Assembly (NCBI RefSeq): GCF_025244665.1
Contig: NZ_CP104205.1
Span: forward strand, 3,655,001-3,719,000
Reading direction: 5' to 3'
From: Maribacter litopenaei
Lineage (GTDB): Bacteria > Bacteroidota > Bacteroidia > Flavobacteriales > Flavobacteriaceae
Length of the DNA stretch: 64,000 nt
Position numbers and translations under genes: made by a program. Every line of letters begins with the position of its first letter. Positions within the stretch are counted from its first letter, which is position 1. This document shows, piece after piece, positions 1 through 64,000 of the stretch. The notes beneath the pieces are model-generated. The model was not told the DNA's origin and searched no databases. It was given only the letters and a program-made list of their open reading frames with translations.

Positions 1-648
1 CAAAACAGCTCCTCCTTCCGCGTCATACTTTGCCGGAGGGTTGTTGATTACTTCAATGGATTTGATATTCTGCCCTTGATAATTTTCCAATAAACTTCTT
101 ACTTCCGATGGTGACAATTGAACTTTCCGGTCGTTGATGTATACCACCGCTGGTTGGTTTCGAATTTGAAGTTCATCCTGCATCAAAATCACTCCCGGTG
201 TTTGCTTCAGAATATCCCAAGAAGTACTTTGGGACAGCACGGTGTTTTCCACATTAAAAACCAATCGATCTACCTTGCGTTCAATCTTGGGCCTGGAGGA
301 TACCACGACAACCTCATCCAACTGCTCCGTTTGTTGTGGAATGATCAATGCACCTATTCTAATATCAGATTGGATATCCAAAGGAAGACCTTCGGAACTT
401 TTTCCAATATAGGAGCCTTGCACAATATAAAGGCCAGGTTCTATATCGGTTATAATAAATAGACCATTTTCATCTGCGGAAGAACCTTTGACCACGGTTA
501 AATCCATAGGCCTTGATAAAAATACGGAGGCAAAAGGGATTACCTCGCCTACCTCGTCCCTCACCGTACCGGTAAGTTCATAGGATTGGCAATACGCTAC
601 TTGGGTATACCCTAGGACAGCTAGGAAAAATAGCAGTAGTGGTTTCAC
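1..648 (-). CDS. TonB-dependent outer membrane receptor, N-terminal part (truncated by window edge)
   Basis: Outer-membrane beta-barrel protein expected to import a substrate using TonB energy. Only the first 216 codons lie in the window. A signal peptide (KPLLLFFLAVLGYTQVAYCQ) is followed by a carboxypeptidase-regulatory-like beta-sandwich (about residues 22-105). A plug domain follows with the motifs LDEVVV and VINNPPAKYDAEGG. The latter is typical of the Bacteroidetes outer-membrane beta-barrel family rather than SusC, because no SusC signature is seen. The start is GTG; no ATG fits the signal peptide. The gene is divergent from lepA. Substrate unknown. Confidence 0.8.
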   Translation of the reverse strand, partial: MKPLLLFFLAVLGYTQVAYCQSYELTGTVRDEVGEVIPFASVFLSRPMDLTVVKGSSADENGLFIITDIEPGLYIVQGSYIGKSSEGLPLDIQSDIRIGALIIPQQTEQLDEVVVVSSRPKIERKVDRLVFNVENTVLSQSTSWDILKQTPGVILMQDELQIRNQPAVVYINDRKVQLSPSEVRSLLENYQGQNIKSIEVINNPPAKYDAEGGAVL

Positions 649-853
649 TTTTAGTTTGGGTTGAAGACCAAATCTAACAAAATAATACTGTATTTTTTAT
701 AATGGGTAGGTTTCACTTTGATTTTAGCCGAATATTGCCTGTTTATTTAGTTGATGCTTCATTAGATGTCCATACAAATTAGATTATATTTGCAATTGCT
801 TTTTAAGCAGGTAATTTACCATGTTTAGAGAGCTCTATTTTTCAACCGTTGCT

Positions 854-2651
854 ATGAATAACATTAGAAATTTTTGCATAATTGCCCATATTGATCATGG
901 TAAAAGTACCTTGGCCGACAGGCTTTTGGATTTTACGGGTTCCGTCACCGAAAGGGAAAAAAAGGAACAGCTGTTGGATAATATGGACTTGGAGCGTGAG
1001 CGAGGTATTACCATAAAAAGCCATGCCATACAAATGGATTATGTTTACAACGGTGAAAAATATGTCCTAAATCTTATTGACACCCCTGGGCATGTTGATT
1101 TCTCTTATGAAGTTTCGCGATCCATCGCAGCTTGTGAAGGTGCGTTATTGGTAGTCGACGCCGCACAAAGCATACAGGCTCAGACCATATCCAACTTATA
1201 TCTAGCTCTTGAAAATGACTTAGAGATCATTCCGGTGCTAAATAAGGTGGACTTGCCCAGCGCAAACCCCGAGGAGGTTACGGACGATATTGTAGATCTT
1301 TTGGGGTGTGATGCAGAGGATGTTATCCCGGCCAGTGCCAAAACGGGTATTGGGATTGAGGAAATCTTAAAGGCCATCATTGAGCGAATCCCCGCGCCTA
1401 AAGGAAATCCGGATGAGCCCTTACAGGCTTTGGTCTTTGATTCCGTATACAATCCTTTTCGAGGTGTGGAAACTTATTTTAGGGTTGTCAATGGAAGTAT
1501 CCGAAAAAATCAAAAAATAAAATTCGTCGCCACGGGCAAAAGTTATGACGCCGATGAAATTGGCACCCTTAAGTTAACACAACATCCAAAACCGATGATA
1601 GGTGCGGGTGATGTGGGGTATTTGATCACAGGCATAAAAGATGCGCGAGAAGTAAAAGTAGGAGACACCATTACGGATGCCGCGGTCCCGACCAAAAATG
1701 CGATTGCGGGATTTGAGGATGTAAAGCCCATGGTTTTCGCGGGTATCTATCCCGTCGACACGGAGGACTTTGAGGAATTACGGTCTTCCATGGAAAAGTT
1801 ACAACTAAACGACGCCTCGCTGGTATTTACTCCGGAGAGTAGTGCCGCCTTGGGCTTTGGTTTTAGATGTGGATTTTTGGGAATGCTCCATATGGAAATC
1901 ATTCAAGAGCGTCTCGGAGCGTGAGTTTGATATGACTGTGATAACTACGGTACCTAACGTAAGTTATCACGCTTATACACGTAAAGACCCGGAGACCGCG
2001 ATCATTGTAAACAACCCCAGTGACCTTCCGGACCCTTCAACCATAGATAGGGTCGAGGAACCATATATAAAGGCGACCATTATTACAAAAGCTGATTTTG
2101 TAGGGAACGTTATGTCCCTCTGTATTGAAAAGAGAGGACAGATTACCAATCAGACCTATTTGACGACCGAAAGGGTGGAGCTGAACTTTGACATGCCTTT
2201 GGCAGAAATTGTATTCGACTTTTATGATCGCTTAAAAACGGTTTCCAAAGGCTATGCCTCCTTCGATTATGCCCCTATTGGAATGCGTGCATCCAAACTG
2301 GTTCGTGTGGATATTTTATTAAATGCCCAGCCTGTAGATGCATTATCCGCTTTAATACATTTTGATAATGCCGCCAACATTGGTAAAAAAATGTGCGAGA
2401 AGTTAAAAGAGCTCATCCCAAGACAACAATTCGATATTCCTATTCAGGCCGCCATCGGTTCCAAGATTATCTCGAGGGAAACCATTAAGGCCCTTCGTAA
2501 AGACGTAACGGCCAAATGTTATGGTGGGGATATTTCTAGGAAAAGAAAGTTGCTTGAAAAGCAGAAAAAAGGTAAAAAACGTATGCGTCAAGTTGGGAAT
2601 GTAGAAATACCGCAACAGGCGTTTATGGCAGTTTTAAAGCTCAACGATTAG
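854..2651 (+). CDS. lepA: Elongation factor 4 (LepA), one frameshift
   Basis: Ribosome-associated GTPase that back-translocates stalled ribosomes. The start at 854 gives the family N-terminus [19 protein letters not shown] (P-loop). DTPGH (G3) and NKVDLP (G4) follow, then the LepA-specific C-terminal domain with the basic tail [16 protein letters not shown]. The frame breaks at 1912-1917 (TCTCGG). Removing one base joins QERL to [15 protein letters not shown] and yields 598 residues, the normal LepA length. A TATATTTG sequence at 785-792 matches the Bacteroidetes -7 promoter consensus, but no well-spaced -33 element is evident. Confidence 0.95.
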
Positions 2652-2665
2652 GGGATCCGATTTCT

Positions 2666-4532
2666 CTACTTTGAAGCAGCCTTTGCCTCTTCGTTTTTCT
2701 GTTCTTCCTCAATGGGCAGCATCTTACCCAAATATACCAATTTGGAGTCCTCTTTTATGTCCGTAAAGTCCTTACTGAATGCGGAAATTATCTTAATGTC
2801 TCCGTCAGGTGTTTTAAGGAATAAAGGAATGATGTCTGTATCCGCCTTGGTGATTTCGATAAGCCCTTCATAATGTTCGGTGTCCTTGAGCTCTATCTCT
2901 CTGATAATCGGATTTTTTCTCGGCCGTTTCAGTTAATTTAATAAAATCGTCCGTATGGGAGAACAATCCTTCCTTTGGGTTATTTTCCGGGTCATTCATT
3001 TCCTCAGAATCCACAAGTCGGAAAGACCCATTTTCACCAAATTCCCCTTTAAATTTATCTATGGCATATTTGTTAATATCAGAGTTTCCTGTCAAGGCCA
3101 TAAGATAGCCTACATCATTTAGTTCAATATAGTCTCCCAAGGAATCCGAATAAATATTAGCACTGAAAGCCTCTAATCCCGCTTTTCGCGCCTTGGCTAC
3201 ATTGGTCTCGTTGTTATCCACCAATACAACATGTCTGTTGTTCTTTTGTAGATACTCCGCTATAAGCCTTGAGACTCGGGACGCGCCTATTACCAATATA
3301 CCTTCGGACTTTTTTAGGAACACCCCAACCAATTTGGCAAATAACCTAGCCGTAGTTGCATTCAAAAGCACCGTTCCCAACACAATCATGAATACCAACG
3401 GCGTTATATATTCTGCGCCTGGTTCCCCTTTTGCAAGCAGTTTGGAGCCAAACAAAGAAGCAATACCGGCGGCCACAATACCCCTAGGGCCTACCCAACT
3501 AACAAAAAGCTTTTCGTTTAACTTAAGGTTTGACCCCATAGCACTTAAAAAGACGCCTAAGGGCCTTATAATAAAAACAATGGATGCGAACAAAATTGCT
3601 GTCTTCCAATTATAGATCAGTTCTAGATCTGAAATATTGATGTTAGCGGCCAAAAGAATAAAAAGAATGGAAATCAAAAGTACACTTAGCGATTCCTTGA
3701 AGTAAAGAAGTTCCTTGATATTGGGTAAGTCAATATTGCCCATGACCATCCCCATGACAACCACGGCCAATAGACCAGATTCGTGCGCGAACAAATCGGA
3801 CTCCACAAAAACAAGCAGTACCACGGAAAGAGAAACCACGTTCAAAAGGTAATGCGGGATGAAATTCTTCTTTATGGCAAATGCCAAACCATGGGCGAAA
3901 GTGAAGCCAAAGGTAAAGCCAAATAGCAATATCTTTCCGAATTCCACCAAGGCAGTTAATGTATAGGCCTGTCCCTCTCCAACACTAATAAATTCAAACA
4001 CCAAAACAGCAGCCAGCGCGCCAATGGGATCGATCAATATGCCCTCCCATTTCAAAATTGCACTTACATCCTTTTTTAGGGGTATGTTTCTTAAAATAGG
4101 GGTTATTACCGTTGAATCCGTAACTATTATGAGGGAGGAAAACAGAAAGGAAACCTGCCAACTAAGGTCAAATATGAAATGGGCCGCCAAAGCACCTACG
4201 AAAAAGGTTACCAAACTTCCCAAAGTAATAAGTTTTGTAATAACGGGGCCCGTATTCCTTATTTCAGAACGCTTAAGGGTTAAACCGCCTTCAAATAAAA
4301 TAATACTTATGGCCAAGGATACAAAATAGTAAAGGCCTTCCCCAGGAAAAAGTCCCTTTTCACCATTCCACATAGGTTCTATAAGTTTGGAACCATCCTG
4401 AGTATATAGTGTGGATAATGGCCCCACAAGTAATCCAATTAAAATCAATGGAAGTATAGCGGGCAGTTTAAACCGCCAGGCTACCCATTGGGCAATTATT
4501 CCAAGAATGATAATACCGGCCAGTTCTAGCAT
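2666..4532 (-). CDS. Sodium(potassium)/proton antiporter, CPA1 type with TrkA-N domain, one frameshift
   Basis: Inner-membrane monovalent cation/proton antiporter. About 12 hydrophobic segments (residues 1-400) form a Na_H_exchanger domain, including SSLIIVTDSTVITPIL and VGPRGIVAAGIAS. A cytosolic Rossmann (RCK-N) domain starting ILVIGASRVSRLIAEYL (about 410) and a short C-terminal TrkA-C-like part follow. The last about 80 residues are in another frame. The break is at 2918-2923 (TCTCGG on the plus strand). Restoring CCGGA gives TETAGKNPIIREIELKD and carries on to a stop at 2666, 15 bp from the convergent lepA stop. Repaired length about 621 residues. Exact ion specificity cannot be read. 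Confidence 0.87.
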
Positions 4533-4898
4533 GGAATAGTTTTTTGCTAAAAATAAGAATTAAACAGCAGTTGTTAACATTAAGAACTCGAATAACTTTT
4601 TTGCCTACAATTTAGATGTAGACTTTGATTTGATTCTTTTTTAATCATTATTCAGGGTACTTACACCTAAGAGGAACTTTTAAGGTTTCCTAACCGCATA
4701 TAATAAAATTGTGGGTTTTACCTACATTTATTGATTAAAAATACCTATATGGTAAATGCTTTTATATTTTTGCTTAGGTTTCCCAAAGAAGATTTCGATT
4801 ATTTATACCGCCAAGCACTTCTTCGGTAAATATAATTTGCAAAACTTATGTATGGAGCTCCCAACAGAAAATGGAGCAAAACTAGAATTTGAAAGGTC
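4533..4898. other. Divergent intergenic region
   Basis: This is 366 bp of AT-rich DNA between the divergent antiporter and histidine kinase genes. It holds TATTTTTG at 4765-4772, which fits the Bacteroidetes -7 consensus TAnnTTTG and lies about 130 bp before the kinase start. I see no open frame, RNA or repeat. Confidence 0.4.
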
Positions 4899-7800
4899 AT
4901 GAGAAACCCTTTAGGAAACAAAACATATAATCCTCCACTTTTTACTGGTTTACTAGTGTTTCTATTGGTATTTGCTATTACAACTTTCGTAACCTACCAG
5001 CGATATCTTATCCAAAAAAGCTCGGAAAAAGACGAGATAAGAAGACAGGCAGAACGGGTAGACAATGAAATGAAAAGTGTTCTAGAGCAAGGCTTTTCTA
5101 GCACCCAAAGTATAGCCTTTTTAGTGGAGAACTATGGTGTCCCGGAGGACTTTACCAAAATATCCCAGTTAATACTAAAGACAAACACAAATGTTGATGC
5201 CCTAGAACTTGTGGATGGTGCAGGGGTTATTACACATGTGTATCCTTTGGAAGGAAATGAAGTTTTGGGCTTCAATATTTTAAGGGATTCCATTGGTAAA
5301 CCCGGCGCAATAAAAACCATTGAAAAAGGTGAATACTTCATTACTGGTCCAATCGATTTGAAGCAAGGTGGATCCGGATTTGTTTGCAGAACTCCCATTT
5401 ACAATGACAAAGAGTTTGCAGGATTTGCGGCGGCTGTTATTAAATTAAGTTCCTTATTGTCCAAAATTCCCATGGATACCTTGGACAATGGCGATTTTTC
5501 ATATCAACTTTCAAAAGTAAATCCTGATGGGTCTGAGGAGATGTTTCTTTCCCCCCAAAAAAAAACTTCCGAGAGAATGCCCTTAAGCACACTATTTCCG
5601 ATTACAATGGGGAATGGAAACTCTATGTGATTTCTAATAAAAAAAATGCCCTTTACGGATTATTTGTAATGGGAATATTGGGGCTTTTTTTAGCCGGTCT
5701 TGCTGGTTTCTTTACATATTTTATCATGAAGCAGCCAAAAAAGCTTCAGAAAATGGTAAATGAAAAAACGCTTTTACTAAAAGAAAGTGAGCAAAAGTTT
5801 AGGACCTTGATAGAACAGGCCTCCGATGGTATTTTTTTGGCAGATTTTAAAGGTAATGTTCTTGATGCCAATCTCGCTGGGGTAAAAATGTTTCGATATT
5901 CTAAAGAAGAATTACTGGAAAAAAACTTAAGGGACTTGGCGACAAAAGAAGATTTAAATAAGACCCCTATTAGGTTTCCGAATTAAAACAAGGTGAGGCC
6001 GTACTAACAGAACGAAAACTTTTGAAAAAAAACGGCTCTCCCTTTTATGGCGAAGTTAGCGCCAAAAAGCTGAATGATGGTAATATTTTAGGTATTGTGA
6101 GGGACGTGACCGCAAGGAAAAAATTGGAACTTGCTGCATGGGACAACCTCCAAAAGTTCCGGAAAGCATTTAACAGCCGCACTATTGGCATGGCAATTTT
6201 TGACGAAAAACTTCGGTTCGTTGATGTAAACCCTTATTTCTTGGAAAAATTAGGATATTCACTTCAAGAAGTGAAAGGAAAAACATTTGAGGAGCTTGGA
6301 CCTATTATAATTGATGAAAAGTTAAAAAGAAAGGAAGCGCTAAAGGGTTTAAACGAGCATGGGAAAGTACTTTCCATGGAGCTTATTGTGCGACCAAACG
6401 GAAAAGAAAAAATACACTTTTCAACCTCAGCGGAATCCTATGTGGTAGACAACAAAAATTACATATTAGCAACTTACCTTGATAGAACGGAAGAAAAAAA
6501 GGCACAAGAAAAAATTATTTCCAGTGAAAAAAAATACAGGGAATTAACGGAACGCATCTCCGATGCTTTCGTGGCTTTTGACAAAAATTGGGACTTTACA
6601 TATGTGAACAATAAAGCCTCTAAAATTATCGGAAGGGATTCCATTGGTTTGGTAGGAAAAAACCTTTGGGAAGAATTTCCTCAGTTTGCCCAAACGGAAG
6701 CTTACGACACTTTTAAAAGCGCTCTAGAAAACCAAAAATATGTTCAATTTGAACAGTTCCATAAACCCTATGATGTTTGGATAGAAAACCACATTTACCC
6801 TTCTCCGGAAGGGCTAACAATTTATTTTAGGGACATTACCAAAAAGAAGGTTGCCGAGCAAGAAAACCGGAAATTGCTCACAGTTGTTGAGAACAGTCCA
6901 GGCTTCATAGGTCTCTCAAGGATGGATAGCAATTCTATTTATTTAAACCAATATGGACGTAAATTGGTGGGTCTACCTCCTGAAGGTTCTATTTCCGATA
7001 TTTCTTGGTTTGATTTCTTTCCTGAAAACACTGTTGAGCTAATTAAAGATGAATACCTTCCTATTGTATTGAAAGAAGGTACTTGGAGTGGTGAAGCATA
7101 TCTAAAAAACTTTGAGACAAATACATATGTTCCCACGGCATTCTCTGCATTTACAATAAACGATAAAGTTTCCAAAGAACCTATTGGAATTGGTTCCGTG
7201 GCATTCGATTTGACTGAAAGGAAAAAAGTTGAAAAAGAGATTTTAGATCTTCAGTCTAAAATGAATGCCGCCATTAGAATAGGTAAAATTGGATATTGGG
7301 ATTGGCACATTGAATCAGGTATTATAGATTGGTCTGAGCGTATGTATGAAATTTATGATGTGGAGCATGGGCGTGAAATCAATGTTGCGTTTACGAAGAC
7401 ACTAGTGCACCCGGAAGATTTGGAAATGCACGATAAAACAATAGAACATAAAACCAAAAACAGGGACGATTCATCTTTCACATATCGAATTGTTGACAGG
7501 AACGAAAACATAAAACATGTATTAGTACAAATGGAGGTAAAAGTGGATCTGGATGGTAACCCAATCAACTATCAAGGTACGGCCATTGATATTACCCAGG
7601 AAAAAGAAGCAGAGGTATTACTAGAAAGACAAAACCAAGAGCTTAAAAAGACCAATTCTGAACTGGACAGTTTTGTGTATAGCGCCTCTCACGAATTAAG
7701 GGCTCCCTTGGCTTCACTTCTCGGTTTGGTGAATATTATGAAAAAAGAAAAGAGGAGCGATGATAGTCTCTTAAACTTACGGATGATGGAGAACTCCATA

Positions 7801-8331
7801 ACAAGGCTTGATGAATTCATTGGGGACATAGTCCAATATTCAAGAAATAAGCATATAGAGGTTGTGCCCGAAAAAATAAACTTTAGCGCCTTAATATCCA
7901 GATCTTTAGAGGATTTTTGGTATCTTGAGAATACACAAAAGATAAAAGTGATTAAGAACATTGAGGAAGGTGATCCCTTCTTTTCTGATAATAAAAGGGT
8001 CATGGTCTTGTTGAATAATTTTATATCCAACGCTATAAAATATCATGATATGGAAAAAACCTCTCCGTCAATTTGGATCAATATAAAAACAAACCAAAAA
8101 GAAGCTATTATAAGGATAGAAGACAATGGAACGGGTATTGCGAAGGAAAACCAAGATAAGATTTATAATATGTTCTACAGAACTACTTCAAAAGTAACGG
8201 GTTCGGGAATAGGTCTTTTCATCGTAAAGGAAATATTGGACAGACTAAAGGGGACGGTGTCCTTGGAATCAACACTTAACAAAGGTTCCGTTTTCACCAT
8301 AAAGCTACCTAATCTTTCCCCTGGTGACTAA
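4899..8331 (+). CDS. CHASE / multi-PAS sensor histidine kinase, two frameshifts
   Basis: Membrane sensor kinase that should phosphorylate the response regulator 12 bp downstream. Order after repair (about 1,144 residues): TM1 (LFTGLLVFLLVFAITTFV), CHASE extracellular sensor, TM2 (GLFVMGILGLFLAGLAGFF), then five PAS domains beginning near LIEQASDGIFLADF, FRKAFNSRTIGMAIF, YRELTERISDAFVAF, LLTVVENSPGFIGL and IRIGKIGYWDW. HisKA has H-box SASHELRAPLASL, and HATPase_c has NFISNAIKYHD (N), EDNGTGI (G1) and GSGIGLFIVKE (G2). Breaks are at 5568-5571 and 5977-5980. Restoring TCCGG at both gives continuous frames (SGENALKHTISDYNGEW and RFPELKQGEAVL). Signal unknown. Confidence 0.88.
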
Positions 8332-8343
8332 ATAGAGAAAAAA

Positions 8344-8727
8344 ATGAAAGTACTGTTAATTGATGATTCTGAAATAGACAACTATATCAACAAAGCGATT
8401 ATATCAAAATCGGATATCGTGTCGGAGGTTGTCACAAAAACCTCAGGAAGAGAAGCCTTGGATTATCTCGTTGAATTAAAAGAGGAGGTTGATTTGTTGC
8501 CGGATATTATATTTTTGGATATTCGAATGCCGGGTATGGATGGTTATGAATTTATAGAACATTATAAAAACTTGCCGAGCACCTTAAAAGATAAATGCCG
8601 GGTATTTGTTTTAAGCTCATCAACAAACCCCACTGATGTTGCACGTTCGGAAAGTTATGAAGAGATAGAAAAGCATTTGGCCAAACCCTTGGCCCACCAT
8701 TCCATAGAAAAATTAATACACTCTTAG
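8344..8727 (+). CDS. CheY-like single-domain response regulator
   Basis: Stand-alone receiver domain (127 residues, no output domain) of the Rcp1-type found beside PAS histidine kinases. Acidic pocket LIDDSE at residues 5-10, phospho-acceptor Asp in IFLDIRMPGMDG (about 60), conserved Ser in VLSSS (about 97) and Lys in HLAKPL (about 117). It starts 12 bp after the kinase stop, so the two are almost certainly co-transcribed. Without a DNA-binding part it must act by protein contact or phosphotransfer. Frame intact. Confidence 0.93.
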   Translation: MKVLLIDDSEIDNYINKAIISKSDIVSEVVTKTSGREALDYLVELKEEVDLLPDIIFLDIRMPGMDGYEFIEHYKNLPSTLKDKCRVFVLSSSTNPTDVARSESYEEIEKHLAKPLAHHSIEKLIHS

Positions 8728-8882
8728 ATCAAAGGCTCTTTTCCAATACCTCTTTCAAAACTCAAAAACCACTTCTTCAACTGTCTTAAAGTTGACTGAC
8801 CCCGTTAAAAACTCTTAAACAACCTGTTTTTCCTGTTCATTTTAACTAATTTTCCAAACTTATACTGTTACCCAATAGATTA

Positions 8883-9746
8883 ATGAATCTATACCCTGTT
8901 GAGACCGGAAATTTTAAGTTGGATGGTGGGGCCATGTTTGGAGTGGTGCCAAAAACAATTTGGCAAAGAACAAACCCTGCCGACAATAACAATTTAATTG
9001 ATATTGCCGCTAGAAGTCTGCTTATAGAGGATGGGGACAGACTAATTCTGATAGATACAGGGCTTGGAAACAAACAATCGGACAAATTTTTTAGCCATTA
9101 CCACAGATGGGGCAATTTTTCCTTAGAAAATTCATTGAACAGAATAGATCTTGGCCTAAAAGATATTACCGACGTATTTCTTACCCATCTGCACTTTGAC
9201 CATTGTGGGGGATGTATTCAATGGAACAAGGATCGTACAGGATATGAACCCGTTTTTAAAAACGCCAAGTACTGGACCAATAAAAATCATTGGGAATGGG
9301 CTACTAAACCCAACACTAGGGAAAAGGCATCCTTTTTGTCCGAAAATTTATTGCCTATGCTAGAAAGCGGTCAATTAGAATTTTTGGAAACTTCAAACTT
9401 CAAATTCTTAAAAAAGACTTCAGAGTTAGGTTTTGGCATTTATTTTGTAGATGGGCACACGGAAAAGCAAATGTTGCCACGGATAGAGTACAAGGGAAAA
9501 ACAATCGTTTTTGTGGCCGATTTAATTCCAACAGTTGGTCACATCCCATTACCCTATGTTATGGGTTACGATACTCGACCCTTATTGACCTTGTCTGAAA
9601 AAGAAAAATTCCTAAACGAGGCTGCAGAAAAAAACTATTTTCTTTTCTTTGAGCACGATGCACATAATCAGCTTTGTACACTCAAAAAAACCGATAAAGG
9701 AGTAAGGCTAGATGAAACCTTTACTTTCAATGAAATTTTCAACTAA
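8883..9746 (+). CDS. MBL-fold metallo-hydrolase (lactonase-like)
   Basis: Zinc hydrolase of the metallo-beta-lactamase superfamily, 287 residues and frame intact. The metal motif is LTHLHFDHCGG (HxHxDH, about residues 101-111). Further ligands are probably H in VDGHTE, D in VFVADLIP and H in FFEHDAH. There is no signal peptide, so it is cytoplasmic. Overall shape resembles quorum-quenching lactonases and methyl-parathion-hydrolase-like enzymes, but the substrate cannot be inferred. The S8 protease follows 27 bp downstream. Confidence 0.85.
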   Translation: MNLYPVETGNFKLDGGAMFGVVPKTIWQRTNPADNNNLIDIAARSLLIEDGDRLILIDTGLGNKQSDKFFSHYHRWGNFSLENSLNRIDLGLKDITDVFLTHLHFDHCGGCIQWNKDRTGYEPVFKNAKYWTNKNHWEWATKPNTREKASFLSENLLPMLESGQLEFLETSNFKFLKKTSELGFGIYFVDGHTEKQMLPRIEYKGKTIVFVADLIPTVGHIPLPYVMGYDTRPLLTLSEKEKFLNEAAEKNYFLFFEHDAHNQLCTLKKTDKGVRLDETFTFNEIFN

Positions 9747-9773
9747 AAATCAAATTTAATTTAATAGCTATAT

Positions 9774-11404
9774 ATGATACGTACAATCACTAAATCGTTC
9801 TTGATATTTTCTTTTGTCGCCCTTATTGGCTGCGGTGGCTCCGGAGGTCTTATATTAACTCCCGTTGAAAACATTGACTCGGTACCCTTAAAGATTTCAG
9901 ATCTAACCGATGCGGAAAAGAAAAATTGGGGGCATTTAGACCTTGCAGCAGATACCATCCCAGGAATGAGCGTTGATAAAGCTTATGATGAAATTATAAA
10001 AAACAAGAAGGGGAAAAAGGTAATCGTAGCAGTTCTTGACTCGGGAATCGATTTGGACCATGAGGATTTAGATGGGGTTATTTGGACCAATACAGACGAA
10101 AAACCGGGTAACAACAAGGATGATGACAATAATGGTTATGTTGATGATATTCATGGGTACAACTTTCTTGGGGAGTCTTATAATGAGCAACTTGAATATG
10201 TACGCATGTTACGATTGAACATTGGCGATCAGGCTACTTTGGCAAAGGCAAGGGCAAAACTGGATGAGGAGTACACTTCAGCAGAGCAAAATAAAATGAG
10301 ATATGAACAAATATTACAAGCAGTTAAAAGTGCGGATGCGGAGGTCAAGGAGTATTTGGGCAAAGAGTCCTATACAAAAGAGGATGTTACCGGCATAGAG
10401 GCTACAACGGAAGCCATGCAGAGAAATAAATCTGTACTACTTCAAATGTATAGTTTTAAAGAGTCCATTCCGAAGTAATCGAAGAATTGGGTGATGGTAT
10501 TACATATTTCACAGAACAACTAAATTACAACCTCAACAAGGATTTCAACGGTCGTGAATTGGTGGGTGACGACCCTTACAATTACAGCGATACAGATTAC
10601 GGAAATGGCAACCCAAACAATAGGGTAGATGACGAAAGCCATGGTACCCATGTTGCGGGAATCATTGCAGCAGAAAGAAATAATGGTCTTGGGGCCAATG
10701 GGGTTGCCAATAACGTAGAAATTATGAGTATTAGGGCGGTTCCTAATGGTGATGAATATGATAAGGACGTTGCCCGAGGAATTCGATATGCCGTAGACAA
10801 TGGAGCAAAAATCATCAATGGAAGCTTTGGAAAATCTTTTTCTCCAAATGCACAATGGGTGTACGACGCCATAAAATATGCTGCTGACAATGATGTATTG
10901 TTTGTACATGCAGCAGGAAACGATGGTGCCAACTTGGATGATCCCTCCAACCCAAATTTTCCAAATGACCAAGTAAATAATGGGGCGGAGTTTGCGGATA
11001 ATGTCATTACCGTGGGGGCATTGGATCCTAACTATGGGTCGGAAATGGTAGCCTCCTACTCTAACTATGGAAAAATAAATGTAGATGTTTTCGCACCGGG
11101 TACAGATATTTATTCTACCTACCCCAACAATGAATACGAATTTTCCCCAGGAACATCCATGGCGGCTCCGGCCGTATCCGGGGTAGCCGCCTTAATTTTG
11201 TCCCAGTATCCCAATTTAAGCGCCAAGCAGGTTAAAAAAATAATTCTTAACTCCGGATTACCAATTAAGACAAAGGTAATCTTGGGGGGAGACAACACTA
11301 AAAATGCCAGCTTAGGCGAAATATCCACTTCCGGTAAAATAGTAAATGCCTATAATGCCCTAATTATGGCAAGTAAGGTAAGTAACGGTCAATTGCAACT
11401 ATAA
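9774..11404 (+). CDS. S8 subtilisin-family serine peptidase, lipoprotein, one frameshift
   Basis: Exported subtilase. A lipoprotein signal (FSFVALIGCGG, lipobox Cys about 20) implies membrane anchoring. The catalytic triad is complete: Asp in VAVLDSGID (about 90), His in SHGTHVAGI (about 290) and Ser in PGTSMAAPAVSG (about 465). A roughly 140-residue insert between Asp and His is helical and charged, as in other Bacteroidetes S8 lipoproteins. The break is at 10469-10472; restoring CCGGA joins ESIPEVIEELGDG. Repaired length 543. The M1 peptidase starts 17 bp later, so the two probably share a transcript. Confidence 0.9.
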
Positions 11405-11421
11405 TCTTGAATATAAATAAA

Positions 11422-13277
11422 ATGAGAAAAATACTTTTTGTACTTGTATTGGTTATTTGTTTTGGAACTTCATTTGGCCAAAACCGGACCAACTATTGGC
11501 AGCAACATGTCGATTACACAATGGATGTTAACATGGATGTTGAAAATTACCAATATACAGGCACTCAAAAACTGGTATACACGAATAACTCTCCGGATGA
11601 ACTTAATAGGGTGTTTTACCATTTGTACTTCAATGCTTTTCAACCAGGGAGCGAAATGGACATAAGACTACAAAACATCCAAGATCCGGATAGAAGAATG
11701 ATAACGGAGGACAAAAAGAGTCGTATTGCAGGACTTTCAGAAAGTGAAATAGGATATCTACATGTGGAGTCCCTGACACAAGATGGGGAAAAAGTTAACT
11801 TTCAGGAAGAAGGCACGGTACTCGTAGTCAATTTAGTTAAGCCTATTCCTTCCGGTGGAAAAACAACTTTTGAAATGATATTCAAAGGACAAGTGCCCGT
11901 TCAAATTAGAAGGTCCGGCCGAAACAACAATGATGGTGTGGCATTGTCCATGAGTCAATGGTATCCAAAACTGGCGGAATATGATTTTGAAGGGTGGCAT
12001 GCGGACCCTTATATAGCAAGGGAGTTTCATGGCGTTTGGGGAGATTTCGATGTGAAACTAACCTTGGACAGAGACTATGTGGTTGGAGGTACCGGATATT
12101 TACAAAATCCCCAAGAAATTGGGCACGGTTATGAAGCCCCTGGGACATCTGTTAAAAAACAAAAAGGGAAAACGCTCACATGGCACTTTAAGGCCCCTAT
12201 AGTCCATGACTTTATGTGGGCAGCGGATCCGAATATGTCCATGATATGTTACAAATGGAAAATGGTCCCACCCTTCATTTCCTATATAAAAACGACCCTA
12301 AGTTTTTAGATACATGGAAGGCGGTACAACCCATGACCGAAAAGGCCATGAATTTCTTTAGTCGCAACATCGGCGAATACCCTTATGACCAGTATTCTGT
12401 AATCCAAGGCGGAGACGGAGGTATGGAGTACGCAATGGCAACACTAATAACAGGAGGTGACAGACCCGGAAGTGTCATAGGAACAATGATCCATGAATTG
12501 GCCCACTCTTGGTTTCAACATGTGCTGGCCACCAATGAGGCGAAGCACGAGTGGATGGACGAAGGGTTTACTTCATTTATATCCGCGCTATGTAGTAATG
12601 AAATCCGAGAGCAAAACCAGGAAAATCCCTTTGAAAATTCCTATAAAGGATATTACAATCTAGCACTATCAGGAAAGGAACAACCTATGAGTACCCATGC
12701 TGATAGATATGATCTGAACTTCGCCTATGGAATATCCGCATATAGCAAAGGGGCGGTCTTTCTTGCTCAATTGGGATATGTTATCGGGCAGGATAAACTT
12801 ATGGAAACCATAAGAAAGTATTATGAGGATTTTAAGTTTAAACACCCCGTGCCCAATGATATCAAAAGGACTGCAGAAAAGGTGTCCGGAATGGAGTTGG
12901 ATTGGTACTTAACAGATTGGACACAAACAACTAATACTATAGATTACGGGGTAAAGTCCGTGGGGGGTGAGGGAGAAACGACCAAAGTTACCATGGAAAG
13001 AATTGGATTAGTGCCGATGCCTTTGGATATATTAGTGGTCTATAACGACGGTAGCAGGGAAACATTCTATGCACCGTTACGTATGATGCGTGGTGAAAAG
13101 GACAACCCGTATCCTCAAATTGAGAGGACCGTATTGCCTGATTGGCCCTGGGCATATTCCAATTATGATTTTATTATCAATAGGCCTATTTCTGATATTC
13201 AGGCCGTGGTGATAGACCCATCTCAACTAATGGCTGATATTAACGCCGAAAATAACGTTTGGCAGGCCGAAGAATAA
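11422..13277 (+). CDS. M1-family metallopeptidase, one frameshift
   Basis: Exported aminopeptidase-like zinc protease. Signal peptide MRKILFVLVLVICFGTSFGQ fixes the start at 11422. An N-terminal M1 beta-domain is followed by GGMEYAMATL (exopeptidase-motif equivalent) and the zinc site HELAHSWFQHVLATNEAKHE, with HExxH and Glu 18 residues on. The break at 12228-12231 repairs as CCGGA, giving AADPEYVHDMLQ and a 618-residue product. Codon use matches its neighbours. Confidence 0.92.
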
Positions 13278-13293
13278 TCCTTGGCTTAACATT

Positions 13294-13698
13294 ATGGATG
13301 TGCCCCAACAAAAAACAGACGCTTCCTTCGGTAAAAAAGAAAAGCTGAAAAGCCAAAAAATTATTGGCCAGCTCTTTACCGAAGGAAAAAGTCTTTCGGT
13401 CTTTCCCCTAAAGCTAATCTACATTGAAACAGAGAATCAGGAGGTTTCCATAAAAGCGGCAGTTACCGTTCCAAAAAAAAACTTTAAAAGTGCCGTTCAT
13501 CGAAATAAAATAAAAAGGTTGCTGAGAGAGTCCTACCGATTGAACAAAGGCGTGGTTTTTAACAATACACAAGGAAACTTTGCGTTTTTATTTTTATACC
13601 TTGGAAAAGAAATACCAGCTTTTACGGATGTTGAGTCCAAAATGAAGCTGCTTTTAGAAAAATTTAATGCCCGGATTCATGAAAAAACTAATGCGTAA
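13294..13698 (+). CDS. rnpA: Ribonuclease P protein component
   Basis: Protein subunit that helps RNase P RNA mature tRNA 5' ends. 134 residues with the family order FGKKEKLKSQKII (N-terminal), AAVTVPKKNFKSAVHRNKIKRLLRE containing the RNR motif, and a final helix. The frame is intact. The usual partner rpmH is not next to it; instead the 3' end overlaps an S41 protease gene. Confidence 0.95.
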   Translation: MDVPQQKTDASFGKKEKLKSQKIIGQLFTEGKSLSVFPLKLIYIETENQEVSIKAAVTVPKKNFKSAVHRNKIKRLLRESYRLNKGVVFNNTQGNFAFLFLYLGKEIPAFTDVESKMKLLLEKFNARIHEKTNA

Positions 13699-15313
13699 AA
13701 GAGTTATTCTTCCCGTTCCGCCCTAACTTTTCTTGTAGTTGGAAGTAGCTTTAAAAGTGATTTTTTTGAGATCGCAAAACAAATTGAGATTTTCACAACG
13801 CTTTTCAAGGAACTCAACATGAACTATGTGGACGAAACCAACCCTGCGGAGTTGATGGACACGGCCATTAAAAACATGTTGGAAGATTTGGACCCTTACA
13901 CCAAGTTTTTAAATGAACAGGATGTAGAATCATATCGCATTAATAATGCAGGCGAATATTCGGGATCGGGGCACTTGTGAGAACGTATAAGGACAGATTG
14001 TTGATTATTGAACCCCATCAAGGATATCCTGCGGACAAGGCCGGGTTAAAGGCCGGAGATCAAATTATCCAGATCGGGGATATCAAGGTTGCCGATTTTG
14101 AGGACAATGCAAGCGAACTTCTAAAGGGTTCCGAGGGGTCTACCGTCGATATCATTTACAAAAGACAAGGCAAAATTAGCAGCACTACCATAGAGCGTGG
14201 GGGAATTGAAGTGGATGCGGTTCCTTTTTACAAAATGATAGATGACAAGACAGGTTATATTGTATTGTCAAAATTCAATGCCAAGGCTACTGAACAAACA
14301 AAAAGTGCGCTTCCGGATTTAAAGGGGAATGGTGCCGAAAAAATAGTGCTGGATTTACGCGACAATCCGGGAGGTCTTCTCTCCGAAGCCATTAATATTA
14401 CCAATTTATTTGTCCCAAAAGGAGAATTGGTGGTTACCACAAAATCGAAAGTAAAAAAATTCAATAGAGAATATAGGACCACCAATCAACCCATAGATAC
14501 CGAAATTCCTTTGGTTGTATTGGTCAACGGCAGTAGTGCCTCCGCCAGTGAAATTGTTTCGGGTAGCCTACAGGACTTAGATAGGGCGGTGATTATGGGA
14601 GCCCGTAGTTTTGGAAAGGGGTTGGTTCAGAGGCCTTTAAAATTAACCTACGGAACGCAATTAAAGGTTACCATTTCTAGGTACTATACCTCCTCTGGTC
14701 GCTGTATTCAAGCCTTGGATTACTGGAACCGCGATGACAATGGCAATGCTATTAGAAATACCCAGTTCAATGATTTCACTACCAGTAAATGGCAGAAAGG
14801 TTCAAGATGGGGGTGGTGTATTACCGGATGTCGAGATTGCCGCGGTAAAAACCAACGACCTTACAATGGCGTTGCTTCAAAATAATGTCATTTTCGATTA
14901 TGCCACCGACTATTACTTTAGAAACAGCCTGAACGATGTAAAAGATTTTAAGTTTACCAATTCCGATTTCAACAACTTTAAGGCATTCGTTAGGGAAAGT
15001 AACTTTTCCTTTGAGACCAAAGCGGAAAAAGCAATTACCGAAGCCCTTTCAGGACCCGAAAACGATTTCTTAGGGCAAGAGGTCAAGGATAGTTACAAAA
15101 CACTGTTGGCCAATATTCAAAAAGGCAAAATCAATGCTTTGGATAAATATCAGAATGAAATCCGAGAAAAACTTGGAGGACGAAATTGTAAAGCGCTACT
15201 TTTATCGTGACGGACTTTATCAATATTATTTGTCCAATGATGATGCCATCTTGGCCGCCGCTGAACTTTTGGATAATAGTTCAAAATATAATGGTATTCT
15301 CGGTAAAAGATAG
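13679..15313 (+). CDS. S41 C-terminal processing peptidase, four frameshifts
   Basis: Tail-specific (CtpA-like) protease, 544 residues after repair. Uncleaved signal or anchor (MKKLMRKRVILPVPALTFLVVGSS), N-terminal helical part, PDZ (YPADKAGLKAGDQIIQIGD) and catalytic core. Ser lies in NGSSASASEIVSGSLQD and Lys in SFGKGLVQ; LDLRDNPGG is the conserved structural motif. Breaks: 13717-13720, 13960-13963, 14782-14787 and 15162-15167; each is repaired by restoring CCGG. It starts inside rnpA (20-bp overlap; a second ATG at 13691 is possible). Its stop at 15311-15313 touches the convergent DUF1080 gene. Confidence 0.9.
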
Positions 15314-16218
15314 TTAGTTGTAATGGCAACTGTCCGGGTCTCGGTTCTACATAAAATTTCCGGTAGTTTGCCGCTTTTGGATCCATACAACCTTTTAGGT
15401 TCCTAATTTGTATGTTCCTAAAATCAATGGGCTGCCCTTCACTTTGTAGTGCAATAAACCCTTCTTTTAAAGGTGTTCCTGGCTTAAAAACAGTAGGGTC
15501 ATAACCATTAACAACTCCACCGCCCATTTGCGGTTTTGTATATTCCAATACGGTTTTGCCATTTATAATATGTTTTACCAATGAATCCCCATAGACAATA
15601 AGTTCCGCTGTTACCCATTGATCTCCAAAATAGGTTTCAGAAGTTGAATTAACGCAGTGGTTCGGGTCCAATTTACCCATGTAAACAATATCCGTTCCTG
15701 GGGAGCACATGTTGCCTGTCGGTCTTTCCTTTCCTTCCTCCATCCCGGCCAAGAATTGCATTTCCACGGAAATAGGCCAGTCCTGTTCTTTAAGAATAGT
15801 TCTTGGGTCTTGGGAATGAAACATGACCCCACTGTTTAACATGGTGTAGTCTCGGAGCACCCGGAAAAAGTTCCCCCACAAAACGATATTCCATGGACAA
15901 ATGAAAATAGGAATACGGCTGGTCATAATACAAATGACCGAACCGGTCGTTGAACAACCCTTCATATTGGTCGTATCTGACTTTTATTATGCTATCCTCC
16001 ACCCTAAAAGTCTCTCCATAATTATTAAAGACATCGTAATGGTGGATTTTGGTGATCCAACCCTCTAAATCGCTTCCGTTGAACATTGAGGTCCAACCTT
16101 CATCTATAGTTTTTTGGGAGATTGCGCTGGTATATGCGGCAAACATAATGACCAAGAACAACTTTGCTAGCCAGCTTTTTGAAAATTTAAATAGGGCGAT
16201 TTTTTGTGATATTTTCAT
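15314..16218 (-). CDS. DUF1080 / 3-keto-disaccharide hydrolase-type exported protein, two frameshifts
   Basis: Exported beta-sandwich protein of the DUF1080 family, some members of which act on 3-keto-glycosides. Signal peptide (LFLVIMFAAYTSAISQ), then WTSMFNGSDLEGW, the family entry motif, and SGVMFHSQDP. C-terminal LKGCMDPKAANY and, after repair, VEPDPDSCHYN. Breaks: 15850-15855 (restores GAPDYTMLNSG) and 15339-15344 (CCGAGA to CCGGA). The second repair puts the stop at 15314, directly against the S41 stop. Last gene of a three-gene minus-strand cluster with LmbE and acetyltransferase genes. Substrate unknown. Confidence 0.82.
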
Positions 16219-16260
16219 TCCTGGTTTTTATGGGTTTACTCCAAATGAAGTTTTTAAGTC

Positions 16261-17087
16261 CTACTCGAAAACAGAGTCGGAATCTGATATTGGGGCTTCA
16301 AATTTTCTAAGGTATATGTACTTGCCATTTTGAGACCTGCGCTCTATAAAATCTTCCTCGGTTAGCATTGGGTCGATTTGGGTATAGTGGCATCGGTATG
16401 ATTTTGCGGCCATTTCCAAATCTTCATCGGTATAGGAAACCTTGGTTCTTAAGAATTTACTTGCTTGCCCCCTTAAAATTTTCCCCTCGGAGTCCTCAAT
16501 ATTGACGGATGGTGTTCCATAAAAATATAAGGATGTTGGTTTCCCCCAATCCTTGCTAAGGTACACCTGGGTTATGGACGCCCCTACCAATCTATGATCC
16601 ATGTGCGTGGAACCTCCGTCAGGGCCCCAGGTGATTATGGCATCCGGCTTTGTCCTTTCTACAATATCGTTCAATTGCTTCACCATTTCCCTCGCATGCG
16701 GCACGTGCCCGTCGTAGCCTTCGGCAGCCCGTAGCTGATCATGAAAATTTAATTGCGTCAATTCCACCCCTAACAATTCTGCGGCGCACTTCATTTCTTC
16801 TCTTCGGGTCACTACCAATTCGTCCCCAGCCTTGTGGTCATGAAAATCATTGGTTCCATACCTACCGTCAGTAACAACGACCAAATGCACCTTAGCTCCT
16901 TCTCTTGCGTATTTGGCTAAAATTGGAGATACTGTGCTCTCATCGTCAGGATGTGCAAAAACAGCCAACAAAACCTTTCCTTCATATGGCTTCGGGCCCA
17001 GGAAACCAAACCAAATAGGAAAAAAGTTGTCAATACGTATAGGCTTTGCCGTAAAAATGGGTTGTTTGCAGGTCGACTTTTCTTCAT
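16261..17087 (-). CDS. PIG-L/LmbE-family deacetylase, exported, one frameshift
   Basis: Zinc-dependent N-deacetylase of the LmbE superfamily (acetyl-glucosamine-like or related substrates). Motif VFAHPDDES supplies Asp/His, and THMDHR supplies the third zinc ligand. The first about 40 residues (MKKSRPANNPFLRQSLYVLTTFF then LFGLVSW) form a signal/anchor in another frame. Restoring CCGGA at 16992-16995 gives WARKPYEGKVLLAVFAHPDDE and a 275-residue product starting at 17087. Placed 28 bp after the acetyltransferase and 42 bp before DUF1080, suggesting one operon. Confidence 0.83.
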
Positions 17088-17115
17088 GGTATACTGCTTT
17101 AGTTGCTTCTTGTTG

Positions 17116-18222
17116 TTATACTTTGAAATAAATCTTTCGTTTGTCCAAGTAATAGGTGATATACCATAAAAATAGGAGAATTAACAACGATTCCAAAACC
17201 AACAACCAATCCTTATACTCCTCAAGAGGATGAAAGAGTCCCGTATTCCACAATATATCGAACTCCCTGAAAATCAAATGACCAAAGGTCTCGGCAAACA
17301 AATAGATGAAAATGGAGTTGGTGCCCACAACGGCAAAAAATTGTAGCCAATTTTTCTTGTATCCCTTTACGTCAATTATCCAATAAAAAAAGGCAAGTGC
17401 CAAAATGGAAATGCCGCCAGATGCCAAAGTAAAGGAAGTGGTCCTATTCTTTTTATAATGGGGGTGATTTCTAAAAAGTTCATCATAAAACCCAATACGC
17501 TTGCCAAAATACCCCAAAACATAAAACCCTTAAGCTTAATGGCGGGCTTACTTTTATCCAATAGCACTTGGCCACAGACAACACCCCAAATAGTGTGGGC
17601 GGCGGTTGGTAGAAAATTTATGAATACCCAATACCCGTTGTTTACCTTACCCATCACCAATACATCAATCAAAGATCCAAATGATTCGTGGCCTTGTGCA
17701 TATGGGGCTTCAGGATTATATAACCTGTACAGTACCTCCGTAAGTAACAAAAGTAGAACAGAAAACCCTATCTCGGAACTTTCTGCTTTTGTCCATTATA
17801 GCATAGGCAATGAGAATTGTGAAGGCCAATTGTACCAATACATTCCACAATTCCCATACTGGGGAAAGGCTGTAAACACAGTGAAGCAATACCCCTAAAA
17901 CGAACAACTTTAGGCAGCGCAGAGCAACATGCTTGTTCAATTCTTTTCGATTTCCTGCTTCTAGCCTTTTTTTAAAGGAAAAAGGCATGGCCACCCCAAC
18001 GATAAACATAAAAAAAGGTTGTATGAGGTCCCAAAACCGAAGACCGTTCCAAGGGTGGTGTTCCAGCTGTAGGGCTAATGGATAAAAGGATGAACCCTCC
18101 GTTAAATGAACGAAACTTTCATGGAAACCAGCAGCTTCGGCAATCAATAAAAACATGATGAAACCACGGAAAACGTCCAAGGAATAAAGACGATTGGACA
18201 ATGGCTTGGCAAATTGCGACAT
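17116..18222 (-). CDS. Heparan-alpha-glucosaminide N-acetyltransferase-like membrane protein (DUF5009), two frameshifts
   Basis: Polytopic membrane acyltransferase of the HGSNAT/NagX/DUF5009 group. N-terminal RLYSLDVFRGFIMFLLIAEAAG and PFFMFIVGVAMPFS are family hallmarks; about ten hydrophobic segments follow. Breaks: 17771-17776 (repair gives SRKFRIGFSVLLLLLTEVLYR) and about 17442-17446 (repair gives IIKRIRTTSFTLASGG). The two cancel, so total length stays 368 residues. Start chosen at 18222 (MSQFAKPLSNRL); an upstream ATG at 18264 is possible. First gene of the cluster with LmbE and DUF1080. Confidence 0.82.
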
Positions 18223-18414
18223 ACCATTTAGAAAGTTAGGTTTGGTCCGGGAAATGTACGACAAATTTTAAACGAAATGAGTAACTTTCTATTCCATTCT
18301 ACTACTTGGACAATATATAGGCTCTTGTTTTTGGGTTCATTTTTTCAGGTACAGCGAATGATTTATCAGCTCCTAATTGGATTATTCATTTAGGATTTTA
18401 ATCAAAAAAACCGT

Positions 18415-19365
18415 TTGAAGTTCCTTACTGGTCTCCTTTTTTGTTGGTTATTGCCAAGTTTGGTCCTTTGCCAGGCCAAAACCAATTCTTTTTCAAATGC
18501 AGAAATAACTGTACATGTTTTAGGTACGGTTCAGGACGGGGGAAGCCGGCACATAGGCTGCGAAAAAAAATGTTGTGCCGCCCTTTTCGAAACAGGTGAT
18601 ATGTCAAGAAAAGTGGTTTCCCTAGGCATTGTCGATTTTAAAAACAAAAAAACACTGCTTGTTGAAGCCACTCCGGACCTCCCCGCCCAAATGAGGGCTC
18701 TACGTGAAATGGCTCCTTTCAGGCAATATGATTATCCGGATGGAATCTTTCTTACCCATGCCCATATTGGACACTATAGCGGACTCACATATCTTGGAAA
18801 GGAAGCCGCAAATACCCGTAATATCCCGGTATATGCTATGCCCAAAATGCATCGTTTTTTGACAAAAAATGGGCCTTGGGATCAATTAGTGGCAACTAAA
18901 AATATTAGACTTGTTCCTATAGAAAATGAAAAATCGGTTCAAATATCCGAGCAGTTGAGCGTCGTTCCCTTTACGGTTCCCCATCGCGATGAGTATTCCG
19001 AGACCGTTGGATATAGGATTATAGGCCCCAACAAAACCTTGCTCTTTATTCCGGATATCGATAAATGGGAAAAGTGGGATAAAGACATTCGGGAAGAAAT
19101 TAAAACCGTGGACTATGCCTTGATAGATGCCACGTTTTTTGATGCCGAAGAAGTAAATTATAGGGACATTTCAGAAATTCCACATCCATTTGTTATTGAA
19201 AGCATAAAACTATTAAAAGAGCTGTCATCTTTGGAAAGAAAGAAAGTTCATTGTATTCACTTTAACCATACAAACCCTTTGTTGCTGCCTAATTCTCCTC
19301 AAACACAAAAGGTGTTGAAAGAAGGATTTCAAATAGCAAGAAAGGGCATGGCCATAAAATTATAA
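18415..19365 (+). CDS. Exported PqqB-like MBL-fold protein
   Basis: MBL-fold protein with PqqB-type motifs: VLGTVQDGGSRHIGC near the N-terminus, and LTHAHIGHYSGL where canonical hydrolases have HxHxDH. Unlike cytosolic PqqB it carries a signal peptide (FLTGLLFCWLLPSLVLCQ), so it should act in the periplasm. Start is TTG at 18415, since no ATG fits. Frame intact, 316 residues. Sits immediately before a fructosamine kinase gene (6 bp) and 0.9 kb before a PQQ-type dehydrogenase. No pqqA, C, D or E is present, so PQQ biosynthesis cannot be claimed. Confidence 0.78.
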   Translation: MKFLTGLLFCWLLPSLVLCQAKTNSFSNAEITVHVLGTVQDGGSRHIGCEKKCCAALFETGDMSRKVVSLGIVDFKNKKTLLVEATPDLPAQMRALREMAPFRQYDYPDGIFLTHAHIGHYSGLTYLGKEAANTRNIPVYAMPKMHRFLTKNGPWDQLVATKNIRLVPIENEKSVQISEQLSVVPFTVPHRDEYSETVGYRIIGPNKTLLFIPDIDKWEKWDKDIREEIKTVDYALIDATFFDAEEVNYRDISEIPHPFVIESIKLLKELSSLERKKVHCIHFNHTNPLLLPNSPQTQKVLKEGFQIARKGMAIKL

Positions 19366-19371
19366 ACGGTT

Positions 19372-20235
19372 TTGGACAAGGAATTAATTGCACATCTCAA
19401 CTATTTGTTATGTACAAAAATAGATAGGGTGTCGGCAATTTCGGGAGGTGATATTTCAAGGGCATATCTGTTGGAATCCGAGACTGAGAAATTCTTTATA
19501 AAAGTCAACGGTCAAAAAAATGCGCTATCCATGTTCGTTGCAGAGAGGAACGGGCTTCAAACTATATTGAAAACAAATACTCTTTCCGTACCAAGACCCT
19601 TTCATGTAGAACCTTATAACGAAGGAGGTTTTATCCTGATGGAATATGTGGAAAGTAAAACGGCAACTTCAAAAGAAATGGCACTTTTTGGCCGACAACT
19701 GGCACGGATGCACCAAAAATTAGGCGACAATGGATTTGGGATGGAACAAGACAATTTCATCGGCAGCTTGGGTCAATCGAACAAAACACATCAGGATTGG
19801 GCATCATTTTATGTGGAAGAACGACTGCTTCCTCAAATGCAATTGGCTTTTGACAAAGGCCTATTGAACAGAACAGATACACCCAATGAAGAAAAAATGG
19901 TTGCGGTGTGCAACAACTTGTTTCCCAAGGTGAATCCATCGCTATTACATGGTGATTTGTGGAGCGGGAATTTTTTAATTTCCAATAACGGAGTTCCTTT
20001 TTTGATTGATCCCGCAGTCTATTATGGCCATCACGAAGTGGATATTGCCATGACCAAGCTTTTTGGTGGTTTTGGGGATTCATTTTACAATTCGTATCGT
20101 GAGATCATCCCTCGAGAACCAGGTGAGGAAGAACGAATGGATATTTATCAATTATACTATCTACTGGTTCACCTCAACCTTTTTGGTTCTTCCTATGGGC
20201 CTCCCGTTAAAAGAATTTTGTCGGCTTATTTTTAG
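19372..20235 (+). CDS. Fructosamine kinase family protein
   Basis: Protein-deglycating ATP-dependent kinase (fructosamine-3-kinase/YniA family), 287 residues and cytoplasmic. GGDISRAYLLE corresponds to the ATP loop, LMEYVES to the hinge, LLHGDLWSGN (about 191-200) carries the catalytic Asp, and LIDPAVYYGHHEVDIAM holds the metal-binding Asp. TTG start. Overlapping-transcript spacing (6 bp from the previous gene, 32 bp to the next) suggests co-expression with the exported PqqB-like protein and the dehydrogenase. Frame intact. Confidence 0.9.
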   Translation: MDKELIAHLNYLLCTKIDRVSAISGGDISRAYLLESETEKFFIKVNGQKNALSMFVAERNGLQTILKTNTLSVPRPFHVEPYNEGGFILMEYVESKTATSKEMALFGRQLARMHQKLGDNGFGMEQDNFIGSLGQSNKTHQDWASFYVEERLLPQMQLAFDKGLLNRTDTPNEEKMVAVCNNLFPKVNPSLLHGDLWSGNFLISNNGVPFLIDPAVYYGHHEVDIAMTKLFGGFGDSFYNSYREIIPREPGEEERMDIYQLYYLLVHLNLFGSSYGPPVKRILSAYF

Positions 20236-20267
20236 GATTTGGCTACCTTTAAGCAAACACTCTCTCT

Positions 20268-22390
20268 ATGAAGTCCCTCAAAATAAGTGGCCTTTTGCTT
20301 CTAACATTGTGCAGCGGTTCCTGTAAAACCGATATAGTGAAAGTTCCATCCAAAAAAGATTTTACTACGTGGTCTTCTTATCTTGGCGATGCCGGAAGAA
20401 CCCATTTTTCCACATTATCCCGGATAAACAAAGAAAATGTTCAAAATCTAAAAGTGGCCTGGGCGTATGAGTCGGAAGATTGGGGGCAGATGCAGATGAA
20501 TCCTATTGTGGTAGATTCCATACTTTATGGAGTAACGGCCGCACTGCGCGTGGTAGCACTTCATGTCGAGACGGGTGAAGAGCTTTGGCAATTTGGAGAT
20601 TCCGTTAAAGTTTGGCATTCTACGAGCAGAGGTGTTTCGTATTGGTCAAAAAATGAAGACCATAGAATCTTATGCACCCGAGGTGCCTATTTATTCGCTT
20701 TGGATGCTCAGACAGGCGAGCCCATTCCCTCTTTTGGCTCCGGTGGAAAAGTGGATTTGCGTTCGGAATGCCTGAGAGTGCGAAGAATAAATTCGTCATT
20801 TCCAATACCCCTGGCACCGTCTTTAAGGATTTAATCGTTATGCCACTTCGGGTATCGGAAGGAGCGGGCGCTGCCCCGGGAGACATCATAGCCTTTAACG
20901 TCATAACCGGAGAACTGGCGTGGTCTTTTCACACCATACCTCATCCCGGTGAATATGGATATGAAACGTGGGAAGATTCCACAAGCTACAATAACCCAAT
21001 TGTAGGTGCGGCGAATAACTGGGCCGGCATGGCCGTTGACGAGGAAGCTGAAATTATTTTTGTTCCAACAGGCTCAGCCGCTCCGGATTTTTATGGCGGT
21101 GTTAGACGCGGTCAAAACCTATTTTCAAATTCGCTCTTGGCCTTAAATGCAAACACAGGGGAGCGTATATGGCACTTTCAATTTACCCATCACGATATTT
21201 GGGATCGAGATCCGCCAGCACCACCAAACCTTTTGATGGTTGAAAGGGATGGTAAAAAAATTCCCGCCGTGGCCCAAGTGACGAAACAAGGTTATGTTTT
21301 TGTGTTTAATCGATTGACAGGAGAACCCTTGTTTGATATTAAAGAAGTACCAGTGCCTACATCAGTACTGGAAGGGGAAGAGACTTGGCCCACCCAGCCG
21401 ATTCCCGTAAGTCCAAAACCCTTTGCAAGGCAATCCCAGGACCTAACCGAATCCAATATTAGTCCCTTTGCCGAAAACAGGGATGAGTTAATTTCTCTAT
21501 TCAAGGCATCCAACAAAGCACAATATGCCCCGCCAAATACCGAACCCGTTTTGTTGTTACCAGGGTACGATGGGGCAGCGGAATGGGGCGGGGCCTCAGT
21601 GAACCCCGATGACGGAATTCTATACGTGAACTCCAATGAGATGGCCTGGACACTTTTGATGAACCAAAATACTGGAGAATCCTACGATGGCCCTTTAGGA
21701 GAAGCCACCTATCAAAAATTTTGCGTTACCTGCCATCAATCTGATAGAACGGGAAATATGGCAAGTGGGTATCCCAGTTTGATAGACTTGCAACTCCGAA
21801 AAAACAAAAACGAAGTGGCGGAGATAATTACTAATGGCAAAGGCATGATGACCGGCTTTCCCCAACTTTCAAAAAAGGAAATGGATGCCCTGCTTGCCTT
21901 TCTATTCGATGAGGAAATAAAACATTCCGTTGCTTTGGAAAACGTACCCCAAGATACTATTCAAGAATTGTACAAGCATGCCGGGTATACCAAGTTTTTG
22001 GATAGCAATGGTTTACCCGGTATATCACCTCCTTGGGGTACGATGCATGCCATCGATTTGAATACGGGGAACTTTAAATGGTCCATTCCCTTTGGCAATA
22101 CTCCGGAATTGGGGGAAGAAGGAATAGGAACCGGAACGGAAAATTATGGTGGTGCCGTGGTGACCGAAAATGGATTGCTGTTCATAGCCGCTACGCGTGA
22201 TGGCTTTTTTAGGGCCTACGATAAAGAAAATGGATTGCTGCTTTGGGAATATGAATTGCCCGCGCCTGCTTTTGCTACACCTGCCATGTATGAATTTAAT
22301 GGAAAGCAGTATATTGCCATCGCTTGTGGCGGGGAGAAACTAGGCACTAAAAAGGGGAATCAAATAATTGCCTTTGCCTTAAACCCGTAG
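20268..22390 (+). CDS. PQQ-dependent (quinoprotein glucose-type) dehydrogenase with inserted cytochrome c, lipoprotein, one frameshift
   Basis: Periplasmic quinoprotein dehydrogenase. Lipoprotein signal LLLLTLCSGSC, then an eight-bladed-propeller domain (WAYESEDWG, HHDIWDRD, GAAEWGGASVNPD). A cytochrome c module is inserted near residue 485 with CVTCH heme site and later distal Met (KGMMTGFP), and the last propeller blades follow. Such internal-heme architecture suggests direct electron transfer from PQQ to a periplasmic carrier. The break at 20763-20766 repairs as TCCGG (LRSGMPESAKNK); final length about 707. Substrate (sugar or alcohol) unresolved. Confidence 0.87.
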
Positions 22391-22413
22391 CAAAATAAAC
22401 TAACCAACGAATA

Positions 22414-23901
22414 ATGTTAACACTGTTTGAACGCGCTAAGGATTTTGGCGATAGGAAGGCACTTGCTTCCAATGATACCGAGTATACGTACAACGAACTT
22501 ATAGCATCGTCTGATGCTGTTGCTGGAAATCTTTTATCGGGTTCCCAAGATATTAAAGAGGCGCGGATTACATTTTTAGTGCCTCCCTCCTTTGAATATA
22601 CCGCCATTCAATGGGGAATTTGGAAAGCGGGTGGTATTGCGGTTCCCTTATGTGTGCTGCACCCCTTGCCATCCATCCAATATGTGTTGGAGGACACGCA
22701 AGCAGAACTGGTAATTGCCCATGAAGACTATGTTTCCTTTTTAAAACCCTTGGAAGCCACTTTGGGTATTTCCGTTGTTCCTATGGAAGAAATCCTAGCG
22801 GAAAAAAAAGCAACGCTTCCCAATGTGTCTTCGGACAGAAGGGCCATGATATTATACACAAGTGGCACTACCAGTAAGCCCAAGGGCGTAGTAACTACGC
22901 ACGCCAATATTGAAGCCCAAATAACGGCTTTAGTAGATGCCTGGGAATGGGAAAAGGAGGATTATATTTTGAACATCCTCCCCTTACATCATGTGCATGG
23001 TATCATCAACGTAATGAGCTGTGCGTTATGGAGTGGTGCTTGTTGTGAATTTTTACCGAAGTTCAACGATGAAAAAGTCCGGGAAATCATTGCATCGGGT
23101 AGGCTTACCCTATTTATGGCAGTACCCACCATCTATTATAAGCTTATAGCCTATTGGGACCAGTCCAGCCAAGAGGAACAACAAAAAATGTCTGAAGCAG
23201 CATCTAACCTTAGGTTAATGGTCTCCGGTTCTGCCGCCTTACCGGTTCCCGTGCTTGAAAAGTGGAGGTCCATTTCCGGCCAAACCCTTTTGGAGCGTTA
23301 TGGAATGACAGAAATTGGCATGGGCCTATCTAACTCGTATCGAGGGGAGCGAAGACCAGGGCATGTAGGCCTGCCCTTACCTACAGTGGAAATGCGCTTG
23401 GTAGACCAAGAAAACAACCCTGTGGGAGCCAACGAACCGGGGGAGTTTCAAATTAAAGGGCCCAGTGTTTTTAAAGAGTATTGGCAAAAACCGGATGCAA
23501 CTGAAAATGCCTTTACTAAAGATGGCTGGTTCATTACGGGAGATATCGGCATGCTCAATGACGGACTTTATAAGATTTTGGGTAGGGATAGTGTAGATAT
23601 AATTAAGTCGGGCGGATATAAAATATCGGCCCTGGAAATTGAGGATGTTCTAAGAAAGCATGAACATATTGCCGATTGTGCTGTAGTTGGCCTTCCCGAT
23701 GAAGAGTGGGGCGAGGTCATTGCGGCATGCCTTGTTCCTTCAGGTGAAGGATTGGACACCCAAGAATTGGGTTCTTGGTTAAAGACCCAAATGCCGGGAT
23801 ATAAAATTCCAAGAAAATATATCGTACAATCTGAATTGCCAAGAAACGTCTTGGGCAAGGTCACAAAAAACGAAGTAAAAAAACTGTTCCAAACCAAATA
23901 A
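22414..23901 (+). CDS. AMP-dependent acyl-CoA synthetase (malonyl-CoA synthetase/ACSF3-like)
   Basis: Adenylate-forming ligase, 495 residues and frame intact. P-loop ILYTSGTTSKPKGVV (about 146-160), ERYGMTEIGMGLS (A5), DGWFITGDIG (A7), GRDSVDIIKSGGYK (A8 hinge) and catalytic Lys in RNVLGKVTKNE (A10). The ILPLHHVHGIINV segment and GMTEIGM resemble malonyl-CoA/methylmalonyl-CoA synthetases, but acyl specificity is a guess. Followed 7 bp later by a small membrane peptide and a sodium:solute symporter, suggesting uptake and activation of a carboxylic acid. Confidence 0.9.
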   Translation: MLTLFERAKDFGDRKALASNDTEYTYNELIASSDAVAGNLLSGSQDIKEARITFLVPPSFEYTAIQWGIWKAGGIAVPLCVLHPLPSIQYVLEDTQAELVIAHEDYVSFLKPLEATLGISVVPMEEILAEKKATLPNVSSDRRAMILYTSGTTSKPKGVVTTHANIEAQITALVDAWEWEKEDYILNILPLHHVHGIINVMSCALWSGACCEFLPKFNDEKVREIIASGRLTLFMAVPTIYYKLIAYWDQSSQEEQQKMSEAASNLRLMVSGSAALPVPVLEKWRSISGQTLLERYGMTEIGMGLSNSYRGERRPGHVGLPLPTVEMRLVDQENNPVGANEPGEFQIKGPSVFKEYWQKPDATENAFTKDGWFITGDIGMLNDGLYKILGRDSVDIIKSGGYKISALEIEDVLRKHEHIADCAVVGLPDEEWGEVIAACLVPSGEGLDTQELGSWLKTQMPGYKIPRKYIVQSELPRNVLGKVTKNEVKKLFQTK

Positions 23902-23908
23902 CCAAACT

Positions 23909-24027
23909 ATGGATTTTCTAACCTGGATTCCCTATGTGGGAATATTAATTCGGTCATCATCAACGCAGCGTTGGTTCTTAAAAGGGATATTCACGTGGAA
24001 GAAAACGATCATAATCCGGAACACTGA
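23909..24027 (+). CDS. Small membrane peptide coupled to SSS symporter, one frameshift
   Basis: Candidate 39-residue peptide too short for normal gene calling. The observed frame starts MDFLTWIPYVGILI and breaks at 23950-23953 (TTCGG). Restoring TCCGG gives one hydrophobic helix (WIPYVGILIPVIINAALVL) and a charged tail (KRDIHVEENDHNPEH). Its TGA stop shares one base with the symporter ATG (TGATG), a translational-coupling arrangement. SSS carriers such as ActP often have a small membrane partner (DUF485, DUF4212), but this peptide is shorter and I do not recognise it. Real gene status is inference. Confidence 0.55.
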
Positions 24028-25547
24028 TGGAATACTTTTACGAACACTACGTAACGCTTATCTTGACCGCTTTTTATGTGGGGGGTTGTCTTTATATCGG
24101 CTGGTTTTTTAAGAAAAAGGCCTCCCAAGGTGTAGAAGGTTTTTATGTGGCCAAAAGGGAAATACCGGGTTGGGTGATCTCCCTAGCCTTCTTTTCTACA
24201 TCGGCCAGTACGAACACTTATATAGGCCAGGCGGGGAAGTCTTTTGAATTCGGACTCTCATGGGCTTGGATGGGGCTTATATGGACCTTTTTTTGTGTCA
24301 TATCCTGGCAACTTTTAGGGCCTAAAATGCGATTCCGGACCGCACGGTTAAAATCGTTCACCATTCCCGATTACTTTCACCTACGGTATAAAAGCTCTTT
24401 GGCCCAAACCATTCGGGTTTTGTCCGCCATTATTATCCTTTTTGCTACATTATGGTACATGGTGGGTATTGCCAAAGGGTGTGCCCATGTGCTCAATGCG
24501 GTGCTGGACATCCCTTATGAATATGGTTCGTTCGCCATTATTGCCGTAACCTGTGCCTATACCATTTGGGGCGGTATGTACAGTGTGCTTTGGACAGATG
24601 CCATCCAAGGTATTATCATGTTCGGCGTTGCTATTTTAATGTTGGCCATTCCTTTTATGTATGTAGGTGGGGTGGACAATCTTTTTGAAGCCGTTTCTAA
24701 TACAGAACATTTGACCAAGGCCGGAGAGCCCATCAAATCCGGTTTAGTGACGTTTGGAGAGTTGGTGTCGTTTCTTTACATCTTGGGAATTGGGCTTGCC
24801 GTAGGTATGAAACAGATTTCTGAACCCAAGAACCTCATTCGTTTTTACTCGGTCAACAACACCAAAAGTATGCGATTCGCCATGATATGGACACCGGTTT
24901 TTTTAGGGGTTTCATTGGTCTGCGTGATGGGGCTGGGGGCCTTGGTACATGGCATGGCAACACCAGATGAGGCCAATTATCTTATCAACCATACGGATGA
25001 AGTGGTTGGTTTTATGTTGGATAAGTTTGACAATAAACTGGTAAGCGGAATCTGTGTGGCCGGTTTATTTGCCGCGGGGATGAGCTCTTTGGCTTCCGTC
25101 ATTATCATCATAGGAACAGCCTTTGTAAAGGATATTTGGCATGTGGCAAAGCCGATGGAAGAATCCAAAATAATTCCCAGGACCAAATGGTTCATGGCCA
25201 TTTACTGTTTGTTCGTGTTCCTGTTGACACTTTATCCTATTGCAGGGATAGTAGAACTCACGGCCTTTGCCGGTGCCGTTTTTGCGGCAAGCTTTTTTCC
25301 AGCAATATTTGGCGGACTCTACCTAAAATGGGGAACAGACATGGGTGCTTTGGCCTCAATGATTGTGGGCATGATTATAAACATCGTTTGGCGCTTCGTA
25401 TTCCGTTTTAATTACGAGGCCTTAAAAGATATTCACGAAATAATACCCGCCTTCTTGTTGTCCATGCTTACCTACGTAGTTGTAAGTCTTATGACTAAAG
25501 ATCGCCAGCCGGATGAGGCACATCTAAATCATGTCTTTGGGAAGTAA
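24027..25547 (+). CDS. Sodium:solute symporter family protein
   Basis: Sodium-driven transporter of the SSS family, 506 residues, about 13 transmembrane helices, frame intact. Recognisable parts: GFYVAKREIPGWVISLAFFSTSASTNTYIG (TM2, Na-site region), CAYTIWGGMYSVLWTDAIQGIIM (family signature) and LFAAGMSSLASVIIIIGTAFVKDI (TM9). Translationally coupled to the peptide upstream and probably co-transcribed with the acyl-CoA synthetase, so a carboxylate or similar substrate is plausible. Ends 9 bp before the convergent NlpC gene. Confidence 0.92.
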   Translation: MEYFYEHYVTLILTAFYVGGCLYIGWFFKKKASQGVEGFYVAKREIPGWVISLAFFSTSASTNTYIGQAGKSFEFGLSWAWMGLIWTFFCVISWQLLGPKMRFRTARLKSFTIPDYFHLRYKSSLAQTIRVLSAIIILFATLWYMVGIAKGCAHVLNAVLDIPYEYGSFAIIAVTCAYTIWGGMYSVLWTDAIQGIIMFGVAILMLAIPFMYVGGVDNLFEAVSNTEHLTKAGEPIKSGLVTFGELVSFLYILGIGLAVGMKQISEPKNLIRFYSVNNTKSMRFAMIWTPVFLGVSLVCVMGLGALVHGMATPDEANYLINHTDEVVGFMLDKFDNKLVSGICVAGLFAAGMSSLASVIIIIGTAFVKDIWHVAKPMEESKIIPRTKWFMAIYCLFVFLLTLYPIAGIVELTAFAGAVFAASFFPAIFGGLYLKWGTDMGALASMIVGMIINIVWRFVFRFNYEALKDIHEIIPAFLLSMLTYVVVSLMTKDRQPDEAHLNHVFGK

Positions 25548-25556
25548 GAAGCGCTT

Positions 25557-26749
25557 TTAATTAGAGCTTAAAAAGGTATAATTGCGCTGTAGATTGATCA
25601 GGGCTTCATCCTCTTGGTTCAACACGCGTTTGCTTCTTAGATATCTGTTGAGATTGTATTCGTCAAAATTTTCGGCACCCTCTTCCATACTACTGATACG
25701 CACCCTATCCGAAGCATGGATAAATTCATTGTTTCCGATCCACATGCCTACGTGTACCACCTTTTCAGCTGTGGAATCCGTGGCCTTCCGCCCAAAGAAC
25801 AACAAATCCCCTTTTTGAAGTTGGTCAAAGTTCTTTGTGGTATCCACCGACATTCCTGTATGTACCTGTTGGGAGGCGTCCCTAGGAATAATGACCCCGT
25901 TCAAAAAATAGATGGTTTTGGTAAATCCACTGCAATCCATGCCCTTGGTGGAAGTGCCACCCCAAAGGTAGGGTACCCCTATGAGCGTTTTGGAAGTGGT
26001 TACAAGCGATTCCTGACTTGGATTTAAACCGTCTATCCAAGTGTCATATAGGGATGCCTCCTCTTTTTTTACAAAACCTTCCCGGCCATCTCGGAAAACG
26101 AACTTTATAAAAATCCATTCCCTCCCCCGTAGTTTCCAAAATGCTACCTGCAACCAAATCAGATGTCCTTGTTTGGGCATCAATACCCGAAAAGACATGG
26201 CCATAAGTGTCCGTATAAATTATTTTTTTCAGATTCTTCCAAGCTTCAAGTTCAGTATCGGTCATTAACGAGATTTCACCGGAATTCACCCATGCCAAAT
26301 ATTTATCGGGTGTTTGTATGTAGTACCACCCTCCCTCCTTTTTCCAAACTTTAACCGGGGTTCCCAAAATGGCTTGTGTAGAAAGTTCTGCCGAATGTTT
26401 CGGTTCGCTTCGTAAGTTGGCGACGGAATTCGTCACCAAGGCAACGTGTTTGCCCTCTAAACTAGCGTCCGGTAGGATTTTAATGCTATCGGTATATGCC
26501 ACACCTGCTTCGTTCAATTTCCCTTTAAGTGCAAGAACTGCATCGGGAAGGTTACTTTCACCAACAAGGATCCAGCCATCCGTAGAATATTTGCCTTCTA
26601 TATTAACCAACGCAACCCGCTTATCAGGCGCATGTTCCTTCTTTATTTCTTCAATGTACCCCTGCAGATTGTCGTCTACAACCGTTTTTTTGTTGCACCC
26701 GAGGACCGTGAGTAAAAAGAACTATTAGAATTTTAGGGGAATAATGCAT
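25557..26749 (-). CDS. SH3-like / NlpC-P60 lipoprotein peptidase, two frameshifts
   Basis: Cell-wall endopeptidase, probably gamma-D-Glu-diamino acid specific. After repair a lipoprotein signal (VLFTPVLGC) is followed by two bacterial SH3 regions (VTNSVANLRSEP, GWYYIQTPDKYLAWV). The NlpC/P60 catalytic domain has GTSTKGMDCSGF (Cys), KVVHVGMWIG (His) and IHASD (third residue). Breaks: 26706-26711 (in the signal peptide; restores ACT CCG GTC) and 26089-26094 (restores VRFPDGREGF). Start ATG at 26749. Convergent with the symporter. Confidence 0.88.
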
Positions 26750-26935
26750 GTGTTTTTTTGTAAAAGTAATTAATTCTCAGGGCATGCCCGTGAGACATTC
26801 GTTGGAAACAAATTTATAATTTCGAGGCAATCCTTGAGCTATTAAACCCTTAAGAGCTTCTAATAAAGAATCTGCTCTTTAATTACTTAAAATAGTACTT
26901 GGATCTCATTATATAATTTGGCTACATTCGTATTG

Positions 26936-28162
26936 ATGGAAAAATTACATGTTATAGAGTTATTTGCAGGTGTAGGCGGGTTTCGTCTTGGCTTGGAGCA
27001 AACCGGTAATTATGACGTTGTTTGGAGCAATCAATGGGAACCCAGCACCAAGACCCAGCATGCATCCATGGTGTATGAGGCCAAATTTGATCCGGAAAAC
27101 CATGTGAACTCAGATATTTCAGAGGTTCCAACTGATACAATTCCTGATGCCGAAGTACTGGTGGGCGGATTTCCATGTCAGGATTATTCCGTGGCGACCA
27201 CTTTGCAAAACTCCAAGGGGTTGATCGGGAAAAAAGGGGTGTTATGGTGGAGCATCCATCGGATCATATCCGAAAAAAAACAGCCGCCAAAATACCTATT
27301 CTTGGAGAATGTAGACCGATTGTTGAAATCTCCCTCCAACCAAAGAGGGCGTGATTTTGCCATTATGCTAAAGAGTTTGGAAGAACTGGGCTATGCGGTG
27401 GAATGGCGTGTGATCAATGCAGCGGATTACGGAATGCCCCAGCGCAGACGACGTGTATTTTTTCCGGGTTATCACAAAAGCACGGATATGTATAAAAAAC
27501 TGAAAAAATCGGATGCCGAAGCATGGATGTTACAGGATGGGGTTCACGCCGAAGCCTTTCCGGTTTGTATGGACTTGGGTGTAGCAAAAGGATTCCATAT
27601 CGAGGGGGATTTGGTTTCGCTGTCCGAAAGTTTCAACAAGGGTCAAAAATTGTCACCTTTTGAAAATACGGGGGTCTTTGTGGAAGGGAATGTCACCACC
27701 TTAAAGACCAAGGCCGATTACAATGATGAAAAGATGGTCCTTGGGGATATCCTTCAAAAGGATGCTATTCCAAGGGAATATTTCATTGACGAACAGGATT
27801 TGGCCAAGTGGGAATATTTAAAAGGAGCCAAAAAAGAGAGTCGCACTGCAAAAAATGGTTTTAGCTATAATTATAGCGAGGGGGCCATGGTCTTTCCTGA
27901 TGCTTTGGACAATGCTTCCGGAACTATTATTACCGGAGAAGGAGGAAAAAGTCCGTCAAGGTTTAAACATGTGGTACAAACCTTTAAAGGCTTACGCCGT
28001 TTAACCCCCATAGAATTGGAACGTTTGAACATGTTCCCGGACAATCATACCCAATTGAAGGGCATTAGTGATACAAAACGTGCATTTTTTATGGGGAATG
28101 CCTTGGTGGTGGGCATCGTATTCAAAATTGGAGAAGTCCTATTTAAAAAAATCAACCCATAA
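26936..28162 (+). CDS. DNA (cytosine-5-)-methyltransferase
   Basis: C5-cytosine DNA methyltransferase, 408 residues and frame intact. Motif I ELFAGVGGF (8-16), motif IV GGFPCQDYSV with catalytic Cys81, motif VI LENVDRLL, motif VIII MPQRRRRVFFPGY, a variable target-recognition region (about 190-340) and motifs IX-X (LRRLTPIELERLNMFPD, FFMGNALVVGI). Start at 26936 because the upstream ATG at 26918 adds residues before the conserved N-terminus. The adjacent gene looks like its restriction partner. Recognition sequence cannot be read from the protein; a CCGG-containing target is discussed in the findings. Confidence 0.93.
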   Translation: MEKLHVIELFAGVGGFRLGLEQTGNYDVVWSNQWEPSTKTQHASMVYEAKFDPENHVNSDISEVPTDTIPDAEVLVGGFPCQDYSVATTLQNSKGLIGKKGVLWWSIHRIISEKKQPPKYLFLENVDRLLKSPSNQRGRDFAIMLKSLEELGYAVEWRVINAADYGMPQRRRRVFFPGYHKSTDMYKKLKKSDAEAWMLQDGVHAEAFPVCMDLGVAKGFHIEGDLVSLSESFNKGQKLSPFENTGVFVEGNVTTLKTKADYNDEKMVLGDILQKDAIPREYFIDEQDLAKWEYLKGAKKESRTAKNGFSYNYSEGAMVFPDALDNASGTIITGEGGKSPSRFKHVVQTFKGLRRLTPIELERLNMFPDNHTQLKGISDTKRAFFMGNALVVGIVFKIGEVLFKKINP

Positions 28163-28171
28163 ATCCTTGTT

Positions 28172-28780
28172 TTGAAGAGTAGTTTTACATCGGATCTGAA
28201 GAAAGAAAAAAAACTCTCTATCCTTTTGGATTCATATTATTTAAACTGTTTAAAACAATATGATTTTGAACGGGTTCAAAATATACAGGAACAACTTCAG
28301 GGCATTGATGTCATATTTAAACATAAGACGACCCGAAAAACCTTTCTCATAGACGAAAAAGCACAATTGGATTATATCAATGAGGACCTACCCACTTTTG
28401 CCTTTGAGCTCCATTATATAAAAAATGGTCAATTAAAGGACGGATGGCTTTTTGATGCCTCCAAAAAAACCGATTTCTATGCCTTGGTCACAGCGATTTA
28501 CGAAGACGAACCTGATAAGTTTACCTCCTGTAAAATCATATTTGTTAATAGAAACAAATTGAAGGATTTCTTGTCCGCGAGAGGTATTACCAAACAACTA
28601 TTATTGAAACATTATCAAAAAGAATCGCTACCACATGGTAAACTGGAACTGAAGGAATTGAAATCAAAAACTGAAGGTTATTTGTACCATTCCAAGGACA
28701 ACAAAGCAGAACGACCTTTCAATTTAATATTACGATTAGAATGGCTTCTCTCCAATCACATTGCCAAAAAATTAATATAG
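28172..28780 (+). CDS. Putative type II restriction endonuclease (PD-(D/E)XK)
   Basis: 202-residue protein 9 bp after the methyltransferase, TTG start, frame intact. I see a nuclease-like core: GIDVIF (Asp46) followed by FLIDEKAQ (Asp61-Glu62-Lys63) on a predicted strand, matching PD-(D/E)XK geometry, and a helix LDYINEDLPTFAFEL. The remainder (LKDFLSARGITKQLL and beyond) is unfamiliar. Position and size fit the restriction half of a type II system; specificity and family are unknown. Confidence 0.7.
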   Translation: MKSSFTSDLKKEKKLSILLDSYYLNCLKQYDFERVQNIQEQLQGIDVIFKHKTTRKTFLIDEKAQLDYINEDLPTFAFELHYIKNGQLKDGWLFDASKKTDFYALVTAIYEDEPDKFTSCKIIFVNRNKLKDFLSARGITKQLLLKHYQKESLPHGKLELKELKSKTEGYLYHSKDNKAERPFNLILRLEWLLSNHIAKKLI

Positions 28781-28849
28781 ATTGGTTAAAAACCTGTTAA
28801 TCAACCCCTAATTTTTGGATTTCTTACTTATTTTCTTATTTTATAAGGT

Positions 28850-29224
28850 ATGGTAAAATTAGACAAGTCAGAAAATACAGAATTTTTAGAGAAATCGATA
28901 CATCATTTAGAAGCTACAGGCTTTGAAAATATAAAGGCAGATTTGGAAGGTTATGAAAAGCCCAAATCCTACAGTAGAAAAGGGGCTGAAGAAAAAATTA
29001 CCCCGGACATTGTTGCGATAAAAAATGGGCGAAAATACTTTTTTGATATTAGCCTAAAATCTGAAAAACCTCGACTGTTAAAAACTAAATGGTTGTTTTT
29101 GGATACTTTGAGCCGGATGAAGTCCAATCGTTTCAGAATCATTACTACCCGTGGACATTATAAGTTTACGGATACTATGTTGGAAGATATCAACCTTAGT
29201 AACAAAGAACCTATCAAAATTTAA
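28850..29224 (+). CDS. Small PD-(D/E)XK-like conserved protein
   Basis: 124 residues, frame intact, cytoplasmic. The core ITPDIVAIKNGRKYFFDISLKSEKP resembles a restriction-endonuclease-like fold (TPD, then DIS in place of ExK, then Lys), so catalysis is doubtful. C-terminal FRIITTRGHYKFTDTML. It may be a third gene of the restriction-modification locus or an unrelated conserved flavobacterial protein; a rho-independent terminator follows. Function unknown. Confidence 0.65.
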   Translation: MVKLDKSENTEFLEKSIHHLEATGFENIKADLEGYEKPKSYSRKGAEEKITPDIVAIKNGRKYFFDISLKSEKPRLLKTKWLFLDTLSRMKSNRFRIITTRGHYKFTDTMLEDINLSNKEPIKI

Positions 29225-29250
29225 TTTTTTAAAAACAATACTTAGTTATA

Positions 29251-29282
29251 AATGGGATGCTAGTGCGTCCCATTATTTTTTT
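29251..29282 (+). terminator. Rho-independent terminator
   Basis: Stem AATGGGATGC / GCGTCCCATT (one G-T pair) with loop TAGT, followed by a T-rich run. Ends the transcript of the small PD-(D/E)XK-like gene and probably of the restriction-modification locus. Confidence 0.85.
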
Positions 29283-29395
29283 ATATTTAGGTATTAAAAT
29301 CTCTTTATAAAATAACACGAATCCTTCTTTGGATTTAAATAGTAGACCCAATTCTTGGGTCTAAATCTTCATTGTTTCATTTTATAAAGAAAATC

Positions 29396-30035
29396 ATGAC
29401 TAAAAATAAAATAGCCGTTATTGGTGGTACCGGAAAATCGGGCACCTATTTGGTAAAAAGGCTTTTAGACCTCGAAACACCCTTAAAACTCTTACTTAGA
29501 AATCCAGTAAAAGCTTTGTTTTAAGAATCCCTTGGTTGAAGTGATCAAAGGCGATGCTAGGGATTATAATTCCATTTGGGATTTAATCGATGGATGCCAA
29601 GCAGTAATCAGCACATTGGGACAACCCAAAGGGGAACCCCCAATTTTTAAAGATGCCAGCAAGAACATCATTAATGCATTGCTCAAATACAATCTGAAAA
29701 GGTACATAGTGGTCACAGGATTAAATGTGGATACCCCATTTGATAAAAAGGATGAAAAAACGAGCTATGCTACACAATGGATGTACGAAAACTTTCCGGC
29801 TACAACTAAAAATAGACAGGAAGAGTATACATATTTGACTACACAGAAAGGTGTGGATTGGACGTTGGTTCGATTGCCTTTAATTGTTCAAACCGAGGAA
29901 AAATATCCCTTTGGGGTTAGTTTGGAGAATTGTGAAGGGAATAACATTAGCGCTACCGACTTGGCTGATTTCTTAATCTCCCAATTAAATGATAGCAGCT
30001 ATATCCATGAAAGTCCTTTTTTATTCAATGTTTAA
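29396..30035 (+). CDS. NAD(P)-binding NmrA/SDR-like protein, one frameshift
   Basis: Atypical short-chain dehydrogenase-like protein with a Rossmann motif VIGGTGKSGTYLV at residues 8-20. The frame breaks near the motif that should read RNPEKL. Restoring CCGGA at 29504-29509 gives LLLRNPEKLCFKNPLVEVIKGD, exactly the family pattern, and 212 residues. Later KRYIVVTGLNVD and VDWTLVRLPLIV fit the NmrA group. Probably redox-related; substrate unknown. Followed by a strong bidirectional terminator. Confidence 0.82.
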
Positions 30036-30039
30036 ATTA

Positions 30040-30070
30040 AAATGGGCGGATGAATCCGCCCATTTTTTTA
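30040..30070. terminator. Bidirectional rho-independent terminator
   Basis: Stem ATGGGCGGA / TCCGCCCAT with TGAA tetraloop, A-rich before and T-rich after, between the convergent NmrA-like and ElaA genes; works for both strands. Confidence 0.9.
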
Positions 30071-30508
30071 TTTTTTTACCATTGAAACATGTGGAATGCC
30101 ATCTTCCAAGTACTCCGATCCTTCCGCTTTAAAACCCAAGGAATTATAGAACTTCAACAAGTAGGTCTGTGCGGAAATTCGAATATTCGTTGTTCCAAAT
30201 TCTTCCTCGATAGCCTTAATGGAAGCTTCCATGATTACCTTTCCATAACCATATTTACGTTGCCCCTGCTTGACCACTACCCTACCAATACTGGCCTCGG
30301 CAAAGTAATCGCCCGGTGCGAAGACACGGGTGTAGGCAACGATTTCTCCATTCTTGTTTCCTATCACGTGAACCGCTTTTGTATCCTTACCGTCCAAGTC
30401 CTGATAAACACAGTCCTGTTCAACCACAAATACCTCGCTTCGCAACTGTAATATTGCATAGAGTTCAGAAGTATCCAACTCGTTAAATCTTCTTATGGAT
30501 ATGTTCAT
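30068..30508 (-). CDS. GNAT-family acetyltransferase (ElaA-like)
   Basis: 146-residue N-acetyltransferase of the ElaA type. LRSEVFVVEQDCVYQDLDGKD is the ElaA N-terminal signature, and RVVVKQGQRKYGYGKVIME is the acetyl-CoA-binding Q/RxxGxG/A region. Frame intact. Its start overlaps the stop of the upstream PH-domain gene by 4 bp (ATGA), so the two are co-translated. Acceptor unknown. Confidence 0.88.
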   Translation of the reverse strand: MNISIRRFNELDTSELYAILQLRSEVFVVEQDCVYQDLDGKDTKAVHVIGNKNGEIVAYTRVFAPGDYFAEASIGRVVVKQGQRKYGYGKVIMEASIKAIEEEFGTTNIRISAQTYLLKFYNSLGFKAEGSEYLEDGIPHVSMVKK

Positions 30509-30930
30509 AGGTTTACGTAGTCCTTTATGTTGGGATTTATTTCCACTAAATTTTTTACAAAGTTTTCCTTATCCTTGGGAGATAGCACCAAAATCCCAAA
30601 TTTGTCATAGGTAAGTTGTATTCTATCCAAGGATGCCGCTGGGGCGGAAAAAAGGCTTTTTGTCTTTTTAACAGATGTAATTCTTGAAATATTCAGGTGC
30701 TTTCTATATATAAAACCGCTTTTTACATACAGTTTATCTGCATCAATGACATATTCCGTATTCATCAGCAGATATAAAATAAATAGGCATACGGCCAAAA
30801 AAATACCGGAAGTTGTTAATATACCTGACGTTTCTTCACCCTTCACAATCATCGATATGATAATTCCTAGAAAAGGTACCATCGGGAAGAAAAAAAGCCT
30901 CCAGCTAATTTTAGATTTATACGTTTTCAT
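30505..30930 (-). CDS. PH-domain-containing membrane protein
   Basis: 141 residues with two N-terminal transmembrane helices (FFFPMVPFLGIIISMIV, SGIFLAVCLFILYLLM). A bacterial PH-like domain follows (TEYVIDADKLYVKSGFIYRKHLNISRITSVKKT). ATG at 30930 chosen over 30939 because MKTYKSKISW fits the family start. Overlaps elaA by 4 bp. Role unknown. Confidence 0.75.
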   Translation of the reverse strand: MKTYKSKISWRLFFFPMVPFLGIIISMIVKGEETSGILTTSGIFLAVCLFILYLLMNTEYVIDADKLYVKSGFIYRKHLNISRITSVKKTKSLFSAPAASLDRIQLTYDKFGILVLSPKDKENFVKNLVEINPNIKDYVNL

Positions 30931-31012
30931 AAACCTCAAATGTAAAAAAGATAGGCTGCCTAATGTTTAATAATAACGCAACCGATAGAATCAAATATAC
31001 TCGATAATCGAG

Positions 31013-31933
31013 TCAATCCTGAACGATTACATGTTTGGAATCGCATTTACCAAACTCCGGCTGAATATTTATGTGGCTAATACCATGCTTATGATAGACT
31101 TCCTCTTCTATTTCATCCAAAATTTTATCAAACTCAGAAAGTTTTATATCCTCAGAGAAATCGACATGTGCCTCTAAATGGATTTGATCTTCGTTCAACT
31201 GCCATAAATGTACATGATGTACATTCTTAACCGACTTTACCTTGGAAATAGTATCCACAATATGCTGCAGTTGTGCATTTTTCGGGGTAAATAACATGAG
31301 TACCCGTGTAGAATCTTTCAATAGATCAAAACCCATATAAATAAGGTATACCGCTATTATAAATGTCAATAAGGGGTCTACCCAATAGAGCTCATAGAAT
31401 TTCATCAATAACCCTCCAATCAAAACCGCTACCGAAGCCAACATATCTGTTAGTAAATGTAAATAGGCAGATTTCATATTCATGTTTTTATCGGAATCCT
31501 TTTTAATAAGGAAAACACTAAAACCATTGGCAGCTATCCCTAAAAGGGACAACCAAATAACCAAATTAGATTCTACCTCTTGTGGATTTAAAAATCGTTC
31601 AATAGCCTCTTTGATCAAGAGAACCGCAACAACTATTAAGGTAGCCGAATTCACAAAAGCCGCTATTATTTCTGCTCTCTTATAACCAAAGGTTTTGGTG
31701 GCCGAGGCTTTTTTCTTGGAAAGGACATTTGCTATATAACTAACTATCAGCGATAATACATCACTAAAGTTGTGAAGGGCATCCGATAGTAAGGACAAAC
31801 TACCGGAAATGATACCTCCTATCACCTGTGAGGCAGTAATAAGAATGTTGAGTAAAATGGAAATTACAAGGTTCTTTCCCTCTACTTTAGGATGGGAATG
31901 TCCATGTGATTGATGATGGTGACCGTGACCCAT
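31013..31933 (-). CDS. Cation diffusion facilitator (CzcD/ZitB-type)
   Basis: Inner-membrane metal/proton antiporter exporting Zn2+ or similar divalent ions, 306 residues, frame intact. His-rich N-terminus MGHGHHHQSHGHSHPK, six TM helices, intramembrane metal site SDALHNFSDVLSL (TM2) and HLLTDMLAS (TM5, HxxxD). C-terminal cytoplasmic ferredoxin-like domain (VHHVHLWQLNEDQIHLEAHV). Just 12 bp from rpiB, so likely the same transcript. Confidence 0.94.
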   Translation of the reverse strand: MGHGHHHQSHGHSHPKVEGKNLVISILLNILITASQVIGGIISGSLSLLSDALHNFSDVLSLIVSYIANVLSKKKASATKTFGYKRAEIIAAFVNSATLIVVAVLLIKEAIERFLNPQEVESNLVIWLSLLGIAANGFSVFLIKKDSDKNMNMKSAYLHLLTDMLASVAVLIGGLLMKFYELYWVDPLLTFIIAVYLIYMGFDLLKDSTRVLMLFTPKNAQLQHIVDTISKVKSVKNVHHVHLWQLNEDQIHLEAHVDFSEDIKLSEFDKILDEIEEEVYHKHGISHINIQPEFGKCDSKHVIVQD

Positions 31934-31945
31934 GAACTTTATATT

Positions 31946-32377
31946 CTAGCTACAAGGAATCTTGTCTATCCTTCTTTCATGCCTTCCACCTGCAAAAGGA
32001 GTTTTTAAGAATACTTCTACCATTTCCAAGGCTTGTTGTAACGCAATATAACGTGCCGGTAAACTTAAAATATTGGCATTATTGTGTTCCCTGGCCAATT
32101 CCACAATTTCCTTGGTCCAACATAATGCGGCCCTTACTTTCTGATGCTTGTTAGCCGTCATAGAAGCGCCATTTCCGCTCCCACAGATAATAATTCCGTA
32201 ATCAACTTTTCCGTCTTCAACATCCTGGGCCACGGGATGAACAAAATCTGGATAATCCACACTATCGGACCCATCCGTTCCGTAGTTGATTACTTCTATA
32301 TCCATTGACCTTAAAAGACCAATAACGGCAAGTTTATAGTCTGTACCCGCATGGTCATTTCCTATAGCTATTTTCAT
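31946..32377 (-). CDS. rpiB: Ribose-5-phosphate isomerase B
   Basis: Interconverts ribose-5-phosphate and ribulose-5-phosphate in the pentose phosphate pathway. 143 residues, frame intact. Family motifs: IGNDHAGTDYK (phosphate and catalytic His), IIICGSGNGASM, RAALCWTKEIVELAREHNNANILSLPAR and GGRHERRIDKI at the C-terminus. Upstream lies the long AT-rich gap shared with rnr. Confidence 0.95.
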   Translation of the reverse strand: MKIAIGNDHAGTDYKLAVIGLLRSMDIEVINYGTDGSDSVDYPDFVHPVAQDVEDGKVDYGIIICGSGNGASMTANKHQKVRAALCWTKEIVELAREHNNANILSLPARYIALQQALEMVEVFLKTPFAGGRHERRIDKIPCS

Positions 32378-33092
32378 GTTTTTATTTTATTTGTTCTTCA
32401 ACCATCTATGTAATTTGCCAACAATCATCTAAAAAACTTTCTAGATTTTATGTGCTCATTTCATATTAAAGTTCTTAAAAATAAAACTCTTGTTGTAAGC
32501 GTTTTGGGGAACGTTTATAATCTTTATAAAGGTACAACTTCCCAATGGTGACCACAAAAAATCATACGTTTACAACATACATTTTAAAATATTACCAATC
32601 TACCGTTCATTAGTTGGTTAATTAGTTATTCTAAGGGTTGATAAGTTGTTGAAAAAAAGTGAATTTAAATTTGCTTGTAAATTCAATATATACATTACAA
32701 TCATTCCGGATCAAAAGCGAAAAAAAATATTAGAAAGTGTGAGTCGCTTTTCAAAAAAAGTAACCCTATAATTAACAATAATTTTACATAAACTTATCAA
32801 AAAATGAATGTTTAAATGGGTTATGAACTCATTTTAATAACTTTTTTAAAAGCTTGATTTTCATTGTTGTTTATTCTTCATAGTATGTCAATAACTATTA
32901 GTATCTAACAAAATCAAGAATTCCCAAAAATAGTTTTACCCCTTATTAACAAGCTATCATAATCATCATTTTATTTAAAAATTAGAAAAAAAGAAAAATG
33001 ATATTATAATATATGTTGATAACAACTAAGTCTCTTATATGAGACTTCCTACTGGATTATAATTTGTAATTTTCCGATAAATAGAAACTTTA
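32378..33092. other. Long AT-rich divergent intergenic region, candidate origin region
   Basis: This is 715 bp with no credible gene, the longest gap in the window and clearly more AT-rich than its flanks. Contents: inverted repeat AAAAGCGA...TCGCTTTT (about 32713-32752) and three degenerate DnaA-box-like 9-mers, GGTTGATAA (32636-32644), TGTTGAAAA (32647-32655) and TGTTGATAA (33014-33022). A 7-bp inverted repeat lies near its end. It must hold the promoters of rpiB and rnr. No exact consensus DnaA box TTATCCACA is present. Confidence 0.4.
33028..33047. promoter_or_regulatory. Inverted repeat upstream of rnr
   Basis: AAGTCTC, spacer TTATAT, GAGACTT: a perfect 7-bp inverted repeat about 45 bp before the rnr start. 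It could be an operator or an RNA hairpin in the leader; not followed by a T run, so not a terminator. Confidence 0.35.
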
Positions 33093-35283
33093 ATGTCTAA
33101 AAGAAATAAGAAGAGTAGAAATCATAGAAAGAATGAAATTACCAAAGGGATTTTTACGGTTTTAGAGAAGGAACCTAGCAAAAGTTTCAACTATAAACAA
33201 ATAGCTGCTAAGATTGGAATATCAGATGCCCAAGATCGAAATACGCTGATAAAAAGACTCACCCAATTAAAAGAAAAAAAACGTATTCAGGAAGTTTCAA
33301 GGGGTAGTTATCAGGTATTGGAAAACACCAAAACCTACCATAAAGGTACCGTTGATATTACTGGAAGAGGTAATGCCTACATTATTGTGGAAGGAATGGA
33401 TGATGACGTTTTTGTTCCTTTCAATAAGTTAAATAAGGCTTTTCATAAGGATTTGGTCGAAGTTTATATTTATCCGAGGAAAAAAAGCAAAAAAATCGAA
33501 GGGGAAATAGTCAGTATCGTAGAGCGAAATAAGAAGACTTTTGTAGGAATCGTAGATATGCAAAAGACTTTTGCATTTGTTCGTCCGTCCGATTTTAGAA
33601 TGTATACTGATATTTTTATAACAAAGGAGAACTTAAATGGCGCTAAGGATGGTGAGAAGGTTATTGTAGAATTATTGGATTGGCCTGATGGTGTAGATTC
33701 TCCCTATGGGAAAATTAAAGAGGTATTAGGAATACCTGGGGAACATAATACTGAAATACATTCGATACTTGCTGAGTATGGATTGCCTTATGAATTTCCT
33801 GTGGAAGTACAACGTTTTGCAGATGGTCCGGATACTAGTATAAAAGAGGAAGAGATTTCCGGGCGTAGGGATATGAGAGATGTATTGACATTTACTATTG
33901 ATCCAAAAGATGCCAAAGATTTTGACGACGCACTTTCTTTCACAATATTAGAGAATGGTAATTATGAAATTGGTATTCATATTGCGGACGTTTCACATTA
34001 TTTACATGTAGATACCATATTGGATGATGAAGCTTATGATAGGGCTACATCTGTTTATTTGGTGGACCGTGTGGTTCCTATGTTACCGGAAGTTTTATCC
34101 AATAATGCTTGTTCCTTAAGACCAAAGGAGGAAAAATACACCTTTTCTGCAATTTTTGAATTGGACGAAAACGCCGTTATTAAAAATCAATGGTTTGGAA
34201 GAACAGCGATAAACTCTGATGAACGATTCGCATATGAGGAGGCACAACATATTATTGAAACTGGTAAAGGATATATTCCTGAGAATGTATCCATTAGGGG
34301 AAGGGCGTATAATGTTGAAGATGAAATTGTTGAAGCTACCCTTACAATGGATAAGCTGGCCAAAATAATGCGTAAAAAGCGCATGAATCAAGGTGCGATC
34401 TCTTTTGATAAGGTAGAAGTGCGCTTTAACTTGAACGAAAACAATGAACCTATTGGTGTATATTTTAAAGAAGCTAAGGATGCCAATAAGCTAATTGAGG
34501 AATTCATGTTATTGGCTAATAGAAAGGTAGCAGAGTTTATAGGAAAGCAAAAACCAAAGAAAACGTTCGTGTATAGAGATTCATGATGACCCGGATGAGG
34601 ATAAGTTGATTGCTTTAAATGGCATTATTTCAAGGTTTGGGCATAAATTAAATTTTAAGGATAAGAAAACAATAAGTGCTTCATTGAACCAATTATTGGA
34701 GGATGTTAAAGGACAAAAGGAACAGAATCTTGTAGATACACTGGCTATCCGTAGTATGAGCAAGGCAATTTATACTGTAGATAACATTGGACATTATGGA
34801 TTGGCATTTGATTATTATACCCATTTTACCTCCCCTATTAGAAGGTATCCGGATGTCATGGTACACAGATTACTACAGTATTACCTTGATGGAGGTAGTT
34901 CGGTAAAAGAGGATAAATACGAAGAGAAATGCAAACATTCTTCTGATATGGAGGCATTGGCGGCCAATGCTGAGAGAGATTCCATCAAGTACATGCAGAT
35001 AAAGTTCATGGAGGATCACAAAGATGAAGAGTTTCTTGGTGTTATAAGTGGTGTTACGGAATGGGGAATTTATGTTGAGATTATCGAGAATAAATGTGAA
35101 GGTATGGTTCGTATCAGGGACATAAAGGGAGATTATTATATCTTTGATGAAAAGCAATATGCCATTATTGGGGAGCGCACTAAAAAAATGTATCAATTAG
35201 GCGATGAAGTGGTAGTCATGGTAAAGAGTACCGATTTGATTAAAAGACACTTGGACTTTTCTTTGATAGGCAAGAAAGAATAG
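33093..35283 (+). CDS. rnr: Ribonuclease R, one frameshift
   Basis: Processive 3'-5' exoribonuclease. N-terminal helix-turn-helix-like part (KSFNYKQIAAKIGI), two cold-shock domains, RNB catalytic domain with TIDPKDAKDFDDALS (metal Asp cluster) and FTSPIRRYPDVMVHRLL, C-terminal S1 (EEFLGVISGVTEWGIYVE). 729 residues after repair. The break near 34572-34579 falls at the conserved VYRIHDDP. The observed bases TATAGAGATT would need one deletion plus substitutions if the true sequence is TACCGGATT; a single A removal giving AGG also works. Confidence 0.94.
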
Positions 35284-35356
35284 TTTTTTGGAATGAATTT
35301 TGATTCGTGGGAATCCTTAAAATCAAAAACCTGTTTACAGGTATTAAACCAAAGAA

Positions 35357-36035
35357 ATGAAACACTTTTTAGTATTGTTGATTACTCTACTGTGTTATAC
35401 CATAGGGGCTCAGGATAGCAAGTTGACACAGACTCTTGGTAAGTTTGCCGAGGTAAAGGGATTTGACGGTATCTCGATTAACTTGGTCAGATCTTCTGAA
35501 AACAAGGCCGTTATTACTGGTGAAAGTACGGATAAAGTTGTCATTGTTAACAACGATGGGGTTCTTAAGATACGAATGCAAATAACCAAATTCTTCAGCG
35601 GTTATAAAACCTTTGTCGACTTGTACTATACAGATGATATTATGGTTATTGATGTTAATGAGGATGCTAGGATTACATCAAAAGGTACTATTATACAAGA
35701 TGTGTTGGAATTAAAGGCACAAGAAGGTGGCGAGGTGAGCGTAAGTACTGAGGTGGAGCAACTTTTAATAAAATCCGTTTCACGGTGGTATAGTAAAGGC
35801 TACTGGTGAGTCCAATCTTCAAGATGTTCAGATTAATACCGGTGGTGTTTATGAAGGTAAAGGTTTGAAAACAAAATTCTCAACTGTTAATGTCAATGCT
35901 GGTTCAAGGGCTGAAATCTTTGCAAGTGAATATGTAAAGGCTGCCGTTAAGGCGGGGGGCGAAGTCTTGGTTTATGGCAATCCTCCAAAGTTGGAGGAGA
36001 AGACCGTTTTCGGGGGAAGCATAAAAAGAATGTAG
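35357..36035 (+). CDS. DUF2807 (GIN-domain) exported protein, one frameshift
   Basis: Secreted or cell-surface beta-helix-like protein of the putative auto-transporter adhesin head domain family. Signal peptide KHFLVLLITLLCYTIGAQ, then GFDGISINLVRS and repeated short beta strands ending GGSIKRM. The break at 35780-35785 (TCACGG) repairs to TCCGG and gives KSVSGGIVKATGESNLQ and a stop at 36035. About 225 residues. The LysE gene starts 6 bp later. Function unknown. Confidence 0.8.
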
Positions 36036-36041
36036 TTTTAA

Positions 36042-36709
36042 ATGTGGGAGGATATACATGCGGCAATACCATTGGGCTTTATTTTAAGCTTTATGGTGGG
36101 CCCTGTGTTTTTTGTACTGTTGGAGACTAGCGCTATTAAGGGTTTTAGAGCGGCCCTTGTTTTTGATATTGGTGTTATTATTGCAGATATTGTCTTTATC
36201 ACCATAGCTTATTTTAGTAGTTATCAACTTCTTGAAAACCTTAGTAACCAACCTGGTTTGTATGTTTTTGGTGGTGTAATTTTATTGGTTTATGGGATTA
36301 CCATTTTTTTTAAACAAGGTTCAAAGGATACTTCTGAAGTTCCAATAAGGTCAAAGAGAAGTGATTATTTAAGTCTTTTAGTAAAGGGATTTCTTTTAAA
36401 CTTTATTAATATAGGGGTTCGGTATTTTGGCTGGGAGTAATTATAATTGTAGGACCCAGTTTGGAGAATGAACCTTCTCGCATTCGGGTGTTTTTTACAA
36501 CCATGATACTTTCCTATTTTGTTACAGATCTTTTTAAAATTCTATTGGCAAAGCAACTGAAAAGAAAGTTGACGGTTAATAGGATTCGCTTTATTAAGAA
36601 AGGAATAGGGATTATTTTAATCGTTTGTGGTGTAGTATTGATTGTAAAGGGATTTATTCCTAAGGATAGGTTCGATATTGAAAGTAGAATAGAAAATATA
36701 GCGCATTAA
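36042..36709 (+). CDS. LysE-family exporter, one frameshift
   Basis: Small-molecule (amino-acid type) exporter, about 222 residues with six TM helices. N-terminal AIPLGFILSFMVGPVFFVLLETSAIKGF is the LysE/RhtB signature. The break at 36419-36422 (TTCGG) repairs to TCCGG, giving NIGVPVFWLGVIIIVGPS. A terminator follows directly. Substrate unknown. Confidence 0.85.
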
Positions 36710-36737
36710 AAAGGCCACTGTAACGTGGCCTTTTTAA
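36708..36737. terminator. Rho-independent terminator
   Basis: Stem AAAAAGGCCAC / GTGGCCTTTTT with loop TGTAAC between the convergent LysE and OmpH genes; its symmetric A/T flanks suit both strands. Confidence 0.9.
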
Positions 36738-36754
36738 TTGATTAAAGTGAGTAT

Positions 36755-37261
36755 CTATTCCTTGTATTTATTATTTAGTAGTTCGATTATTTCTGAAGTA
36801 ATATCATTTGTTTCTTTGCCATACAGAACACTACCACCATCTCCCCCACCAAGAATATAGCTATAGCCATTGGCTTTTCCATATGCCTGAATCTCTTTTT
36901 TTACTTTAGATACAACACTATCCATTTCAGTTTGACCTTCTAATTGTAGTTTTTGGTCTTCCATTTGTAGTTGTTGACCCATCTGTTGTCCTCTTTGCTG
37001 AAACTGTGCATACTCCTCTTGAGCTTTGGTCTGTGACATATTTTGAGCTCTTGTTTGGAAATCATTAGCTTGTGCTTGAAATATTTGAGATATACTATCT
37101 CTTTTTTTACCTAATGCTTCTGCTTTTTCTTTATACTTTGCTTCAATGTCAATTTTCTCTTGATATTCATTCATGAGCTTAACATTATCTACGAATGCTA
37201 TTTTTTCTTGTTGACATGAAGCCAAGATAAGAGTGGTAATCGCAAGAATTATTTTTTTCAT
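36755..37261 (-). CDS. OmpH/Skp-like periplasmic lipoprotein
   Basis: 168 residues, frame intact. Lipoprotein signal (ILAITTLILASC), IAFVDNVKLMNEYQ at the usual Skp/OmpH position, then a Gln-rich coiled coil and a short end (GYSYILGGGDGGSVLYG) typical of Bacteroidetes OmpH. Chaperone for outer-membrane proteins by family; the lipid anchor is common in this phylum. Confidence 0.85.
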   Translation of the reverse strand: MKKIILAITTLILASCQQEKIAFVDNVKLMNEYQEKIDIEAKYKEKAEALGKKRDSISQIFQAQANDFQTRAQNMSQTKAQEEYAQFQQRGQQMGQQLQMEDQKLQLEGQTEMDSVVSKVKKEIQAYGKANGYSYILGGGDGGSVLYGKETNDITSEIIELLNNKYKE

Positions 37262-37462
37262 TTCTATTTTTTTAAGTTGGGCAAAAGTAAGAAAGGTTTA
37301 TCAATATTTACGGATATAGTTATGGGTTATAATAATAAAATATTTGATAAGTTTTAATTATTAAAACACAGGCGTTTTAAGGCTATGTGGAGTGTTTTAT
37401 CTTTTAAGGAATATAATTGTATGGTTGAGGGATATTAAAGAAGTTTAAGGCTTTTAAAGTTC

Positions 37463-38293
37463 TTAAACTTCTTTTTTCAGAATGTATATTAAGGAAGAAT
37501 ACTCTTTTGTGTAAAGAGCTTTTAAATTAGATATAAAACCTATCGTAAATGCCTTTATAAAATTGGAATGGCCTGTTTTATATTTTTCGGATAGCATAGA
37601 AACGTAAAATGAATCGAACACCATGGGTTTTACTTTTTTTACTTTTAGGCCGTGCTTAAGAAATAGGGAATGTATTGATTTTTTTGAAAAGTGCCATAGA
37701 TGCCTTGGTGTATCATAGGCAGCCCAGTGTTCTTTATAATATTGTGCATCGTATGATTTGAAATTGGGCACTGCAATAATGAGATATCCGTTCTCTTTAA
37801 GTTTATGATTAATTTGTACTATCTGTTGTTTTAAATTGGGTAAATGCTCTAGAACATGCCATAATGTTACAACGTCATATGAGTCGTTCTCTACGTCATT
37901 CAGGTTTGTTTTTAGTTCTATTTTTTTATTCTTAGCTATAGTTCTTGCAGTTTCATTGGGTTCTATGCCATCTATTAGCCAGTTATTTTTTTTTGCAGAT
38001 TTTAAGAAATCTCCGGTTCCCGCTCCTATATCAAGAACCTTCTTTTCTTTAACTCTTAGTTCTGTTATTAACTTAACTTTTTTGTTTAAACTATATTTTT
38101 TTACAAATTGATAGATTTTATCTATTACTGATTTGTTTTGATCGGTATGAGAAATGTATGAAGGATGATTGTAGTACCTATCAATATCTTTTGGAATAGG
38201 CTTGGTTACAAGCATTTCCAATTCGCTATCATATTCCAACCAAAACTCTTCCTTAGTATTAAAGTAATCCTTTGTTTTTAGAAAAACAGTCAT
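37463..38293 (-). CDS. Class I SAM-dependent methyltransferase
   Basis: 276 residues, frame intact, Rossmann fold with VLDIGAGTGDF (SAM motif I), GIEPNETA (acidic loop) and VVTLWHVLEHLPN (motif IV-like). The N-terminal YNHPSYISHT and the DTPRHLWHFSKKSI segment resemble cell-surface or lipid sugar methyltransferases. Between mnmG and OmpH; a parS-like site lies in its upstream region. Substrate unknown. Confidence 0.82.
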   Translation of the reverse strand: MTVFLKTKDYFNTKEEFWLEYDSELEMLVTKPIPKDIDRYYNHPSYISHTDQNKSVIDKIYQFVKKYSLNKKVKLITELRVKEKKVLDIGAGTGDFLKSAKKNNWLIDGIEPNETARTIAKNKKIELKTNLNDVENDSYDVVTLWHVLEHLPNLKQQIVQINHKLKENGYLIIAVPNFKSYDAQYYKEHWAAYDTPRHLWHFSKKSIHSLFLKHGLKVKKVKPMVFDSFYVSMLSEKYKTGHSNFIKAFTIGFISNLKALYTKEYSSLIYILKKEV

Positions 38294-38324
38294 TTGCTAT
38301 AGATTTGAAGTTTTTGATTGTGAT

Positions 38325-38340
38325 CGTTCCACGTGGAACA
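38325..38340. other. parS-like palindrome 1
   Basis: CGTTCCACGTGGAACA: 14-bp perfect palindrome GTTCCACGTGGAAC, matching 15 of 16 positions of the ParB target TGTTNCACGTGNAACA. Intergenic, between the mnmG stop and the methyltransferase start. Confidence 0.75.
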
Positions 38341-38348
38341 ATGTGTTT

Positions 38349-40219
38349 TTATCTTCCAAGATAAACCAATAATACACTTATATCACTTGGGGTTACTCCA
38401 CTAATCCGAGATGCTTGGGATATGGTTACAGGTTGTATAGCGGTTAGTTTTTCTCTAGCTTCAAATGACAATGACTTTAGTTTTTTGTAGTCAAAGTTTG
38501 ATGGAATTTTTACGGATTCCAAGCGGTTTAGTTTATCTGCATTTACTTTTTCCTTTTCTATATAACCAGTAATATTTTACCTGAACTTCCGCCTGTTCAA
38601 GAACTTCCCTATCTAGATTGTTTGATTCAACAAAACTCGATACAGGTTCTAGGCTTAACATATGATCCATTGTTACCTTTGGTCTTGAAAATAGCTTGAA
38701 CATTTTATCAGATTGTGATATTGGCGACGAGTCTATTTCTTGCAAAATGGGATTCATTTGTTCTCGGAAGAACGCTCGTGTCCTTAAAGAAGGCTACGAG
38801 TGCTTGTGATTTAGTTTGCTTATCTTTCATTCGCCTCAAACGGTCTTCTTTTGCCAGTCCAATTTCATACCCTTTTGGGGTAAGTCTCAAATCTGCGTTG
38901 TCTTGTCGTAAGAGTGTTCTATATTCTGCCCTAGAGGTAAACATTCTATAAGGCTCTTCAGTTCCCTTTGTAATTAAATCATCAATTAAAACGCCAATAT
39001 AAGCCTCATCTCGTTGAAGGGTGAAGGCCTCACTTTCATTTATTTTTAAGTGTGCGTTTATACCCGCCATTAAACCTTGCGAGGCCGCTTCTTCATAGCC
39101 GGTGGTTCCATTGATTTGGCCTGCGAAGTAGAGGTTATCAATAAGTTTAGTTTCTAGCGTATGTTTTAATTGTGTTGGAGGAAAATAATCGTATTCAATA
39201 GCATATCCTGGCCGGAAGAATTTAACTTTCTCAAAACCTTTAACGGAACGCAATGCCTTGAATTGAACATCTTCCGGCAAAGATGTTGAGAATCCGTTGA
39301 CATATACCTCTACAGTGTCCCATCCTTCCGGCTCGATAAACATTTGATGCGAATCTTTATCTGAAAATCGGTTTATCTTGTCTTCGATAGATGGGCAGTA
39401 ACGGGGACCAATACTTTTAATTCTACCGTTGAACATAGGTGACCTATCAAATCCTTCCCTCAATAAATCATGAACCATTTTACTAGTGTGGGTCATATGG
39501 CAATCCCGCTGCTTTTGCAATATTGGCGTGTTTAAATAAGAAAACTTCTCAGGCTTGTCATCCCCTGGTTGTGGAATCATTTTTGAATAATCAAGCGATC
39601 TTCCATCAACCCTTGGTGGAGTACCTGTTTTCATTCTACCGCTATCAAAACCTAAATCAACCAACTGTTCTGTTATTCCTGTGGCTGCTTTTTCGCCTGC
39701 CCTTCCTCCGCCAAATTGTTTTTCTCCGATATGAATCAAGCCGTTCAAAAAAGTGCCATTTGTTAAAACGACTGATTTTGATTTGATTTCAATTCCCAAA
39801 GAGGTTTTAACGCCTACAACTTTGTTTTTTTCTATTAGAAGTCCAGTGACCATTTCTTGATAAAAATCAACATTGGGTGTGCGTTCTAGAGCAAGACGCC
39901 ACTCCTCTGCAAACCTCATTCGGTCGCTTTGAGCTCTTGGGCTCCACATGGCAGATCCTTTGGATTTGTTCAACATTTTAAATTGAATGGCGGACTTATC
40001 AGTTATGATGCCACTATAACCTCCCAAAGCATCTATTTCGCGTACAATTTGGCCCTTCGCTATTCCGCCCATAGCCGGATTGCAGGACATCTGTCCAATG
40101 GTCTGTAGGTTCATTGTAACAATAAGCGTTTTAGAACCCATGTTGGCAGCTGCAGCGGTTGCTTCAGCACCGGCATGCCCTCCCCCAACGACAATTACAT
40201 CATATATTTCTCCAAACAT
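38349..40219 (-). CDS. mnmG: tRNA uridine-5-carboxymethylaminomethyl(34) synthesis enzyme, two frameshifts
   Basis: FAD enzyme that with MnmE modifies wobble U34 of t[17 protein letters not shown] (FAD), [26 protein letters not shown] and RYCPSIEDK are family motifs; the C-terminus [12 protein letters not shown] is intact. Breaks: 38762-38767 (repair gives [12 protein letters not shown]) and 38566-38571 (repair gives [19 protein letters not shown]). Repaired length 623, normal for MnmG. Flanked on both sides by parS-like sites; mnmG (gidA) is classically near the replication origin. Confidence 0.96.
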
Positions 40220-40224
40220 AATTT

Positions 40225-40645
40225 CTAGTGTTCCACGTGGAACATTTTTATTTTTTCTTCTTCTTTTGAACGCATTTCTTTGATATGTTCTTCATTTTTG
40301 TCCTTGTATCCAGCTAAATGGAGTATTCCGTGAGACATGACCCGTAACAATTCATTTTCAAAAGAAACATTGTAAGCGATTCCGTTTTCCTTGACCCTGT
40401 CTATTGAGATATAAATGTCGCCGAGATATAATTTTTCCCTCAGTATAATCAAAGGTTATAATGTCGGTAAAGGTGTCGTGTTGTAAATATTTCTGATTGA
40501 TATCCAATAAATAGGAATCACTACAAAAAATATAATTTAATTCGCCAACCCCACACCCTTCGGATTTACATACAGAATGAACCCAGGCGTTATATTTTTC
40601 GATATTGGAGAGTTGAAAATCTGTTTCAAAATGAAATTCAATCAT
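40225..40645 (-). CDS. ybeY: rRNA maturation endoribonuclease YbeY, one frameshift
   Basis: Zinc endoribonuclease for 16S rRNA processing. Motifs DIITFDYTEGK and MSHGILHLAGYKDK, the Bacteroidetes form of the HxxxH zinc site. The break at 40421-40426 (CCGAGA on plus) repairs to give EGKIISGDIYISIDRVKE. 139 residues. Its start overlaps the DUF4175 stop by 8 bp, and its last codons contain the parS-like palindrome. Confidence 0.93.
40229..40244. other. parS-like palindrome 2
   Basis: TGTTCCACGTGGAACA: a perfect 16-bp palindrome that matches the ParB-binding consensus TGTTNCACGTGNAACA at every fixed position. It overlaps the 3' end of ybeY, encoding part of its terminal FHVEH, and lies 10 bp before the mnmG start. 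Confidence 0.85.
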
Positions 40646-43600
40646 TGTCCTTGAAATACTCTTTAACCAAATTCTGAAAATTTTGGCGCAAAGGTAAGGC
40701 TTGTCTATTTAAAATTTCTATCTCGTTACGATAATTCTCTAGTAATGAGGGCTTGGTAATAATAGGATTAGTGAAGTCTTTTTTATTGCTATTACTTTCT
40801 CTCTCTGTTTTTTTGCCCTGTTTTAATGTAGCATTCTCCAGTTTCAACAATTCATATTGAATGGTGTTGGCCTTGCTGAGGGTGCGTTCTGTTATACCGT
40901 TTTCAAGAAGATCATTCTGAAAGTCCTCCATTTGGCGCAAGAGTTTTTCCCCAAGATTTCTATCACCTTCGTTGATTAAATTCTGTAATTGTTGTTCCAA
41001 TTCTTGTTTTATCTTTTGTTGCTCTTGATAGATTTCATAGATTTCTTGCAGTTCGGATTCACTCAAACCTCCCTGTCCTTGTGAACCATTCCCGTCTCCT
41101 TGTTTTCCGTTAGGACCTCCTTCTCCTTCTCCGGATTGCCCACCTTCACCTTGACTATTTCCTTTATTGCCTTGTTTTCCTTGTAATTCATTCTCTCCAT
41201 CGTTACCCTCTCCACTGTTGGGAGTTCCTTGGCTTCCGTTTTGTCCTTTTTGTTGTTCTCCTTGTTGCCCCGATTGTCCCTGACTGCCTGACTCTCCCAT
41301 TTTTTCTCCCAGGGACTGTTGTTTTTTAATGATATCCGGCAATTGAAAACCTTCCTGGCTTTGACCACTTCTCTGCCCCATTTGCATACTTTGTTGCATG
41401 TTCTCAAGAACATGGGCAAGAAAATCAGCTAAACTATTGGAAGCGGTGAGCACATATTTTTGATAGGATACTCCTTGGTATATTTGTCCTTCGGCAACAC
41501 TTTCCAGGGATTTGTCAATGTTGTAATATACCTCGGTAATTTGTTCATTTACAAATTCTGAAAGTTCGGCCTGTCTCAAGGATAGGGCAAACAAACTGTC
41601 ATCCACATGTTCAAAAAGGCTTCTCAATTCCTTTTGATTTTTTACAGTCTCAGAATAATGGGAGATATCTTCCCTGTCCTGAACACTAAGTTTATCATAT
41701 AAACTTTCTTGTTTAAAAGAGAAAATGATAAGGTTGTCCAATATTTGCCGTAGCATTTCAGCATCTTCTGCAGCTGACGAGCCACTTGAGCCACCACTTA
41801 TAGAAGATTTGCTCAATTCTTCGCTCATTTCCTTCATCTTTTGCGCTGCGGACTTTTGGTTTTGCCTTGTTTTATTTGCATTTTCCTCCATCCCTTGGCT
41901 ATCCGAGCTTTGTTCTGCCCCTTGGTGCTTTCTTATTTCTTCCAGCGCGTTGCTTTGATTTTGTTTTACTCCCTCCTCCTTATTCTTGTCAATAGTTAAA
42001 TCAACAGGTTTCTTTAGTTCGGCATTATCCTTTTTGAGGTTTTCGAGTTCCTTGGCGATATCGTCAAAATCATTGTTTAGCTTTTCCTGCTCCTTTTCTG
42101 AAAAGTCTTTCCCAATAAATAAATCAGAAAGGATTTCTTGTCTTTCTGATAGTTTTTCTAGGTCATTTGCCAATTGTGCGGCCTTTTCGGTGACGTAATA
42201 ACGTTTGGTAAGTTCAACGAGCTGTTCAAGGTTTCGTTCGGAGTTTTGTTGTTTCTTTCCTAATTCTTCTAAACGCTTCGCCAATTCTTCCTTATTTATT
42301 TTATCGGCAATTTTATTGAGCTCTTCTAGCAGTTTTTGGTTCTTTTTGGCCTCAATTTCTTGGCGCTCCAATCGCTCCTGTAAAAGTTGGTTCAGTTTAT
42401 CGTCTTTCGTGCCTTTTTCAAGATTGTCCTTCAGTTCTTTGCTGAACTTTTCCATTAATTGTTCCTGGCGCTCCTGTTTTTCAAGAAAATCCTTTACTTG
42501 GTTTTTATCATTGAAGTCCAACTGGTTTTTTTCTTTCTGTAGTGCATTGATTTCTTTGAGGGTTTCCCTTTGCTCTGCTGCCTTCTCTAGGGATTTGTCT
42601 AGGTTGTTGATTAGTGACTGTTGAGACTCTAACTCTTTGTTTTTCAATTGATTAACGTCTAATATGTTCTGACTGAAAACAGAGCTTTTTACCGATTTAC
42701 CACCATGAATGGCATCATTGTCGGTGATTCTAAAGTAAAACGCATAAGTTTTTCCCTCCTCTAAATTGAGACCGAGATGGAAAAGTGTAGTAGAAGTTAT
42801 GAAAATTGGTGTTTGGAGCGTTCAGTTCAAGAATCCTTTCGTTTTCCTCGTTTCCTTGTTCGTAATAGACCAAATCAATCTTTTTAATACCATAATCATC
42901 TGTGGCCTCTCCCGTATAATAGGAAACATTGGGTTCCAACGAGTCCAAAACCTGCTCTACTTTAACCGTCGGAAACGCGTCCTTAATCACTTGAAAAGAA
43001 TAATTTAGGGTCTCATAATCTCGAACGTTATCATTTGAAGTGGCCAATTGGTAGTCCCAGTTGGAATATATCCTCCGGGAAAGACTAAAATCATCTTGGC
43101 TTCTATCCAAGAGCAAGGCAGTATCCTTCGTCACCAGTTTGATTTCTTGGGTGTCCTGCCCTTTTATTTCCCAAGTAACCCTTGTTCCTTACGGAATGAT
43201 TGCGTTACCAGTACTTTTTATTACCTCGCTACGCTTATTTATGTAGTTTGGAAACTCCAAACGCATATTAAAATCAGAAATGGCAGGGGCTTTTAAGGCG
43301 ATCAGTTCATATTCACGGGATTGTATCCCATTACCTTTAAAAACAAAGCGACCCGAAGATATGGGAGGCGATAGGGTATATTGATAAATGCCATTTTCTT
43401 CTTGTAGCAGTATCTCCTTTCCCTCTAATTCTACATAGACATTTTCAGGTTTTACAGTGCCCACTGTTGAAACTTGAAAAGTAAACGGATCACTTTCAAT
43501 TACCTTTAATTGAGGGTTCATTAACTCAAACCGAAAAGGTGCAGGCGGTTCATAGGCAAGATTATAATTGACTACTCGAGTATAACTACCAAAAAAGGAA

Positions 43601-44119
43601 CTCCAATTGCCGGACAACCACAAGAAGCCGATAAGTATCAAAGGGAACACCACGTACTTTAAATATTTAAGGGGTTCTTTGGTGTTAATGGCTCGTTTGA
43701 AAGGTACGGTGTTCATTTGCTCCGAGCGTTGTTCTATACTAGCCAACAACAATTCGGATTTTTCTGGTTGGTCGGCAAGGTCCAAGAGGTTGAATAGTTT
43801 GTCGCCAACTTCTCGGAAAATGTTTTCCCACCATGAGGGATGCGTCCTTGGTTGTAATTCCCTTTTTCAGCTTAAACAGATAAAATAAGGGAACACCAAT
43901 ATATTTATAGAGCAAAAAAGCTTCAACTCCCAAGAAAACAAGAAACAAAGAGAGCCTTCCGGTAGAATTTAACCAAAGAGCGAATTCAAGGCCCACCACC
44001 GCCAAGAAAAACATCATTCCCGGAACCACAAAAAGGATAACACCCTTTATCAACTTACGGGTATAAAAGGTTCGTATAAACTCGTTTAACTTTTCTAATA
44101 TGTCGTGGTAAAACTGCAA
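40638..44119 (-). CDS. DUF4175 large membrane protein, two frameshifts and one in-frame stop
   Basis: About 1,160-residue protein conserved in Flavobacteria upstream of ybeY. Two N-terminal TM helices (LIKGVILFVVPGMMFFLAVVG, LSLFLVFLGVEAFLLYKYI), a third (KYVVFPLILIGFLWLSG), beta-rich extracytoplasmic region, then a long coiled coil (residues about 490-900) very rich in Glu, Lys and Gln. A low-complexity Gly/Gln/Ser/Asn tract follows at about plus 41060-41330. Breaks: 43811-43816, 43189-43194 (CCGTAA, in-frame TAA for CCGGAA) and 42772-42777. Function not established; likely envelope-associated. Confidence 0.8.
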
Positions 44120-44302
44120 TTTTCGTGGATTTTTATACCAAGATATAAGGTTTTGGATTTTAAGGTTAGAAAAATTTGTTAAAAGGCACTTAATCTGTGA
44201 CTTAAACCAAGTTAAAAGTAAAACGGAATTGATAGCCTAAATTTATTTCTAATACCGTAAACACCACTTTTACCCCAACATCCCTTTTTATACCTTTGCC
44301 AA

Positions 44303-45825
44303 ATGACAAAAAAAGTACGAGTTAGGTTTGCACCAAGTCCCACATGACCGTTACACATTGGGGGCGTGAGAACGGCCCTTTTTAATTATTTATTTGCCAA
44401 GAAAAACCAGGGCGATTTTATACTTCGAATAGAAGATACAGATCAAAATAGGTTTGTGGAAGGCGCAGAGCAGTATATTGTTGATTCCTTGAATTGGTGT
44501 GGAATTCCGTTTGATGAAGGGCCATCTTCGCCAACCACAAAAGGAAACACTTTGGGCAAATACGGCCCTTATAGGCAAAGTGAACGCAAACATCTTCACA
44601 AAAAATTCGCCGAGGATTTGATAGACAGCGGAAAGGCCTATTACGCTTTTGATACTGCCGAAAAATTGGATTTTCATCGGAAAGATCACGAGGCCAAAGG
44701 CAAGACCTTCATATATAATTGGCACAACCGGCTTAAACTTGACAATTCGTTGTCCATGATGCCGAAGAAGTTCAGAAAAGAATTGATTCCGGGGAAGATT
44801 ACGTCATTCGGTTTCTAACCCCTCCGGATGAGAAACTACATCTAAAGGACATCATTCGCGGAGACATAGAAATAGACACCAACACGTTGGATGACAAGGT
44901 GCTATTTAAAAGTGATGGTATGCCTACCTATCATCTTGCAAATATTGTCGACGACCATTTAATGGAGATTAGCCATGTGATACGAGGAGAGGAGTGGTTG
45001 CCGTCATTGGCCCTGCACCAGCAGTTATACGATGCTTTTGGGTGGGAAGCGCCCCAATTTGCACACTTGCCATTGATTATGAAGCCTGTTGGTAAAGGAA
45101 AGTTGAGTAAGCGAGATGGCGAAAAGGGAGGGTTCCCTGTTTTTCCTTTATCTTGGAACGAGTCCATTGGTTATAGGGAAGCGGGATATTTTCCGGAAGC
45201 GGTGGTAAATTTTTTAGCCTTACTAGGGTGGAACCCCGGAACGGAACAGGAGCTTTTTAGTTTGGGCGAATTGGTTGAGTCGTTTTCCTTGGACCGAGTA
45301 AATAAGTCCGGGGCTCGTTTCGACCCGGACAAAACCAAGTGGTATAATCAACAATATATGCATCAGATGGATGATGCTGTTTTGGCCAGGTCATACCAAC
45401 AAGAACTTTCAGATAAAGGAGTAGGGTCTGTGTCCGAGGAATTTGTACAAAAGGTAGTTAGCCTCATAAAGGAGAGGGCCACCTTTGTTTCCGATTTTTG
45501 GGAGCTCAGTGATTACTTTTTCAAAGCACCTGACCAGTATGACGAGAAGGCCGTGAAAAAACAATGGAAGGAAGACACAAGTAAAATCATGGAGGATTTA
45601 AGCCATGTATTGGAAAGTATAGTGGACTTTTCTTCTGAAAAGGTAGAAGAGGTCGTAAAGGCCTGGATTTCCGAAAAGGAACTGTCATTTGGAAAAGTGA
45701 TGCCTCCGTTGCGGTTGGTTTTGGTGGGAGAGATGAAAGGGCCTCACATTTTTGATATTATGTCGATGATAGGGAAAGAAGAAAGTAAGGGGCGAATTCG
45801 GAGGGCAATTAGTATCCTAGGATAA
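44303..45825 (+). CDS. gltX: Glutamate-tRNA ligase, one in-frame stop and one frameshift
   Basis: Class I synthetase charging tRNA-Glu. VRVRFAPSPT then LHIGGVRTALFNYL (HIGH-type), ERKHLHKKF, and KLSKRDG (KMSKS). In-frame TGA at 44345-44347 stands where the universal SPTGP glycine belongs; ACC GGA would restore it. A frameshift at 44754-44757 interrupts DAEEVQKRIDSGEDYVIRFL. Full repaired length 507, normal for the family. Essential gene, so the lesions are probably not real. Confidence 0.95.
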
Positions 45826-45841
45826 TGAAACGCGCTGATTA

Positions 45842-47551
45842 TCATTGAACAATAGAAGAGTTTATTGAAATATCTGCGTATTCCCATGACTTTGAAAATG
45901 CCCGCCCGGTTTCCGATTCCTTTTCAGTTTCATTTTTTCCCTTGTAGGCCAATTCTAAACCTTTAAGTGCCCAACCGTTTTTTGGCAATCTCTCAAGATC
46001 TTCTTGATAAGTCAAAATAGCATCATCAAACCTTCCTGCGGACAACTGTGCATGGCCCAAATAGTGTCTAACGGAGAAAAACCAATCAGGAGGCTCATTA
46101 TAATTAAGACCATCTTCTATGGCTATAGCCTCCCTTAGAACTTGTATGCTTTCATCTTCTTTTCCTTCCGATAGCAACAACTGTGAATTCAGCACTTTAT
46201 GGGCTATTTGAACCAAATCATATACCGTATTGATGTCCCAAATAGTTATTTCCTTAAGTTTTTCATTCTCAGCTATTTTCCTTAGTTCCCTTAACTCCAA
46301 GTTTGCTTTGGAGATTTGATTTTTACCTAGATAAGCCATGCCCTTTGCGTAGTGTAATATTGCGCTTGGATATTCCAATTCGGGAACCTCGTTGGCCAAC
46401 CCAAGAATGCTATCCCACTTTCCAAACTTTACGAAAACATAGTAGGGAATAGTATAATAATGTTGTAAGGTACCCCAACCAGGTTCTTTCATAAGTTGAA
46501 GATTGGCGTTTTTTGAGACCGCATTAGCCGCGTAAATAGCCCAATGCCCATTGCCTTCCGGAGTAGCTGTTGCTGCCATAAAATGTTGATTATGGGGATA
46601 ATATGACAAGGGGTAAACACCCTGTGCATTGCAGGCTGCCACATAGGAGCTATCCACCTCAATAGCATTAATATTAGCCAGGGTTCCTTTATGATAATCT
46701 CCGGTTCTTATGTAAATATGGGAGGGCATATGTACTAGGTGACCAGCATTAGGGACTATACCATCATCAAACTTCTTTGCGCTTGGCAGACCTTTGCCGG
46801 GGTTTTTCGATTGTTCTACGGCATGAATAAAAAAATGATTGGCTCCGGGATGATTGGGGTGAATTGACAACACATTCTGCAAAGCTTCCAATATTTCGGG
46901 TGTCCAAGGTTTTATTTGACCGTCTTTTTCATAAAGATCCCACTTGTGTAGATTCATTAATGATTCGGCATATAGGGTTCCTATTTCGGAATCATTGGGA
47001 TATTGTTCATATAAAAGTCTCATTGCGCCGGAATAGGCTACATCCAAGTGACGTCTGTCTACAGCGGGTTCTTTTACATATCTTTTGGACATGGCATAAA
47101 TGATTCCTTTTTCTTTTTCATTTGTGCTATTTTTGGATAAATCAAGGGCTTTTTGAATAGCCTCGTAGGCCCTTTCATAGTTATCATCTTCCATTCCTGC
47201 ATTATAATTGGGCCCAAGGACATAAGCATAACCCCAATATGCCATAGCACAAGTGGAATCTAGCTTTGTGGCGTAGTAAAATGAGCGGGCAGCTTCTGCA
47301 TGGTTAAAGCCGTAAGATAGTACCATGCCTTGGTCAAAATAATCCTGAACGACACTTTTTTCGGTTTCAATGGGATATGAAAGATTGCCCATTCCTTCAA
47401 ACAAGGGAGCTTTATTCGAAGTTTTATACCACTCACGATCAGAAACAACGGGGGCACAACTGTAGTTAGAAGTAACAAGAGGTGTTTTAACTTGTTCTTT
47501 ACAAGAAAAAAAGAACATAATAACAGACCCCAACAATATCCTATATGCCAT
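45842..47551 (-). CDS. Tetratricopeptide-repeat lipoprotein
   Basis: 569 residues, frame intact. Lipoprotein signal (LLGSVIMFFFSC) with start at 47551, then many helix pairs of TPR type (AEAARSFYYATKLDSTCAMAYWGYAYVLG, RAYEAIQKALDLSKN). A His-rich central part (HVLNSQLL, HLVHMPSHIYIRTGDYHKGT) is conserved in a family of Bacteroidetes proteins of unknown role. Not an enzyme I recognise. Confidence 0.75.
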   Translation of the reverse strand: MAYRILLGSVIMFFFSCKEQVKTPLVTSNYSCAPVVSDREWYKTSNKAPLFEGMGNLSYPIETEKSVVQDYFDQGMVLSYGFNHAEAARSFYYATKLDSTCAMAYWGYAYVLGPNYNAGMEDDNYERAYEAIQKALDLSKNSTNEKEKGIIYAMSKRYVKEPAVDRRHLDVAYSGAMRLLYEQYPNDSEIGTLYAESLMNLHKWDLYEKDGQIKPWTPEILEALQNVLSIHPNHPGANHFFIHAVEQSKNPGKGLPSAKKFDDGIVPNAGHLVHMPSHIYIRTGDYHKGTLANINAIEVDSSYVAACNAQGVYPLSYYPHNQHFMAATATPEGNGHWAIYAANAVSKNANLQLMKEPGWGTLQHYYTIPYYVFVKFGKWDSILGLANEVPELEYPSAILHYAKGMAYLGKNQISKANLELRELRKIAENEKLKEITIWDINTVYDLVQIAHKVLNSQLLLSEGKEDESIQVLREAIAIEDGLNYNEPPDWFFSVRHYLGHAQLSAGRFDDAILTYQEDLERLPKNGWALKGLELAYKGKNETEKESETGRAFSKSWEYADISINSSIVQ

Positions 47552-47629
47552 GACCAAATAATTTAATGGAAAACAGAGTGTTACACATTAAATTTAGTAA
47601 AAGTCCTAAGAAAAAGGCCCAAATAAATT

Positions 47630-48907
47630 TCAATTAAGTGTTTTTTTCAACACATTCAAATCCCCGTCGATGTCTTTGGGAATTTCCAGCCCCAATATTT
47701 CACACACTAAGGGATATATATGGATGTTTTTAAATGAACCTATTTCATAATCGCTTTTAAAACTAGGCCCATTGGCATAGAAAATTCCATGCATCTCCTT
47801 TTGCCTTGGATCATAGCCATGGACTCCGAAGGGTGTTTTCGATTTTGAAATGACCTTGTCGATCTTTTCTTGTTTCGCAAAATAATAGCCAAAATCGGGA
47901 ATGACCTGGATTTCTCCCCAATCGGGGTTTTACGGGGTATATTCAAACCCAGGCGTTTCGGTGGTTTTGTAGACTTTAAAATGATTTTCCTTTTGTTTCA
48001 AATTCAGGAGAATAGAGTCTTCTTTGAGGTTATTATTTAAATGGATATTTAAAATGGCCCCATTATCCACCACTGTGTAAAGCGAATCATTCAAGATAGG
48101 GTCAACAGGAATATACCGTTCTTTGGGCACATTTGCCATACCATGGTCGGATACGATTATAATATCCACAGATAACTTGGTGGCTTGAACACCTTCATAC
48201 AGGGCTTTAAGATTTTGATCCAAGGCCATCAAGGTTCTTTTGAGCTCCGCACCCCCATTTGGTCCAAATCGATGGCCTACATCATCCATGTCGGAAAAAT
48301 ACATGGTAATTAGATGGGGTCTTTTGGTTTCCGGCAAAGAAAGCCATTGAAGCACCTCTGAGACCCTCTCCTCGTTTTTCACGGACGCATCGTACTTTTT
48401 GTAGTACGAAGGCCGGATACCTTGGATATTCGCTTCTGACCCCACAAAAAAATAACTGGCCGACAGCATTCCTGATTTTGCCGCCTGTATCCACAGGGGT
48501 GTGCCGTTATAAAATGTACCATCTTCCACAAACTCCCTATTCCCAATACGATAGGTCCGGTCTTTCTTATGGCTGTAAAAGGAATTTCCAACAATCCCGT
48601 GCTTATCAGGGTACATTCCTGTGGCGATGGTGTAATGGTTTGGAAAGGTTTTGGAAGGAAAAGACGGAATTAAGGACGAGGCCTTTACCCCGTTTTGAAT
48701 GAAACTTTTCAAAAAAGGAGGGTTGAATCGTTCCACATAGTCCCATCTGAAACCATCCAGGGAAACGAGAATTACATAGGGTTTGTCTAAAGATTCTCTT
48801 GAATTCTTAACGGGAGGATAAACGGTGCCAATACTGCTTTTACATGAAGAAATCAGTACTAAAAAGAGATTTAGTAAAAGCCAGCAAGCCTTGTTTCTTA
48901 GGGACAT
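47630..48907 (-). CDS. Ectonucleotide pyrophosphatase/phosphodiesterase-type lipoprotein, one in-frame stop
   Basis: Alkaline-phosphatase-superfamily hydrolase. Lipoprotein signal (LLNLFLVLISSC), first Asp in VSLDGFRWDYV, Thr nucleophile in PSKTFPNHYTI, metal residues in FSDMDDVGHRFGP and IIVSDHGM, as in NPP enzymes. In-frame TAA at 47930-47932 (CCG TAA AAC) ends the apparent protein at 325. The frame continues to GYDPRQKEMHGIFYANGPSF and a real TGA at 47630, giving 425 residues. CCG GAA would restore it. Periplasmic cleavage of nucleotide or other phosphodiesters is likely. Confidence 0.87.
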
Positions 48908-48995
48908 AAGCGAATCGATAAAAATCCTGCCCCTAAAATAGGACTTCTAAGAAATGAAACAAAGAAATACACCTAGCAAGTACCGTATGAAATTA

Positions 48996-49734
48996 TCAGT
49001 TTGATTTTACGAGTACGTTTACCATGGTTACGACTCCAATTAACAAAATAAGCACCAAGGAAATGGTCTTGAATTTATCCTGTTCGATATAATGAAGAAT
49101 TCGCTTTCCCGGATAAGTACCCGAAACTCCAATAACCAATAGAAACGGCAGATAAATGAGGTGTTCCTTATGGATATACCCATTATTGAAATAAACAAAG
49201 GTTCTAGTGAAATCTATGAAGAAATCTATAAAGGCGGAAGTTGCAATAAAGACACTCTTTTCCAAATTGAAAGCAGCCATGGTGAGGCCACGAATGGCAC
49301 CTCCAGTTCCTAATAGCCCGGCGGAGAAGCCTGACAAAATTCCTCCAGTTACAGCATTATTTCTATCTGGACGTATAACAAGGTCTTTTTTGATTAGAAA
49401 CAAAAGACTTAATGCTACCGAGAAAAACCGCTAGAATAATTTCTAAATAAAGACTATCAACGATTTTGGTCAGATATCCGCCTATGATAACAAATAGTAC
49501 AGATGGAAGACCAATATGTAAAAGTAGTTTCTTGTCTAGCCCCTTTTTGAACAGAACGATTTTACTAATGTTGCTAAACAAGTGAAACAACGCGGTAAGA
49601 CCAAGAACAAAATGAAAATCAAAAAAGAAATTGCCTATGGGAACAAAGAAAACGGAGGATCCAAAACCCCCAACTGTACCTACAATTTCAGCCACTAAGG
49701 CGAATAGCAAAAAGAGAGAATTTAATTTACCCAC
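48996..49734 (-). CDS. Sulfite exporter TauE/SafE family protein, one frameshift
   Basis: Membrane protein with about eight TM helices, 246 residues after repair. Two TauE half-repeats: LVAEIVGTVGGFGSSVFFVPIG and LSGFSAGLLGTGGAIRGLTMAAF. The break at 49418-49423 repairs to TCCGG, giving AVFPVALSLLFLIKKDL. Possibly an anion/sulfur-compound exporter; substrate unknown. Confidence 0.85.
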
Positions 49735-49869
49735 AGGATTGGTTTCGGGTTGATGGCATCAAGGGCAATTTACGTGATAAACGAGATATAACCACCATAT
49801 GGATTGTAAAGATCTTCAATTTCGTTTTGTCTCAAATACCTTTTGGGTCCTGCCTGATGTCGCGTTATC

Positions 49870-50504
49870 TCAAATATACTTATGGGAACCATCGCATGAG
49901 GGCATTTTTTTGGATTGTCCACAGACACAATCATGAAAACCCTTTCCATCGAAAATACGGGATTTATATTTTTCAATTCTCGATGTTCTTGTTGCTGATT
50001 GCTTCGCGCCTGAAAAATAAAGTAAATATCCTTTTTGTCGACCTGGAGTAAGCTTTTCAAATGCAGTTTTGAGGTCCGAATCTTCTTCAAAGGCTCTTTG
50101 TAGTTCTTCGGGAAAATCCATTTCTTCCGGCATGCTGTATTCAACTTTTAACCCTGATTTTTCTATTTCAATAGCCTCAAAAATATAGGCCTTAATGACA
50201 GGCGTCAACCGGATGATTTCCTTTGTATCCGTAAATGGAGCCACACGGGCCGATTGTGTGTTTTCCCCTTGTTGTTTTAAAATACCGTTATCATCCTTTA
50301 ACAGGCTTCCCTTAAAAAAACCAAGGCAGCAAAAATTTTTAAAGGGCCGAGAAGTGCGATATTCTTGCCCTTATGGGTATAACATGGATTGCGCCATTTG
50401 AATTCTTCTTCCAACCCACAATCAAGCAGTATTTTTCGAAGCTCGGTTAGTTCTTCGTGCCAGTTTTTTTGTCTTAAAAGAAAATCGGAGACTTTAGGAT
50501 TCAT
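49870..50504 (-). CDS. YdeI-like/DUF1801 protein with C-terminal CDGSH iron-sulfur motif, one frameshift
   Basis: About 211 residues. N-terminal DUF1801 part (CGLEEEFKWRNPCYTHKGKNIALLG) and YdeI part (LTPGRQKGYLLYFSGAKQSATRTSRIEKY). The C-terminus then reads DCVCGQSKKMPSCDGSH: Cys-x-Cys, seven residues, Pro-x-Cys-Asp-Gly-Ser-His, the complete 2Fe-2S ligand set of CDGSH proteins. The break near 50314-50320 is a T-run shortened by one (restores LVFFKGSLLKDD). It is the only lesion I could not place at a CCGG site. Function unknown. Confidence 0.8.
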
Positions 50505-50534
50505 CCCACCAAGTTAAAAATAATAGGACTATGC

Positions 50535-51374
50535 TTAACTATTGCTTATTGGTTTTTGAAAAACCCCGCTTCTCAGCTCTAATGCACCGGATTTAAGGTG
50601 CGTTAGTAAGTTGAGTAACTTTGGCTTGGTGGTTTCGCCCATAAGCACATTGAGGCCAATTTTAGGCGGATCATGTTCCTTTAGTCGGGCGACCAAAGAT
50701 TCAAAAAATTCAATTCCAGCTAGTGTCTGGTCTGTTTCTCTTTCTAAAAGCAAACCCTTTGATAGCAGAATGTGGTCCATTTCCTCCGCAGTGATTAGAA
50801 AGCTTAGGTCTGAAGTACCCGCCCATGGCATGGGATAGGTAACGGGGGCAACCCCCTTTTTTAAAATATCGTAATAGAGGAAATAACCACCTGGTCTTAA
50901 TACCCGAATGATTTCTGAATAAAGCTTCTCTTTGTCCGGAATGTTCATTTGAACGTGTTGCGTCCATACCACGTCAAAAGTGTTCTGCTCAAACGGCAGA
51001 TTTGTAGCATCGCCTTGGATGAACGATGTTTTTTGAGCTAAACCGACCAATTTGGAAAGCTCCTTGGCCGTTCTAATGTATTCATTGCTTAAGTCAATTC
51101 CGGTCACACGGCAAGAATATTCATCGGCGAGCATCCTGCAGGGACCACCCAGGCCACAGCCCACATCGAGCACCGTCTTGTCTTTCATAGAAATACTAGC
51201 CGCAAGTTCTTTGGAGACAGCCGCTCCCCTTACGTGAAATTCATCAACTGCGGAAATATCCGCGCGACGAACTTGGCCCGTTTTGATACCCTGCTCTTGA
51301 AGTCGATTCAAAATATCTTCATAAAGGTCCGGTTGGTTATAATGTGCATTCAGCTTGAGTTCAAGGCCTTCCAT
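50535..51374 (-). CDS. SAM-dependent methyltransferase (UbiE/sarcosine-methyltransferase-like)
   Basis: 279 residues, frame intact. VLDVGCGLGGPCRMLADE (motif I), VTGIDLSNEYI, FDVVWTQHVQMNIPDK, VLRPGGYFLYYDIL. Resembles small-molecule N/C-methyltransferases such as glycine/sarcosine or phosphoethanolamine methyltransferases. ATG at 51374 (MEGLELKLNAHYN) is preferred to the upstream in-frame start at 51503. Acceptor unknown. Confidence 0.83.
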   Translation of the reverse strand: MEGLELKLNAHYNQPDLYEDILNRLQEQGIKTGQVRRADISAVDEFHVRGAAVSKELAASISMKDKTVLDVGCGLGGPCRMLADEYSCRVTGIDLSNEYIRTAKELSKLVGLAQKTSFIQGDATNLPFEQNTFDVVWTQHVQMNIPDKEKLYSEIIRVLRPGGYFLYYDILKKGVAPVTYPMPWAGTSDLSFLITAEEMDHILLSKGLLLERETDQTLAGIEFFESLVARLKEHDPPKIGLNVLMGETTKPKLLNLLTHLKSGALELRSGVFQKPISNS

Positions 51375-51480
51375 AATATGAACTTTTTTGGCAAGTCTTT
51401 GGGCAGATAATACACCCTGTTGGTTATTACTACTAAAAGTAGCCCAATGGTTAAAATTAACACCCTTGCATCTAGGTAAT

Positions 51481-52463
51481 TTAATATTCGGATACGGAAG
51501 CAACCTCTAATTTACGCATGGCCTCTCCCTCAACCAATTTATAACCGATTTGTCTAGTACCTCCGGTTGGAGCTGCATTTGTGTCTCCTGCTTTGTAGAT
51601 AGGAAACCGATGAACCAACGTGTTTTCGATCAACGAGAATTCATCATGTCCCATATATCCCTGATTTATGTTTTTATTCTCTGAGATAGGAGGAAAGTAT
51701 ACTTGACTCATGGATTTCATATTGTTCACCGAAAATGCATACACCTTGCAGTAACTTCCACTTCCTTTCGATTGTGTAAACACTAAAAGTTCAGGGGAAC
51801 CATCAGAATTAAGATCTTCAACCTCCGCATCGACCACTTCCTCACCCGTAATGGTAAAAGTTTCGTTATAATCTTTCCCGTCAAGACCAAAAGTATATAT
51901 GGATAGGATGTTTCCCTTGTTTTTAGGCGCTGCGGAAACATTAAAGCCAATGCCCTGTAAATTCAGCACTTTGGAAAAGGAAGTAGGATCGACCTGGCTT
52001 TCGTCCAACGAGCCCTCTATTTTATTGTAGATTCCGGCCAAACTGGCCCCACCATTACAGAAAAAGGATAAGACAAATTCGTCCTCCGAGGATATTTCCA
52101 AAGCCCCTTCTGAAAAAGAGAATAAAATGTCGTTACCATCATAGACGGCCCTAAAGATGTTCCTCTTTTCTTTGTAAGCATTGGTGTCAAATGTACAGGT
52201 GGGTCTTTTCTTGTCCGCCCGGACCTTACAGAAACGGAAATACTGTTTTCATCCAATGTACGGATTGAGACCCCCACCCAATCGTATCCTTCGCTTCGTT
52301 TTGCATAGCTTTCGTCCGTATAATTTCCCTCTAGGATACTATTTTCCGGAGAAACGGTATCGGGCACCACTGTACTTGTTTCGGGTGCTTTTGTCTCTTT
52401 TGTGCCTTCCTTGCAGGCATTGAAGAGAAGGAATACCATGACAAGGAAAAGGATATTTCTCAT
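51481..52463 (-). CDS. Lipoprotein of unknown function, one frameshift
   Basis: Repaired length about 327. Lipoprotein signal MRNILFLVMVFLLFNAC fixes the start at 52463. Beta-rich body with AEVEDLNSDGSPELLVFTQ, which looks like an FG-GAP/VCBS calcium-loop segment, and GDTNAAPTGGTRQIGYKL near the end. The break near 52235-52238 repairs as TCCGG, giving ISGFCKVRADKKRPTCTFDT. Last gene of a run of five lipoprotein genes on this strand. Not recognised. Confidence 0.7.
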
Positions 52464-52507
52464 AATACAGATAAATTGAAACGTTCCTTTGAAAGTACAA
52501 AAAATCT

Positions 52508-52990
52508 TCATTCAACTAGTGAAGAAGCTAGCTCACGGTACAATTTCCATTCGCCATCTACCTTCTTCAAAAGGACAAGAAAGGTGTCGCCCATTTCATG
52601 TACCGTTCCGTTTTCATCCGTATAGAAGGTTCGGCTTACCCCAAAATCATAAGCTATGGTGTCGGATAATATGACGGTTTCTTTTGGGGTCATGATAATA
52701 CTGTCATATCGAAATTTGTTTCCATGTTGCTCCCTCAAGGCCCTATAGGCAATCCAATCCTCGCTGCCTGGACCAATGGAGATGAGATCCTTTGTTACAA
52801 AGCTTCCCAAATCCCCATACCGTTTCTCTTTTACGGTCTTTTGAAAAGAGGCCCTCATGTCTTCTATTTGGTCCAAATCTTCCTGGAAATTGGTTGTGAT
52901 AGGTTTTTCCGTTTCTGTATCGACCTCAGAAGTCTTCTCCGCACAGGAAATCAGCAATACAGATGTTAAGAGAATAAAATAGTGTTTCAT
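52508..52990 (-). CDS. SnoaL/NTF2-like lipoprotein
   Basis: 160 residues, frame intact. Signal HYFILLTSVLLISC, then a charged linker and an NTF2-like fold with KEKRYGDLGSFVTKDLISIGPGSEDW and GDTFLVLLKKVDGEWKLYRE, typical of DUF4440-type domains. Start ATG 52990. Paralogous in type to the gene at 55325. Ligand unknown. Confidence 0.75.
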   Translation of the reverse strand: MKHYFILLTSVLLISCAEKTSEVDTETEKPITTNFQEDLDQIEDMRASFQKTVKEKRYGDLGSFVTKDLISIGPGSEDWIAYRALREQHGNKFRYDSIIMTPKETVILSDTIAYDFGVSRTFYTDENGTVHEMGDTFLVLLKKVDGEWKLYRELASSLVE

Positions 52991-53119
52991 TTCGTGATTT
53001 TTTGGTTGTTTAAGCAATTGCTGGCCTTCTTTATTGAAAATTAAAATCTAAGATTTAGTATTGTTCAATTGAATAGGATTGCCTTTCTAGTATGATTTTT
53101 GGTTTGCAGGCAAAAAGTA

Positions 53120-54306
53120 TTATTCAATAAGGTCCTTCCTACCATTTTTCCATATTGCATTTACATTTTTAAGGGCTGAAATATCTTCCAAAGGATTCTT
53201 TTCTAGGACAATAAACGTGGCACTTCCACCCTCTTTAACCTCCCCAATGGGCAAATCAAAAGCCTTTGCGGCATTTCCCGTGGCGCTTCGTAGAATTTCC
53301 AAATTGGAAAGCCCTGCTATTTTGTACAGATCTATCTCTAAAAAGTAATCCTCTCCAAAATCCATTTGGCCTTCTTGAGCATCTGTGCCAGCCACTATAG
53401 TAATGTTGCTATCATGGTATTTTTTTATGATTTCTGCCCTTTCTTTTGCATCCAATAAATTTTCAGTTACCCAATCCACTACAAAAGGCGGAAACCCCTC
53501 CATTGGCTTAAGTGCAATACCTCCCGTAGTAACCACGAAGGCGCCACTCCGTCCTAATTCTTCATAATAAGTATTGGGAATTGGAAATTCATCCTTATAG
53601 TCCAACATGTGAACAAAACCATCTGGTTTAAATTTTGCAATTTTCATCATCTCCTCCACAGAGTTAGCATGCACTACCACTTTGTACCCCTTTTTATGTG
53701 AGTACTGAATGAGTTGGTCTATTTGCTCATAATTTAGGGAGGGTGGAATGGGTTCGCCCATAAAACCTCGTGTGACATGAATTAGTTTAATATAATCCAC
53801 ACCATTGGCAATACGGCGGTCTACCCAGTCCTCAATGGATGTGGAGTCATTAATGGTTTCCATCTCTCGGACTAAACTGGGTTGGGTGCCCATTGGGAAC
53901 GGTGGCGGCGTGTCCGGATCCGTAAAGTATGGAATAACCAATGGAATCCTTTGTGATTTTTTTCCAATTGGCCTCTCGCTCCTCCAATCCGGTATGCATA
54001 TTTAGCAGGTATAGTATGCCAAAGGGATAGCCACTTTTTAAATCTTCCTCCTTAGACGCATGTACGTGGGCATTGACCAATCCGGGAATAATATATTTTC
54101 CTGCGCCGTCAATCAGGGAATCACCCTGAACCTCTTCTTTGGTGATTATTGCGATAGTATCATCATTTATGGCCAAGTTAACCCTTCCTTGGTCGGTTTG
54201 ACCATCAAAGAGCCCAACGTTCTCGGATGACCAGGTCGTAGATTGCCGGTTCTGAACAAGATAGATTGATTAGTAGAAAAATGGCGGCAACAAAACGGTT
54301 TTTCAT
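53120..54306 (-). CDS. Amidohydrolase-family lipoprotein, two frameshifts
   Basis: Metal-dependent TIM-barrel hydrolase, exported. Lipoprotein signal FVAAIFLLINLSC from ATG 54306. Metal motif IPGLVNAHVHAS (HxH), GYKVVVHANS (His), VAGTDAQ (Asp). C-terminal composite domain GGSATFIVLEKNPLEDI. Breaks: 54221-54226 (restores LVIRNVGLFDGQTDQG) and about 53942-53945 (TCCGG to TCC; restores KDSGLVIPYFTDPD). About 395 residues. Close to imidazolonepropionase/prolidase-like amidohydrolases; substrate unknown. Third of five lipoprotein genes. Confidence 0.83.
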
Positions 54307-54329
54307 TTGTAATCGACTTTGCTTATTTT

Positions 54330-55291
54330 CTATTTTACTTTAAAGACTTTGAGCATGTTCTTGGTTGAAGCCTCGGGCACCTCCGAAATCAAGGCATAGG
54401 TGCCAGGCTCCAAGATGGCCGTAAAGTATCCGGTTTTACCGGCGGGCATATCATTGACACCACCTAAAAAGGTAAAGCCCTCCGGAACAGGGTCTATGAG
54501 CCCATCCAGATTCAGCCAGTTCATCCAGGTTTCAAGTTTTTTTGTATCCGCACCTTCTGATATCTGTACCAAATTCACGTCGTGCCCTTGAAAATGTTCG
54601 TGTTTTTTTTGGTCCGGATAGTTTACTGAGAACGTAAAGGTTCCTGCGCTAGACGGTGGTTCAAATGATATACCGGTTTCTCCGGAAATTGTAATGGAAA
54701 TGTCCGCACTGGGTTCGGAAGGGGAGAAACTTCATCAGACACCACTAATACCTTATACATACCCATATTGGTATGGAACATACCGTTTGGCATTTTTACA
54801 TAGCACTCCATGATATAGTATCCCGGATTCAATTTAAGAGTGGTCCGGGCGGTATGCCCTCCGGAAATCAGTCCAACACCACCCGGCCATACGGTGCCTC
54901 CATACCATTCTGGTATTTTTCCAAATGCGGCAAAAGCCTCATCATTTTTTCCTTCATATAAAAGGGTAATACCCTCGCCAAATGGGGGCAACAACTCTTC
55001 TTCAAACTCTTTAACGGTAATAGTGTCGATGGGGTCGTCTATTAAAATAAAATGGGGCTGGGAAGATTTATTTTGGTATTTCCAAGTGACCCAACCGGAG
55101 GGTATGGTATCCGGAGCCTGAAAATCCATATTATTGGTGATTACATCAATAACCGATGTTATTTCCTTTTGTTCCGGGATTTCTTCGGTTAGTTTTTTCT
55201 TTTCTTCTTTACAGGATTGGATGGCCAAAATGATGACTAGAAATAAAATTAGAGTCGATCTAGCACTGTTGAATCGAATTGGATTTTTCAT
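54330..55291 (-). CDS. Tandem cupredoxin-like lipoprotein, one frameshift
   Basis: About 320 residues. Lipoprotein signal LILFLVIILAIQSC. Two repeated beta-sandwich units ending GYYIMECYVKMPNGMFHTNMGMYKVLVV and GTYALISEVPEASTKNMLKVFKV. The first keeps residues reminiscent of a cupredoxin loop (Cys, Met, His, Met), while the second lacks the Cys/His pair. Break at 54715-54718 repairs as CCGGA, giving SPLPEPSADISITISG. Copper binding is only a suggestion. Sits 23 bp before the amidohydrolase gene. Confidence 0.68.
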
Positions 55292-55324
55292 GTTTTTAGT
55301 GGTTTAGTTGGTTATCAGGAGAAA

Positions 55325-55816
55325 TTAATTGTTGTGTAGGGTTTCAAAAGCTATTTTCCATGAGTCGTCGGGTTGTCTGCGCCAGGCGACGATATAGGTG
55401 CCCACATTTTTAGTGGTATCCTGGGTTTGTTTGTTAATGAAAATCTCATTAAAACTGTTATAGGAAATCGCCATATCCTCTGAAGCTATAATAGTTGGTT
55501 CACCACGGGCCAACAGCTTAACATTGTATTTTTTATAGAGTCCACTCCAGTGTTGTCTTAAAGAGTCGGTTCTGTTTACTTCTATGGGTGAATCTGGATA
55601 TATGTAGGTATAGGGGTCTTCATAAAAATCAATCCAGTCATAATCGAATCTGGAGTATACGGTATATAAACTGTCTACGTGCTCTTTGATTAAAGCTTTT
55701 AATTCTGCATCCGGGGTTTTAGTTTTTGTTTCTTGTATCTTCTCTTCTTCGCAGGCCGTTAAGTAGAAAAGTAAGGCACCCACAAGAAAAATCCGAGTGG
55801 TAATTATAGTTTTCAT
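55325..55816 (-). CDS. SnoaL/NTF2-like lipoprotein
   Basis: 163 residues, frame intact. Signal FLVGALLFYLTAC, then a DUF4440/NTF2-like domain (HVDSLYTVYSRFDYDWIDFYEDPYTY and VGTYIVAWRRQPDDSWKI). First gene of the five-gene lipoprotein run. Ligand unknown. Confidence 0.75.
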   Translation of the reverse strand: MKTIITTRIFLVGALLFYLTACEEEKIQETKTKTPDAELKALIKEHVDSLYTVYSRFDYDWIDFYEDPYTYIYPDSPIEVNRTDSLRQHWSGLYKKYNVKLLARGEPTIIASEDMAISYNSFNEIFINKQTQDTTKNVGTYIVAWRRQPDDSWKIAFETLHNN

Positions 55817-56176
55817 TTTAATAGGTTTTAGTTGGCTTTGGATATTTTGATTGGTGACAAACTCCTTTTAAAATGTAACAAAAATCATTGATTTATTGAG
55901 CTTTATACTGTGTCAATCGTTTGTTTTTGTGTGTAAATAGCACGCACACTAAAAATCGGCCCTTAATTATAATGAACGGTATTTTCATTTTGTTTATATT
56001 TTCTTACACAAGGGTGACTTAGGTTAAGTCGTTGGCTGACATTGTTTTATGGTCACTTGAATTTTAGGCCATCGTGGCATATAAACGCATCTTTAGTAAC
56101 AAAACCATATTGTTTGCTACTAATAAAATGCTATGATTTTGTACATTCATTCAAATTAACTTTAAACCAAGGAAAC
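55817..56176. other. Divergent intergenic region
   Basis: This is 360 bp, AT-rich, between the lipoprotein run (minus) and the SPFH gene (plus). It must contain both promoters. I see no reliable -33/-7 pair, no open frame and no repeat. Confidence 0.4.
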
Positions 56177-57119
56177 ATGGGAAATTTTATTTTAATACCG
56201 ATAGTAATTATTTTAGGGCTTTTACTTCTGTCCTTTGTATTTATCGTAAAGCAGCAAACCGCGGCGGTTATAGAGACTTTTGGAAGGTTTAGCAGCATAC
56301 GTCATTCACGGACTTCAGTTTAAGATTCCGTTTGTTCAAAGAATTGCGGGAAGATTGAGTTTAAAAATCCAACAATTGGATGTTATCATCGAAACCAAGA
56401 CCTTGGATGATGTATTTGTAAGATTGAAGGTGTCCGTGCAGTATATGGTCATTAAGGATAAGGTATATGATGCATTCTATAAACTGGACTATCCCCATGA
56501 GCAAATTACATCATATGTTTTTGATGTAGTTCGAGCAGAGGTTCCTAAAATGAAATTGGACGATGTCTTTGTAAAAAAGGACGACATAGCCTTAGCTGTC
56601 AAGGCAGAACTAAATGACGCTATGTTGGAGTATGGGTTTGATATCATAAAGACTCTTGTTACGGACATTGATCCAGATCCACAAGTAAAGGCTGCGATGA
56701 ACCGTATCAATGCATCGGAAAGGGAGAAAATCGCCGCCCAGTTTGAAGGTGATGCTGCTCGTATCCTTATTGTTGAAAAGGCAAAGGCAGAAGCGGAAAG
56801 CAAAAGGCTACAAGGGCAGGGTATTGCAGATCAGCGTCGTGAGATTGCCCGTGGCTTGGAGGAGTCCGTTGAGGTTTTGAACAAAGTGGGTATCAACTCC
56901 CAAGAAGCTTCGGCCTTGATTGTGGTGACGCAGCACTATGATACGTTGCAAAGTATAGGTGAAGAAACGAACACCAATTTAATTTTGTTGCCAAATTCGC
57001 CTCAAGCAGGCAGTGATATGCTAAACAATATGGTGGCTTCTTTTACGGCAAGTAACATGATAGGCGAGCAAATGAAGAAGAATCAGGGAACAAAACCCGA
57101 TGAAAAAGGAAGAGCCTAA
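56177..57119 (+). CDS. SPFH/Band 7 membrane protein (stomatin-like), one frameshift
   Basis: About 313 residues. N-terminal membrane anchor (LIPIVIILGLLLLSFVFIV), SPFH domain (KTLDDVFVRLKVSVQYMV, LVTDIDPDPQVKAAMNRI) and coiled-coil tail rich in Ala/Glu/Lys (EKAKAEAESKRLQGQGIADQRR). Break at 56306-56311 (TCACGG) repairs to TCCGG, restoring RHSGLQFKIPFVQRI. Likely organises membrane microdomains or assists proteolysis. Confidence 0.9.
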
Positions 57120-57141
57120 GATTAGATACTTTTCAATACTA

Positions 57142-57183
57142 AAATCAAAAGGCGCGATATTGAACTATCGCGCCTTTTGATTT
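57142..57183. terminator. Bidirectional rho-independent terminator
   Basis: An 18-bp perfect stem (AAATCAAAAGGCGCGATA with its complement) and loop TTGAAC, flanked by A and T runs, between the convergent SPFH and glnS genes. Confidence 0.93.
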
Positions 57184-57229
57184 ATAAACAGATAATAATC
57201 AATATTCAACATTAATATACCTTTTGGTT

Positions 57230-58919
57230 TTAATCATTTTTTTGCTGAATCTTGGCCCAAGAATCACGAAGCCCTACCGTTCTATTAAAAATGAGGGTTT
57301 CTTTGGAAGACTCCTTGTCCACACAAAAATATCCCATACGCTGAAATTGAAAACGTTCTCCAGGTACCGCCTCCTTTAAACTTGGCTCCACATATCCTGT
57401 AATGATTTCCAAAGAGCTTGGGTTTATAAACTCCATAAAATCCTTGTCTTTTTGTGTGTCCGGACTCTCGTGGGTGAATAAACGATCATATAGACGGATT
57501 TCTGCTGGAATCGCGTGGGGTACGGAAACCCAATGCAGCGTTCCTTTAACTCTTCTCAAACTTTCAGGTGTACCACTTCCACTCTTACTTTTAGGGTCAT
57601 AGGTGCATTGCACCTCAACAATATTCCCATCAGTATCTTTTGTACAGCTCTCAGCCTTAATAATGTAAGCGTTTTTTAACCGTACCTCTCCACCTAATTT
57701 TAGGCGAAAGAATTTTTTGTTGGCCTCCTCTTTGAAATCGTCCTTTTCAATATAGAATTCCTTCGAGAAAGGAACTTGCCTAAATCCTAAGGATTCGTCC
57801 TCAGGACTATTTTCTGCCTCTAGCCATTCTTCTTGTCCCTCGGGATAGTTGGTAATGACAACTTTTAGAGGATTCAGAACGCCCATAACCCTTGGAGTGG
57901 TTTTATTCAAGTTTTCGCGAACGTGAAATTCCAATAATGAAACGTCTATTAAGTTGTCCCTTTTGGCGATTCCGATGGTGTCGGCAAAATTCCTAATGGA
58001 TTCCGGAGTGTAGCCCCTTCTTCGCATACCGAGAGATGGTTGGCATTCGAGGGTCGTCCCAACCGGTCACCACCTTTTCCGCTACCAGTTGCGCCAATTT
58101 TCGCTTACTTACCACAGTGTGGCTTAAATTTCTACGCGCAAATTCCCGCTGCTTGGGCCTTAACTTTTTCGGATCATATACTTGATCCAAAAACCAATCA
58201 TACAGCTCCCTGTGGGGCAGAAACTCCAGAGTACAAAGAGAATGGGATACCTGCTCTATGTAGTCACTTTCGCCATGTGTCCAATCATACATTGGATATA
58301 TACACCAATCGGTATTTGTTCTATGATGTGCTCGGTGTAGTACCCTATACATTATGGGGTCCCTCATAAGCATATTGGTCGCGGCCATATCTATTTTGGC
58401 CCTAAGAACGTGTGAGCCTTCTTTGTGCACACCCTTTTTCATCTCTTCGAAAAGCGCAAGATTTTCTTCAACGCTTCTATTTCTAAATGGGCTATTTGTT
58501 CCTGGTTCTGTCGGGGTACCTTTTTGAAGCGCCATTTCTTCAGAAGACTGACTATCCACATAGGCCTTACCGTCTTTTATAAGCTGCACTGCCCAATCGT
58601 ATAACTGCTGAAAATAATCCGAAGCATACCTTTCGGTATCCCATCGAAAACCTAACCAAGAAACATCTTTTTTGATGGCATCCACAAATTCTTGCTCCTC
58701 TTTTGCCGGATTAGTATCGTCAAACCTCAAGTTTACAGGCGCTTCGTACCGAAGACCTAAACCAAAATTCAGACAAATGGAGCTTGCATGGCCAATATGT
58801 AGGTAGCCATTTGGCTCCGGAGGAAACCGAAACCGTAAATCGCTCTTGGAGTAACTGTTTTCAAGATCTTCCTCTATGATTTGTTCAATAAAATTTAAAG
58901 ACTTGGATGTCTCGCTCAT
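57230..58919 (-). CDS. glnS: Glutamine-tRNA ligase, one frameshift
   Basis: Class I synthetase charging tRNA-Gln, about 562 residues. [15 protein letters not shown] (HIGH), [36 protein letters not shown] (KMSKS-equivalent), and the GlnRS anticodon-binding barrels (YCTYDPKS-like [11 protein letters not shown]). Break at 58029-58034 (CCGAGA on plus) repairs to TCCGG and gives [17 protein letters not shown]. Start at 58919 (MSETSK). Confidence 0.96.
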
Positions 58920-59141
58920 GGTATGATTTTTCAAGCTACAAAAGTAGCAAAATTGCCGAAAAACCTAAGATTAAAATAGGCTCACCCTGTATAAAATGCA
59001 TTTCACAACAATTTTAATCTTTGCCACAACAATAAATTCCCTACGCGCGTTATTAGAGTCATATTTGTTTTGAGTACCAAAGGTTTAAGGTGAACGACCT
59101 ACAACATCACTATCATTTGGGGCACAAAACTACACATCACT

Positions 59142-61390
59142 ATGAAAAAAAATTACAAATCTTACTACTTGACCGCAATCATTGTATTCATGGGCATCCT
59201 ACAGCTCTCCGCACAGGCAATTGTTATCAATGCCCCGGAACCTGCGGATAATCCAAATTTGGCAGGAAACTCGGTTTGGGGATATATTTGCGCCGGTAAT
59301 GGCGGTTTTAACGAGTATTTCGTAAATATTACTTGGGCAGGTACGGCAAATGCCGGAAACCAGTTTATTCTTGAACTTTCAGATGCCAGTGGTAGTTTTT
59401 CGTCTCCAACGACGCTCGCCACAATTACAGATAAGAATTCAACTAACGACTTTGACGTTAGTTTTGCAATTCCCAGCGACACAAGAGGCCTTGGCTACAA
59501 GATGAGGGTAAGAAGTACAGATCCTGTGAAGATTGGTACTGCATCACCTGGATACAATATGTATTACATGGACATTACCAGCAACTTGAACATAAGCGAA
59601 CTAGGCGATGGTGTGCCTCCAGGAAGTGTTTGTGCCACTGGCCCCATTACGCTGCAAGTTGATAATATTCCCAACCCGGAAACCTATCAGTATATTTGGT
59701 ATAGGAGCGGAACCCTTTTGACCGGAGAGACGGGCCACACCTTGAACGTGACCCGGAGTGGTATGTATAATGCCTATGTGGATTATGGATCTAATTGTAC
59801 AGGTTACGGAAACACAGATTCAAATATAGTGGATGTGACAATAGGCGGAACAGGTGCAGGAATCGCTATTAATACTCCGAGTAAAACCATTTTGTGTAGT
59901 ACGGATACAGAAACATTGTCCATTGACCAAACAGACCCATCTTGGAGTTATCAGTGGTATAAAAACGACGTGGCTATTTCCGGTGCGGTTGGAACTACAT
60001 ATACTGTCAATGGTGGAGTTGTTGGATTCGAAGGGGATTACGCCGTTGAAATATCTCGGCACAGGTATTTGTACCGAGCGGTCTGCAACAGTAACCATGA
60101 ACAATCCTGGTTCCTATAGCGTTACTAGGGTCAATCCCGCAAATGTAGTCGTACTTCCAACGCAACCACAAACGTTGTCCGTCACAACGGATGCAAGTTC
60201 GCCTACCTATAAATGGTTTAAAAATGGCGTTGAGGTTACAGGAGAAACCAGTAGCACATTTAACATTACCGAAGCAGGCAACTATTATGCACAAGTAACC
60301 GAAACCGGAGGAACCTGTGGCAGTACAAGTAAAAACTCGGAAACAACGGTGGTGGTTACCCCAGCTTCGTTTGAAATAATACTTGATTATGCAGATAATT
60401 ATACTTCTTGCGTTTCTACCAGCACAGTACTTGAAGTCGTTACCATAAATGCGGTGGCATCTGGTGGTACTAAAACGGATGTTACTGCGAGTCTTGTGGA
60501 TGCCTTTGCCTATCAGTGGCAAAAGGATGGAACTGACGTACCTGGTCAGACAGGCAAATCCATTAGCTTGGCTTCTAACTTGGAAAATGGAAACTATAGG
60601 GTAAATGCGACCATTGATTCCTATAATGAAACTTCCAACACCTTGGCCGTACAATTATTGACCAGTGATACAGTTACTATAAATAGTACAAGTACTGTTT
60701 ATTGTAGTTCAAGCGATGTTGTAACACTAAGTTCGTCCTTGGATTTGGCCTCGGAATCGTATGAATGGCAAATGGATGGTACCTCCGTAAGCACCACGGA
60801 TACGGTCTTGAATGTAACTTCAACCGGAACATACCGCTTGGTCTTGGATAGGGATGGGTGTCAATTAATTTCCAATGAAATTACAATTTCCCCCTTGGAT
60901 GAAAACCTTATTACTTTGGAGCCGTCCGGAAACTTGGTAATCCCGGAGGGGACTACAAGAACTGTAACTGCCTCTCGGAGGAACGGCATACCGATGGATG
61001 GATGGAAACAATACCGAAATAAGCACCTCTGACAATGCCTCCATTACGGAGCCTGGAACGTATACACTTATTGCAAGTATAGACAATTGTGATATTGTAA
61101 AACAATTTGAGGTATCCATATTGGATACGTTCAAGGTTCCCAATGTAATTACGGTGAATGGCGATGGAATAAACGATCAATGGGTAATTCCTAATTCATA
61201 TTCCAACAGGGCCGACGTAAACGTAATTATTTACAATGGGCAAGGAGAAGAAGTGCTTAATGAATTTGAATATAAAAACAATTGGCCACAGACCTCAACT
61301 GCTTTTACCAAGCAGAACATGGTGTTCTATTACAAGATACGGAACGCCAACGAGGTGCTGAAACAAGGCACGATTACCGTAATACGCTAA
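59142..61390 (+). CDS. T9SS type B sorting-domain protein with Ig/PKD-like repeats, two frameshifts
   Basis: Secreted surface protein, about 749 residues. Signal peptide (TAIIVFMGILQLSAQA), several Ig-like repeats (YQYIWYRSGTLLTGETG, YKWFKNGVEVTGETSSTF, YQWQKDGTDVPGQTG, YEWQMDGTSVS). The C-terminal gliding-motility-associated domain KVPNVITVNGDGINDQWVIPN marks export through the type IX system. Breaks: 60054-60059 and 60973-60978, both TCTCGG for TCCGG in Ser-Gly codons. Upstream partner of the SprF-like gene, 8 bp away; such pairs are typical, the SprF-like protein helping secretion or anchoring. Confidence 0.87.
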
Positions 61391-61398
61391 AACCAAAC

Positions 61399-63624
61399 AT
61401 GCTACCTAAAAAACGTATACTGCTTTTATTTGTACTTCTTGCCCTTGGGTTTACAAAGACCCAAGCGCAGGAAGACAATCCTTATTTTGGGTACGAGGTA
61501 CCTTCCCAAAACTTGTTAAAATATAATCGGTTTTTAATCAACCCTACCTTTTCAACGGTTAGGGAGGACAAATCGTACATTAACCTTCTGCACAGAAACC
61601 AAGCGGTACAATTTGATGACAATAACCAGAATTATTTCTTAAGTTATAGTGGTAGAATTAGTGACCGTACGGGGTTGGGATTAAGTTTGTATACCCAGCG
61701 TTTAGGGGCATTAAGTAATTATGGAGTCTTGGCAAATTATGCCTATGGAGTAAAATTGAGCGAAAAAAGTAATTTTACTTTTGGAGCTAATTTATCCTAT
61801 TACAATAGCGGTTTTGATGAAGGAAGGGCCACTACTGTGGAACAAGATCCTTTCTTGGCCGGATTCCAAGACCGAGAACCTATTATCGTTTCAACCTGGT
61901 TTCAACCTTTCTTATGGTAATTTCGACATTGGTGCTTTCGCTGAAAACCTTTTTGACTATAATTTAAAGACCAGTGAATCGCTAACGGATTTCAGTAATA
62001 AAACATACTCCGGACACCTACAATATACCCATCAGTTTAAAAATACCTCGGGATTTTGGAAGCAGGACGTTTGATGCCTTTGGCTAGGGTACGAATGGAT
62101 GGTGAGGATGATAACCTGACCTTGGGTGGAAGTCTAATTTTAGATCTTCCCAAAATAGGATGGATTCAAGGAGGGTATGACAGTTTTTATGGTGCCGCTG
62201 CGGGGGTGGGCTTTAACCTGAACCAAAGGATTTCGCTAGGCTATACAATGGAGAAAGGGCTAACTAACAACTTCGATAACTTTGGTCTTACACATGAAAT
62301 ATCATTCGCCTATTCCTTTACGCCAAACCTAACTGAAGATAGGGTAATGCTTGAGGATGACAATTTTGATGACTTGGTGGAGAATAATATCGAACCGGAG
62401 AATATCGCTACCAATGAGGAAATTGAGGAGCTGAAAAGAAAGTTGGCCGAAAACGATGCTATTATAGAAGAGTTAATGTTTCGTCAGGATTCACTGGAAT
62501 CTAACAGACAGGCGGATTTAGAGCGTAGGTTCAATATGGTTATGCGAATGATCCGGAACGAGACCGATGGGCAACGACCAGATTTGGAGAAAAGAGCTGA
62601 GGAAATTTTTAAGGGAGATGATTCTGATATGAAATTGGCATCGGCCAGGAATACGGAAAATGAAAGGGTTCAAGATAACCCAAATACCAATCAGAATAAT
62701 ATCCAAAAGGATGCATTGGTAACCAACACTAAACCATCTAGGAATATCAATGAAACCAATGTTCCTGAGTCATCTCCAAAAGAAAGCATAACTGTTGCTC
62801 CGGATGCGATTTCAAATAATGTAGCTTCAGCTGAGAATAACGCTGAGAAAAGCATTATTAAGGAAGATGCCAAGAGAGACGTTCTTGCCTATAATCCACC
62901 TAAAAGAAACTCTGTAAAACAAGAGCAGGAGAAACCTGTGGTTCAGGACAGGGTAAAAAGTAGAAAATTCAATGACCTGCCAAATGTTACCGATGGCTAC
63001 TATGTAGTGGCCAATGTATACAAGGGCGGTCAATACCTAGATAAGTTTTTGAATACCTTGGAATCTAGGGGAATTAATGCCAATTACATTGACAATCCCA
63101 ACAACGGCTTAAAATATGTATACCTTGAACGATACGATTCTTGGGAAGAAGCCGTAGCTGCTCATGACACTAATTTTAACGGAGCATATGAAGGCAACAC
63201 ATGGATAATGAACGTGGAGAACAGATATTCCAATGAGGCCTATGTAAACAATGTAAATAAGCTAAGGGAAAAATCCTCGAAATATGATACGGACGTACTT
63301 CAAAAAAATGTAGTGGAGCAGGATAAAGTGGCTTCTAATAATACGGAACCCAAAAATTACGAGATTGATGGTATTGGGTCCGGATATTATATTATTGCAA
63401 ACGTATTTGCAAACCCTAAAAATGCCAATAGATTTGTGGCCCTATTAAACTCCTATGGTCTTAGTGCCAGTTATTTCATCAACCCGTAAAATAATTGGAG
63501 ATACGTATACCTAAAAAGACATGATTCTTGGACAAACGCATTAATTTCTTATTACTCCAAGATAAATGATGCCTACGATGAAAAAATGTGGATTATGAGG
63601 GTATCACCAGGACAAATGGCATAA
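61399..63624 (+). CDS. PorP/SprF-family type IX outer-membrane protein with C-terminal SPOR-like repeats, three lesions
   Basis: About 741 residues. Signal (LLLFVLLALGFTKTQA), PorP/SprF barrel (LINPTFSTVREDKSYINLLHRNQ to ISFAYSFTP, about 1-315), a charged linker with coiled coil (LKRKLAENDAIIEEL). Two SPOR-like repeats follow, beginning TDGYYVVANVYKGGQYLDKFL and GSGYYIIANVFANPKNANRFV. Lesions: 61872-61877, 62048-62051, and in-frame TAA at 63487-63489 (CCG TAA AAT). The frame after the TAA continues NNWRYVYLKRHDSW to a true stop at 63622. The second repeat is complete only if that TAA is an error. Confidence 0.85.
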
Positions 63625-64000
63625 AGCCCTAAAAAGAACTAAAAAATGACCAAGGGGATACTGTTTTCTTTAGTCCTTTTTTGCGTTTTTAAGTTAACAA
63701 AGAACCGTTGGCAATCATATTAATTCATTTTTTATAGTCTGATATTTTTACTAAAAAACATCTTTAGCCAAATCCAAAAATGATGTTTTTTCGAAATTGA
63801 TCAATCTTTGCCATTCCTGTAAAACACTTGGATTTCACTGATATTTTTAGCCTTTTTAACAAGTATCCAAAATTAGGGAAATTGCGAAAAATGGAGGATT
63901 TGTATTCTTCTAACCATCAACAAACCTCTTTTCACAACATATAGCCATCAGACTACAACATTAAATTCCACACCTTCTTAGTATGGACAATCTTTGTTAT
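63625..64000 (+). other. Intergenic region at window edge
   Basis: This is 376 bp of AT-rich DNA after the SprF-like gene. The only start with hydrophobic coding is ATG at 63646 (MTKGILFSLVLFCVF, 25 codons, then stop), which I do not accept as a gene. No terminator hairpin is obvious. A downstream gene may begin beyond the edge. Confidence 0.35.

Follow-up and report, generated by a model that had tools for sequence, protein, structure and literature searches.

Many recurrent consensus errors have been described in Listeria genomes assembled from nanopore reads only, centred on the strain-specific pentanucleotides GCTGG/CCAGC and GCAGC and suggested to stem from lineage-specific modification systems; most were mismatches (1533-5670), with few indels (7-306) (Modpolish paper, PMC10687267). 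The genome examined here resembles these in having recurrent errors at a pentanucleotide, but its indels are frequent, the motif is CCAGA, the host is a marine member of the Flavobacteriaceae, and modification is deduced from the sequence. CCAGA is also the m5C target of the Neisseria meningitidis methyltransferase system NEIS0771 (PMC7973814, PMC7046676); the same five-letter target is seen here through errors only, in a genome with cytosine-5 enzymes at three loci. In the literature searched, CCAGA appeared as a methylation target in one genus only, Neisseria. Apparent pseudogenes arising from assembly errors in long-read genomes are the subject of Kastor (PMC12007338), which, in the text available, deals with frameshifts and stops in general and names no motif-specific cause, whereas the lesions described here are motif-specific. 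The kind of artefact is very likely one already known, with a motif that differs from the one first proposed for this DNA.

The window, a stretch of 64,000 nucleotides from this Maribacter-type genome, carries lesions in more than half of its comparable genes. Against M. flavus, 24 of 41 matched genes are broken, with 30 frame changes and 26 in-frame stops; against a second relative (G007) the figures are 29 of 47, with 33 frame changes and 27 stops. Both are near the roughly 45 disruptions in about 30 genes counted in a preliminary description, and the lesion strings quoted there were present at all 16 coordinates checked. With the identity cut tightened, frame changes remain in 21 of 41 window genes, compared with 1 of 44 genes between the two relatives. 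Over 464 kb of the genome, frame changes occur in 158 of the 331 genes matched from M. flavus (ORFs shorter than 100 aa, or with less than half their length matched, were dropped), among lesioned genes lepA, rnr and mnmG, and genome completeness is 81.7%. Such a genome appears 82% complete and half pseudogenised, and is probably neither. We consider it highly probable that the lesions are consensus errors of a long-read, most likely nanopore, assembly at CCAGA (not CCGG) sites modified in vivo, with a second class at GGWCC. They are real letters in the record but very likely not real mutations, and the broken genes are probably intact in the cell. The lesion sites are as follows.

1912..1917, + strand: TCTCGG in lepA (TIGR01393); relatives have ACT-TGA or ACT-GGA; fits a misread TCTGG
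2918..2923, + strand: TCTCGG; TCTGG in both relatives
10469..10474, + strand: TCCGAA, one base shorter; TCCAGA in both relatives
14782..14787, + strand: CCAGTA; CCAGGA in M. flavus, CAAGAA in G007; fit to CCAGA not certain
15162..15167, + strand: CCGAGA; CCAGA in M. flavus
15850..15855, + strand: TCTCGG; TCTGG in Maribacter sp. 4G9 (L012), TCCGG in the other three relatives
20763..20766, + strand: TCGG, one base shorter; TCCGG in M. flavus, TCAGG in three other relatives
29504..29509, + strand: CCAGTA; CCAGA in both relatives covering the site
34572..34580, + strand: rnr lesion; fits neither CCAGA nor CCGG
35780..35785, + strand: TCACGG; TCTGG in L063, TCAGG in M. flavus and G007
42772..42777, + strand: CCGAGA (TCTCGG on the - strand); CCAGA in M. 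flavus, CCGGA in G007
47930..47935, - strand: CCGTAA form, in-frame stop; relatives too diverged here
50314..50320, + strand: A-run (homopolymer) lesion; fits neither CCAGA nor CCGG
56306..56311, + strand: TCACGG; TCTGG in both relatives
61872..61877, + strand: CCGAGA; CCAGA in M. flavus, CCAAA in G007
63484..63489, + strand: CCGTAA form, in-frame stop; relatives too diverged here

At a further lesion, at 5977, divergence of the relatives likewise prevents a decision. The split in lepA falls between positions 354 and 355 of the TIGR01393 profile. The lesion at 50314 had been set apart as a T-run exception and stands as one, listed here as an A-run, and that in rnr, earlier taken as a weak fit to CCGG, turns out not to fit that word either. 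These two lesions, together with RGGWCCY (treated below), which is not depleted relative to relatives, are among the points against the assembly-error explanation.

Comparison of all 512 pentanucleotides with M. flavus over the 464 kb (sites with fewer than four of six matching bases on either flank were dropped) placed CCAGA/TCTGG at the extreme of both measures used: its retention was the lowest, 29 of the 587 sites in M. flavus surviving here, and its indel rate the highest, with 63 of 587 sites affected. With the window removed, the remaining 400 kb again put it first on both (26 of 520 sites retained, indels at 60 of 520). The composition-corrected ratio of observed to expected CCAGA is 0.21 here and 0.97 and 0.87 in relatives. 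Whole-genome counts agree: CCAGAC occurs 66 times, compared with 1083-1231 times in five relatives, and CCAGACC 9 times, whereas 35 genus mates have 107-781. It is CCAGA/TCTGG that goes missing and at which frames are broken; the word is almost eliminated genome-wide, and errors recur there far more than at other words. About one fifth of the expected CCAGA remains, with a strong dependence on flanks (0.44 after A, 0.36 before T), so that either the reading or the marking is partial. Depletion of a word combined with enrichment of its misread forms makes a simple test, for which an assembly and one relative suffice: affected records can be picked out, and the modified motif indicated, with no recourse to raw data.

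The misread forms bear this out in part. CCGAGA/TCTCGG was observed 206 times in 464 kb where 64 were expected, a 3.2-fold enrichment, and is carried by 96 of 208 isolated one-base insertions. CCGTGA/TCACGG, also quoted in the preliminary description, is carried by 16 of the 208 and showed no overall excess (109 observed, 115 expected). We propose that the basecaller would consistently misread a marked CCAGA, with the A, a T on the opposite strand, becoming G, being skipped or gaining an extra base, so that TCTGG would appear in the consensus as TCTCGG, TCGG, TCACGG or TCCGG. Misreadings that change length would break frames, and substitutions would be silent or create stops. At GGWCC, a weaker class of error would act, mostly turning GGACC into GGATC. 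Since the misreadings include TCTCGG, TCGG and TCCGG, CCGG would be partly made by the error itself.

The preliminary description had put the lesions down to misreading or a faulty consensus at a specific site, with a modified cytosine as one example, and not to decay. That kind of explanation is supported, and a modified cytosine is plausible; the site it named, CCGG, is not supported, since it is CCAGA/TCTGG that is depleted. Two counts favour a misread CCGG, carrying an HpaII-like mark. In the window alone, CCGGA has the top indel rate of 481 pentanucleotides (11 of 90 sites), with CCAGA at 3 of 67, and over the 464 kb CCGG ranks second among 136 tetranucleotides (3.8% of 1080 sites; CAGA, 4.3%). 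The check then suggested, of indels per site against other words, accordingly gives CCAGA as the top pentanucleotide in 464 kb and not in the window alone, where CCAGA is kept at 3 of 67 sites (fifth lowest of 481). This window pattern explains the earlier choice of CCGG; in the larger sample, the prominence of CCGGA traces to species differing by an exchange of CCAGA for CCGGA or the reverse. The interchange accounts for the indels at M. flavus CCGGA sites: 10 of 108 sites (9.3%) in the G007 control, compared with 21 CCAGA plus 50 indels in 767 (9.3%) here. Around 66 filtered one-base coding indels of the window, many of them adjacent +1/-1 pairs with the look of alignment effects rather than lesions, some relative has CCAGA/TCTGG within 6 bases at 12 and CCGG at 13 (for 1500 sampled positions the backgrounds are 4.2% and 6.8%), which leaves the window alone unable to tell the two words apart. 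Other evidence runs against CCGG. Its observed-to-expected ratio (0.89, compared with 0.85 and 0.84 in relatives) indicates no depletion, and CCGGA is in excess (1.16, compared with 0.98 and 0.92). Retention is ordinary both for CCGG (36% kept, 34th lowest of 136 tetranucleotides) and for CCGGA (261 of 767, compared with 29 of 587 for CCAGA); among window sites common to M. flavus and another relative, 19 of 38 CCGGA are kept and 2 of 15 CCAGA. The weak fit conceded at lepA 1912, where CCGG would give Pro for Leu, disappears, as the relatives have CTT or CTG, both Leu, the residue encoded with TCTGG but not with CCGG. On its depletion and retention figures and on the lepA codon, CCGG was rejected as the motif, and we regard this alternative as very improbable.

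The rRNA genes provide evidence away from protein coding sequence. A CCAGA of the 16S rRNA that three operons of relatives share is changed in each of the two copies here, in a different way, and all three remaining 16S differences between these copies are at GGWCC; this comparison dropped 28 of 43 difference clusters, which lay in poorly conserved or end regions. Records of this kind mislead annotation, pseudogene studies and, with 16S also affected, species delineation.

These observations bear on three readings that take the letters or the depletion at face value. A real lineage undergoing mass pseudogenisation, or a mutator, would match the deposited consensus, where roughly half the genes compared have lesions; however, the lesions centre on one pentanucleotide, strike genes such as lepA, rnr and mnmG, and change a conserved 16S site differently in two copies, and we know of no mutator able to convert TCTGG to TCTCGG on a large scale. 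We judge such decay extremely improbable. We give no more credence to natural avoidance of CCAGA under restriction pressure, coupled with unrelated indels: avoidance could alone produce the depletion, yet it would work through substitution, and CCAGA has the highest indel rate of any pentanucleotide, while none of the 35 genus mates has a CCAGACC count this low. That the cell reads through the shifts by translational recoding draws on the fact that homology resumes in another frame past each of them. Its probability is nonetheless negligible, for CCAGA is altered in rRNA too, which is not translated, and separately sequenced relatives are nearly free of shifts (1/44, 0/45, 0/15, 0/17 and 0/10 genes in the controls).

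Under the preferred explanation, consensus errors at modified sites, GGWCC is a second affected word, weaker than CCAGA. Its observed-to-expected ratio is 0.46 here and 0.75 in each of two relatives, whereas GGSCC is normal (0.83, compared with 0.80 and 0.81). Genome-wide, the GGWCC word CGGACC is only mildly low (682, compared with 738 for the reversed control), and its ratio is, narrowly, the lowest among the 12 entries in the search, a set in which two appear to be one genome. SinI-type systems recognise GGWCC and EcoO109I-type systems RGGNCCY. The loss of GGWCC but not GGSCC is as a SinI-type specificity would have it; RGGNCCY was rejected as the exact second motif, RGGWCCY being no more depleted than in relatives.

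Three cytosine-5 methyltransferase loci are present in the genome (G000), two of them accessory and one of these SinI/EcoO109I-like. The third lies in the window.

26918..28162, + strand: cytosine-5 DNA methyltransferase (PF00145) with family-wide conservation; a less likely modifier than the two accessory enzymes

Accessory enzyme A, at 1.952 Mb (1952124-1953626), is an HTH-fused cytosine-5 methyltransferase next to an HNH endonuclease, and is the most likely candidate for marking CCAGA, presumably with m5C. It is possible, though less likely than not, that the assembly errors record the methylome, in that an active, strain-specific HTH-fused cytosine-5 enzyme with an HNH partner marks the non-palindromic CCAGA outside Neisseria, or does so with a base foreign to the basecaller. 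That the same artefact arises from the window methyltransferase, or from a mark other than m5C, appears unlikely. The window enzyme is complete and sits beside a likely PD-(D/E)XK nuclease gene, but it is conserved family-wide: of the genomes from which the searched loci come, 18 carry near full-length homologues at 66-88% identity. One relative of the present genome, M. halichondriae Hal144, has a 75% homologue and yet a normal CCAGAC count of 1083; the methods given for Hal144 name MinION R9.4.1 reads only (PMC10942906). We downgraded the window enzyme because this nanopore-assembled relative has a normal count, a comparison that is not decisive, as basecaller versions may differ. A search of the genome for N6/N4 enzymes of the PF01555 family found none. 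Four places gave Eco57I-family matches: two are type I HsdM, one is PrmC-like by our own reading, and the fourth, at 412 kb, fell below the cut-off.

Accessory enzyme B, at 3.175 Mb, is the cytosine-5 methyltransferase of an EcoO109I/SinI-type system and most likely would modify GGWCC. It adjoins an EcoO109I-family gene (PF14511, E 6.4e-47), but RGGWCCY shows no extra depletion here. No SinI-family endonuclease was found beside enzyme B, whose neighbour belongs to the EcoO109I family; such an endonuclease adjoins each of the three plasmid relatives examined (57-61% identity). Enzyme B and this neighbour are themselves both broken in the assembly.

The window covers positions 3655001-3719000 of the M. 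litopenaei genome, a single contig of 3,864,532 bases with an estimated completeness of 81.68% and contamination of 4.01%; among the genus mates listed, completeness was 97-100% in 10 of 12. Counting ORFs of at least 100 aa matched over half of their length, 24 of 41 window genes were broken relative to M. flavus (very likely strain KCTC 42508), our main comparison genome, and 29 of 47 relative to a second relative (G007). At a 60% identity cut, frame changes against M. flavus affected 21/41 genes in the window and 158/331 in a 464 kb sample (the window plus 400 kb upstream). The same cut gave 1/44 from M. flavus to G007, 0/45 in the reverse direction, and 0/15, 0/17 and 0/10 in three named relatives. 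The lesion strings listed in the preliminary description were present at all 16 coordinates checked, and lepA was split between positions 354 and 355 of the TIGR01393 profile. In our view, it is not plausible that these lesions are the real state of a living lineage, with half of its genes shifted.

Simple word counts in the 464 kb sample identified CCAGA (TCTGG on the other strand) as by far the most depleted 5-mer (150 observed versus 778 expected); 480 kb of M. flavus served for comparison. Corrected for trinucleotide composition, its observed/expected ratio was 0.21; M. flavus gave 0.97, and a 403 kb pool of sequence from other relatives 0.87. When sites were aligned with anchored flanks, only 29 of 587 M. 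flavus CCAGA sites were retained, the lowest of the 5-mers (40% for all 5-mers, 85/346 for CCAGC, 103/323 for GCAGA), and 63 carried indels, the highest. With the window left out, CCAGA was again extreme on both measures in the remaining 400 kb (26/520 kept, 60/520 with indels). Besides the 29 intact copies, the 587 sites read CCGGA (95), CCAAA (86), CCTGA (29), CCGAGA (28), CCCGA (27), CCGA (13) and CCGTGA (7); from M. flavus to G007, 18/80 were kept and 4/80 became CCGGA. Probably, then, many genuine TCTGG sites were also misread as TCCGG, leaving the frame unaffected. CCGAGA/TCTCGG accounted for 96 of 208 isolated one-base insertions and CCGTGA/TCACGG for 16; across the whole sample CCGAGA was 3.2-fold enriched, and CCGTGA showed no enrichment (109 versus 115).

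The same signature extended genome-wide. CCAGACC occurred 9 times, versus 107-781 times across 35 genus mates; CCAGAC occurred 66 times, versus 1083, 1090, 1182, 1185 and 1231 in five other genomes; and the misread form AGTCTCGGA occurred 39 times, versus 0-10 across 20 genus mates. Scaling up the 464 kb sample gives an estimate of about four thousand misread CCAGA sites. Survival depended on the flanks, at 0.44 after A and 0.08 after C, and at 0.36 before T and 0.10-0.15 before other bases. Basecalling based on k-mers could produce this dependence from a uniformly marked word, or CCAGA may be marked only in part.

The preliminary description had proposed a site-specific reading problem at CCGG. 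The site-specific explanation stands, but the motif does not: CCGG was not depleted (0.89, versus 0.85 and 0.84 in relatives), and CCGGA was in excess (1.16 versus 0.98 and 0.92). CCGG did rank second among 136 4-mers for indels in the 464 kb sample (3.8% of 1080), and in the window alone the M. flavus word with the highest indel rate was CCGGA (11/90; CCAGA 3/67), which explains why CCGG was proposed; the per-word count singles out CCAGA only in the larger sample. Between species, 10/108 (9.3%) M. flavus CCGGA sites are CCAGA in G007; in M. litopenaei, 71/767 (9.3%) were CCAGA (21) or carried indels (50). Given these equal rates, loss of CCAGA explains why CCGGA sites carry indels. The misfit of CCGG to lepA at position 1912, already flagged in that description, is borne out by the Leu codon of the relatives (CTT or CTG).

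GGACC/GGTCC was the next most depleted word after CCAGA (trinucleotide-corrected ratio 0.46-0.47, versus 0.75 and 0.75), whereas GGSCC was not depleted. Whole-genome CGGACC was only mildly low, and GGWCC is therefore the weaker word. SinI recognizes GGWCC and EcoO109I recognizes RGGNCCY. RGGWCCY was under-represented in M. litopenaei and its relatives alike (0.55, 0.56, 0.61; 464 kb sample) and was spared the extra GGWCC loss. The rnr lesion at window position 34572 matches neither CCAGA, GGWCC nor a homopolymer.

The alignment of the two rRNA operons, 2852 columns long, contains 10 mismatches and a single gap. Where three operons from two relatives have GGACCAGACTCC in 16S, one M. litopenaei copy has GGATCGAGACTCC and the other GGACTGAGACTCC; the remaining three inter-copy 16S differences all lie at GGACC or GGTCC of the relatives. 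Copies that differ within 16S only at hot words are the pattern that errors would give. Translational recoding could be invoked for lesions in genes, but rRNA is untranslated and contains an altered hot word, and recoding therefore cannot explain its altered sites. The operon alignment contained 43 difference clusters, 15 of them in well-conserved surroundings: one masked stretch, the four 16S inter-copy sites, and ten at which the two copies agree, as expected for ordinary differences between species. Among the ten, one (GGGTCC to GGGCCC) touches GGWCC and could be either a species difference or an error.

There is precedent for such errors. One study describes Listeria genomes built from nanopore data only; their 1533-5670 mismatches, clustered around GCTGG or GCAGC, largely vanished with whole-genome amplification (e.g., 5670 to 16; PMC10687267). 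In N. meningitidis, CCAGA is reported as an m5C target confirmed by MspJI cleavage (PMC7973814), and CCAGR was found through MspJI/FspEI cleavage, with a CCAGA enzyme suggested as part of that activity (PMC7046676). The M. litopenaei lesions are very likely an artefact of this known kind, at a word that we have not seen described for this group; we infer the platform, the chemistry of the mark and the responsible enzyme.

A PF00145 profile search of the genome found three cytosine-5 methyltransferase genes, one in two pieces, and a PF01555 search found none. There are four Eco57I-family places; among the three that were read, two encode type I HsdM proteins, while the third is, on our own reading, PrmC-like. 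The two accessory enzymes outside the window are as follows.

Accessory methyltransferase loci (genome coordinates)
1952124-1953626: enzyme A, HTH plus methylase, 501 aa, adjoining an HNH endonuclease gene
1952124-1954719 (L151 6125-8720): enzyme A with the HNH endonuclease gene downstream; strain-specific
3175056-3176331: enzyme B, split by a TCTCGG lesion
about 3174150-3176330 (L152 5149-7332): EcoO109I-family endonuclease gene and the SinI-like methyltransferase gene of enzyme B, divergent, both broken in the assembly

None of 35 genus mates carries a close homologue of enzyme A (best-scoring matches 43-45%, over the catalytic half). Its nearest plasmid relatives, on Acinetobacter and Vitreoscilla plasmids, share 55% identity; the operons of the two examined also encode an AAA ATPase and a LlaJI-family endonuclease, and one of these operons includes a very-short-patch-repair gene as well. 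Among the 35, an 87% homologue of enzyme B occurs only in G036, which its identical word counts mark as Maribacter sp. 4G9. Three plasmid relatives examined (57-61%) adjoin SinI-family endonucleases, and enzyme B itself lies beside a truncated gene of the EcoO109I family. Depletion of GGWCC and not GGSCC, a result obtained independently of the enzyme search, fits a SinI-like enzyme.

The window methyltransferase (26918-28162) is conserved family-wide: near-full-length copies occur in 18 genomes, M. halichondriae Hal144 among them. The Hal144 methods text names MinION R9.4.1, Miniasm, Racon and Medaka, with no Illumina or PacBio in that text (PMC10942906), and its CCAGAC count is normal. Because this nanopore-read genome combines a homologue of the window enzyme with normal CCAGAC, we favour enzyme A, with modest confidence, as the CCAGA modifier.

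The window methyltransferase and a 202-aa partner gene lie side by side (26918-28780) and are conserved together, the partner being found in 11 of the searched genomes. It had no matches in Pfam, NCBIfam or PADLOC. D46 and D61-E62-K63 are invariant in 10 aligned sequences and are compatible with a PD-(D/E)XK nuclease. Among the Foldseek matches of its predicted model are three nucleases, I-Ssp6803I, BglI and SwaI, each a weak match (E >0.01); the partner is possibly an undescribed restriction endonuclease.
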